Source of the DNA: a virus
Strand: one strand, 5' to 3'
DNA length: 39,562 nt
IMG/VR virus record: IMGVR_UViG_3300021961_000233
Coordinates: 1 to 39,562 of that record
The notes under the pieces were generated by a model, which saw nothing but the letters and a program-made list of their open reading frames with translations, was not told the DNA's origin and searched no databases. Shown piece by piece: positions 1-39,562 of this stretch (its first letter is position 1; every line of letters begins with the position of its first letter). The translations under genes and the position numbers were made by a program.

Positions 1-299
1 TTTATACTGCATATAATTCTGGAACAACATATTCTGCAGGAGATTTTGTAGAAGCTACAGCGAGTGGTACTACTACAGTTTGGAAAGCATTACGGGCCAG
101 TACAAATCAAACTCCTGCTGAAAATGTGTATTGGACTCGCGGAGATATATGTGGAAAGAAATTTTCTTCTTGTAAATGTAGATTTCAGTATTTACCTGTT
201 TATAATTACACAAATACTAATTCAACACCAAAAACAACAAAAAATAGTAAAATACCAATACCGTTTGGAGCGTTCCCTGGAGCGAGAAAATTTAGGTGA
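1..299 (+). CDS. L: Minor tail protein L, C-terminal part (5' truncated)
   Basis: The frame is open from the left edge (first full codon at base 3) to a TGA at 297-299, so the N-terminus lies outside the window. The visible 98 residues end in the gpL signature: GDICGKKFSSCKCRF followed by IPFGAFPGARKF. In lambda gpL, four Cys in this region bind a [4Fe-4S] cluster, and the protein joins the tube to the tail tip. Just before the last Cys group is a segment with YSAGDFV and TPAENVYW, resembling chitin-binding type 3 modules. This looks like an insertion between the Cys pairs, possibly surface exposed. The stop overlaps the GTG start of gpK by four bases. Confident for family; the insert's function is inference. 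Confidence 0.85.
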   Translation, partial: YTAYNSGTTYSAGDFVEATASGTTTVWKALRASTNQTPAENVYWTRGDICGKKFSSCKCRFQYLPVYNYTNTNSTPKTTKNSKIPIPFGAFPGARKFR

Positions 300-985
300 T
301 AGATGAAATAAGAGAGCACTTTGAGCAGTGCTACCCACAAGAAGGGTGTGGAATAATTGGAATTGTAAAAGGCAAAAAAAGATGGTACCCTTGTACAAAT
401 CTTGCCGAAGATGATGACGATTTTATACTTGACCCAAAAGATTATGTAAAAGTAATGAAAGAAGCAAATATATTTGCAATCGTACATAATCACATACATG
501 GGTCAAACGAAGCAAGTGAAAATGATATAAAATACTGTAATGCTTTAGGAATACCTTACTATATTTTTTCGTTTCCTTCAATGGATTTAAATATAGTAGA
601 ACCAGAAATTAATTGTAGTCCTCTTATTGGAAGAGAATATGAGTTTGGAAAACATGATTGTTTAGAAGCTGTACGAGACTACTACAAAGAATATCTAAAT
701 ATTGAACTACAGAAAAGACTACCATATTTAGATGATTGGTGGAAGTACGAAGAAGATTATTTTACAGAAGCCCATATAAAAGAATGGGGCTTTAGTAAAG
801 TAGAAAGTCTAGAAAAAAACGATATAGTAATTTTTCAAATGGGAGCAGATGTACCAAACCATTGTGGAGTTTACTTAGAGAACGATATATTTTTTCATCA
901 TGCCGTAAATCGACTTTCATGTCGAGAAAATCTTTACCCTTTATGGGGGAAGTATTTAGTTGGAATATACAGATACAATGCGTAA
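296..985 (+). CDS. K: Tail tip assembly protein K: JAMM protease plus NlpC/P60 domain
   Basis: This 229-residue protein has the two-domain layout of lambda gpK. Residues ~1-100 are a JAMM/MPN metalloprotease: Glu16 in EGCG and an intact H-x-H-x7-S-x2-D set at His64, His66, Ser74 and Asp77. Residues ~110-229 look like NlpC/P60, with Cys122 in KHDC and His189 in NHCGVYL. In lambda-like phages gpK acts in tail-tip assembly, and the NlpC/P60 part can act on peptidoglycan at entry. The start is a GTG overlapping the gpL stop (GTGA), with a weak GGAG about 13 bases upstream and no closer ATG. The next gene starts inside its last codons, so L-K-IJ are translationally coupled. Confidence 0.9.
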   Translation: MIDEIREHFEQCYPQEGCGIIGIVKGKKRWYPCTNLAEDDDDFILDPKDYVKVMKEANIFAIVHNHIHGSNEASENDIKYCNALGIPYYIFSFPSMDLNIVEPEINCSPLIGREYEFGKHDCLEAVRDYYKEYLNIELQKRLPYLDDWWKYEEDYFTEAHIKEWGFSKVESLEKNDIVIFQMGADVPNHCGVYLENDIFFHHAVNRLSCRENLYPLWGKYLVGIYRYNA

Positions 986-3900
986 AATTTACTTAGAAGG
1001 ACAGTTAGGGCAAAAGTTTGGGACTTCACACTTGTTCTGTGGGGACACTCCTGCAGAAGCGATTCGTCTTATTGGAGCAAACTATCCCGAATTCAGAAAA
1101 TATCTTATTGAGTGCCATGAAAATGATGTAGGATTTCATATCGAAGTCAATAATCAAGAAATAGATATTGCTGAATGTCTTCTTCCTCTTTCTCAAGGAG
1201 ATATAATTATTACTCCAGTTCCTGCAGGTTCTAAATCTGGCGGCTCAAAAATTCTCACTGCTATTGCAATAGCATCTCTTTTCTTTATACCTGGCAATCC
1301 TTTAGGGCTTTATGCAACTTCAAGTATGACTGTATCTGGTGTAGGGATGACAACCGCCACATATACTACAATTACTGGTCTAAGTATGCCAGGCCTGATC
1401 TTAGCTGCAGTAGGAGTAAATTTAGCTTTAGCAGGCCTGCAACAGATAATGGCCCCCGACCCTGCTACAGATCAGAAAAATGAAGAAGGATACTTATTTA
1501 CTGGAGACGCAGCAAATGTTGTAGAAGGAGATCCTGTTCCCGTTCTTTACGGAGAACTTCGAGTTCCTGGTATTCCAATCTCAACTGAAGTTTTACCGAA
1601 TACATCTACTGCAAATTTCTTTGGAGCTCATCGTAGTAATTTTAATAATGATGTTGACTATAGTTTAGCAAGTGCTGACGCTATGCTTGCTCTTTACGAA
1701 ATGAGGCAAGCTACTAAAGACGGAGTCGACAAAACTAGTACTTTATCAGTAAATTCTGTAAAAGACCCTGCTGGCAGAAGTCAGAATATAGTTACTACAA
1801 GCGTTATTTCAGAAGGTCCAATCTATGGGTTAGTGAATGGAGCAGCTTCTGTATATTTAAATAGTGACCCAGCTTTAGACCCAGTAGATAGCAATAGTGG
1901 CTCAAAAGCAACTGCTAGTTTTACAAATGGATTTCAGTCTGGAACCACTACAAATCTCTCTAGTTCTCATGTAACTTCGACTGAAGATAATACTACAGCA
2001 AGAGGTATTATTGAAAACTATAAAACTGGAACTGCAACTGTTAATTATCAGTATACTTTTATTCAAGATGGCGTTGGAGGATACTATTCAGGAAGTGAGT
2101 TTCAAATTATATCAAGCACTTCTGTTTTTACTTCTGATATGCAGTTTGACCCTGCGGAAAAAGTAAATACAAAAGTACGACTAATTAACTCCGCTGGAGA
2201 AACTCTATATGAAGATGTAATTACACGACATATAAACGGTACAACTGTAAATATTGGGTGGGGCTCTCTGCCTCTTAGTATTACAAATGGAGCGTCTTAC
2301 AGTTTTGCAATAGATTATGTTGATGATATAGTAGTAGCTAGTAATGGTAGCACAACTTTAGGAACTAATTTTGGAGGCTCAACAGGAGATTACAATCTTC
2401 GTGTAGGTGGTTCTGAAGAAGCTTTAGATACTGGAGATAACTTCTTTACTGCAGGAAAATATAAAAATTTCGGAGTACAATTTAGAACAGGACATCTATA
2501 TCAAGAATCTCTAAAAAGCTTAGACGGTACTGGAGATGGAAATACCGCAATAACTACATCTTTAAATAATGCTATAGTTGGTCCTGGAAATACTGGAACA
2601 AATACCTATACTTATAATACTACTACTCTTGGGCTCTCTGCGGCTCAAGCAGCAGAAGCAGATGAAGTAAGATTTTTAATTTCTTATGGGAGTCTTATTA
2701 ATAATACTGGTAAAGGAAAAGAAAAACCAGGAAAAGCATGGTATAAAATTGAAGTACGATTTACAAATGATGGAACTAATTTTACCGGATGGATAGTAGT
2801 ACATGACAAGAAAAGACATTATGGTCAATATACCTCTACCTTTACATTTGATGAATACATAAACTTAGAACAATTACGTCCGGCTGGAGCTATAGATTGG
2901 GAAGTAAGAATAACTCGTCTAACCGATAATGATGTAGCGTATGAAGATACCTACAATGTACTAGGCCCCTCTGATTATACTAGCCAGACTCCTGCTACCA
3001 TTACAAGTGCGACAACTACAATTAAAGAGTTGTTAAGCTACCCTTTAACTGCTGTAGCAAGAGTACAATTTAACTCCCAAGATTTTAGTGGTATGCCTTC
3101 TATCGGTTACCACTGTAGAGGAATGAAAGTTAAAGTTCCTTCTAATTATATTACTCGCGAAGAAGCAAGTGATGGCGTTGCTTCGTATAAAAGAAATGTT
3201 TCTAGTGGAGCTGTAGAAAGCTCTTACCAAAACTGGGACGGAAATTTTAGAGCAGAAAAAGTTTATACAAATAATCCTGCTTGGGTATTTTATGACGTAC
3301 TCATAAATAATCGCTACGGACTGGGTTCATATTTAACAGAAAATGATATTGATAAATATGCACTGTATCGTATTGCACGTTACTGTGATGAACTCGTAGA
3401 CAATGGTAATGGTGGTTTAGAGCCAAGATTTACAACTAATGTTTGGCTTACCAAAGCAACAGATGCCTATAAAGTATTAAAAGATTTAGCAACCGTTTTT
3501 CGTGGAATGCTGTACTGGTTAGATGGAGAAATTGTAGGTATAATCGACCAAGCAAGTGATGCAGTTTATAACTTTAGTTCTTCAAATGTAATTGGTGGAC
3601 AGTTCTCTTATGAGTCTACTGGTAGTAAAACTCGTTCTAATCAAGTAGGAGTCACCTGGAATAATCCTCGGTCTGACTATAAGCCAGAAGTTTTACTTGT
3701 GGAAGACGGAGAAAACATTGCAAAAACAGGTAAAATTATTAATGAAAGTGCTGTTGCATTCGGAGCAACTTCAGAAGGTCAAGCACTTCGTTATGGTCGT
3801 TGGAAACTTTGGACTGCAAAAAATCAGACAGAAATTGTTGCTTTTGCAACTGCAATAAATGCAGCATTTTTACGCCCTGGTGATATAATTAATGTACAAG

Positions 3901-6683
3901 ATCCTTATCGTCATCCTCCTTATCAAACATTAAGTGGACGTATTTCTTCTTCTGGAACACGTACAACTTCTATTATTCCACTTGATAGGGAAATAACTTT
4001 ACAGGCTGATTCTACTTATGAGCTAAATGTATTGATTGAAGAGGCGGGTGCATTCTTAAGCCAAGATTCCGCTACAATTAGTAGCACTACTTATACAGTT
4101 GGAGAACTGATACTTGGAGTTACTTCGGAACTAAATGCAAGTAATATTGTTGATGATTCTGGAAATCCCGTACAAATTGTATGGAAGCCGTATACTCGAG
4201 TAGAAACTCAAACTGTAAGTACCTCTGCGGGCACTGGAATAACTTCTCTTACAGTTAGCAGTGCTTTCAGTGCTATTCCTAATGCGCAAACTGTTTGGGC
4301 ATTGAGAAGAACTCTTACTGCTTCAGAAGCAGAAGTTATTGGAACAAAACAAGAGTATAAGGTACTTTCAATAACTCAAAACGAAGATACTACGTATAAT
4401 ATTAGTGCAGTAAAACACTATAATGAAAAATTCAATGCGGTAGATAAAAACTGGACTCTATCTGTAGAAGACCCAGTTTATCCTCCCGAACTTGCAGACG
4501 ATATTGTTCCTCCTCCTGCAAATGTTTATTTAGTACCACAAGCTCTTGATTCTGATGCAATTGCAAATGATGTTACTCTTTATTGGGATACTCCTTTAAA
4601 CTCTGATGGAACTCCCTATAATAAAGTTGCATCTTACGAACTCTATCACAATCTTTCGGAAGTAAAACAGAATCCGATATATTTGCCTGCACAGTTTAAT
4701 AATGTGGGGCCGTACGAGTTTCCTGTAGGTACAACGACTGTTACAATAGCTACAGTAAGCAAAAGCGGTAAAAAATCAAAACCGAAAAAAGCGTTTATAA
4801 ATATTACTGGGGCAATTCAAGAAAAGAATGTACCTAGAATTAATGGTGTTGCACGGGGTGGGGTTTCTAACTCCCCGATTAGTTTAAATGTAAGCACTGA
4901 ATTTGAATTTACAAAAACTGACTATACCTTTAGCCCTGTAGGTGCTCCTGATATAGAAGTTTTAGGGTCTACTGGTACAGCTGCAACTTATAAACAAGAT
5001 GTATCAAATATTCCTGTAATATCAGATGCAACTTGGGCGGCTTATAGTACAAAACAGAAATATAATGCTGCTCATTTTATTTTAATTGATTCAAGTGATG
5101 CAAGTGATCCAATTAAACTTATAAAATGGTATGAAGACTCAACTTTAGGAATTAACTATTACTATAATTCTGGAACTGGAAACACTGCTGCAAGCAGTCA
5201 TTGGTCTGCTGTAACAGGTACAATTACTATTGCAGCTAGAAGCAATAAAGTAAGTGGTAGTGGTACTACATTTACTTCTGATTTTGAAGTTGGCGACTAT
5301 GTCAAGATTGGAACAAGTAATGTTGCAAAAATTTCCTACATTGGAAACAATACTACTATGTTTATTGATAGAAGCTTTGCTTCCTCTATTTCGGGAGAAA
5401 CTGCATATGCTCCTACGCTTCGAATTGATAAAAATAATGATTCAATTATTGCAGGGGTAAGAAACCTACAAACTGGTGGTTTTAAATTAATTATTGCTCC
5501 AAACTTTACAGTAGTAGCTGACCCGGAAGTATATGAAGGCGATGACGGTATAATACAAACAGAAGGCTACGTTTATTATAATACTGCTAGTCCATCTGCA
5601 CCAACTAGCCCAGGAACTTCGGCGACTTATACTTGGGCAACTGGTGCAATTACTGGAATGAACTCTGGGTGGCAACAAACTCCACCACAAATGACTGCAG
5701 GAAGTAATGGTCAATTTTGGTATGCAAGATATTTTGTAAATCAGTCAGCCGCAACCGATACTACTAGTACTCCAACTTTTGGTACAGTATCTGCAGGGCA
5801 TAACTTTACTGGACTTGTTACTTTCCAGTCTGGCTCATTAACAGATGGGACTTCTACTTTTAATCCTACTACTAAAGTTAGTATTGGTGGAGCAGCATAC
5901 GATATTAATACTAATATTACTACAATTGATGGTGGTCAAATTACTTCTGGAAGTATTACTGCTTTACAGATTCAAGCTGATACAATTACAGCAAACAAAT
6001 TAACAAATAGTAATACGAATACTAGTTATAACAGTGGAAACAATATATTTTCTATAGGAAATACGGGTAATACTGTTGATGTAGGCGGAACTTCATATTG
6101 TGCAACTGGATATTTTTATTCAAATACTTCGAACTGTTCTGCAATTATTGCGGAAGCGAATGCAAATTCAAATGCGGCAATTGTAGGCACAAGTAAAGGA
6201 AACAATACTTCTGGATGGGGCGGATTCTTTGGCTGGTCTGCAACTTCCAACTATTCTGATAGCGGTAAAAATAAAGTATTTATTGGTGGAAGCTCCTATC
6301 ATATCTTAGCTCAGGATGGTACAACTACAAAATTCTCAGTAAGTGAAGGCGGAGATGTAGTAGCGGCAGGTAACGTAACAGCTTATTCTGATGTAAGACT
6401 TAAAGATGACATAGAATTAATAGATGGTGCTGTAAGTAAATGTATGGATCTTAAAGGAGTTACTTTTCTTATGAAAGGAAGAAAGCAGAGATCCACAGGA
6501 TTGTTAGCACAAGATGTACAAGCAGTTTTGCCAGAAGCTGTATCCGAAACAGAAGATGGAGTATTAACACTTGCTTATGGAAACTTAGCAGGATTATTTA
6601 TTGAAGCAATTAAAGAGCTTAAGACTGAAATATCTGAATTAAAACAAGAAGTTAAGAGATTAAAACATGACTCTTCAGACTAG
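978..6683 (+). CDS. Fused tail assembly protein I and central tail-tip protein J, with C-terminal S74 chaperone
   Basis: One uninterrupted ORF of 1901 residues from ATG 978 (the upstream in-frame TTG at 960 is less likely). Residues ~1-205 match lambda gpI: MRKIYLEGQLGQKFG at the start, a hydrophobic stretch at 91-155, and the gpI-type end GDPVPVLYGELRVPG. Residues ~250 onward match gpJ, starting with SVISEGPIYGLVNGAASVYL; the middle has the gpJ core and fibronectin-like parts. In lambda these are two genes. The last ~105 residues are a peptidase S74 intramolecular chaperone: AYSDVRLKDDI carries the Ser/Lys pair (Ser codon at 6387-6389, residue 1804), then GLLAQDV and a coiled coil. S74 domains trimerise fibre tips and then cut themselves off. 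The protein probably forms the trimeric central spike that contacts the host. Confidence 0.9.
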   Translation: MRKIYLEGQLGQKFGTSHLFCGDTPAEAIRLIGANYPEFRKYLIECHENDVGFHIEVNNQEIDIAECLLPLSQGDIIITPVPAGSKSGGSKILTAIAIASLFFIPGNPLGLYATSSMTVSGVGMTTATYTTITGLSMPGLILAAVGVNLALAGLQQIMAPDPATDQKNEEGYLFTGDAANVVEGDPVPVLYGELRVPGIPISTEVLPNTSTANFFGAHRSNFNNDVDYSLASADAMLALYEMRQATKDGVDKTSTLSVNSVKDPAGRSQNIVTTSVISEGPIYGLVNGAASVYLNSDPALDPVDSNSGSKATASFTNGFQSGTTTNLSSSHVTSTEDNTTARGIIENYKTGTATVNYQYTFIQDGVGGYYSGSEFQIISSTSVFTSDMQFDPAEKVNTKVRLINSAGETLYEDVITRHINGTTVNIGWGSLPLSITNGASYSFAIDYVDDIVVASNGSTTLGTNFGGSTGDYNLRVGGSEEALDTGDNFFTAGKYKNFGVQFRTGHLYQESLKSLDGTGDGNTAITTSLNNAIVGPGNTGTNTYTYNTTTLGLSAAQAAEADEVRFLISYGSLINNTGKGKEKPGKAWYKIEVRFTNDGTNFTGWIVVHDKKRHYGQYTSTFTFDEYINLEQLRPAGAIDWEVRITRLTDNDVAYEDTYNVLGPSDYTSQTPATITSATTTIKELLSYPLTAVARVQFNSQDFSGMPSIGYHCRGMKVKVPSNYITREEASDGVASYKRNVSSGAVESSYQNWDGNFRAEKVYTNNPAWVFYDVLINNRYGLGSYLTENDIDKYALYRIARYCDELVDNGNGGLEPRFTTNVWLTKATDAYKVLKDLATVFRGMLYWLDGEIVGIIDQASDAVYNFSSSNVIGGQFSYESTGSKTRSNQVGVTWNNPRSDYKPEVLLVEDGENIAKTGKIINESAVAFGATSEGQALRYGRWKLWTAKNQTEIVAFATAINAAFLRPGDIINVQDPYRHPPYQTLSGRISSSGTRTTSIIPLDREITLQADSTYELNVLIEEAGAFLSQDSATISSTTYTVGELILGVTSELNASNIVDDSGNPVQIVWKPYTRVETQTVSTSAGTGITSLTVSSAFSAIPNAQTVWALRRTLTASEAEVIGTKQEYKVLSITQNEDTTYNISAVKHYNEKFNAVDKNWTLSVEDPVYPPELADDIVPPPANVYLVPQALDSDAIANDVTLYWDTPLNSDGTPYNKVASYELYHNLSEVKQNPIYLPAQFNNVGPYEFPVGTTTVTIATVSKSGKKSKPKKAFINITGAIQEKNVPRINGVARGGVSNSPISLNVSTEFEFTKTDYTFSPVGAPDIEVLGSTGTAATYKQDVSNIPVISDATWAAYSTKQKYNAAHFILIDSSDASDPIKLIKWYEDSTLGINYYYNSGTGNTAASSHWSAVTGTITIAARSNKVSGSGTTFTSDFEVGDYVKIGTSNVAKISYIGNNTTMFIDRSFASSISGETAYAPTLRIDKNNDSIIAGVRNLQTGGFKLIIAPNFTVVADPEVYEGDDGIIQTEGYVYYNTASPSAPTSPGTSATYTWATGAITGMNSGWQQTPPQMTAGSNGQFWYARYFVNQSAATDTTSTPTFGTVSAGHNFTGLVTFQSGSLTDGTSTFNPTTKVSIGGAAYDINTNITTIDGGQITSGSITALQIQADTITANKLTNSNTNTSYNSGNNIFSIGNTGNTVDVGGTSYCATGYFYSNTSNCSAIIAEANANSNAAIVGTSKGNNTSGWGGFFGWSATSNYSDSGKNKVFIGGSSYHILAQDGTTTKFSVSEGGDVVAAGNVTAYSDVRLKDDIELIDGAVSKCMDLKGVTFLMKGRKQRSTGLLAQDVQAVLPEAVSETEDGVLTLAYGNLAGLFIEAIKELKTEISELKQEVKRLKHDSSD

Positions 6684-8046
6684 TGGACCAATTTCTTTAG
6701 ATGACGTAAATGTAGAAATTACAACTAAGTCTTCTGGAGACCAAATATCATTAGATGACTCTGATGTTCGTGGGCTTACTCCTAATTCTACATATGCAGA
6801 TGCTTTACACGGAACTGGAATAAATACAACTTCTGGAACTATTATTAGTGCTTATGAATTATACGGGGCTTCCGCAGGAAATAAATATACTGCTTTAAGT
6901 GGAAGTCCTTCCCCCGTAAATGAAGGAAATTCTGTTTCTTTTACAGTAACTACATCGGGGGTTACAAATGGAACAACAGTAGGATATACAGTAACAGGAA
7001 TAAGTTCTGCAGATTTATCTTCCGGAAGTTTAACTGGAAGTATTACTATAAATTCAAATACTGGATCTGCTACTTTTGGAATAGCAGCGGACTCTTTAAC
7101 AGAAGGAACAGAAACTTTAACAATAACTCTTGCAAGTACTGATAGTGCTGGCAACGCTACAGCAAGTTTATCTGCTAGTGTAAATATAAATGACACTTCT
7201 ACTACTCCTGCTCTTTCAGTAAGTATTAGTGGGACAATGAATGGAACTGTAACAGCTTGTTATGGTGCTACAGCAACAACTTCAGCTACTACTAGTGCAA
7301 CTGCGACTCCTTCAGGAGGAAGCGGTTCGTATAGTTATTATTGGGAGCTCTTAGGAGGAGCCTGGAGTCAAAGCGGTGTAGTAGCTTCAGGTGCAAATTT
7401 TACAAATACGCGATATGTTGCTACTACTGGAGCAACTGTAACTGGGTATCCAAGTCCTACATCTAGTAGTTCGGGATATGCTAGTGGAACTGTAAAAGTA
7501 ACTGTAACTGATACAGTTACAGGAAATACAGCAACAGCAACTACTTCTGCATATCATACTTGGAATTGGTATCCTCCAGCAGGTTATGTTTACTATTATT
7601 ACTGTTCTGGATATGATGAATATTATGTATATGCAACTGATAATTGTGGGAATACAGCAAGTGCTTTATACCAAACTTGTAGTCCTAGTTGTACACCTTC
7701 TTTAAGTGTTAGTACTAGTGGTAATTTTAATGCAAGTGTTACAGGGTCTTTTACTCAAACTTTATCAGCTACTTCAGGTACTGTAACTGCATACCCCTCT
7801 GGAGGAAGTGGAGGATATAGTTATCAATGGAGTCTTGATAGTTATAGTGTAAGTAATATGAATGCCACTGCTGCTTCATTTGGAAGTGGACAATCTCAAA
7901 GTACAACGGGAAGTACTTCAGGAACAAAAAGTGGAACAGGTACAGGATATATTTATGTTACAGTATCAGTTACAGTAACTGATAGCTGTGGAAATACAGC
8001 AACAGCTTATGTAAACGGAACTCATACGTATACATTTACATTCTAG
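6667..8046 (+). CDS. Structural protein with Calx-beta and PKD/Ig-like repeats
   Basis: A 459-residue protein starting inside the last codons of the I-J gene (ATG 6667), so coupled to it. Residues 1-70 (LQTSGPISLDDVNVEI, then AYELYGAS) match the N-terminus often seen in phage structural proteins encoded just after tail-tip genes. Residues ~75-175 look like a Calx-beta domain (NEGNSVSFTV, DSLTEGTETLTITL). Two related Ig/PKD-like repeats follow (~183-305 and ~343-459), each with PSGGSGxYSYxW and a VTVTD end, separated by a Tyr/Cys-rich linker. Such domains bind carbohydrate or calcium or act as spacers on virion surfaces. It probably decorates the tail tip. No enzyme motif is seen. Confidence 0.7.
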   Translation: MTLQTSGPISLDDVNVEITTKSSGDQISLDDSDVRGLTPNSTYADALHGTGINTTSGTIISAYELYGASAGNKYTALSGSPSPVNEGNSVSFTVTTSGVTNGTTVGYTVTGISSADLSSGSLTGSITINSNTGSATFGIAADSLTEGTETLTITLASTDSAGNATASLSASVNINDTSTTPALSVSISGTMNGTVTACYGATATTSATTSATATPSGGSGSYSYYWELLGGAWSQSGVVASGANFTNTRYVATTGATVTGYPSPTSSSSGYASGTVKVTVTDTVTGNTATATTSAYHTWNWYPPAGYVYYYYCSGYDEYYVYATDNCGNTASALYQTCSPSCTPSLSVSTSGNFNASVTGSFTQTLSATSGTVTAYPSGGSGGYSYQWSLDSYSVSNMNATAASFGSGQSQSTTGSTSGTKSGTGTGYIYVTVSVTVTDSCGNTATAYVNGTHTYTFTF

Positions 8047-8054
8047 GAGAAAAA

Positions 8055-8264
8055 ATGGCAACTTTACCAGAATCAATTCAAAGATTTAACATAACTTCGG
8101 ACGACCTGGAGCACGTAACAGGAGACTTATTTGGCCTCATGCATACTACATGGCCAGAAAGTGATACTGATTATACACTTCGAATAGGTCAGTGGGGGTA
8201 CGCGCTCTCAAGGCAGCAAGTAGAAATACTGAGAGATACAATATTACTAGGTCTTAACACCTAA
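8055..8264 (+). CDS. Small conserved-looking phage protein, function unknown
   Basis: A 69-residue ORF with a clear AGGAG Shine-Dalgarno site seven bases before the ATG, eight bases after the previous stop. It is acidic, with predicted helical segments (TSDDLEHVTGDLF, SRQQVEILRDTILLGL) and no signal peptide or membrane segment. It is the last gene of the tail-tip operon; its TAA lies three bases before the upstream box of the next promoter. I do not recognise the family. Position suggests a virion or tail-assembly role, but that is inference. Confidence 0.6.
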   Translation: MATLPESIQRFNITSDDLEHVTGDLFGLMHTTWPESDTDYTLRIGQWGYALSRQQVEILRDTILLGLNT

Positions 8265-8266
8265 AG

Positions 8267-8306
8267 AAAAATAATTCTTGACATAAAATGTGTGCTTTGA
8301 TATAAT
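8267..8306 (+). promoter_or_regulatory. Promoter P1, AAATAATTC-boxed sigma70 type
   Basis: TTGACA at 8278-8283, a spacer of exactly 17, and TATAAT at 8301-8306, with TGA just before the -10 (extended -10). AAAAATAATTC sits directly against the -35 at 8267-8277. It lies in the only sizeable gap of the plus block and drives the adhesin genes from 8328. The same composite motif occurs five more times, all on the minus strand. Confidence 0.92.
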
Positions 8307-8327
8307 TATCAGCATAGGAGAATATAA

Positions 8328-8666
8328 ATGGCCGCAGGGACTTATAATTTACAAATAGACCAGGGTTCTGATTTCGCAGTTAACTTAGCCCTGAAAGAAG
8401 GCGGAGTAGCCACAGACTTGACTAGCTACTCTGCTCGTGCACAGATGCGCTCGACAAAAGACGCTGCGACTGCGGCGGCTACATTTACTTGCACCATTAT
8501 GAATCCTACTGCTGGCACTCTACAAATGAGCCTTCCAAATGCAACTTCAGCAGCTCTTGATGCCGGATTATACTATTATGATTTAGAGATTTATACATCC
8601 GGTGATGGAATTGTGACACGAATTTTGGAAGGAACTGTTACAATTGATCAGAATGTAACACGATAA
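8328..8666 (+). CDS. Small virion structural protein, baseplate/fibre type
   Basis: A 112-residue, beta-rich protein with AGGAG before ATG 8328; first gene after promoter P1. The pattern QGSDFAVNLALKEGG, then TSYSARAQMRST, then GLYYYDLEIYTSGDGIVTRILEGTVTI resembles N-terminal baseplate or fibre-attachment domains (BppU-like) found widely in phages. It lacks signal peptide and membrane segments. Its TAA overlaps the next ATG (TAATG), so the two are translationally coupled. Probably an adaptor holding fibres to the tail; the family match is from memory of the pattern. Confidence 0.55.
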   Translation: MAAGTYNLQIDQGSDFAVNLALKEGGVATDLTSYSARAQMRSTKDAATAAATFTCTIMNPTAGTLQMSLPNATSAALDAGLYYYDLEIYTSGDGIVTRILEGTVTIDQNVTR

Positions 8667-9046
8667 TGGAAGTAACAATAACGGTTGATGAAACTGCTGT
8701 CACGGTAACAGAAGATACTACGACAATAAACATCACACCTACGACATATGAAGTATCTATTGAAGCGGTTGCGACATTGATTCCAACTGCTCTTTCTATG
8801 TCTGTTACTCCCTACAAAACGATTACTAAAACAAACGTACAACAAGCATTAGAAGAATTAGCTGATCAAAATTTTCGCGGCACTACTACTCCTACTGGAA
8901 GCACATTAGAAGTAGGAGATACTTGGTACGATACAGCAAATAATATATTTTACGTATACCGAACAGTTAGTGGAATTACAGACTGGTATCCATTACTCAA
9001 CACCGATGTAGGTGAGGAGGATAATCTGGACGGAGGAGCCTTTTAA
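8666..9046 (+). CDS. Probable tail fibre adaptor, LDGGxF C-terminus
   Basis: 126 residues, start overlapping the previous stop. The first ~40 residues are Thr/Val-rich beta sequence, followed by TNVQQALEELADQNFRG and then LEVGDTWYDTANNIFYVYR with a DWYPLL end, a pattern common in marine-phage structural proteins. The protein ends in NLDGGAF; the next protein ends in TLDGGTF, suggesting a shared terminal motif. No catalytic residues are visible. Likely a minor structural component of the adhesin complex. Confidence 0.55.
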   Translation: MEVTITVDETAVTVTEDTTTINITPTTYEVSIEAVATLIPTALSMSVTPYKTITKTNVQQALEELADQNFRGTTTPTGSTLEVGDTWYDTANNIFYVYRTVSGITDWYPLLNTDVGEEDNLDGGAF

Positions 9047-9065
9047 GGCTATTTAGGGGCAAATA

Positions 9066-10337
9066 ATGGCTCAAACGATTCAAATTAAACGCAGTAGCTC
9101 CACAGCTACTCCTACTTCACTACAAAATGGTGAATTAGCGTATTCGGCAACGAGTAATAAGCTATTTATTGGTCGCCCTGGTGGTGGTACTGGTGATGTA
9201 GATGCGATTGGCGGAAAAGTATATGTAGATATGCTTGACCATACCGCTGGTACTCTTACCGCAAGCAGTGCAATAGTTGTAGACTCAAATAGTAAGATTG
9301 ATAACTTTTTAGTAGATAATCTTCAGTTTGATGGTAATGCAATTACTTCTACAAATACAAATGGTACTATTACCATTACTCCAAATGGTACTGGCGATCT
9401 TGTTCTTGATGGACTCAATTGGCCTCAAGCAGACGGTAGCGCAAATCAATACTTAAAAACTGATGGTTCAGGTCAGCTTTCTTGGGGTACTGTAACTTCT
9501 AGCTTTACAATTTCTGACGGCTCTGCCACAGATACTTTTAATACTGGTGGTACTCTTACTTTTGCCGCTGGTACCGATATAAGCACCACTGTAACTAATG
9601 ATACAGTAACAATTGCATACACTGGTAGTGATGTAACTCTTTCAGGTGCTTATAATTATCTTACTCTTAGTGGTCAGCAGATTACTCTTGGTCAGATAGA
9701 CCTTACTACTGACGTTACTGGTTCATTGCCAAATGCTAATTTAGCAAATAGTTCTTTTACTCTTGGCAGCACTTCTATTTCCCTTGGTAGTACAACTACT
9801 ACTGTTGCTGGACTTACCTCTGTAACTTCTACAGATTTTGTTGGTGATGTTTCTCAAGCAAATGGCTCTGGTACTGATGTTAGTGGTACTGATTTAATTA
9901 TAAAAGCTGGTGCGGGTACAGGTACTGGCGCAGGCGGTAAAATTTACTTTAGAACTGCAGATGGTGCAGGTTCTACTGGCTCAACCGTAAACAGTCATGC
10001 AAATGCTCTTATTTTGAATGACGACATGGTCGCAACCTTTGGTGCGGGTGTTGTTATTACTGGCGACCTGACTGTAAATGGTACAACTACTACTGTAAAC
10101 TCAAATACTGTAGCTGTTGGTGATAACATTCTTGTCCTAAATAGCGACGAGACTGGTACTCCCTCTCAGAACGCTGGTATCGAAATCGAACGCGGTACAT
10201 CCTCAAATGTAGCTCTGCGTTGGAATGAAACTAGCGATAAGTGGGAAACTACTATTGACGGTACAAATTATTATGTGCTTCTCAATGCTAACAATTTTAC
10301 AACTGAAATTACCACACTCGATGGCGGTACATTCTAA
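9066..10337 (+). CDS. Tail fibre-like structural protein
   Basis: 423 residues with an AGGGG site before ATG 9066. The N-terminus MAQTIQIKRSSSTATPTSL then NGELAYSATSNKLFIG is the anchoring pattern of many phage fibres and is shared with the next gene. The centre has beta-helix-like repeats rich in Gly, Ser and Thr (TNGTITITPNGTGDLVLDG, then FVGDVSQANGSGTDVSG). A fibre motif with GDLTVNGTTTTVNSN and AGIEIERG precedes a final globular part with RWNETSDKWETTIDG. The end, TLDGGTF, matches the upstream protein's tail. This is probably a trimeric fibre shaft; no enzyme domain is visible. Confidence 0.7.
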   Translation: MAQTIQIKRSSSTATPTSLQNGELAYSATSNKLFIGRPGGGTGDVDAIGGKVYVDMLDHTAGTLTASSAIVVDSNSKIDNFLVDNLQFDGNAITSTNTNGTITITPNGTGDLVLDGLNWPQADGSANQYLKTDGSGQLSWGTVTSSFTISDGSATDTFNTGGTLTFAAGTDISTTVTNDTVTIAYTGSDVTLSGAYNYLTLSGQQITLGQIDLTTDVTGSLPNANLANSSFTLGSTSISLGSTTTTVAGLTSVTSTDFVGDVSQANGSGTDVSGTDLIIKAGAGTGTGAGGKIYFRTADGAGSTGSTVNSHANALILNDDMVATFGAGVVITGDLTVNGTTTTVNSNTVAVGDNILVLNSDETGTPSQNAGIEIERGTSSNVALRWNETSDKWETTIDGTNYYVLLNANNFTTEITTLDGGTF

Positions 10338-10349
10338 ATAGAAACTAAC

Positions 10350-10378
10350 CTCCTGCGTATATACGCAATTTATAGGAG
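10350..10378 (+). promoter_or_regulatory. Hairpin that could mask the ribosome binding site of the next gene
   Basis: In the 47-base gap before ATG 10385, CTCCT (10350-10354) can pair with the Shine-Dalgarno AGGAG (10374-10378). Between them is a perfect GCGTATATACGC palindrome (10355-10366). Folded, the stacked stems would bury the binding site. The fold is inferred by eye and was not computed. Confidence 0.35.
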
Positions 10379-10384
10379 AGCCAA

Positions 10385-11266
10385 ATGGCACAAACGATAA
10401 AACTGAAGCGTTCGGCAACACCGAGCGCGGCTCCTACTACCTCGGATTTGGATCTTGGTGAAGTTGCTATCAATACCTATGATGGCAAAATGTACATCAA
10501 GAAAAATGTCTCGGGTACAGAGAGCATCGTAGAAATTAGTGGAGGAGGCGGAGCGCCTTCTGGTGACTATCTTTACGAGCGTACAACATATACTGCCACT
10601 GCCTCTCAAACAACCTTTCTTGCTGACTACTATGTTGGTTATGTAGATGTCTGGTTGAATGGTATTAAACTGATACCTGGAACTGACTTTACAGCAACAA
10701 ACGGCACATCTATAGTTCTTGCGTCTGGTGCAACCGTAGGAGACTCTGTTGAAATTCTTGCTTGGATTTCTTCAGACTTAAATACTTTAATTGCAGCTGT
10801 AGGATTCGATACTTATACTTATACTGCAACTGCTTCACAAACGACTTTTTCTGGTGCAGATGACAATACTGCAACTTTAGCATATACAGTTGGTCGTGTT
10901 CAAGTATTTATGAATGGTATATTACTTGATGGTGACTCAGAATATACTGCTTCAAATGGTACTTCTATAGTTCTTGCTGCTGCCGCTTCTGTAAATGACA
11001 TAATAAAGATTATCGCATATACAGCAGACACAGCAACTACTCTTGACTTAACAGTACAAGGTAATTTAACAGTTACTGGTACTACAACTGGAATAGAAAC
11101 AGATTTTTATAATTCTGATGCTGTTACAGCAGATAGAACATTAGACTCAACTACACACTACCGTGCAGGTAAGAATACAACTATAAACAGCGGAGTAACT
11201 TTAACAGTTCCTTCAGACAGTCTGCTAGAGATATATCACGATTACGTAGCAGCGAAAGCCTTATAA
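10385..11266 (+). CDS. Tail fibre-like protein with internal duplication
   Basis: 293 residues. The N-terminus MAQTIKLKRSATPSAAPTT, then LGEVAINTYDGKMYIKK, is paralogous to the start of the upstream fibre gene and probably anchors it to the tail. Residues ~69-128 and ~145-212 are an internal repeat: each begins TATASQTTF, contains VxVxxNGI and ends NGTSIVLA followed by a hydrophobic strand. After TVQGNLTVTGTTTG comes a C-terminal beta domain ending SGVTLTVPSDSLLEI, related to the end of the 84-residue protein at 14937-15191. Probably a short receptor-binding fibre. Confidence 0.65.
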   Translation: MAQTIKLKRSATPSAAPTTSDLDLGEVAINTYDGKMYIKKNVSGTESIVEISGGGGAPSGDYLYERTTYTATASQTTFLADYYVGYVDVWLNGIKLIPGTDFTATNGTSIVLASGATVGDSVEILAWISSDLNTLIAAVGFDTYTYTATASQTTFSGADDNTATLAYTVGRVQVFMNGILLDGDSEYTASNGTSIVLAAAASVNDIIKIIAYTADTATTLDLTVQGNLTVTGTTTGIETDFYNSDAVTADRTLDSTTHYRAGKNTTINSGVTLTVPSDSLLEIYHDYVAAKAL

Positions 11267-11276
11267 GGGGAAAACA

Positions 11277-11798
11277 ATGGCATTAAAATTAAACAGTGCA
11301 TCGGGGTCAATTACAATTTCTGCCGAAGACGGAAGCGGAAATGTGGATATTAGTTTTCCTCGTGCGGGCTATCAAGCTTACGACGCAGATACTACAAAGA
11401 ATGACGTAGCGAATACTTTTACTGCAGACCAGACTATTACTGGTGAACTACTTGTAGACAGCTATAACGAAAAGTATAATGCAGTTACGTCATCAACTAA
11501 TGCGACCACAGTGGACTGCGAAACTGGCAACGTGTTTAGTCATACACTTACAGAAAATACTACTTTTACTTTTAGTAACCCTCCTACATCCGGTACAGCC
11601 TACGCAATGGCGGTTAGAATAGTACAAGATGCAAGTGCGAGCGGTTTTACAGTTACATGGCCTGCAGCAGTTGATTGGCCTGCTGCAACCGCCCCAACTC
11701 TTACAGCTACAGCAGATGCTGTAGATTGGTTTGTTTTCACTACTGTTGACGGTGGAACAACTTGGTATGGATTTACTTCAGGACAGGCACTAGCATAA
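11277..11798 (+). CDS. Adhesin cassette small protein, copy A
   Basis: 173 residues with GGGG before ATG 11277. Its sequence is strongly paralogous to 15191-15700, both containing DADTTKNDVANTFTA, HTLTENTTFTFSN, QDASASGFTVTWPAAVDW and DGGTTWYGFT. The fold looks all-beta; the type is frequent in marine-phage fibre regions. Its TAA overlaps the ATG of the large lectin-like protein, so the two are translated together and may form one structure, for instance a shaft or tip carrying the larger adhesin. No catalytic site is visible. Confidence 0.65.
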   Translation: MALKLNSASGSITISAEDGSGNVDISFPRAGYQAYDADTTKNDVANTFTADQTITGELLVDSYNEKYNAVTSSTNATTVDCETGNVFSHTLTENTTFTFSNPPTSGTAYAMAVRIVQDASASGFTVTWPAAVDWPAATAPTLTATADAVDWFVFTTVDGGTTWYGFTSGQALA

Positions 11799-14341
11799 TG
11801 AGTAATTTTGGTAAATTAATGCAACAAGCTGCCGCTGGCTCTGCTGGTGGAGATTTCTATGAGCATACAATAGATAACTCTATTCTATTATCTCATGATA
11901 GCAGTCAATATTTACGTAGATATATGGAAACTAATTCGTCTACTAATACTGATAAGAAAAAAGGTGTAATAAGTTTTTGGTTTAAAAACTGGAAAACTAG
12001 AAGAACAAACCGTACTAATTTATATAATCATATGGATGATGGATATGAGCTGGGGACGATTGAAATAGCAAACAGCACTACTGAAGTTTTAGAAGATTCC
12101 ATCTATATGCAAGATTTTCAGTACGACAATAGAAGCAATTGGAGCGGTAGTAATTATCAGCTGGACGCTGTAGTAGGCATATCTAATAATGCAAGAAGAT
12201 TTAGAGATAGAGCAGGATGGTATCATTATTGTTTTATATGGGATACAACACAAGCATCTGCTACAGATAGAGTAAAAGTTTATATTAATGGTGAATTGCA
12301 AGGATGGACGCACGATACAACTGTATCTTCTCCCAGATTTTCGGGGGTTGCTCAACTTCCTACTCTAAATGAACAATTAAATTATCTTGCTGTAGGTGAA
12401 ACAAGCGGATCGACTTCTTGTAGGCAGTATATAGGAGCATATGGAGATCCCTGGACTTATACTAATCAGTTTGTGTATTCAGATATACAAATGGCAGAAT
12501 TTCAAGCAATTGATGGAACAGCCTATGATATTAGTAAATTTGGAAAGTTAAAAAATGGCATCTGGATTCCAGTAGCCCCTTCTGGAATTTCATATGGAAC
12601 TGCGGGTAGTTATTTAAAATTTAATAATTCAGGTTCTCTTGGTGCAGATAGTAGCGGTAATGGAAATGATTGGACTGTAGTAAACGGAGCAACTCAATTA
12701 AATGATACGCCTACGAATAACTTTGCTACTTTTGATCCAAATTTTCTTGGGACCTTTTATGATGGTGTTGGTACTGTAACTGCACCAAATATTACTGGTA
12801 CAAATGGAAATCTTAATATAGCAGCACCAAATTCGCCGGGAGATGGATGGGGGACATATTCCTACCTTACTCAAGACATTTTGCCGGGAATGAAAACTTA
12901 TGTTGAGTTTTCTAACCTTACAAATGCACAGCTGTGGGTTGTTCGCTCCAGAAATAAGATAGAAAATCCCGGCTCTGGGCTACCCACAGGCCGCATTGGA
13001 ATGTATAGTGGAGGAATTGTTATTGACGGAAGTGCAAGTGGTTCAAGTTCTGGTAGTGCAGTTTCATTTACTTCTTCAGACACAATCGCAGTTGCAGTTG
13101 ATTATGATAACCACACTTCTTACTGGTATAAAAACAATACTCTATTCTGGACAGTAACTAACATGAGTTTTTCTGGGACTACTTATCGAGAACCAGATGG
13201 TTATTGGATAATCTACACTCCCGGCACAAGCGGTGCAACTGGCACAGCTAGAGTAAATACAGGACAAACGGCTTTTACTTATACGCCACCAACTGGGTTT
13301 GAAGGCCTTTCTACTGCAACAAGAACTGAATCTACGTTAAATCCGGCAGGGGCTGAAAATACTTTAGACTATTTTAATGTTGTTACATATACGGGCAACG
13401 GTACAGCTATAGGTAGCGGCGGCAAATCTGTTACTGGTGTTGGATTCCAGCCCGATATGGTATGGACAAAAAACCGGGATGCGGCACAAAGTTGGGCGTG
13501 GATGGACACCCAGATAGGGGCAGGGAAGTATTGGACTCACAACTATACCAGCACGGGCGTTATTACCAATTCAGAATCTTTGTCTAGCATGGATGCAGAT
13601 GGGTTTACCGTGGGTAATCTTGCCAATGTCAATGTAAATGCACAAAATTATATAGCATATTGTTTTAAGAAAAAAGCAGGATTTTTTGATATAGTCGGAT
13701 ACTCAGGTACAGGCTCTGTGCAAAACATAGCGCACGGCTTGGGAGTTGCTCCTAAGATAATTATTGTTAAGCGTGTGACCAACGCCAATACTGCCCCAAG
13801 CTATTTTGATTCTGGGTTCTATAGTGACCCGCAGACAGATTTCATGGGGTTTTTTGACACTAACGCTTTTACCGACGAGAACACTATCTGGAACGATACC
13901 GCACCCACATCTACACAGTTTACGGTTGGTACTAACAGCGGCGTAAATTTGAGCTCAGACACATTTATAGCTTATCTTTTTGCAGAAGTTGAAGGCATGA
14001 CAAAAATGGGATACTACAAAGGAAATAATTCTACTCCTGAAGGCCCATTTGAGTACACAGGATTTAAACCTGCATTTGTTATGGTAAAAAATATTAGTAA
14101 TTCAGGGTACCACTTTGTTGCCGTAGATAATAAAAGAAAAAGAGAAAATTTTAATCCTCAAAATGGATGGTTATATATGAGCGGGTCTGATGCTGAAGTA
14201 TCAAATTCATCCTCTGTAATTGATTTTTATAGCCATGGATTTAAATTAAGAGCAGATAGTAATACTGCAAACGGGGCAGCATTAAGTTACGCTTACATCG
14301 CATTTGCACATAGCCCCTTTAAATATGCAAATGCAGGATAA
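11798..14341 (+). CDS. Large lectin-like adhesin with LamG/SPRY-like and repeat C-terminal domains, copy A
   Basis: 847 residues from ATG 11798, which overlaps the previous stop (TAATG); an in-frame upstream ATG at 11762 lies inside the previous gene and is not favoured. After AAAGSAGGDFYEHTIDNS comes a concanavalin/LamG-like domain (~30-250; VISFWFKNW, WYHYCFIWDTT, VKVYINGEL). A SPRY-like region (~330-500; YVEFSNLT, IAVAVDYDNHTSYWYKNN) follows. The last third has the phage repeat type with GFQPDMVWTKNRD, IAYCFKKKAGFFDIVGY, HGLGVAPKIIIVK and FKPAFVMVKN (DUF7483-like, by recall), ending FKYANAG. Probably binds host polysaccharide. The DNA from about 13400 to 13960 looks richer in G+C than its surroundings, suggesting mosaic exchange. 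Paralogue of 15704-18208. Confidence 0.7.
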   Translation: MSNFGKLMQQAAAGSAGGDFYEHTIDNSILLSHDSSQYLRRYMETNSSTNTDKKKGVISFWFKNWKTRRTNRTNLYNHMDDGYELGTIEIANSTTEVLEDSIYMQDFQYDNRSNWSGSNYQLDAVVGISNNARRFRDRAGWYHYCFIWDTTQASATDRVKVYINGELQGWTHDTTVSSPRFSGVAQLPTLNEQLNYLAVGETSGSTSCRQYIGAYGDPWTYTNQFVYSDIQMAEFQAIDGTAYDISKFGKLKNGIWIPVAPSGISYGTAGSYLKFNNSGSLGADSSGNGNDWTVVNGATQLNDTPTNNFATFDPNFLGTFYDGVGTVTAPNITGTNGNLNIAAPNSPGDGWGTYSYLTQDILPGMKTYVEFSNLTNAQLWVVRSRNKIENPGSGLPTGRIGMYSGGIVIDGSASGSSSGSAVSFTSSDTIAVAVDYDNHTSYWYKNNTLFWTVTNMSFSGTTYREPDGYWIIYTPGTSGATGTARVNTGQTAFTYTPPTGFEGLSTATRTESTLNPAGAENTLDYFNVVTYTGNGTAIGSGGKSVTGVGFQPDMVWTKNRDAAQSWAWMDTQIGAGKYWTHNYTSTGVITNSESLSSMDADGFTVGNLANVNVNAQNYIAYCFKKKAGFFDIVGYSGTGSVQNIAHGLGVAPKIIIVKRVTNANTAPSYFDSGFYSDPQTDFMGFFDTNAFTDENTIWNDTAPTSTQFTVGTNSGVNLSSDTFIAYLFAEVEGMTKMGYYKGNNSTPEGPFEYTGFKPAFVMVKNISNSGYHFVAVDNKRKRENFNPQNGWLYMSGSDAEVSNSSSVIDFYSHGFKLRADSNTANGAALSYAYIAFAHSPFKYANAG

Positions 14342-14355
14342 TCGGAGAAAAAACG

Positions 14356-14937
14356 ATGAGATATTATGATATAACAAACTCACAGGTAAAAAGTGAGAGG
14401 CAGATAGTAAGAGAAAATCCGAATACAAGTTTTGCTCTTCCGTTATCTGCTGCCGCATTAGCGGGATTAAACATGGCAATTCTAAAAGAGGACGTGCGTC
14501 CTTCTTATGATGCGGATACTCAAACAGTAATTGATGGTGATATTGAAGAGCGTTCAGGTTCTTACTATCAGACCTTTACTGTGATTGACCGTTCCGCAGA
14601 AGCAATTGCAAATGACCTGGCAAATAAGAAAGCAAATGTTCGTGCACAGCGCGATGCAAAACTTGCTGCAAGCGATTGGGCAGTTCTTCCTGATTCTGCT
14701 CTAAGTGCAGAAGATAAAACTGTTTACCAGAATTATCGCACTGCTCTTCGCAATGTTCCTGCACAGGAAGGTTTTCCAAACAATGCATTACCAGAAGGTC
14801 CAAACGAATCACCCTATGCTTCATGGACTTATAACTCTACAGATTTTGTGTGGGAAGCTCCTCTTGCAAAACCGGAAGGTGCAATATCTTGGAATGAAGA
14901 AGCATACCAAGAGGATAATACTACAGGCTGGTTCTAA
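14356..14937 (+). CDS. Tail assembly chaperone-like protein
   Basis: 193 residues with CGGAG before ATG 14356. Residues ~95-145 carry the phage tail assembly chaperone pattern: RAQRDAKLAASDW, LPDSALS, then YQNYRTALRNVPAQEGFP. In other phages such proteins are encoded beside fibre genes and help them fold or attach. The C-terminal ~40 residues (SWTYNSTDFVWEAPLAKPEG then SWNEEAYQ) resemble the end of the 121-residue protein at 19286-19651, suggesting a shared module. It lies between the two copies of the adhesin cassette, and its stop overlaps the next ATG. Confidence 0.6.
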   Translation: MRYYDITNSQVKSERQIVRENPNTSFALPLSAAALAGLNMAILKEDVRPSYDADTQTVIDGDIEERSGSYYQTFTVIDRSAEAIANDLANKKANVRAQRDAKLAASDWAVLPDSALSAEDKTVYQNYRTALRNVPAQEGFPNNALPEGPNESPYASWTYNSTDFVWEAPLAKPEGAISWNEEAYQEDNTTGWF

Positions 14938-15191
14938 TGGGAAAATCTCGAGATCTTGCAGATTCTGCAAATATAATTAATTACTTAGATAATTTAACTT
15001 CAGCGATTGAAGACTTAGATGGTGCTGGTATTACTTCAAATGCAGTCACTGTAACCTCGAGTACTACATTAGAAGCAAACAGTTTAAATAAAGCTTCAAC
15101 GCTTACATTGAATAATGGAGTCGCAGTAACTATACCTGTAGACTCAGGAATTGAGTTAACAGCGTACTCAAAGATTAGGAGATTTCCATAA
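14937..15191 (+). CDS. Short fibre-anchor protein
   Basis: 84 residues, start overlapping the previous stop and stop overlapping the next start (TAATG at both ends). The N-terminal ~30 residues are helical (RDLADSANIINYLDNL). The rest is a small beta domain ending NNGVAVTIPVDSGIELT, related to the C-terminus of the protein at 10385-11266 (SGVTLTVPSDSLLEI). Gene 10385 also directly precedes copy A of the cassette, so this beta domain seems to belong to the duplicated unit. Function beyond a structural role is unknown. Confidence 0.6.
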   Translation: MGKSRDLADSANIINYLDNLTSAIEDLDGAGITSNAVTVTSSTTLEANSLNKASTLTLNNGVAVTIPVDSGIELTAYSKIRRFP

Positions 15192-15700
15192 TGGCTTCTA
15201 TAGTTTTTACTACCGCAAGCGGTACAACAACTGTTACAGCGGAGGATGGGTCAGGAGCTGCTTCTGTTAGTATTCCTCGTGCTGGTATACAGGCGTTTGA
15301 TGCTGACACTACAAAGAACGATGTAGCAAACACATTTACCGCAAATCAGACTTTTGACAATGGTATTATTGAAGAATACAATGCAGTCACTTCAAGTAGT
15401 AATGCAACTACTGTAGATTTAGATACTGGAAATAATTTTTCACATACTCTTACAGAAAATACTACTTTTACTTTTAGTAATGCTGCAACTTCTGGAAAAG
15501 TTTCAAGTTTTACACTTAAATTAGTACAGGATGCAAGTGCTTCTGGTTTTACAGTTACGTGGCCTGCTGCAGTAGACTGGGCGAGTGCCACAGCACCTAC
15601 TTTAACAGCAACAGCTTCTGCTGTAGATTATTTTGTTTTTATTACACATGATGGCGGTACAACCTGGTACGGATTTACTGCTGGTCAGGCAATGGGCTAA
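15191..15700 (+). CDS. Adhesin cassette small protein, copy B
   Basis: 169 residues; paralogue of the 173-residue protein at 11277. They share DADTTKNDVANTFTA, the HTLTENTTFTFSN core, the QDASASGFTVTWPAAVDW block and the GTTWYGFTxGQA end, but differ at the N-terminus and in a four-residue gap near the middle. It is coupled to the upstream gene by TAATG and followed three bases later by the large adhesin copy B. The conserved C-terminus probably makes the contact shared by both copies. Confidence 0.65.
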   Translation: MASIVFTTASGTTTVTAEDGSGAASVSIPRAGIQAFDADTTKNDVANTFTANQTFDNGIIEEYNAVTSSSNATTVDLDTGNNFSHTLTENTTFTFSNAATSGKVSSFTLKLVQDASASGFTVTWPAAVDWASATAPTLTATASAVDYFVFITHDGGTTWYGFTAGQAMG

Positions 15701-15703
15701 AAA

Positions 15704-18208
15704 ATGACTGCTTCTAAAAATTTAATACAAGCCGCCGCTGGTTCTGCTGGCGGAGATTTTTATGGGTATACCATAGATAACTCTGTTCGGTTTGCTAGTC
15801 CCTCTGACAAATTGACTAGAACAAACTCTGGCTCTGGGTCAACCAAAGGTTGTTTCTCAATGTGGGTTAAAAGAAGCAAATTAAACCCGGGCGCAGTGGT
15901 TCAGTTAATTGGTACAGGTGTTGGCGAGTTTTATTTTTCTGATTCTACACAGGGCGGTGGTGTATACTACCCAGATGCTATTGGGTATTACGAGTATTTT
16001 AACAGCGGCTATCAGGGGGCCGGGACTTCAAGCATAAATGCATCTAGTGCCTATAATGTTTTTAGGGATGTATCTGCTTGGTATCATGTTTTTATTGTAT
16101 GGGATACAACTTTAGCAACAGCTACAGATAGGTATCAAATATGGGTTAATAACCAAAGAGTAACGCTAACAGTTGACTCTAATGTAACACAAAATACTTT
16201 AGCTAGATGGTTTGCTTCTGGAGATATTGTAATAGGTAACAATTCTGCTGGCACAAAACCGTGCCATTCTTATTTGGCAGAGGTTGTTGGGATTGAAGGT
16301 ACGGCGTATGCACCCACAGACTTTGCAGTAAACAAGAACGGTGTCTGGATTCCAAAGAACGTATCAGGTCTAACCTTTGGCACTAACGGCTTCTACTTAA
16401 AGTTTAATAACTCTGGCGCACTTGGGACAGACTCAAGTGGCAACGGCAACAACTTCACTGTTTCAGGACTCACAAGTTCTGACCAGATGATTGATACGCC
16501 TACTAATAATTTCGCTACGTTGAACCCGCTTCTGCAATACACTACAGGCGCTGGTTATTCAGGGGCCATTTATCAAGGGAATTTAGAAAAGCAGGGGCCA
16601 GCAGATAACAGTTTCACTGGTGCATATTCTACAATCGCAATGGCCCCTAATACCGGAAAATGGTATTCAGAACATTATTTAGTTACAGAAAATAGAAACG
16701 CATTTGGCATTAGCTATGCCCCAACTGATGCAGGTAGTTCTACTACTCCAAATAACAGCACCGTATACGGGTATTATGCATTTGCATACTCTGGTTGGGC
16801 TTATTCACTTATTTACGCTACTTCTTCAGACTCGTCACCGCAGACAATTACAAATGTAAATTCAGGTTCAGTGGTTGGTATATTGTATGACTCTGACGCT
16901 TCAGAAGTAACTTTTTATGTAAATGGTACACAGGCTGGAACCGCTGTCTCTGTACCCGTAAAAACTTATGTTTTCTTTTCAGATGGGTATGGTGTAGCAC
17001 CGCAAAGTTATCAAGCATCTAACTTTGGTCAAGATTCAACCTTTAATGGACGTATTACAGCCGGAAGCAACACAGATGCTAATGGCATAGGCGACTTCAA
17101 GTACACCGTCCCATCAGGCGCACTAGCACTCTGTACAGCCAACCTCCCAGAACCAGCTATAGGCCCGAACAGTACGACTACGAGTGATGAGCATTTTGAT
17201 ACAGCACTCTATACAGGCAATGGCACTACAACCACTGTAAGCAGTTTGAACTTTCAGCCAGACCTTACGTGGATTAAGTCAAGAACATACGCAAGATTCC
17301 ATGCTTTAGCGGATGTGCTAAGAGGCTCTACCAAGTTTTTATCTTCAAATAGCACTAGTGCAGAAGATACAGTTGATTCAGGTAACGGAGTTGTATGGAA
17401 CTCAACTGGATTTGAAGTAGACGCATCTTCTGATTGGAACTCGTTAAACGAATCTGGAGCAAATATAGTAGCTTGGAACTGGAAAGCCAACGGCTCTGGA
17501 GTATCTAACACAGACGGCTCTATAACATCTACTGTATCTGCTAACACTGATGCTGGGTTTAGTATTGTTAGTTTTACGGCAACAGGGAGTAATCCATCTA
17601 CTATAGGTCATGGACTTGGTGTTGCCCCTGATTTAATTATTTTGAAAGTAAGAAATTCAGGTACAGGTGATTGGCTGGTATATCACCATGAAAATACTTC
17701 TGCCCCTGAAACTGATTACTTAGTGCTTCATAGCACATTGGGAACTTCAGATTACCCAGTATGGGCTGATACTGCTCCAACATCTTCTGTTTTTTCGTTA
17801 GGCACTTACTCGCAAAATGTTAATGGTTATACTTTTATAGCCTATTGTTTCGCAGAAGTAGAAGGCTTCAGTAAGTTTGGAAGCTATACTGGCAACAACT
17901 CTAATGACGGCCCATTTGTCTACACCGGCTTTAGACCTGCATTTCTTCTCGTTAAAGATGCAAATACAACAGGTTATTGGCCTATCTATGATTCAGCTAG
18001 AATGTCTTATAACGCAATAAAAGAATATGTTATGACAAATTCAAGTAATGCGGAAACTTCATTAGGTACAGAAAACGTAGACTTCTTATCTAATGGATTT
18101 AAATTACGGGCTAATAATGCTAATTCTGGGCAGAATAATGTTTCTGGTAATACATACATCTACATGGCATTCGCAGAAAACCCCTTTAAATACGCAAACG
18201 CAAGGTAG
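15704..18208 (+). CDS. Large lectin-like adhesin with LamG-like and repeat C-terminal domains, copy B
   Basis: 834 residues starting MTASKNLIQAAAGSAGGDFYG, matching copy A. Residues ~30-230 form a LamG-like domain (CFSMWVKRSK, AWYHVFIVWDTT, YQIWVNNQRV). Residues ~240-440 resemble a SPRY-like part (GKWYSEHYLV, VVGILYDSDASEVTFYVNG). The C-terminal region has FQPDLTWIKSR, GANIVAWNWKANG, HGLGVAPDLIILK, WLVYHHENTSAPETDYLVL and FRPAFLLVKD, a pattern very common in marine-phage adhesins (DUF7483-like, by recall), ending FKYANAR. It differs most from copy A in the middle, as expected if the two bind different receptors. DNA near 17100-17330 looks richer in G+C than its flanks. Confidence 0.7.
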   Translation: MTASKNLIQAAAGSAGGDFYGYTIDNSVRFASPSDKLTRTNSGSGSTKGCFSMWVKRSKLNPGAVVQLIGTGVGEFYFSDSTQGGGVYYPDAIGYYEYFNSGYQGAGTSSINASSAYNVFRDVSAWYHVFIVWDTTLATATDRYQIWVNNQRVTLTVDSNVTQNTLARWFASGDIVIGNNSAGTKPCHSYLAEVVGIEGTAYAPTDFAVNKNGVWIPKNVSGLTFGTNGFYLKFNNSGALGTDSSGNGNNFTVSGLTSSDQMIDTPTNNFATLNPLLQYTTGAGYSGAIYQGNLEKQGPADNSFTGAYSTIAMAPNTGKWYSEHYLVTENRNAFGISYAPTDAGSSTTPNNSTVYGYYAFAYSGWAYSLIYATSSDSSPQTITNVNSGSVVGILYDSDASEVTFYVNGTQAGTAVSVPVKTYVFFSDGYGVAPQSYQASNFGQDSTFNGRITAGSNTDANGIGDFKYTVPSGALALCTANLPEPAIGPNSTTTSDEHFDTALYTGNGTTTTVSSLNFQPDLTWIKSRTYARFHALADVLRGSTKFLSSNSTSAEDTVDSGNGVVWNSTGFEVDASSDWNSLNESGANIVAWNWKANGSGVSNTDGSITSTVSANTDAGFSIVSFTATGSNPSTIGHGLGVAPDLIILKVRNSGTGDWLVYHHENTSAPETDYLVLHSTLGTSDYPVWADTAPTSSVFSLGTYSQNVNGYTFIAYCFAEVEGFSKFGSYTGNNSNDGPFVYTGFRPAFLLVKDANTTGYWPIYDSARMSYNAIKEYVMTNSSNAETSLGTENVDFLSNGFKLRANNANSGQNNVSGNTYIYMAFAENPFKYANAR

Positions 18209-18217
18209 GAGAACAAA

Positions 18218-19270
18218 ATGGCAGAAACAAAAGAATTAGCAGATTTAATATATGATGGTCTTCCTGCTGGAACTCCTGGAAGTGTTTCGGGCAACGAAGG
18301 ATTTAAAATTCCTTCAGGCACAACTGCGCAAAGACCAAGCTCTCCTACAAATGGTCAGATTCGTTATAATACTACCACAAATGTTTTAGAGGCCTATATA
18401 AGTGGTAGCTGGCTTACGGTAGTAGAACCAATTACAGGTAGTGGTGGCACAGAAGTTACTTCTGGAGGGTACAAATATCATACTTTTACGTCCTCAGATA
18501 GCTTTGTAGTAAGTGGTGGAAGTTTAAGTATTGATTACTTAATGATTGCTGGAGGTGGTGCGGGTGCTACTTATGGAGGAGGCGGAGGCGCTGGTGGACT
18601 GTTAAGTGGCTCTACAAGTCTTAATGCTGGTACTCATTCTATAGTAATTGGTGCTGGTGGTGCTGGTGCTGCAAATGCCCTCGGCGACAGTGGAAGCGAT
18701 ACTACTTTTAATAGTAATACTGCTATAGGTGGAGGCAGAGGTGGATGGGGTACTGGTGGGCCTGCTACTGGAGGTTCTGGAGGCGGAGGTAGCTATCACG
18801 ATGGTGGCGCCTACGTAGGGGCTTCTGGAACTTCTGGACAAGGAAATGCAGGCGGAAATGGGGGTATGAATGGCACAACAAATATATATGTTGGAGGCGG
18901 AGGCGGAGGTGCTAGTGCTGTTGGTGGTACTGCAAGTGTAGGTTCAGCTACAGCAGGAAATGGAGGAGCAGGCACAAATTCATACTCTACCTGGGCAACT
19001 GCAACATCTACTGGTGCTTCTGGATACTATGCTGGAGGTGGAGGTGGGGGAGCTCCATATGGTCCAGGAACGTATGCTACTCAATATTCAGGGGATGGCG
19101 GCGCTGGAGGCGGAGGTAATGGCACGGGCGGAAATAATAGACCTAATGGTGCTGGAATTAGTGGAACAGCAAATACTGGAGGCGGGGGCGGTGGAACTGG
19201 GTATCAATCGGGTCACTATGCTGGAGGCAGCGGTGGCTCAGGTATAGTAATTATAAGGTATGCAACCTAA
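18218..19270 (+). CDS. Polyglycine-rich receptor-binding adhesin
   Basis: 350 residues with TAGGAG just before ATG 18218. The N-terminal part (GFKIPSGTTAQRPSSPTNGQ, IRYNTTTNVLEAYISGSW) is a fibre-tip module found in many phages. From about residue 110 to 342 the protein is dominated by Gly runs (GGGGGG blocks) separated by short variable loops, ending GGSGGSGIVIIRYAT. T2/T6-type gp38 adhesins stack glycine-rich strands and present hypervariable loops for receptor binding; this protein has the same organisation, though homology is not shown. As the most distal adhesin of the operon it is a strong candidate for host-range determinant. Confidence 0.7.
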   Translation: MAETKELADLIYDGLPAGTPGSVSGNEGFKIPSGTTAQRPSSPTNGQIRYNTTTNVLEAYISGSWLTVVEPITGSGGTEVTSGGYKYHTFTSSDSFVVSGGSLSIDYLMIAGGGAGATYGGGGGAGGLLSGSTSLNAGTHSIVIGAGGAGAANALGDSGSDTTFNSNTAIGGGRGGWGTGGPATGGSGGGGSYHDGGAYVGASGTSGQGNAGGNGGMNGTTNIYVGGGGGGASAVGGTASVGSATAGNGGAGTNSYSTWATATSTGASGYYAGGGGGGAPYGPGTYATQYSGDGGAGGGGNGTGGNNRPNGAGISGTANTGGGGGGTGYQSGHYAGGSGGSGIVIIRYAT

Positions 19271-19285
19271 TAGGAGAAAAATAAA

Positions 19286-19651
19286 ATGGCACATTTTGCA
19301 AAAGTAGTAAATGGAGTAGTAGCGCAGGTTATTGTAGCTGAACCTGAGTTTTTTAATACATTCGTAGATTCAAGTCCTGGTACTTGGATACAAACTAGCT
19401 ATAACACAAGAGGCGGGATTCACTATAATCCTGAAACTGGAGAACCAGATGATGGAGTTGCACTTCGTAAAAACTATGCCGGTATAGGAAGTATTTACGA
19501 TTCAGCTCGTGACGCTTTTTATAGCCCGCAACCTTTTGCAAGCTGGACGCTTGATGAAGATTCTTGCACTTGGCAAGCTCCTGTATCTTATCCGGATGAT
19601 GGAAATTTTTATACTTGGAACGAGGAGGCTCAGACCTGGGATGCAGTCTAG
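19286..19651 (+). CDS. Conserved phage structural-region protein
   Basis: 121 residues with AGGAG before ATG 19286. The sequence AHFAKVVNGVVAQVIVAEPE, then WIQTSYNTRGGIHY, LRKNYAGIGSIYD and ASWTLDEDSCTWQAPV, is a recognisable family spread through marine cyanophages and other marine phages and usually left unnamed. Its Trp-rich C-terminus resembles the end of the tail assembly chaperone-like protein at 14356. It follows the glycine-rich adhesin, so a role in fibre folding or attachment is plausible, not shown. Confidence 0.6.
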   Translation: MAHFAKVVNGVVAQVIVAEPEFFNTFVDSSPGTWIQTSYNTRGGIHYNPETGEPDDGVALRKNYAGIGSIYDSARDAFYSPQPFASWTLDEDSCTWQAPVSYPDDGNFYTWNEEAQTWDAV

Positions 19652-19689
19652 CATCAAAGATACTACCAAAGTAGTACAGAGCAACCAAC

Positions 19690-20169
19690 ATGATAGAGGT
19701 AGGAATAGCAATCAGCCTTGCTACGTCCGCTTTTAATGGTATTAAAAAAGCTGTTGAAGCTGGAAAAGATATAGAAGATTGTGCTGCATACTTTGGAAAA
19801 TTTTTTGATGCAAAAGATGAAATTATTAAAGCATCTACTTATAATGAAAATGCTCCTCTTTCCTCGAAATTATTTTCAGGAACAAGCATAGAGGCTCAAG
19901 CACTTGAGATAACCGCAGCTAAACACAAAGCAGCACAACTAGAAAAAGAACTTCGGGAGTTTCTTATCTATAGTGGACAAGGTGCTTTCTATCAAGATAT
20001 GATGAGGGAAAGACGTAGAATACAAAACGAACGATTTAGAGAAGCTCAGAGGCTAGCAGCCCAGAAAAAATTTTTAACTGATTTATGTATTCTTGGCGGT
20101 TTATCTGTTTTATGTATAATTGGTCTCGTAACTTGTGTTTCTTTAGTGGCGAATGCTGCTACTCTATAA
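19690..20169 (+). CDS. Helical protein with C-terminal membrane segment
   Basis: 159 residues, last gene of the plus block; only a weak CAGAG precedes ATG 19690. Residues ~55-125 are charged and helix-forming (ITAAKHKAAQLEKELREFLI, RRRIQNERFREAQRLAAQKK). Residues ~130-155 form one hydrophobic segment (ILGGLSVLCIIGLVTCVSLV) with only a short tail. The N-terminus has no signal peptide. Single C-terminal anchors occur in some lysis or membrane-remodelling proteins, but no holin or spanin family is recognisable. Its TAA lies two bases from the shared terminator hairpin. Confidence 0.55.
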   Translation: MIEVGIAISLATSAFNGIKKAVEAGKDIEDCAAYFGKFFDAKDEIIKASTYNENAPLSSKLFSGTSIEAQALEITAAKHKAAQLEKELREFLIYSGQGAFYQDMMRERRRIQNERFREAQRLAAQKKFLTDLCILGGLSVLCIIGLVTCVSLVANAATL

Positions 20170-20170
20170 A

Positions 20171-20193
20171 AAAGCCCGCACTAAGCGGGCTTT
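20171..20193. terminator. Hairpin terminator between convergent operons
   Basis: A perfect 9-bp stem, AAAGCCCGC (20171-20179) and GCGGGCTTT (20185-20193), with a five-base loop, sits between the ends of the plus and minus operons. Read leftward, the stem ends in a run of seven T, a typical Rho-independent terminator for the replication operon. Read rightward the T tract is short (TTT), so it may be weaker for the tail operon. Confidence 0.85.
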
Positions 20194-20196
20194 AAG

Positions 20197-21153
20197 TTAT
20201 CTAAAAATTTCTTGCCAACTACCAGTTGTACTGGCTCGAGAATACTCGGTGGCTCGATTTTCAAAGAAGTTTGTATGCTCTACTCCATTCAACATATAGT
20301 CCAACCAGGGCAAAGGATTTTCTGAACTATTGAAAATTTTCTTCATGCCCAGACCGAGAAGTCTGCGGTCAGCAATATATCGAATATATTCCTTCACTTG
20401 TGCACTAGTCAAATCAGGTACTTTTGCTCCCGAAAAACATAAATCAATAAAGTTATCTTCCAACTCTACAGTACGTTCTGCAGCGCAGTAGATTTCATAC
20501 TTCAAATCATCATGCCATAAGTCTTCGTTCTCTTTGATAAAAGTACGAAATAGATGGCTCATGCCTTCTACATGCAAACTCTCATCTCGAACAGACCAAG
20601 TAATAATTTGACCCATGCCTTTCATTAGATTATGACGAGGAAAATTCAATAGAATCGCAAAACTACTAAAGAGTTGCACTCCCTCTGTAAATCCAGAGTA
20701 GATAGCCATTGTCTTCGCAATGTTCATTGGTGTATCTACGCCAAAATTACTTAAATACTCATGTTTTTCAAACATTTCTCGATGTTCGGCAAACTTTTTG
20801 TACTCATCATCATCAAATCCAAGTGTTTCAAGAAGTAGTGAATATGCTTCCTGATGCACAGCTTCCATCGAAGCGAAAGCTGCAAGCATCATTCGCACTT
20901 CAGGCTGTTTAAATGTAGGTAGATAATGCTTTGCATATCCACAGCATACGTCTACATCCGCCTGAGTAAAAAACCTAAAAATAGAGTTAATCAAACTACG
21001 ATTTTCAGGCGTGAGTTTTTCTCTATAATCTCTCAAGTCATCTGCAAGATTGACTTCGCTTGGAAGCCAATGCATATGCTGTTGAGTCTTATAGTATTCA
21101 AAAGCCCACGGATAATTAAACGGTTTGTAATAATTTCTTTCTTCTAATAACAT
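20197..21153 (-). CDS. nrdB: Ribonucleotide reductase class I small (radical) subunit
   Basis: 318 residues. The di-iron ligands can all be placed: Asp66, Glu97 and His100 (MEAVH), Glu157 (GFTEG), Glu191 and His194 (RDESLH), at the E. coli NrdB spacings. Tyr104, four residues after His100, is in the position of the radical Tyr122, so it is not one of the Tyr-less classes. It makes the radical used by NrdA to reduce ribonucleotides for phage DNA synthesis. The start is ATG 21153 with GAGGG just upstream, directly after the nrdA stop. It is the last gene before the terminator. The chain is shorter than E. coli NrdB (376). Confidence 0.93.
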   Translation of the reverse strand: MLLEERNYYKPFNYPWAFEYYKTQQHMHWLPSEVNLADDLRDYREKLTPENRSLINSIFRFFTQADVDVCCGYAKHYLPTFKQPEVRMMLAAFASMEAVHQEAYSLLLETLGFDDDEYKKFAEHREMFEKHEYLSNFGVDTPMNIAKTMAIYSGFTEGVQLFSSFAILLNFPRHNLMKGMGQIITWSVRDESLHVEGMSHLFRTFIKENEDLWHDDLKYEIYCAAERTVELEDNFIDLCFSGAKVPDLTSAQVKEYIRYIADRRLLGLGMKKIFNSSENPLPWLDYMLNGVEHTNFFENRATEYSRASTTGSWQEIFR

Positions 21154-21154
21154 T

Positions 21155-22924
21155 TTAACCCTCGCACGCTACACAAGCATTCTCGTCAAGAGACTCAAAT
21201 ATCTTCTGTCGTAAAACTTCATCTGATACATTGTCTGCTCGTTTAAATGCTTCGCTTCTCAAATAATATAGAGTTTTTACTTTCTTTTTCCACGCCATCA
21301 TATGTATAGCGTGAAGCTCTTGCTTTGATACGTTTGCAGGAAAAAATACATTCAATGACTGACTTTGGCAAATAAACTGCTGTCTATCTGCCGCCATATC
21401 AATTACCCATCTTTGGTCAATTTCTACAGCAGTCTTGAATACATCTTTTGTGTAGTCATCTAGAAAATCTAGATGTTGTACAGAGCCATTTCTTGTTACA
21501 ATACTTTGCCACACTTCGTCCGTATTCATATCCATTTCATCGAGAGCGTGTTCTAAGTATTCGTTTTTGAGAAGCGAACTTCCTGTCTTAGTTTTCTGTA
21601 CAAATGCATTAGCGCGGTAAGGTTCAATGCTTGGGCTAGTGTTACCACAAATAATACTACTGCTAGCATTAGGAGCAATAGCCAATAAATGAGCGTTACG
21701 AACACCATAGCCACGACCGTCAGGGCATTCTCCACGTTCCACAGCAAGAAGCTGAGTAGCTTTGACTGCTTCATCTTTAATCCTCTTAAACATTTTCATG
21801 TTTGAAATTTTTGCAGTAACACTCTCAAATGCAATGTTGTGCCTCTGCAAATACGCATGAAAACCCATAGCCCCAAGACCCAGACTTCTTTCCATATAAG
21901 CACTATAACGCGCTCTTTCTAGCTCATTCGGAGCTTTCTTTATAAAATACTCTAGTACATTGTCCAGCATTCTTATTAAGTCAGGAATAAACTGGTCATT
22001 GTCGCACCAAGAATCATATTCTTCCAGATTTACACTTGAAAGACAACACACTGCTGTTCTATCATTTGCAGTTGCAAGTGTAATTTCTGAACAAAGGTTT
22101 GAATGATGTACTTGTAACCCTTTTTCTTTTTGATACTCAGGCAGTGCTTCTTGTACCGTATTTTCAAACATGATATACGGCTCGCCCGTTTCGACACGAT
22201 TCTGAATAAGTTTTACCCAAAGTGTCTTTGCCGGAATAGTTTTTATAACTCGACCAGAGTGCGGGTCTTTCAATTCCCAAGTATCGTCAAATCCATCTTC
22301 TTTTGTTGCATTTTCGATAAGTTTCATGAACTTATCAGAAACAACAACACCATGATGCAAATTGATAGATTTTCTATTAATATCGCCTCCTGTTGGCTTA
22401 CGAACATCAAGAAATTCTTCAATTTCTGGGTGAGAAATATCCAAGTATGCTGCATAACTTCCTCGCCTTGTCACACCTTGTGAGAATGCTAACATTTCTG
22501 CGTCTACGACTTTCAGAAATGGAATAACTCCGGTACTTTCGGAGCCATTGCTCGTTGTCGAGCCTACACTCCGAACCCCGTTCCAACATCCGCCAATGCC
22601 TCCACCAACAGAAGATAAGAAAGCATTTTCAGTGTAATGATTAGTAATTCCATGCCTGCTATCGTCTACATAGTTAAGAAAGCAACTTATAGGCAATCCA
22701 CGAGTTGTTCCTCCATTACTTAGTATTGGAGTAGAAAACATGAACCAAAGTTGGCTTGCGTAATCATATAAACGCTGTGCATGAGCATCATCATCTGCAA
22801 AGGCTTTTGCGGCTCTTGCAAATGCTTCCTGAGGAGAGGTTTCTCCTTCAATCATGTATCTGTCTTGGAGAGTTTTAATTCCAAATTCAGACAAATAGTT
22901 GTCACGATTATAATTTAGTTGCAC
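21155..22924 (-). CDS. nrdA: Ribonucleotide reductase class I large (catalytic) subunit, lacking the ATP cone
   Basis: 589 residues, against about 760 for E. coli NrdA. It begins close to the catalytic barrel, so the N-terminal ATP-cone (overall activity site) is absent. Active-site residues are in place: Cys81 (ISCFLNY), Asn276-Cys278-Glu280 (SNLCSE), Cys293 (AVCCLSS), the tyrosine pair 553-554 (LYYLRS) and the C-terminal thioredoxin-reducible Cys584-x2-Cys587. The start is GTG 22924 with GGGAG at good spacing, overlapping the end of the flap endonuclease gene. Without the cone, dATP feedback shutdown should be missing, which would suit continued dNTP synthesis during infection (inference from known NrdA). 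Confidence 0.93.
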   Translation of the reverse strand: MQLNYNRDNYLSEFGIKTLQDRYMIEGETSPQEAFARAAKAFADDDAHAQRLYDYASQLWFMFSTPILSNGGTTRGLPISCFLNYVDDSRHGITNHYTENAFLSSVGGGIGGCWNGVRSVGSTTSNGSESTGVIPFLKVVDAEMLAFSQGVTRRGSYAAYLDISHPEIEEFLDVRKPTGGDINRKSINLHHGVVVSDKFMKLIENATKEDGFDDTWELKDPHSGRVIKTIPAKTLWVKLIQNRVETGEPYIMFENTVQEALPEYQKEKGLQVHHSNLCSEITLATANDRTAVCCLSSVNLEEYDSWCDNDQFIPDLIRMLDNVLEYFIKKAPNELERARYSAYMERSLGLGAMGFHAYLQRHNIAFESVTAKISNMKMFKRIKDEAVKATQLLAVERGECPDGRGYGVRNAHLLAIAPNASSSIICGNTSPSIEPYRANAFVQKTKTGSSLLKNEYLEHALDEMDMNTDEVWQSIVTRNGSVQHLDFLDDYTKDVFKTAVEIDQRWVIDMAADRQQFICQSQSLNVFFPANVSKQELHAIHMMAWKKKVKTLYYLRSEAFKRADNVSDEVLRQKIFESLDENACVACEG

Positions 22925-23759
22925 TTAACAATCTCCCTTCAATATCTGATAAATTATCAGAGCCTATTGCATCATCACAATATGTAATTAAATCCATTAG
23001 TTGATAGTTTACAAGAAGCTGTTCAGCATTCTCATTCAGAGTTTGAATAAACTTATACTTACTATCTATAGGTAGAGCATCATAGATGTCCATTGCTGTA
23101 CCATAGTCACGAATCAAATCTGTAGCACGTTTAGGACCGATACCTGGAATGCCAGGAACATTATCACCTTTATCGCCTGTAAGACACTTTAAAGATATAT
23201 AATCTTCTTGGTCAATATCGTAGGAGTCAGACCAGTTATCTGCTGTAACTTCCTTCCTCGTTACATATGAGAAACGGCTTACTCCTTCTCCTACTAATAA
23301 ATCCCAGTCACGGTCACTTGAAATTAACCAAATTGTACCAAGACCATACTTCTCTTTTTCTTTTACTATGTGTGCTGCTATATCGTCAGCTTCCACACCC
23401 TTGTAGCGAAGTACAGTATATGACTCTGCAAGTTCTTCTAAAGTCCGTTCAAATTCTAAAAAGAATTGTTCAAACGCTTCTTTCTCTGCTTCTGACTGTT
23501 CGGCAAATTTTTCTTTACGATTCTGTTTATAGTCTGGGTGTATTTCTCTACGATAAGTAGAAGAACCCCAATCTGCCGTAATGATAACATTGCCACAGTC
23601 ATATGATTTTGCTAGAGATTGTACTGTTCGTATATACTCTGAGCAAAAATCTGTTCTGCCCTGATGCTTCCAACGAAATGCTAAATTCAAAGCATCTACT
23701 ATTAGTGTTGAACTGCTATCAGGGTCTATAAGTTTATCTGCAAAATTAAATGCTACCAT
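22908..23759 (-). CDS. 5'-3' exonuclease / flap endonuclease
   Basis: 283 residues of the FEN family (T5 D15, T4 RNase H, PolI N-domain). Metal-binding motifs occur in order: IVDALN (Asp22), a YKxxR-like HPDYKQNR, GVEADDIA, SSDRDWD and LTGDKGDNVPGIPGIGPK, which also contains the helix-hairpin-helix contact. It removes RNA primers and 5' flaps, a job the phage polymerase here lacks because that polymerase carries no 5' nuclease domain. The start ATG 23759 lies within the end of the resolvase-like gene and has no clear Shine-Dalgarno site, suggesting coupled translation. Confidence 0.92.
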   Translation of the reverse strand: MVAFNFADKLIDPDSSSTLIVDALNLAFRWKHQGRTDFCSEYIRTVQSLAKSYDCGNVIITADWGSSTYRREIHPDYKQNRKEKFAEQSEAEKEAFEQFFLEFERTLEELAESYTVLRYKGVEADDIAAHIVKEKEKYGLGTIWLISSDRDWDLLVGEGVSRFSYVTRKEVTADNWSDSYDIDQEDYISLKCLTGDKGDNVPGIPGIGPKRATDLIRDYGTAMDIYDALPIDSKYKFIQTLNENAEQLLVNYQLMDLITYCDDAIGSDNLSDIEGRLLSATKL

Positions 23760-24195
23760 AATTTATAAACTCTACTTTTTCTTCTTTTAGCCAATCATCA
23801 GCCAATATTATATAACATTTTAGCCAAGAAATAAAGAAATATTTGGTCTTTTCCGGCATATTTTCTGTTACAACAAAGACTTTTGACCTGTTGTATTTAA
23901 AAAATAATAGTGGTTCTTGGCCGCCCTGTTTTGCTTGGGCTTGAACCTTTATCCACCACCGTACTAAGTTATTTGTTTTTTCTTGTGTAAAAATCTTATC
24001 TGTTAATGGAGAATCGGCATAGTTTTTTACTTCAATACAAAACCTATTTTTCTCATTAGGAACATATAAGTCTCCTTTTAAGTATTCGAGAGCACCCGAA
24101 GCGGGTACTCTCTCAAACTTTAGGTTTGTATATTCTCTAAGCATATCTCGTACAAGGTATTCACCCCTTGCACCTTTAGCCCTTGAATCTACCAT
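23746..24195 (-). CDS. Hjc-like Holliday junction resolvase / PD-(D/E)xK nuclease
   Basis: 149 residues. Its first 60 residues follow the archaeal Hjc/RecB-like nuclease pattern: KGARGEYLVRDML (Glu12), RVPASGALEYLKGDL (Asp42) and then FCIEVKNY (Glu55-x-Lys57). These are the expected metal and catalytic residues. GGAAAGG precedes ATG 24195. It lies between sbcC and the flap endonuclease, in a recombination operon, so branched-DNA resolution before packaging is the likely job. A different PD-(D/E)xK nuclease role cannot be excluded. Confidence 0.75.
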   Translation of the reverse strand: MVDSRAKGARGEYLVRDMLREYTNLKFERVPASGALEYLKGDLYVPNEKNRFCIEVKNYADSPLTDKIFTQEKTNNLVRWWIKVQAQAKQGGQEPLLFFKYNRSKVFVVTENMPEKTKYFFISWLKCYIILADDWLKEEKVEFINYGSI

Positions 24196-24198
24196 ATA

Positions 24199-26001
24199 CT
24201 ACCTTTCCAAACAACTGATACTATTTTTTCTTACTATTTCTATCTTTTCTAGTAGAGGGTGAGTCCAGCCATGACTTACAATATAAGTATTTAAGTCTCC
24301 CTCTGCAAGTAATACTTCTACTAGCTTTTCTCTACCAGGTTCATCAAGTACGTTTGTTACTTCATCAAGAAATAATATGTTCAGCCTTGACTTTGATATA
24401 CTACTCATTAACTTACGAATAGCTATCAGAGTCGATGTATTTACTCTAGCGAGTTCTCCTGAAGAAAGGGCTAAAATATCTACTATACTACCGTTATCAG
24501 TAATTTGCACATTTAGTTTATCATTTTGTACTACAAACTCTAGTGTAAATCTACCATCAGAAAGTTCTGCAAGATAGGTATTTACGAGAGCTTCTAGTTC
24601 TTTTACTAAATTCTCAATTTTATAGGCGATAAGGCCATTAGTACTGAAGGCTTTTTTCAGTATCTCTAAGTTAATATTGAGTGTTTCTTCCTGATTTAAA
24701 CTTTCTTGAGCTTCTGTAAGTTGTTTTTCAAACTCATCAGTCTGCTCAAGAATTACTTGTATTCTAGTATTTCTTTTTGTTCTTTCTTCGTTTTCTTTTG
24801 TTATAGCAGTAGCTTCTGCTCTTTTCTTTTGAATCTCTGCACGAAGTTCTTTAATTCTAGTCTCAAGAGTTACTCTGTCTACTAAATTAGAAGGCAGTGT
24901 TCTGTCAATAGATTTATAAACATCTTGCCAGTTATTCTCAATACTAATTTTCTTTTCGTATAGGCGATTGTTTTCTTTTATTCTTTCTATTTCTGGTAAA
25001 ATTTCGCTATTCAACTTAGCAGTAGCTTCGTCTATCTTTGCAAGTTCTTTATTTATAAGACCCTGCTTAAACTCCGCATCTATATCCTGCTCACAAGTAG
25101 GACAATGGTCTCCAAGTTTTTCAATCTTAGAAAGAAAACTTTTTGCAGCAGTGATTTCGGACTTTAACTTACCGCCTTCACTCTGCAAGGAATCATAGGA
25201 TTCTTTACTTGTAACATTGATTTTATTCGCTTCATTAATATCAATAGACTTGAGTATCTCGATATATTTATTGTTTTGCGAAATTTTTTTATTTTTTTCC
25301 GAAATATTTTCAAATTCTATTGTGAGAGAACTTAATTCTTTCTCTTCATCTTCCGTCTCGATTTGAAAATTTAGCATTGGAAGTATGGTAGTATCACTCA
25401 CTTTATTATCATGCAACCATTTTTCAACCGTTGCAATTTTTGATTCGATACTGGTTTTACGATTAAAAGATAATCGTGCAGCCTCTTTAAATACTTCAAA
25501 CAATGTTACATATTCTTCTAAATGTAACAAATCAATTAGAAACTTTTTTCTATTTGTATCTGTTGCAGTTAGGAACTGTAAACTGCTAGTCGGATGTTGA
25601 TATACTAACTGCGTAAAAGTCTTAAAATCCACTCCAAGAACTTCTTGTATGTTTTTATAAGTATTTGTAGCAGTATGACTAGAAATGTCTTCACCGTCTT
25701 TTTCAAATTTTACCTTTATATTTGTTTTTCTATTTACAGAAACTTCATAGAATGAATCGTCTTTTGTAAAAGACAGATAAATATCATAGCCATTATTTAG
25801 TATTCGATTCGGTATATCAGCTTTCTTTATACCTTTTGAATTTTTATTATATAACGCTTCCTCAATGATTAACGGGATGGAGGACTTCCCCATCCCGTTA
25901 GTACCAATAATCTGAGTCAGAGTACTGTCATCAAGGTCTAGTTCGTTATTTGCTCCGTAACTAAAGCAGTTACTCCACTTGAGCTTTTTGAGCGTAATCA
26001 T
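24199..26001 (-). CDS. Recombination nuclease ATPase subunit, SbcC / gp46 / D13-like
   Basis: 600 residues with the Rad50/SbcC layout. Walker A GTNGMGKS is at residues 33-40, followed by QHPTSSLQFL. A coiled-coil arm (~170-470) is interrupted by a zinc hook CPTC at 300-303. The signature LSSGE is at 512-516, Walker B ILFLDE at 542-547, and the SH of the switch loop at 576-577. With the adjacent SbcD-like phosphoesterase it forms the end-processing nuclease of phage recombination-dependent replication. It is short compared with E. coli SbcC (1048) but normal for phage gp46. It overlaps the end of the SbcD gene by 32 bases. A perfect 11-bp inverted repeat covers the Walker A codons. Confidence 0.92.
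   Translation of the reverse strand: MITLKKLKWSNCFSYGANNELDLDDSTLTQIIGTNGMGKSSIPLIIEEALYNKNSKGIKKADIPNRILNNGYDIYLSFTKDDSFYEVSVNRKTNIKVKFEKDGEDISSHTATNTYKNIQEVLGVDFKTFTQLVYQHPTSSLQFLTATDTNRKKFLIDLLHLEEYVTLFEVFKEAARLSFNRKTSIESKIATVEKWLHDNKVSDTTILPMLNFQIETEDEEKELSSLTIEFENISEKNKKISQNNKYIEILKSIDINEANKINVTSKESYDSLQSEGGKLKSEITAAKSFLSKIEKLGDHCPTCEQDIDAEFKQGLINKELAKIDEATAKLNSEILPEIERIKENNRLYEKKISIENNWQDVYKSIDRTLPSNLVDRVTLETRIKELRAEIQKKRAEATAITKENEERTKRNTRIQVILEQTDEFEKQLTEAQESLNQEETLNINLEILKKAFSTNGLIAYKIENLVKELEALVNTYLAELSDGRFTLEFVVQNDKLNVQITDNGSIVDILALSSGELARVNTSTLIAIRKLMSSISKSRLNILFLDEVTNVLDEPGREKLVEVLLAEGDLNTYIVSHGWTHPLLEKIEIVRKNSISCLER
25870..25900 (-). repeat. Perfect inverted repeat over the Walker A codons of the SbcC-like gene
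   Basis: TAACGGGATGG (25870-25880) and CCATCCCGTTA (25890-25900) are exactly complementary around a nine-base loop. It lies about 100 bases into the coding sequence. The transcript can form an 11-bp hairpin here. Function unknown. Confidence 0.6.
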
Positions 26002-26929
26002 TATAAGTTCCTAGTATTGATTGTAAGTTTTCTTCTTTTATTTGTAAGATGTAAAGTAAGTATTCTACTAACTCATCTTCCATAGTCATGTCAGAAGTCA
26101 TAACTAATGAGGCTTCAGAGTTTTTCTTTACAACTTTTTTATCTAGTAACTCAGAATTTTTAACAGCAGCAAGTTCTTGTATGTCACCTTCTATTTCATA
26201 GATGGTATGGTCATATTCAGTAGGAACCATATCTTCCGGAGAAGATACAGTCCTACGAATTAATTGTGGTAAGTCAAACTTTTCCCATAACCAAGTCCAG
26301 TTATTTTCATCTATAAGTAGATAACCAGTATCTACATGATTTCTATGAAAAGAAGTAGTCATTGGACTACCTGGATATACAATGTTTCTTTGGGTGTTTG
26401 AATGAGAATGTAAGTCTCCTGCAAACACAATCGGAAATCCATCGAAACGATACAACTCTACTTCTGGTTTTACATGAGGAGGAATCTCTCCTCTAACATG
26501 AGTAAAAAGAGGCATTGTGTTGTCAAATGCCTCTATACTATTTTTTCTATGTAATTCACAGTACGGTAGTATTCCAAATTTTAGATTCTCATCTATATAT
26601 GAATTATCTACTACTGTTACCAGAGGGTTTATATCCCTTGTTGCTCTTTTTAACTGCGAAAAGAATGTCTTATTCTTTTTTGTAGCTTCATGGTTACCAT
26701 CATAAATTACCGTAGGAGTAGAAACTCCACGAACAAAAGAAAAGTATAACTCTAACTCTTCCATTGTGGGCAATCTATCAAATAAGTCTCCACCGATTAT
26801 GTGCATTACACACTCTCGTTCTATTTCTCTAACTTTATTGAAAAATAGATTGTACCTATTTAATGCCCAAGAAACTGGGACGTTCTTCTGTCCCAGTTTG
26901 ATGTGCCAGTCTGCTGTGAAGAGAATCAT
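25970..26929 (-). CDS. Recombination nuclease phosphoesterase subunit, SbcD / gp47 / D12-like
   Basis: 319 residues of the calcineurin-like phosphoesterase superfamily, with motifs in order: FTADWHI (Asp7, His9), IIGGDLFD, YDGNHE and AGDLHSHSN; the usual GHxH end motif is here GDLHSH. These bind the two metals. It is the nuclease partner of the SbcC-like ATPase that follows. ATG 26929 overlaps the end of the SSB gene by four bases (ATGA). A perfect 10-bp inverted repeat sits in codons 11-20. The role in recombination follows from T4 gp47 and T5 D12. Confidence 0.9.
   Translation of the reverse strand: MILFTADWHIKLGQKNVPVSWALNRYNLFFNKVREIERECVMHIIGGDLFDRLPTMEELELYFSFVRGVSTPTVIYDGNHEATKKNKTFFSQLKRATRDINPLVTVVDNSYIDENLKFGILPYCELHRKNSIEAFDNTMPLFTHVRGEIPPHVKPEVELYRFDGFPIVFAGDLHSHSNTQRNIVYPGSPMTTSFHRNHVDTGYLLIDENNWTWLWEKFDLPQLIRRTVSSPEDMVPTEYDHTIYEIEGDIQELAAVKNSELLDKKVVKKNSEASLVMTSDMTMEDELVEYLLYILQIKEENLQSILGTYNDYAQKAQVE
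26872..26899 (-). repeat. Perfect inverted repeat near the start of the SbcD-like gene
   Basis: AAACTGGGAC (26872-26881) and GTCCCAGTTT (26890-26899) are exactly complementary around an eight-base loop, starting 30 bases inside the coding sequence. No T run follows, so it does not look like a normal terminator. It may be an RNA hairpin affecting translation or stability. Confidence 0.55.
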
Positions 26930-27558
26930 CCGATATTAAACTCATCTTCAAGGGTTTCAATATCATCTTCACCTGTGGTAGGTGCATTACGCAGCCTGTC
27001 CAACAGTTCTTTTTGGGCATCCGGAGTCGGACGGGGCATTACTTCGTCCATAGACTTCAGGTTTACCAGAACTTCTTTTTCTGAATCAGAAAGAGCACGC
27101 GGCTTGCATTTCAGAGCCTGCAACTGATACTCTACATTGTACGGCAGAGGTCCAGTCTTTACACGCTTGAAACAAATATCCCAGCCAGTGTCAACATCAG
27201 TCGGGTCGCCAAGGTCTTCAGCAGCAGTAAGAATCTGCTCCCAAAGCTTTTTCTTCAGATTAATTACTTTAATCTGACCATTGTCTATGCACTGCATAGC
27301 GTAGCTCCAGCCACACTTCAGGTCGGGATAGAACTCACGAACCCAATCTTTTTCTTTGTTGTTGAAACGCTCTTCGTTTCTATCAAAGGACAAACACTCA
27401 AGAGGAAGATTCTTGTTGTTTTCGCCTGTTACCCAGTAGACGTAACGAGCAAGTACATCACCGACCAGGCGAACTTTGTTGTCGCCGTCGTTGTACTGAT
27501 AAGTAACGATATTGGATTTCTGGGCTTCGCCCTTTGTTTGATTAAATGCTAATGCCAT
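26926..27558 (-). CDS. Single-stranded DNA-binding protein, gp32-like
   Basis: 210 residues. The body (QYNDGDNKVRLVGDVLARYV, LPLECLSFDRNEERFN, KCGWSYAMQCID, GWDICFKRVKTGP) matches the OB-fold SSB of many phages. The last 20 residues are very acidic (GEDDIETLEDEFNIG), the tail by which gp32-type proteins bind polymerase and recombination partners. AGGAG lies eight bases before ATG 27558. The gene looks richer in G+C than its neighbours, compatible with high expression. It sits directly ahead of the SbcD/SbcC genes. No zinc-binding Cys set like that of T4 gp32 is clear. Confidence 0.75.
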   Translation of the reverse strand: MALAFNQTKGEAQKSNIVTYQYNDGDNKVRLVGDVLARYVYWVTGENNKNLPLECLSFDRNEERFNNKEKDWVREFYPDLKCGWSYAMQCIDNGQIKVINLKKKLWEQILTAAEDLGDPTDVDTGWDICFKRVKTGPLPYNVEYQLQALKCKPRALSDSEKEVLVNLKSMDEVMPRPTPDAQKELLDRLRNAPTTGEDDIETLEDEFNIG

Positions 27559-27968
27559 ACTATTTTCTCCTGTGGGACTTCTTCATATAGAAAATGAAGT
27601 TTACCTTCAGAATCTACACTAAGTAGCCTATTGTTGTTTATTTCTTCAAAAATTATCTCATCTTCGGGTAGAAGAAGAGTATCTACAGTAATATCTCCTG
27701 TTGCTAGAAAATTAGCTAAATTTCTAGTTGCAGCAAGAGAAATATACGTTCCGACTTCTCGTTGCGTATATTTATAGGCGTTTTCAAATAGTGTTTTTGG
27801 ATTCACTAAAAAACTTTCGCCTATAAAGTCAAACCCTTTATAAGTATACAAAGGGTCGTACTTATTCTGTGGTATTGTATCGTAAGTCAACATACGCATA
27901 ATATTAAGACACGTATGAAGATTGCCTCTCGATAATCTAAAAACTTTTTTCCAGTTGAATAAGACCAT
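27549..27968 (-). CDS. Conserved-looking small protein, function unknown; start uncertain
   Basis: 139 residues from ATG 27968. Contains NIMRMLTYDTIPQNKYDPLY and YKGFDFIGESFLVNP and ends EEVPQEKIVWH; no family recognised, no membrane segment. The start is a puzzle. Promoter P2 has its -10 at 27970-27975, so a transcript from it would begin near 27963, after this ATG. A start at ATG 27899 would lie on that transcript but is 25 bases from the nearest GAGAGG. The upstream in-frame TTG at 27998 is inside the -35 and can be dismissed. The 3' end overlaps the SSB start. Confidence 0.6.
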   Translation of the reverse strand: MVLFNWKKVFRLSRGNLHTCLNIMRMLTYDTIPQNKYDPLYTYKGFDFIGESFLVNPKTLFENAYKYTQREVGTYISLAATRNLANFLATGDITVDTLLLPEDEIIFEEINNNRLLSVDSEGKLHFLYEEVPQEKIVWH

Positions 27969-27969
27969 T

Positions 27970-28009
27970 ATTATATCAAATATTTTAACTTTTGTCAAGA
28001 ACTATTTTT
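27970..28009 (-). promoter_or_regulatory. Promoter P2, AAATAATTC-boxed sigma70 type
   Basis: Reading leftward: AAAAATAGTTC box (one base different from the family box), TTGACA at 27998-27993, 17-base spacer, TATAAT at 27975-27970, with TGA before the -10. The box abuts the stop codon of the helicase gene at 28010. It should drive the unknown gene, ssb, sbcD, sbcC, resolvase, flap endonuclease and nrdAB, down to the terminator at 20171-20193. Confidence 0.9.
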
Positions 28010-29293
28010 TTATAGCTGTTTAATTTCATAGCCTTGTTTCATGTAGTATCCAATCCTATTTGAAGCTTGTTTTCTAGCAGTATTCCCTTTCAGATGTATA
28101 TCTACAATCTTCGGGGACTTCTTACCAGGGTGTGTTCGAATAACCCTACCAATAAGCTGTGTAAGGAGAGGGTCATTGTTTATAGGAGTACCTAGAATCA
28201 GACAACTTAGATTATTCACTGAGATGCCTTCGGAAAATATCGCTTGCGTTCCATATAGAATACTCTTTCTACCAGAAAATACTTCGTTGATTAAATCTTC
28301 ACGTTGTTCGTGAGGAACCTCTCCAGTCACACAGATTGCTGCTTCTCCGCTAAGTTCTGCACACTTCTTTAGAAATGCAACTCGGTCACTTACAACTAGA
28401 ACTTTGTGGCCTCTCGTAGCATAAGCACTTGCAATCATGGCAACTGTATGACGATACTCTTCATTGTTTGCGAGATTGTTGACTCGCGTAGCCCACGGTA
28501 TTCTTGCTCCGTCCATGAAACGTATTTCTGAACGAAAGACATCCACCGAAGGAGTCATAAAGTTTTCTCTTGGTGGTTTGTACACATTTGGACTAAAATA
28601 GTCACGGAATACAACGTGTTTGCCATCCTTTCTTTCTATTGTTCCCGAGAGTCCTATCTTGTAGCGACAGTAATTAGTGTCCAAGACTCTGGAAAAAGTT
28701 GGACTACTTACGTGGTGCATCTCGTCTAATATAAGTGTTCCGAATTCTTTTTTAATTTTGTCTATGTTTCGGTAGAGTGTCTGAGTGTTTCCAATTACAA
28801 TCGGAGTGTCAAGTTCGAACTTACCACTACCAATAATGCCTGGCTCAAATCCATAGACTTTCTTTACTTCTTTTGCCCACTGTGTTCGTAGTGGTACTGT
28901 ATGTGTGATGACTAGAGTCTTCTGTCCAAGTTTTCCGGCTATGGCCAACCCCGTGAAGGTCTTACCCCAGCTTACCCAAGCATTAATAATTGCACTGTCT
29001 TCAATAGAATTGTATACTTCTGCTTGACTTTCTCTTAATTCGTACTGAAACTTTGGAAACTCTACTGGCACCAGTATTCGTTTGTCCACTATTTCATAGT
29101 GGTCAGGAATCAAATCTATACGACCCATAGGCATCGTAATAATACTTTTATTTACAATGCCCATGTTTTTAATTACAATAGGTGGGTCTAAAGGATTGGG
29201 AGCTGGAACTTTGTAAGTAAGTTCTTTATCAATCTTACTTCTTAGTTCTTCATCACAATCCATATAGATTCGATTACTGAGTACTGCTTTCAT
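28010..29293 (-). CDS. Superfamily 2 DNA helicase, UvsW / T5 D10-like
   Basis: 427 residues. Helicase motifs occur in order: an upstream LRESQAEVY (Q-like), motif I NAWVSWGKT (Lys111; the first Gly of Walker A is replaced), motif II DEMHH (190-194), motif III SGT (216-218), then FSEGISV and motif VI QLIGRVIR. UvsW and D10 helicases unwind and branch-migrate recombination intermediates, linking origin and recombination replication. ATG 29293 overlaps the PhoH stop (ATGA) with AGGA upstream. Its stop lies directly at the upstream box of P2. Confidence 0.88.
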   Translation of the reverse strand: MKAVLSNRIYMDCDEELRSKIDKELTYKVPAPNPLDPPIVIKNMGIVNKSIITMPMGRIDLIPDHYEIVDKRILVPVEFPKFQYELRESQAEVYNSIEDSAIINAWVSWGKTFTGLAIAGKLGQKTLVITHTVPLRTQWAKEVKKVYGFEPGIIGSGKFELDTPIVIGNTQTLYRNIDKIKKEFGTLILDEMHHVSSPTFSRVLDTNYCRYKIGLSGTIERKDGKHVVFRDYFSPNVYKPPRENFMTPSVDVFRSEIRFMDGARIPWATRVNNLANNEEYRHTVAMIASAYATRGHKVLVVSDRVAFLKKCAELSGEAAICVTGEVPHEQREDLINEVFSGRKSILYGTQAIFSEGISVNNLSCLILGTPINNDPLLTQLIGRVIRTHPGKKSPKIVDIHLKGNTARKQASNRIGYYMKQGYEIKQL

Positions 29294-29949
29294 ATTCCTA
29301 GGTCTGTTCTCGCAATAATATATTTTTTTACGAATTCACTGCGTACAATATCTACTGTACCGAATTCTATTAAATCAAACTCATTCATGGCTTTCAATAT
29401 TCGTATAAATGAGTTAAGGCCGTTCTCAGTTAAATCACTCTGCCTAAAATCTCCGCAGAAAATAACTCTACAATTCTGTCCGATACGAGTTATAATCGAA
29501 TCAAGTTCATGTAAAGTCATGTTTTGACATTCATCTATGAGAACTACTGCATCTCTAAGAGTAATTCCTCGAATGAATGAAGTAGTCATAAAGTGTACTA
29601 GATGTTTTGTTTTCAGTATCTCGTATGCATCGCCACGTTGAAAGAGTTCGATACATATATCTTTGTACGGTTCTTCGTATACTGATGCTTTTTCTTTCTC
29701 AGTTCCAGGTAAAAACCCTATATCACGGGTAGGAACTGCACTTCGAATTATTACTAATTTTTCTTTATCGTTTTTAAGTATATCATCAAATGCTAAATAG
29801 CAAGAGATAAATGTTTTACCTGTGCCTGCAACTCCGTGCAGTACAAGATGTTTTTCTGATTCAAATGTTAAAAGTTGATTTTGTGTAAGTGGTTCTATTT
29901 CTTGTAAACTTAGATTTGCTGCTTGTATAAGTCTATTTCTTTTTGCCAT
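29290..29949 (-). CDS. phoH: PhoH-like ATPase
   Basis: 219 residues from ATG 29949, which overlaps the stop of the upstream gene (TAATG) and has CGGAGA in front; the 30-residue extension upstream lies in the other gene and is rejected. Walker A GVAGTGKT is followed by VIIRSAVPTRDIGFLPG, the PhoH signature, then Walker B VVLIDECQNM and RVIFCGDFRQSDL. PhoH genes are common in marine phages, but their role is unsettled; an RNA helicase/NTPase function has been proposed. Here it sits inside the replication operon between an unknown gene and the UvsW-like helicase. Confidence 0.88.
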   Translation of the reverse strand: MAKRNRLIQAANLSLQEIEPLTQNQLLTFESEKHLVLHGVAGTGKTFISCYLAFDDILKNDKEKLVIIRSAVPTRDIGFLPGTEKEKASVYEEPYKDICIELFQRGDAYEILKTKHLVHFMTTSFIRGITLRDAVVLIDECQNMTLHELDSIITRIGQNCRVIFCGDFRQSDLTENGLNSFIRILKAMNEFDLIEFGTVDIVRSEFVKKYIIARTDLGI

Positions 29950-30440
29950 TATACTTTTCTCCGAGTATCCTTTTTTACTTCTTCGGAATACTCGTACAAC
30001 TTCCAGGGAAGTTCTTGATAGTAGAGTATGCCAGCCCACAACATTCCAGTCTCAGGCGGACGAATAATTTTGAGTGGCTGTCTTTCGCCTTCCAAGTGAA
30101 GAACACTTGCCACTACTTTTCTATCTATCTTTTTTATCTTCTTATATCGAAGGGGAAGCATCTTAGTTTTTTGGTAGATAAACACAAATCCTGTACTATC
30201 TATGAATACATTTTTAGTTTGCTTTATCATTCCCGTAAAATCCAAAATAGCTTTAGTTAAAGGAAGGACTTCAAAAGAGGTTTGTAGTCTTCGTATTCCA
30301 AGAGTTTCACCTCTCATGTTTGTGTCATCTACTACTTTTCCATCCACAAACAACAATCCATCCACTCTCTCCCAATTAGAAGAAGGGAGTGGATAGATTG
30401 GAAATGTAATAGAGGATACTCCTCTAAAAGTCAGTACCAT
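29949..30440 (-). CDS. Conserved phage protein of unknown function
   Basis: 163 residues from ATG 30440, inside the last codons of the polymerase gene. Beta-rich with notable segments FPIYPLPSSNWERVDGLL, VDGKVVDDTNMRGETLGI and IRRLQTSFEVLP; basic C-terminus. No catalytic motif, membrane segment or zinc site is visible and the family is not recognised. Its location between DNA polymerase and PhoH suggests a replication-related or DNA-binding role, which is inference. The longer form starting at 30476 would lie further inside the polymerase gene and is less likely. Confidence 0.6.
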   Translation of the reverse strand: MVLTFRGVSSITFPIYPLPSSNWERVDGLLFVDGKVVDDTNMRGETLGIRRLQTSFEVLPLTKAILDFTGMIKQTKNVFIDSTGFVFIYQKTKMLPLRYKKIKKIDRKVVASVLHLEGERQPLKIIRPPETGMLWAGILYYQELPWKLYEYSEEVKKDTRRKV

Positions 30441-32697
30441 ACATCTTGTCCCACTTGCCCATAGAGTAGTCGTCACCTACTTCGAAGTCGCATCCAATGG
30501 GAGCACCTGGAATGCTAACGCCTCTATCGAGCTGAACAAAGTGTCGTAGTTTATCTGTGTAGTGGTCAATCTCATCTTCCGGAACTTCGGCTAGAATCGA
30601 GTCATGCACTAGTGCAAATATCCTTGCTTTCATGTTGTGAGTCTTGATGTAACTATTCATGTCTATTGCACCTAGAAGGTTAATATCAGAAGCAGTAGAC
30701 TGCACCAAAAAATTAAGACCAGACCTAACTGTATGACTTCGAATAGCCTTATCGGAAGACTCAACGTTGGGTAGGCGTCGCTTCCTACCAAAGAAACTAT
30801 AAATGAAGCCATTTGCTTCAATAAATTTCTCATTCTGAGTAATCCATTTACGTAGACTGCTGAAGGATTTAAAATAATCATTGATTACTTCCTGAGCCTC
30901 GCTTGGGCTGAAGAACGAACCAGAACTTTTTGTAACTTCTGAACTGATTTTTCTTGCACCAGCACCGTACATAATACCAAAGGTTACAGCTTTGGCAGCC
31001 TGTCTTTCCACAGAGTATAACTCTGCTACTTGTTCCACATCACATGGAAGTTTAAAAACTGTTTTAGCAATTGTACTATGAAAGTTTCCGCCTGAACGGA
31101 ACACATCCATAAGAGCTTTGTCGTTGGCTAACACTGCCGCAACATATACCTCGGCAGTTGTCAAGTCCATTGCGACAATCTTTGACCCCGCTGCAGCTTT
31201 GATACAACCCTTGACCGAAGGATTGTCGCGAGGAAGCTGCTGCATATTTAGTTTACCACTAGAACTAAGGCGGCCAGAAGTTGTACCGTGCAGATTGAAG
31301 CCAGTACGTAAGTGGCTATCTTTGTCCAGCTGCGGTATGATTTTGTCCAAATAAGTATTCTTAATTTTGGATTTTTGACGTATGTCAAGGATAAGTCGTG
31401 GTACTTCCGAATCCTCGGCAAGTCTTTCAAGTACTTCCGCATCCGTTGAGTCCGCGCCTGTTCCTGTTTTCTTGCCAGTAGGGGATAAGCCAAGCCAATC
31501 AAAAAGTAAAGAGCGAAGCTGTACTGTACTATTTGGATTAAAAGATTTTCCATTAAATACCTCGAACTCGCTAACCTTTGGGTTTTCGTAGAGAGTAGCG
31601 ATAGCTTTGTCAATATCAGACTGCATAATTTCTTGAGCCTGGTACAGACGAGTCTTATCGAAAGGCACACCGTTATCCTGAATATCAATCAGAAAACGAG
31701 TACCTGGTATTAGAATATTCTCATACACCCACAAAAGTTTCGGGTTTTGCTTTATCTTTTTGAACTTCTCAAAGATTAGAAAAGTTACTAAAGAGTCCAT
31801 AGCAGCATAAGTTTTCATAACTTCAAAGGGGATCCACTCCCACTGAAAGTCACCTTTGAGAATACCATGTTCTTTGCGATACTGGTCCATCCAGTCGTAC
31901 ATTGGTTTCTCGTAGTCTCCATACGGAGTATGCTTTACTGCCAACTGTTTCAGGCCATGATTGCCTGGAACTTCATTGATAAGATATGACAACAGCATAG
32001 TATCTTCAAAGCGAGGAAACTCGAAATTGAAATGATACTGAAAGAATGCCATATCGAATTTTGCATTGTGAAAGATTACAATCTTCTTACGAAAAAGTTC
32101 AGCAAGAAGTGATTCTGTAGTCTCGTCAAAGCAATCTGTGTTGAGGTAAGCACCACGCTGTCCATCATAGCACAGAGACAGACCAAGCATATAACCATCA
32201 CGAGGATACAGTCCAGTGGTCTCGGAGTCGAGAGCAATGTATTCGCCTGGATGGTCAATAGCAGCCTGCACAAAGGCATTAGCTTTTGCAGTATCTTCGA
32301 TACCGAAAGCAATGCTGTCATCTACTTCTTTGTCCAAGATTTCACCGTTTATGTACTTGATGATATTGGACTTAGAGTCTTCCCATGTCCGTCTGGCTTC
32401 TGGTTTAAATGCGAGCATGGACGGATTAATTACGGGTAGAAACTTTTGTTCTACACGTTTTCCTGAGTATTCTGTAACTGAATTTATCTTGGTAAAGTAT
32501 TTCAGTGATTCACTTCCAACGAGAATTACCCAGTCATAAAGACTAGGGTCAATGTTAATATCACAATCTCGTTTTAGAACTTTCTTTATTGCCGGATTTG
32601 AACAGAGTTGAAACTGGTCAAAGTCAAAAGCATTGTCAAATTCTTTCTTGAAATTAGTCTTACTAGGTTTAGTTTCTATTAATGCAACTTTAGGCAT
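30424..32697 (-). CDS. DNA polymerase, family A, with 3'-5' exonuclease and UDG-like N-domain
   Basis: 757 residues from ATG 32697 (GGAG ten bases upstream). Residues ~50-118 (YDWVILVGSESLKYF, LPVINPSMLAFKPE) look like a uracil-DNA-glycosylase fold, perhaps non-catalytic. The proofreading domain has Asp157/Glu159 (LDSETTG), Asp215 (HNAKFDMAF) and Tyr297-x3-Asp301. Polymerase motifs: B has Arg565, Lys569, Phe573, Tyr577 (RQAAKAVTFGIMYG); C is VHDS (His698, Asp699). Motif A is unusual: MDLTTAEVYVA keeps Asp511 and Glu516, but the usual DYSQIELR Arg is Tyr518. The residue equivalent to E. coli Phe762 is Phe573. There is no 5' nuclease domain; a separate gene supplies it. This is the replicative polymerase, close in organisation to T5 D9. 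Confidence 0.93.
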   Translation of the reverse strand: MPKVALIETKPSKTNFKKEFDNAFDFDQFQLCSNPAIKKVLKRDCDINIDPSLYDWVILVGSESLKYFTKINSVTEYSGKRVEQKFLPVINPSMLAFKPEARRTWEDSKSNIIKYINGEILDKEVDDSIAFGIEDTAKANAFVQAAIDHPGEYIALDSETTGLYPRDGYMLGLSLCYDGQRGAYLNTDCFDETTESLLAELFRKKIVIFHNAKFDMAFFQYHFNFEFPRFEDTMLLSYLINEVPGNHGLKQLAVKHTPYGDYEKPMYDWMDQYRKEHGILKGDFQWEWIPFEVMKTYAAMDSLVTFLIFEKFKKIKQNPKLLWVYENILIPGTRFLIDIQDNGVPFDKTRLYQAQEIMQSDIDKAIATLYENPKVSEFEVFNGKSFNPNSTVQLRSLLFDWLGLSPTGKKTGTGADSTDAEVLERLAEDSEVPRLILDIRQKSKIKNTYLDKIIPQLDKDSHLRTGFNLHGTTSGRLSSSGKLNMQQLPRDNPSVKGCIKAAAGSKIVAMDLTTAEVYVAAVLANDKALMDVFRSGGNFHSTIAKTVFKLPCDVEQVAELYSVERQAAKAVTFGIMYGAGARKISSEVTKSSGSFFSPSEAQEVINDYFKSFSSLRKWITQNEKFIEANGFIYSFFGRKRRLPNVESSDKAIRSHTVRSGLNFLVQSTASDINLLGAIDMNSYIKTHNMKARIFALVHDSILAEVPEDEIDHYTDKLRHFVQLDRGVSIPGAPIGCDFEVGDDYSMGKWDKMYGTDF

Positions 32698-33517
32698 ATA
32701 GTTTATTCTCCAAATTTCGTACTTGGGTTTCATTCAGTGCGCCAGGGTCAGTATCACGCATATGAACATTCCTGGCTTCGAGACCAACTTTCTCGCACAG
32801 AAGTTTTATTTCTGCAGCAGCTTTCTGTCCTGCATCGTCTCCGTCAAAGAAAATATCTATGTGGTCTACTCCTTGCATCTTCGCAAGAAGTAGCTTATCT
32901 TCATTGAGGTTTTGAGTGCCAAAACAACACACTGCGTTCGTTAATCCTTTATCATATAAGTTTAATACATCATAAACTCCCTCCACAAGTATTATTTTCC
33001 CTTGACGTGGATTTATTTTAGGATAAAGAGGTAGTCTTACACCTGAGGGTACAAACTTATATTTTGGGTCACCATTCGAGGTATGTCTGCCTTGAAATGC
33101 TACTATATTTCCAGATATATCTCGAATAGGAAACACAATTCTTCCAATAAAATCTCGTTCGCTATTCTGAAAAGCCTCAAACTTTTTATATGTTTCAGGC
33201 TTGATATTTCTCCAGTTACCAATATAAGGTATAGAGTTTGAAGGAAAAGATAAGCCTACACATTCCGCACGTTTCTCAACAATTTTTCTTTTTAATAGTT
33301 CTCTGCGTATCTGTAGTTGACTTACCTTCTCCCCAAACTTATAAAAAATGTTGCCCTTGAATCCACAAGCAAAACAGTTAAATACTCCAGTTACCTGGTC
33401 GATTCTCATGCTTGGATTTTTGTCGTCATGCTCTGGGTTTAAGCACGACACCACAAAGTCCTGCCCTTTTGGGGCAAAGCTAATCTTCTGTTTTGCTAGT
33501 AGTTCTTGGACTGTCAT
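32690..33517 (-). CDS. DNA primase (zinc finger plus TOPRIM)
   Basis: 275 residues. An N-terminal zinc finger uses Cys25, His30, Cys48 and Cys51 (CLNPEHDDKNPSMRID, FNCFACGFKG), as in DnaG and T7 gp4. A middle catalytic core (FIGRIVFPIRDISGNIVAFQ) leads into TOPRIM with Glu179 (LVEGVYD) and Asp225/Asp227 (FFDGDDAG). No helicase part is attached; the DnaB-like helicase is a separate gene upstream. It makes RNA primers for lagging-strand synthesis. ATG 33517 lies inside the preceding 60-residue gene with no clear Shine-Dalgarno site, suggesting coupling; its end overlaps the polymerase start. Confidence 0.92.
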   Translation of the reverse strand: MTVQELLAKQKISFAPKGQDFVVSCLNPEHDDKNPSMRIDQVTGVFNCFACGFKGNIFYKFGEKVSQLQIRRELLKRKIVEKRAECVGLSFPSNSIPYIGNWRNIKPETYKKFEAFQNSERDFIGRIVFPIRDISGNIVAFQGRHTSNGDPKYKFVPSGVRLPLYPKINPRQGKIILVEGVYDVLNLYDKGLTNAVCCFGTQNLNEDKLLLAKMQGVDHIDIFFDGDDAGQKAAAEIKLLCEKVGLEARNVHMRDTDPGALNETQVRNLENKLYA

Positions 33518-33662
33518 TTAAAACTGGTTCTATTCCTAAAAATTTTCTCGCTTCGTTTCTTACTTCTTCTGTTACTGCATGACCAAAATCTTCTGGGTCT
33601 AATAATTTATTTAGAAAAACAACTATATCGTTATCTAACAGTCTATTATTAATCTCAATCAT
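33480..33662 (-). CDS. Small protein of unknown function
   Basis: 60 residues from ATG 33662, with AGG eleven bases before it. It is acidic in the middle (DPEDFGHAVTEEVRNEARKF) with a Thr/Ser-rich end. It overlaps the primase start by 38 bases and begins three bases after the upstream 96-residue gene ends. Position in a tight operon supports it being real; no motif or family is recognised. Confidence 0.5.
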   Translation of the reverse strand: MIEINNRLLDNDIVVFLNKLLDPEDFGHAVTEEVRNEARKFLGIEPVLNDSPRTTSKTED

Positions 33663-33664
33663 AG

Positions 33665-33955
33665 TTACTTACCTATGTGTGTTATATCGTTAGTAGGTAT
33701 AACCTGGTATGCGCCTTTGTTGTATGCTACAGCAACAGGATACTGCTTTGATATTTCCTGCTTGAAAAAACTTATCTCTGCACCCTCAATCTTTTTGTTC
33801 GACATCAAAGATTTGTACTCTGGTGTCGGACGCCTATAAGGCTCACTAGTAGGAACGTAGTCTTCGAACTTACTAGCTGTTCTGCGAGGACGCGGAGGTA
33901 ACTTCTTTCTTTTGCGCGACAATGGGCGATAAGAATTACAAGTATAAACCATCAT
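33665..33955 (-). CDS. Small basic protein of unknown function, first gene after promoter P3
   Basis: 96 residues; two consecutive ATGs at the start with GGAGA nine to twelve bases upstream. The first ~40 residues are very basic and Pro-rich (SRKRKKLPPRPRRTASKF), suggesting nucleic-acid contact. The C-terminal half (QYPVAVAYNKGAYQVIPT) looks like a small beta domain. It is the first gene of the primase-polymerase operon, its leader containing half of a large inverted repeat. Function unknown. Confidence 0.55.
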   Translation of the reverse strand: MMVYTCNSYRPLSRKRKKLPPRPRRTASKFEDYVPTSEPYRRPTPEYKSLMSNKKIEGAEISFFKQEISKQYPVAVAYNKGAYQVIPTNDITHIGK

Positions 33956-33963
33956 AAAAAGAA

Positions 33964-34012
33964 TCTCCAGTTGTCAAAAATATAATATATTATACATTAA
34001 AACAGCTGGAGA
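33964..34012. repeat. Inverted repeat bracketing the -10 of promoter P3
   Basis: TCTCCAGTTGT (33964-33974) and ACAGCTGGAGA (34002-34012) match as inverted arms at 10 of 11 positions, separated by 27 very A+T-rich bases that hold the -10 and the likely transcription start. The left arm also contains the Shine-Dalgarno site of the following gene. It could be a two-site operator or, in read-through RNA, a hairpin hiding that site. Confidence 0.5.
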
Positions 34013-34028
34013 GTCAAGAATTATTTTT
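33989..34028 (-). promoter_or_regulatory. Promoter P3, AAATAATTC-boxed sigma70 type
   Basis: Reading leftward: AAAAATAATTC box at 34028-34018, TTGACT at 34017-34012, 17-base spacer, TATAAT at 33994-33989. The box touches the helicase stop codon. It should drive the 96- and 60-residue genes, primase, polymerase, the unknown gene, PhoH and the UvsW-like helicase. Confidence 0.9.
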
Positions 34029-35380
34029 TATAAATCATCAATGTCTTCATCTGATTTTTGGTCATTATCCTCTCGCTCTTTCGGAGAGAGAACAGATTCT
34101 GGACCAATCTTCAGAGTCTCCCAATCCATCTTTGAAGTAAAAGATTTCATAGCAGCAGACCGCATTTTTACACAGTTGAAGGTGACACACGCATCCTCCT
34201 GCTCCCACGTTTCAAGTGCATAAGCAGCATCTGCTGCGTCAAGTATGCCCTTTGCAAAACGTGCTTCGCCCGTTGCGTCTGTCTGATAAGGAGAGAACAC
34301 AGGTACTTCGTATTCCTGCGCCATAGACTTGAGTGCTTTACTCACTTCAATCTGCTCTGTCCAATCGTATTGACCGCCGCGAGAGGGAAGATTAGAACGC
34401 CTTACTTGATTTAGATAATCCACAATTACAATGCCAGGCTTGATTCTTGCTACTTGTTTATCAAGTGTTGCACGAATCTTTGCTACAGTAAGTCCAGCGT
34501 CATAGACTACATCTAACTGCCGAGTCGGGAGAAGCTCGTGGTTAGATTTTAGACTTGAATGTAACTTGTCAAAGTCTCTGTGGTTATGGTACTCTTTCAG
34601 GCGTTCTTGTCCTTCGGTGTAGCGATTCGCCCACCAAGAGGCAACTTTCTCCCACTCTACAACGCTCAGGTTTTTCATCTTCAGCCTAGAGAATGGTACA
34701 CCCGTTGCGATTGAACAGCAGCGTTGAAGAATAGACCTGCTATCCATTTCAATAGTAAAATAGATTGCAGACTTACCAGAAGCTACCATGTTGTTTGCTA
34801 GATTTGCACAGGTAATTGACTTACCTGCACCACGCCTGCCACCTACTAGAATCATATCTCTCGGAGAGAATTGAATCTCGTAATCGTAGTCGTAGTTCAA
34901 ACCCAGTGCAACATACTTCTGGAGTTCTTCCTCAGATTCCCACAACGGAATACTTTGCATACTCTCGTCTGGGTCTTGAATATCTACTTTTTCTTCTACA
35001 TCAAGAACAATCTGATGAAGTTCGTTTATAGACTCCTCTGCATCATTAAATGCAATAGAGTTGTCTACATACTTTTCGAGAGACGTGAGAATCTCTTTCT
35101 GTGCGTACTCATTCTTTAGATACTGAAGTAGAGCATATGGGTCTAGCTCTAAGTCATTTGCACCTTGAATGGCATAGATTTTCTCTTTTGCCTGAGCATC
35201 GCGTACAGAGTAGTGAAGGTCATCAAATGTAGGCAGATGATGATTCTTTTCATTGTGCTTTGTTATCACATCATAAATGATATGATACTCTTTCGGCAGG
35301 TAATTTTTGCGCGTAAGACTCCATGTATCAGAGTCCTGACACGCAATAACCTGCTTAATGAAAGCACTAGCTAGATTCAA
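34028..35380 (-). CDS. Replicative DNA helicase, DnaB-like
   Basis: 450 residues. The N-terminal ~130 residues are helical (IYDVITKHNEKNHHLPTFDD) as in DnaB N-domains. Residues ~165-420 form the RecA-like motor: Walker A GGRRGAGKS (180-188), AIYFTIEMDSRSILQRC and Walker B GIVIVDYLNQVRR. The start appears to be TTG 35380: GGGAGA lies seven bases upstream, while the nearby ATG and GTG run straight into stops. The gene begins only 27 bases after a strong terminator with no promoter in between, so its expression may depend on read-through. Hexameric unwinding at the fork with the separate primase is the expected role. Confidence 0.9.
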   Translation of the reverse strand: MNLASAFIKQVIACQDSDTWSLTRKNYLPKEYHIIYDVITKHNEKNHHLPTFDDLHYSVRDAQAKEKIYAIQGANDLELDPYALLQYLKNEYAQKEILTSLEKYVDNSIAFNDAEESINELHQIVLDVEEKVDIQDPDESMQSIPLWESEEELQKYVALGLNYDYDYEIQFSPRDMILVGGRRGAGKSITCANLANNMVASGKSAIYFTIEMDSRSILQRCCSIATGVPFSRLKMKNLSVVEWEKVASWWANRYTEGQERLKEYHNHRDFDKLHSSLKSNHELLPTRQLDVVYDAGLTVAKIRATLDKQVARIKPGIVIVDYLNQVRRSNLPSRGGQYDWTEQIEVSKALKSMAQEYEVPVFSPYQTDATGEARFAKGILDAADAAYALETWEQEDACVTFNCVKMRSAAMKSFTSKMDWETLKIGPESVLSPKEREDNDQKSDEDIDDL

Positions 35381-35406
35381 TCACATTTCTCCCGAACGCT
35401 AAAAAA

Positions 35407-35433
35407 CGAGTGCAAAGGGTTACTCTGCACTCG
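35407..35433 (-). terminator. Rho-independent terminator after the four-HTH gene
   Basis: CGAGTGCA (35407-35414) and TGCACTCG (35426-35433) form a perfect 8-bp stem with an 11-base loop. In the leftward direction it is followed by six T (35406-35401). It lies 16 bases past the stop of the HTH-repeat gene and just before the helicase start. Confidence 0.85.
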
Positions 35434-35448
35434 CTCTTGATTTCTAAC

Positions 35449-36174
35449 TTACTGTGCAGCTTTTTCTTTCTTAGCGGCACCATCATAGTCTGATGCAGTC
35501 AGACCACGACGAGTCAGCATGGTTTTAACACCACGAACAGTCTTGCCAATCTGTGTAGCAATTTCTTCTACAGTCATACCGGCAATGTTATCAACGCCTG
35601 CCAAGGGGTCTTCCTTGGTTGCAGACTTGGTTTCCTTCTGGCGAGGAATGGAATCAATCGCACCAGAACGAAGGAGGGAAAGAGCCTTGCCCCTTACAGA
35701 AGCAACGCTACGACCCATGGCATCAGCAATTTCTTCAACGAAAGAGCCGTTGTTTACCATCTGAATGAAGGAGGCTTCCTCATCGTCAGAGTAAGTCTTT
35801 ACAGACTCCTTGACGGGAGCAGGCTTAACATGACCAGTCAGCTCCAGGGAAAGTACCTTACCCTGAATCTGCTTGGCAGTGAAAGCACCGCCTTCAAACA
35901 GCTCAGCAATCTGAGCATAGGTGTAGTTACCGCTGTTATCTTCTACGAAAGTAGCAAGAGTAGCGGCCTGGGCTTCGCTGAAAGCCTTGGTGTTAGATGC
36001 AGAGGCCAGCTCTACATCATAGCCCATCTTGCGCAGCTTGCTAGAAACTGAGCGAGAAGAGGTTTCCAGGTTATCTGCAGCTTCTGCTACAGTAGCCTGA
36101 GATACGGGGAATTCGTCCCCTACGAAAGTTGTGAGCGCAGCAACACGCTCTTCTGTCCACTTTGGAACTGCCAT
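35449..36174 (-). CDS. DNA-binding protein with four HTH-like repeats
   Basis: 241 residues from ATG 36174 (GGAG eight bases upstream); a 12-residue upstream extension lies in the ligase gene and is rejected. Four related helical units are visible at ~5-57, ~63-120, ~132-180 and ~200-235, each with a pattern like VEEIADAMGRSVASVRGKAL or VEEIATQIGKTVRGVKTML, typical of helix-turn-helix or SANT-like domains. The tail is Lys/Ala-rich. G+C appears higher than in neighbours, and a strong terminator follows, both fitting high expression. It occupies a position recalling T5 D5, an abundant DNA-binding regulator (comparison from memory). A role in binding phage DNA and controlling transcription is likely but unproven. 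Confidence 0.7.
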   Translation of the reverse strand: MAVPKWTEERVAALTTFVGDEFPVSQATVAEAADNLETSSRSVSSKLRKMGYDVELASASNTKAFSEAQAATLATFVEDNSGNYTYAQIAELFEGGAFTAKQIQGKVLSLELTGHVKPAPVKESVKTYSDDEEASFIQMVNNGSFVEEIADAMGRSVASVRGKALSLLRSGAIDSIPRQKETKSATKEDPLAGVDNIAGMTVEEIATQIGKTVRGVKTMLTRRGLTASDYDGAAKKEKAAQ

Positions 36175-36175
36175 A

Positions 36176-36922
36176 TTAATTCTCCAATAAGAATTGTTGT
36201 AAGTTATCAACGATGATTACGCCAGATTCTCTGGCTTTTTGTGTTTTTAGTGATTCTATACCACTTTCATTTACTAGAATCGTTACGTCCCTTGTAACGC
36301 TACTCTTTATATTGTAGCCAAAAGCCTCAAGGTCTTTGTACGCATCTGCTTTCGTTTTATAGCTTCTTAACTTACCAGAGATGCAGACAGTTCCTTTGCT
36401 TTTTTGTTCTACTTTTGTAAACTTCCAGTTAAATGGTAATTCCGCATAGTAAGGGTACTCATGTACCACCCACTCTACGAGATTATGAGTAGCTTTTTCT
36501 CCGAGTCCTGCGATTTCACACGTAGTGTGGTTTATATGTTCCACACTAAGTACAGCCTGTGAAATCTTTGCAGCAACAGTTTTTCCAATCAAAGGAATAC
36601 TAAAAGCTGGAAGTAGGTCATTTAGAGTTGCAGACTTTGATTTTTCAATCTCATCATACAGTTTTACTCCAAGTTTTTCAGAGGAAAGTTTTTCACAAAT
36701 TGTCTCACAATCTAAAGCGTATATATCACTAATATCAACAAGACCTAGCTTGTTAATAGTGGATTCGCCTAATCCTTTGATTTTGAGAGTTTTTGCGAAA
36801 TGCTGAATCTTTTTTGTAGACTGCCCTTCACAAAAGGGATTCCTACAATAAAGCAAATAATTGACAACTTCAAGCTCGCTATCACAACACGGACAGTGAG
36901 TAGGGGCTTGAATTTTTGTCAT
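36176..36922 (-). CDS. NAD+-dependent DNA ligase, C-terminal subunit (Zn finger, HhH, BRCT)
   Basis: 248 residues equal to the C-terminal half of bacterial LigA. A four-Cys zinc finger (Cys10, Cys13, Cys26, Cys31; HCPCCDSEL and YCRNPFC) is followed by helix-hairpin-helix repeats (KTLKIKGLGESTINKLGL, PLIGKTVAAKISQ, IAGLGEKATHNLVEW) and a BRCT domain from about residue 175 (GTVCISGKLRSYKTKADAY). It lacks the catalytic lysine, so it must work with the other subunit at 37009-37926. Phage T5 also has a two-gene ligase. ATG 36922 follows promoter P4 by about 30 bases, with AGAGGAAG upstream. Confidence 0.9.
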   Translation of the reverse strand: MTKIQAPTHCPCCDSELEVVNYLLYCRNPFCEGQSTKKIQHFAKTLKIKGLGESTINKLGLVDISDIYALDCETICEKLSSEKLGVKLYDEIEKSKSATLNDLLPAFSIPLIGKTVAAKISQAVLSVEHINHTTCEIAGLGEKATHNLVEWVVHEYPYYAELPFNWKFTKVEQKSKGTVCISGKLRSYKTKADAYKDLEAFGYNIKSSVTRDVTILVNESGIESLKTQKARESGVIIVDNLQQFLLEN

Positions 36923-36950
36923 TTATATCTTCCTCTAAGTTTGAATGTAT

Positions 36951-36990
36951 ATTATACGGGACTCTAAGGTAAAAGTCAAGAATTATTTTT
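36951..36990 (-). promoter_or_regulatory. Promoter P4, AAATAATTC-boxed sigma70 type
   Basis: Reading leftward: AAAAATAATTC box at 36990-36980, TTGACT at 36979-36974, 17-base spacer, TATAAT at 36956-36951. It lies between the two ligase genes, so the C-terminal ligase subunit and the four-HTH gene form a unit ending at the terminator at 35407-35433. Confidence 0.92.
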
Positions 36991-37008
36991 TCAAAGGTCA
37001 TAACTTTC

Positions 37009-37926
37009 TCATACTCGTTTTACTACTCTTGGTATAATTTCGCCGGAACGAATTACCTCGACTTGACATCCTATTTCCAGACCCATTGATTCTATGAAGT
37101 TGGTATTATGCAGAGTAACCCTACTTACAGTTGCTCCACCAATATCAATTGGTTCCAGAATCCCTACAGGACTAATAACCCCGCTTTTGCCAACCTGCCA
37201 TACCACATCCAAGAGTGTTGTAACTACACCGTCTTTTTGTTCTTTTAATGCAAACGCTCCTTTAGGGTGATGTGCGGTTTTACCAGCCTGTAGAAACCCT
37301 GGATAGTCATTTATACGATACACCTTTCCATCTTTTGGAAAAGCATCTGTATCATCTGTATGTACTGTTCTGAATCCTTGAGCATATAGAAGATTCATTT
37401 GGGAAGTCCAAAAAACTTCAGTATTCGGAGCCATGTCATAAGCAAAGAAAGTCAAATCCCTATTTATAAAGTCTGCTATACTTTTTAGATTTAGCGCACC
37501 CGCTGCATAGTTTCTTGCATTAGGAATTGTACTAGGGGCTACAACTTCCCCAGTAATCTGCACTGTACCTTCTATGTTAATTTTATTCGGCACAAGGAAT
37601 CGTACTTTATCAGTTATCAACTGACCACGAACTCCGTCTCCTCGAGTGAGGGCGGCTTTTAGTTTACCGTCATTATAGATGAGCGATATTGCTGCTCCGT
37701 CTAGTTTATCGGTTACTACACATCTGTCTAGAAATGATTTTTCTACTTCATTTATATCAAAGTGCTTCTGTAGAGAATACATTTGATATAAATGAGGTGA
37801 GCCGTTTTTTTCGGTATAACCTACTTTTTCGTAGCCCGAAGCAGACACTAAGGCATCGAACTGGTCATCACTAATGACCGGAGTGCCTTTGTAATACATT
37901 TCACTGTAGTAGTCTAAAATATCCAC
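37009..37926 (-). CDS. NAD+-dependent DNA ligase, N-terminal catalytic subunit
   Basis: 305 residues covering the NAD+-binding Ia domain (YYKGTPVISDDQFDAL), the adenylation domain with catalytic Lys74 in TDKLDG, RGDGVRG, ITGEVVAP and FALKEQKDG, and the OB fold (PVGILEPIDIGGATVSRVTL, GCQVEVIRSGEIIPRV). It ends exactly where the zinc finger would begin. Domain Ia seems shorter than in bacterial LigA. The start is GTG 37926 with AGGAG eleven bases upstream. It joins nicks together with the C-terminal subunit and is expressed from its own promoter P5. Confidence 0.92.
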   Translation of the reverse strand: MDILDYYSEMYYKGTPVISDDQFDALVSASGYEKVGYTEKNGSPHLYQMYSLQKHFDINEVEKSFLDRCVVTDKLDGAAISLIYNDGKLKAALTRGDGVRGQLITDKVRFLVPNKINIEGTVQITGEVVAPSTIPNARNYAAGALNLKSIADFINRDLTFFAYDMAPNTEVFWTSQMNLLYAQGFRTVHTDDTDAFPKDGKVYRINDYPGFLQAGKTAHHPKGAFALKEQKDGVVTTLLDVVWQVGKSGVISPVGILEPIDIGGATVSRVTLHNTNFIESMGLEIGCQVEVIRSGEIIPRVVKRV

Positions 37927-37955
37927 GCGAATGGTTTCTCCTATAATTTATAGAT

Positions 37956-37993
37956 ATTATAGAATATTTTAGGTAATTTGTCAAGAATTATTT
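37956..37993 (-). promoter_or_regulatory. Promoter P5, AAATAATTC-boxed sigma70 type
   Basis: Reading leftward: AAATAATTC box at 37993-37985, TTGACA at 37984-37979, 17-base spacer, TATAAT at 37961-37956. The TAA stop of the PC4-like gene lies inside the box. It drives the catalytic ligase gene. Confidence 0.92.
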
Positions 37994-38287
37994 GTAGATA
38001 TTCTCAATTAAATCTTTGAAGTGTTCTTCAATAATCTCTTTGGTTTCGGCCAATGAAAGTATTTCTACTAAGCCAATGAACAATTCTCTTGAGTTATTAA
38101 AGTCAATCGGAATAGAAATACCTTCTGTACTAGGTTTCCATTCTTCCTCAAAGTCTAAATAATACTTCCGTATACTTAGGTATTCTACTCCACGAAATGT
38201 TGATATTGTGAGACGTACTTGATGACCTCTCTCCCCATCTTCATGTATAACTCTTTCATACACTTCGGGGCTTTCATGTAATTCCAT
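37988..38287 (-). CDS. PC4/YdbC-like ssDNA-binding protein
   Basis: 99 residues from ATG 38287 (GGAG seven bases upstream); the longer in-frame form lies inside the previous gene and is rejected. Residues ~22-70 follow the PC4 core closely: beta strands VRLTISTFRGVEYLSIRKYY, then the EEWKPSTEGISIPIDF turn, typical of PC4/YdbC (EWKPxKKGISL). A helix follows (LIEE region). PC4-fold proteins bind single-stranded or melted DNA and modulate transcription, replication or repair. It sits just before the ligase gene. Match judged by eye. Confidence 0.65.
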   Translation of the reverse strand: MELHESPEVYERVIHEDGERGHQVRLTISTFRGVEYLSIRKYYLDFEEEWKPSTEGISIPIDFNNSRELFIGLVEILSLAETKEIIEEHFKDLIENIYK

Positions 38288-38289
38288 TA

Positions 38290-38556
38290 TTAATCTCCAT
38301 TCTTTAGAATAGAGGATAACGGGACTACACTTGTTATGTGCTGAGGTTTCAGTAGTCGATATGAGTCCGTATCCCAACAAAAAAGTAGTAGCGTATCATC
38401 TGTTTCCTTTGCTCTACTTGTTTTCTGCTGAATATACGGAGTGCTAAAGTCAAGAGTACAAACATTGTACTTTAGCTTTTTTGAATTTTCACTTCTATAG
38501 GTAATAACTGCATCACCGTAATTAGTTACTAATTCTTTAAGTTCTTCTTTCTTCAC
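38290..38556 (-). CDS. Small protein, possibly SH3-like beta barrel
   Basis: 88 residues starting at GTG 38556 with AAGGAGA four bases upstream, and ending two bases before the PC4-like start. The pattern GDAVITYRSENSKKLKYNV-CTLDF followed by a variable loop and LLLFCWDTDSYRLLKPQHI resembles small phage proteins annotated as SH3 beta-barrel fold (VTFxKKDGTxRxMxCTL, then WDxdxxxWRxF). The family assignment is tentative. Function unknown. A terminator precedes it and no good promoter is visible in its 75-base leader. Confidence 0.5.
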   Translation of the reverse strand: MKKEELKELVTNYGDAVITYRSENSKKLKYNVCTLDFSTPYIQQKTSRAKETDDTLLLFCWDTDSYRLLKPQHITSVVPLSSILKNGD

Positions 38557-38632
38557 GGTCTCTCCTTGAATTGCAGATTAGCAAACTTTTTTGCATTACT
38601 GTCTGTCGAAGGTTAAACGTGTGAATGTAGAA

Positions 38633-38663
38633 AAACACTGGAGGTCATGACTCTCCAGTGTTT
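38633..38663 (-). terminator. Rho-independent terminator after the 118-residue gene
   Basis: AAACACTGGAG (38633-38643) and CTCCAGTGTTT (38653-38663) form a perfect 11-bp stem with a nine-base loop; the leftward transcript continues with TTTTT. It closes the single-gene unit started by P6. The rest of the gap (38557-38632) shows only a weak GCAAACTTTTTTGC hairpin and no clear promoter. Confidence 0.88.
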
Positions 38664-38679
38664 AGCGGTTAGAACTAAA

Positions 38680-39036
38680 TTACTTATTCAGTGCAGTGAT
38701 GACTGAAGTGAAGTAAACTGCTGCTTTGCCAGTCAATTTGCTGACAATGTCCTCGTCTACTTCTTGTCCTGCATCCGATAATGCAGCAGACAGTGCCTCG
38801 CAAGCGGCAGCTTTAGATACGCGTGCTGTTCCAGTTCCGCCTGAAGAAGTTGATTTAGCTGCTGGTGTTTTCTTAACGTAAACGCCAGCTTTTGTAAGAA
38901 TCATCCGAACGCCGTTGGGGCTTTCTTCGTATTCTTCGGCAATAGCTTTCACTATTTCCATTGAAGTTTCAGGTGTCGGGTCTGAATCTTCATATGCAGC
39001 CACCACAGCTGCTTTCTTGTCGTCGTCCCAAGCCAC
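38680..39036 (-). CDS. Small DNA-binding-like protein in its own transcription unit
   Basis: 118 residues, ATG 39036 with AGGAGA upstream. The N-terminal ~55 residues (WDDDKKAAVVAAYEDSDPTP, AIAEEYEESPNGVRMILTKA, GVYVKK) look like a SANT/HTH unit related in style to repeats of the 241-residue protein at 35449. A Thr/Ser/Gly linker follows, then an Ala-rich helical part (KAAACEALSAALSDAGQEVD). It is flanked by promoter P6 and a strong terminator, so it is a one-gene unit. G+C seems higher than surroundings. A phage chromatin-like or regulatory protein is likely, not shown. Confidence 0.65.
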   Translation of the reverse strand: MAWDDDKKAAVVAAYEDSDPTPETSMEIVKAIAEEYEESPNGVRMILTKAGVYVKKTPAAKSTSSGGTGTARVSKAAACEALSAALSDAGQEVDEDIVSKLTGKAAVYFTSVITALNK

Positions 39037-39070
39037 GATATTATCTCCTATCGTTCAGTTTTAAAAATAT

Positions 39071-39111
39071 ATTATATATGAATTTTAACATGAAAGTCAA
39101 GAATTATTTTT
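39071..39111 (-). promoter_or_regulatory. Promoter P6, AAATAATTC-boxed sigma70 type
   Basis: Reading leftward: AAAAATAATTC box at 39111-39101, TTGACT at 39100-39095, 18-base spacer, TATAAT at 39076-39071. The box overlaps the stop codon of the upstream gene. It drives the 118-residue gene. It is the only member with an 18-base spacer. Confidence 0.88.
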
Positions 39112-39562
39112 TACAACCTCGTTAAATCAATTCCGTACTGTTCCAAATGAGTTAGTTTACCTAAATCATAAGCCAGTGAATTTGCAAAGAAACCACCACT
39201 ATCTACTCCAGGAAAGAATGAGCCTTCTGACTCAACTTCCTCCAGCACATAAATATTATAACATTTAGAACCATACTTTTCCTCGTAGTTAGTGTTTCCA
39301 AGTCCTGGCTTAGACTCACAATACTCTGGTGTTAGTTCTCGTATAACTTTTACTGCTGTATGATAGGATGCTGACCAAGCAATTTCGCCTTCTGAAAATT
39401 CTTCGGCTACACACTCCTCTGGAAGATAATCATATCCTCTTTTTTCTTCTACAGAAACTACTCGTTGTGGTACTCCGATTTTTTCAATCAGGTTTGTTAT
39501 AAATGCAGGACTACGATACAACCCCGCTGCGATAGCTTGTACACTATCACCACGAAGGTATC
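39111..39562 (-). CDS. HTH-containing protein, N-terminus outside the window
   Basis: The frame stays open to the right edge; the apparent TTG start at 39521 is only the first candidate inside the window. The first visible residues, LRGDSVQAIAAGLYRSPAFI then TNLIEKIGVP, form a helix-turn-helix-like unit. The rest (~110 residues) contains GYDYLPEECVAEEFSEGEIA, EKYGSKCYNIYVLEEV and SLAYDLGKLTHLEQYGIDL and is unfamiliar. Its stop codon overlaps the box of P6. Possibly a small regulatory or DNA-modulating protein; family unknown. Confidence 0.55.
   Translation of the reverse strand, partial: YLRGDSVQAIAAGLYRSPAFITNLIEKIGVPQRVVSVEEKRGYDYLPEECVAEEFSEGEIAWSASYHTAVKVIRELTPEYCESKPGLGNTNYEEKYGSKCYNIYVLEEVESEGSFFPGVDSGGFFANSLAYDLGKLTHLEQYGIDLTRL

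Follow-up and report, generated by a model that had tools for sequence, protein, structure and literature searches.

A strictly conserved boxed promoter in a group of uncultured T5-like phages

Phage T5 relies on the host sigma70 RNA polymerase for all of its gene classes, and its means of switching from early to late genes with that polymerase is described as unknown (PMC7472727). Its early promoters (P-H207, P-N25, P-K28a, P-D/E33, and others; AY692264) combine an in-register A-tract, a short conserved linker, a 17-nt spacer, and TATAAT, with the consensus AAAA[AT]TKYAK directly against TTGCTW. Across 26 T5 promoters, the -35 is TTGCTT or TTGCTA in 20, and A occupies positions -10 to -7 of the register upstream of the -35 in 21 to 25. 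We analyzed a stretch of 39,562 nt (IMG/VR record IMGVR_UViG_3300021961_000233; here, the window), which PHROG scans assign to a T5-like phage as a fragment of its genome. The same scans showed no polymerase or sigma gene, and megablast of the first 25 kb of the window against phages returned no match. The window holds six sites that belong to a very tightly conserved promoter, used repeatedly by T5-like phages of a large uncultured group. An initial annotation had held that no described system has this composite motif; T5 promoters in fact share its architecture, several of them in the corresponding gene gaps, with other letters in the linker and -35.

Six boxed sites in the window

All six sites claimed were found at the coordinates and on the strands given for them, with a sigma70 core (spacer 17 ± 1, TATAAT) at each (Table 1). 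The box upstream of the -35 had been described as identical in five sites and one base off in the sixth, and this was confirmed, with AAATAATTCTTGAC exact at five and AAATAGTTCTTGAC at the remaining one. At up to two mismatches, AAATAATTCTTGAC has eight matches in the window versus 1.0 expected and a maximum of four in 100 shuffles, and AAATARTTCTTGAC occurs six times versus zero in 200 first-order shuffles. The core TTGACW-N17/18-TATAAT was also found six times (shuffle mean, 0.055); the box is present at 6/6 of these perfect cores, and the composite appeared in no shuffled window. Judged by its sequence, the boxed promoter is strong-looking. The sites were further said to lie at operon boundaries and mostly to touch the preceding stop codon. 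They do lie in gaps between co-directional genes, the boundaries themselves being putative, and at four sites the box is 0 to 3 nt from the last base of the stop; at 37956-37995 the stop is inside the box, but at 36951-36990 the box stands 19 nt past the LigA stop.

Table 1. Boxed sites and candidate regulator genes in the window
Feature	Coordinates	Strand	Box	-35	Spacer (nt)	-10, then	Position or remarks
Site a	39071-39111	-	AAAAATAATTC	TTGACT	18	TATAAT, ATATT	Before gene 38680-39036
Site b	37956-37995	-	ACAAATAATTC (one base off)	TTGACA	17	TATAAT, A	Before LigA; box includes stop codon of upstream gene
Site c	36951-36990	-	AAAAATAATTC	TTGACT	17	TATAAT, A	LigA/LigB gap
Site d	33989-34028	-	AAAAATAATTC	TTGACT	17	TATAAT, ATATT	After DnaB-like helicase
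Site e	27970-28009	-	AAAAATAGTTC	TTGACA	17	TATAAT, A	Between D10-type helicase and gene 27549-27998
Site f	8267-8306	+	AAAAATAATTC	TTGACA	17	TATAAT, T	Upstream of tail-fibre-assembly-like gene 8328-8666; slot kept in relatives
D5-like DNA-binding protein	35449-36174	-					Four tandem helix-turn-helix units; start set at conserved MAVPKW; candidate box reader
PC4/p15-like single-domain protein	37988-38380	-					Second candidate regulator; Pfam PC4, E 3.4e-11; start codon uncertain

Conservation of the box and of its gene gaps

Relatives were represented by 156 contigs picked via protein homology, the motif not being used as a criterion. The conserved box proved longer than the 9-mer first described: it is an 11-mer, AAAAATARTTC, that covers about -46 to -36. 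Across the lineage, A or G stands at the base that varies in the sixth site of the window. In these contigs 180 of 181 perfect boxes abut TTGACW, with TATAAT at promoter distance in 178 of those 180; the reversed control gave 22 boxes, none in promoter context. The register of the A-tract is constant in 298/298 sites, also where the spacer is 18, and each box position is conserved at 76 to 97%, whereas the spacer and the bases far upstream are variable. A search of relatives was the test that the initial annotation had set for itself, and there the box is kept and is more than a flank of the hexamers.

The same gene gaps hold a boxed site across relatives. This was observed in 48/48 relatives for the gap of site a, 60/66 for that of site b (before LigA), 71/71 for that of site c (LigA-LigB), 53/74 for that of site d, and 101/103 with D10 and SSB adjacent for that of site e. 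Conservation is highest at the LigA-LigB slot, where 26 of 27 deduplicated sites are perfect. Long relatives carry 8 to 18 boxed copies per genome, and the motif is a handy marker with which to recognize and orient contigs of this widespread uncultured group. Homologues of dmp were seen near the ends of two contigs, with no boxed site clearly upstream of them (pre-early promoters).

Candidate readers of the box

The sites are probably T5-type promoters for a host sigma70-type RNA polymerase, with a near-perfect stack of elements that would include a proximal UP element and an extended -35. In this stack, the C-terminal domain of the alpha subunit (alpha-CTD) would use the A-tract AAAAATA (about -46 to -40) as its proximal UP element, the TTC abutting the -35 would be an extended -35 contact, and TTGACW, the 17 to 18 nt, and TATAAT would be the contacts of sigma. 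Transcription would start at these sites, one upstream half would drive both replication genes and virion genes, and the stacked elements may allow the phage to out-compete host promoters. An UP-element-like contact had been offered in the initial annotation, and we rank this reading first, since A5 and the proximal alpha-CTD subsite share their first position, the subsite being given as AAAAAARNR at -46 to -38 (Estrem 1999, quoted in PMC2801614). Compared with the subsite as given there, the box matches at 6/8 specified positions, with A5 at -46 to -42; it departs from it in T at -41 and T at -38 and in the extra fixed TTC up to the -35. Both T bases count against the UP element, as does a linker, RTTC, stricter than in usual UP elements. 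Identical composites, single and in bacterial contigs without T5-like genes, were counted in favor of the host polymerase.

As UP elements are normally degenerate, a box with 11 fixed bases hints at a reader of greater specificity. This might be a regulator encoded by the phage, D5 or the PC4-like protein being the most plausible, that binds the box against sigma at the -35 and either activates or shuts off the promoter; we consider this unlikely but worth weighing. An ordinary UP element would not be as strict as the box, whose register is always single; D5 is kept in the lineage, with a predicted fold of four separate three-helix units that could reach along extended DNA, it matches Pfam Sigma70_r4_2 over part of its length, and the linker and -35 vary together between T5-like lineages. 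In T5, too, a PC4-like gene directly precedes ligA. However, no stand-alone box without a -35 was found, 180/181 boxes being in promoters in a single register, and a separate operator was rejected for that reason; moreover, box promoters occur on both replication and virion genes, and D5 orthologues with the same helix-turn-helix layout are present in T5 and in Vibrio phages, whose linkers differ. D5 was also considered as a sigma-like factor, but its Pfam region-4 match (E 1.7e-9) spans only 25 residues of one helix-turn-helix unit, and the alignment shows generic tandem units; this was hence rejected. A PDB sequence search with D5 gave no match.

The sites had been taken to define one expression class, which does not fit the base after TATAAT: the upstream half (box, -35, and spacing) is common to replication and virion genes, but this base differs. 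Copies at replication genes have A directly after TATAAT in 135/137 sites, with the ATATT discriminator in full at two of the five replication-side sites of the window, and copies at virion genes mostly have T (21/30) or a TATACT -10, the latter being the mark of the pb6-side slot. Virion-side slots are few (three were identified), so this split represents fewer independent cases than sequences. Since the promoters are alike upstream and one base differs by gene class, natural variation points to the base after the -10, and the downstream edge of the promoter probably carries the timing information, with A for replication and T or TATACT for virion genes. A two-part code strikes us as quite improbable: a phage DNA-binding protein such as the four-unit D5 would read the box, next to sigma, at every promoter of the lineage, and an A or a T directly after TATAAT would set early versus late. 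If true, this code would supply the switch from early to late genes that is missing for T5-like phages, in which the host polymerase stays in use.

Identical composites in bacterial contigs could also mean that the A/T-rich box is recognized by an activator or nucleoid protein of the host cell, which the phage exploits. This is very unlikely: the bacterial matches are mostly one per contig, in Clostridia and far from marine metagenome settings, and the box is tied to a perfect core, not found alone. A genome scan for the host gave mostly unrelated single Clostridia promoters, along with eight contigs from metagenome bins that have T5-like genes, and no host was assigned. That the sites are recent copies of a mobile promoter cassette, alike through copying and not selection, would suit the many copies per long genome but is scarcely credible: box and hexamers are constant between copies whose flanks and spacers are unrelated, orthologous slots diverge in spacer over the same range with the box unchanged, and no conserved flanks common to slots were seen. 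We rejected it. Equally hard to credit, and rejected, is a box that merely arises from stop codons and A-rich gene ends, since, for all that the box touches or contains a stop codon at 5/6 sites, in the window the best-conserved slot (LigA-LigB) is 19 nt beyond the stop, other gene junctions lack a box where they lack a promoter, and gene ends lacking a -35 have no excess of boxes.

Comparison with T5 and other T5-like phages

Gene gaps common to T5 promoters and the boxed sites are those upstream of ligA, between ligA and ligB, and after D10; the gap of site c is that of T5 P-K28a/b, and the place of site b has a putative promoter in T5 too. The T5 promoters and the replication-side boxed sites have an A-starting, AT-rich discriminator. 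The two sets differ in the linker (TKYAK in T5, TARTTC in the boxed lineage) and in the -35 (TTGCTT/TTGCTA versus TTGACA/TTGACT), with stricter conservation in the lineage. P-G25 and P-J5 are late in vivo (PMC7472727). Of the T5 promoters, P-G25 (AAAAATTTC followed by TTGATA) comes nearest to the box and, like site f, sits among tail genes, but it has A after TATAAT where the virion-side sites of the lineage mostly have T, and the gene gaps of late T5 promoters differ from those of the lineage; P-J5 pairs TTGACA with TATACT, a -10 also found at the pb6-side slot of the lineage. In the replication region of the Vibrio T5-like phages D254 and KIT04, an A/T-rich upstream part, -35, TATAAT, and A-starting discriminator recur as in the lineage, each phage with its own flavor (TTAAAA-TTTTTC against TTGCCT in D254, AAAAATTCAC against TTGCTA in KIT04; read by eye from a handful of sites per phage). 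Blastn with the 46-nt consensus found no exact match in cultured phages, only matches of about 80 to 85% over the full length, in T5-like coliphages and Vibrio phages. Because their -35 is TTGACA or TTGACT, the boxed sites are a variant, not a member, of the T5-type early promoters; given T5 promoters of the same layout, we read them as a new form of the host-sigma70 promoter of T5 type, one of unusual strictness in that upstream element, -35, -10, and discriminator edge are all fixed.

Six boxed sites in a T5-like genome

The window spans an entire 39.6-kb virus record, and its predicted gene content is the T5 gene set. PHROG matches on the minus strand comprise a split NAD ligase (LigA, LigB), a D5-like regulator, a DnaB-like helicase, primase, DNA polymerase, PhoH, a D10-type helicase, SSB, SbcD, SbcC, RusA, an exonuclease, and ribonucleotide reductase; those on the plus strand comprise tail, central-fibre, and tail-fibre genes. 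T5 likewise has its D2-D15 replication block and tail genes on opposite strands (record AY692264) and a PC4/p15-like gene just upstream of ligA (T5p113). A megablast search of phage records with the first 25 kb gave no match, and D10, D5, and DnaB are ~30-50% identical to their nearest cultured relatives.

All six sites reported in the initial annotation were confirmed in place. The window contains six perfect TTGACW-N17/18-TATAAT cores, and AAATARTTC lies flush against the -35 hexamer in 6/6; 200 first-order shuffles of the window gave a mean of 0.055 cores and no composite (box plus core). Spacers and flanks of the six sites are mutually unrelated, and the likeness is therefore restricted to the promoter elements.

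Boxed sites, neighboring genes, and slots (gene gaps holding a boxed site)
Feature	Position	Strand	Remark
Tail site	8267-8306	+	before tail-fibre-assembly-like gene
Replication-side site	27970-28009	-	
Replication-side site	33989-34028	-	
Replication-side site	36951-36990	-	
Replication-side site	37956-37995	-	
Replication-side site	39071-39111	-	
D5-like protein	35449-36174	-	listed ORF begins at upstream TTG; conserved start, ATG of MAVPKW
PC4/p15 transcriptional-coactivator-like protein	37988-38380	-	just upstream of LigA
Slot LigA-LigB			site in 71/71 loci of relatives
Slot before gene 38680-39036		-	site in 48/48 loci
Slot D10-SSB			site in 101/103 loci
Slot before LigA			site in 60/66 loci
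Slot DnaB-primase			site in 53/74 loci

Conservation among relatives

Because selection by motif was to be avoided, 156 further loci (1.5 Mb) were chosen because their proteins are homologous to D5 and D10. Exact TTGAC/TATAAT cores number 405 in these loci (160 once sites ≥80% alike are removed), and the 144 of the reduced set with a 17-nt spacer give the consensus AAAAATARTTC-TTGACW-N17-TATAAT-AT, in which box positions are 76-97% conserved (the variable position counted as A or G together) and spacer and far-upstream positions mostly hold <0.5 bit. TTGACW follows immediately on 180 of 181 perfect 11-mer boxes, with a correctly spaced TATAAT in 178 of the 180; a reversed-sequence control contained 22 boxes, and no core came after any of them. 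The box is seldom present at cores having one mismatch, and the distance from A-tract to -35 is identical in 298/298 core-perfect sites having an A-tract, its register unchanged where the hexamers are 18 nt apart. Box and hexamers are conserved as a single unit. The family of boxed putative promoters first proposed from the window is borne out and reinforced.

A motif scan of viral contigs returned at least 120 stretches with the composite, and 83 stretches among the matches listed encode homologues of window genes. Four other gene junctions checked across relatives had no sites. Three long relatives (proteins mostly ~45-85% identical) repeat the slots of the window with few missing, have a site in the tail slot as well, ahead of the fibre-assembly gene, and have extra virion-side slots at TerL-portal and pb6-T5p139; long T5-like relatives carry ~8-18 sites each (reversed-pattern control, 0).

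How the box might be read

The best reading is that the six sites would be maximal host-type promoters, because of the register of the box, the PHROG scans of the window, in which no gene of RNA polymerase type or sigma gene was seen, and the reliance of T5 on host polymerase. The E. coli consensus too favours TC against the -35, and the TTC adjoining it could plausibly extend the sigma contact. A 17-nt spacer upstream of TATAAT at -12 to -7 puts the box at -46 to -36; the consensus of the proximal alpha-CTD subsite, AAAAAARNR, covers -46 to -38 (Estrem 1999, as cited in PMC2801614). AAAAATART agrees with it at 6/8 specified positions, the A5 exactly in register. In T5, host sigma70 polymerase serves all gene classes (PMC7472727).

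The main rival is that the linker is read by a phage protein. D5, the obvious candidate, is conserved throughout the lineage and is predicted to form four three-helix (helix-turn-helix) units on flexible linkers, in a low-confidence model (pTM 0.30) where only single units are reliable; however, stand-alone box sites are absent, boxed sites are common to both gene classes, and D5 is also present in lineages with different linkers. One D5 unit matches Pfam Sigma70_r4_2 (E 1.7e-9).

Bacterial genome contigs contain the strict composite in at least 118 stretches; the matches listed are mostly lone sites from Clostridia and include a family that recurs in Ruminococcus-like genomes. A cellular promoter-like site is therefore possible without T5-like genes. 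The recurring site of the Ruminococcus-like genomes, AAAAATAATTCTTGACAA[AT]CAATAT..AAGATATTATAATACAT, has the same box and occurs at nine loci and others. T5-like genes lie on eight bacterial-genome contigs among the matches listed, in metagenome bins of Halieaceae, Aureispira, Parcubacteria, Bacteroidetes, and other groups. Mis-binning must account for at least some of these contigs, and the bins therefore do not name the host. A 204-kb virus record (G016, locus L044) has its own series of similar sites, e.g., AAAATAAAGC|TTGACAAA..TATAAT, which suggests that other large phages may also have lineage-specific boxed promoters.

Gene class and the promoters of T5

Each site was classed by its closest gene on the same strand, and the set was reduced to sites <75% alike. 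The base directly after TATAAT is A in 135 and G in 2 of 137 replication-side sites; on the virion side (n = 30) it is T in 21 and A in nine, four of the nine having TATACT as -10. The split has a Fisher P of ~1e-17 (~2e-11 at a 65% cut), although sites in the same slot share ancestry and only three virion-side slots were identified, which leaves less independent evidence than the P value implies. The window alone mirrors it, with A at the five replication sites and T at the tail site. The single expression class proposed in the initial annotation is not supported, as the box is common to both gene classes and the base after TATAAT differs. The slot beside the pb6-like major tail gene often pairs a perfect box with TATACT (long relatives G001, G010, and G028; loci L485, L492, and L515). 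TATACT is also the -10 of P-J5, which with P-G25 is a late T5 promoter (PMC7472727). The discriminator is reported to be the main difference between early and late promoters of T5, the early ones having ATATT (PMC7472727); P-G25 has A after TATAAT, unlike most virion-side sites of the lineage, and the T signature is therefore assigned to the lineage of the window, not to T5.

By blastn, the exact full-length composite was found in no cultured phage among the matches listed. Among the annotated promoters of AY692264, 26 are of early type: counted from the -35 hexamer, positions -10 to -7 are A in 21-25 of them, followed by [AT]-T-K-Y-A-K, a -35 that is mostly TTGCTT or TTGCTA, and TATAAT, with A directly 3' in 24/26. 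Several occupy the same gaps as in the lineage (upstream of ligA; P-K28a/b in ligA-ligB; after D10), and two Vibrio T5-like phages show additional promoter flavours. The putative promoter architecture is family-wide, with linker and -35 letters specific to the lineage, so the window sites would be a variant of the T5 promoter type and not a new kind. The earlier interpretation is partly supported: the box is conserved among relatives, but the idea that the composite has no described counterpart finds no support. What is novel here is a very strict, lineage-specific, putative promoter of T5 type, together with the A/T split between gene classes.
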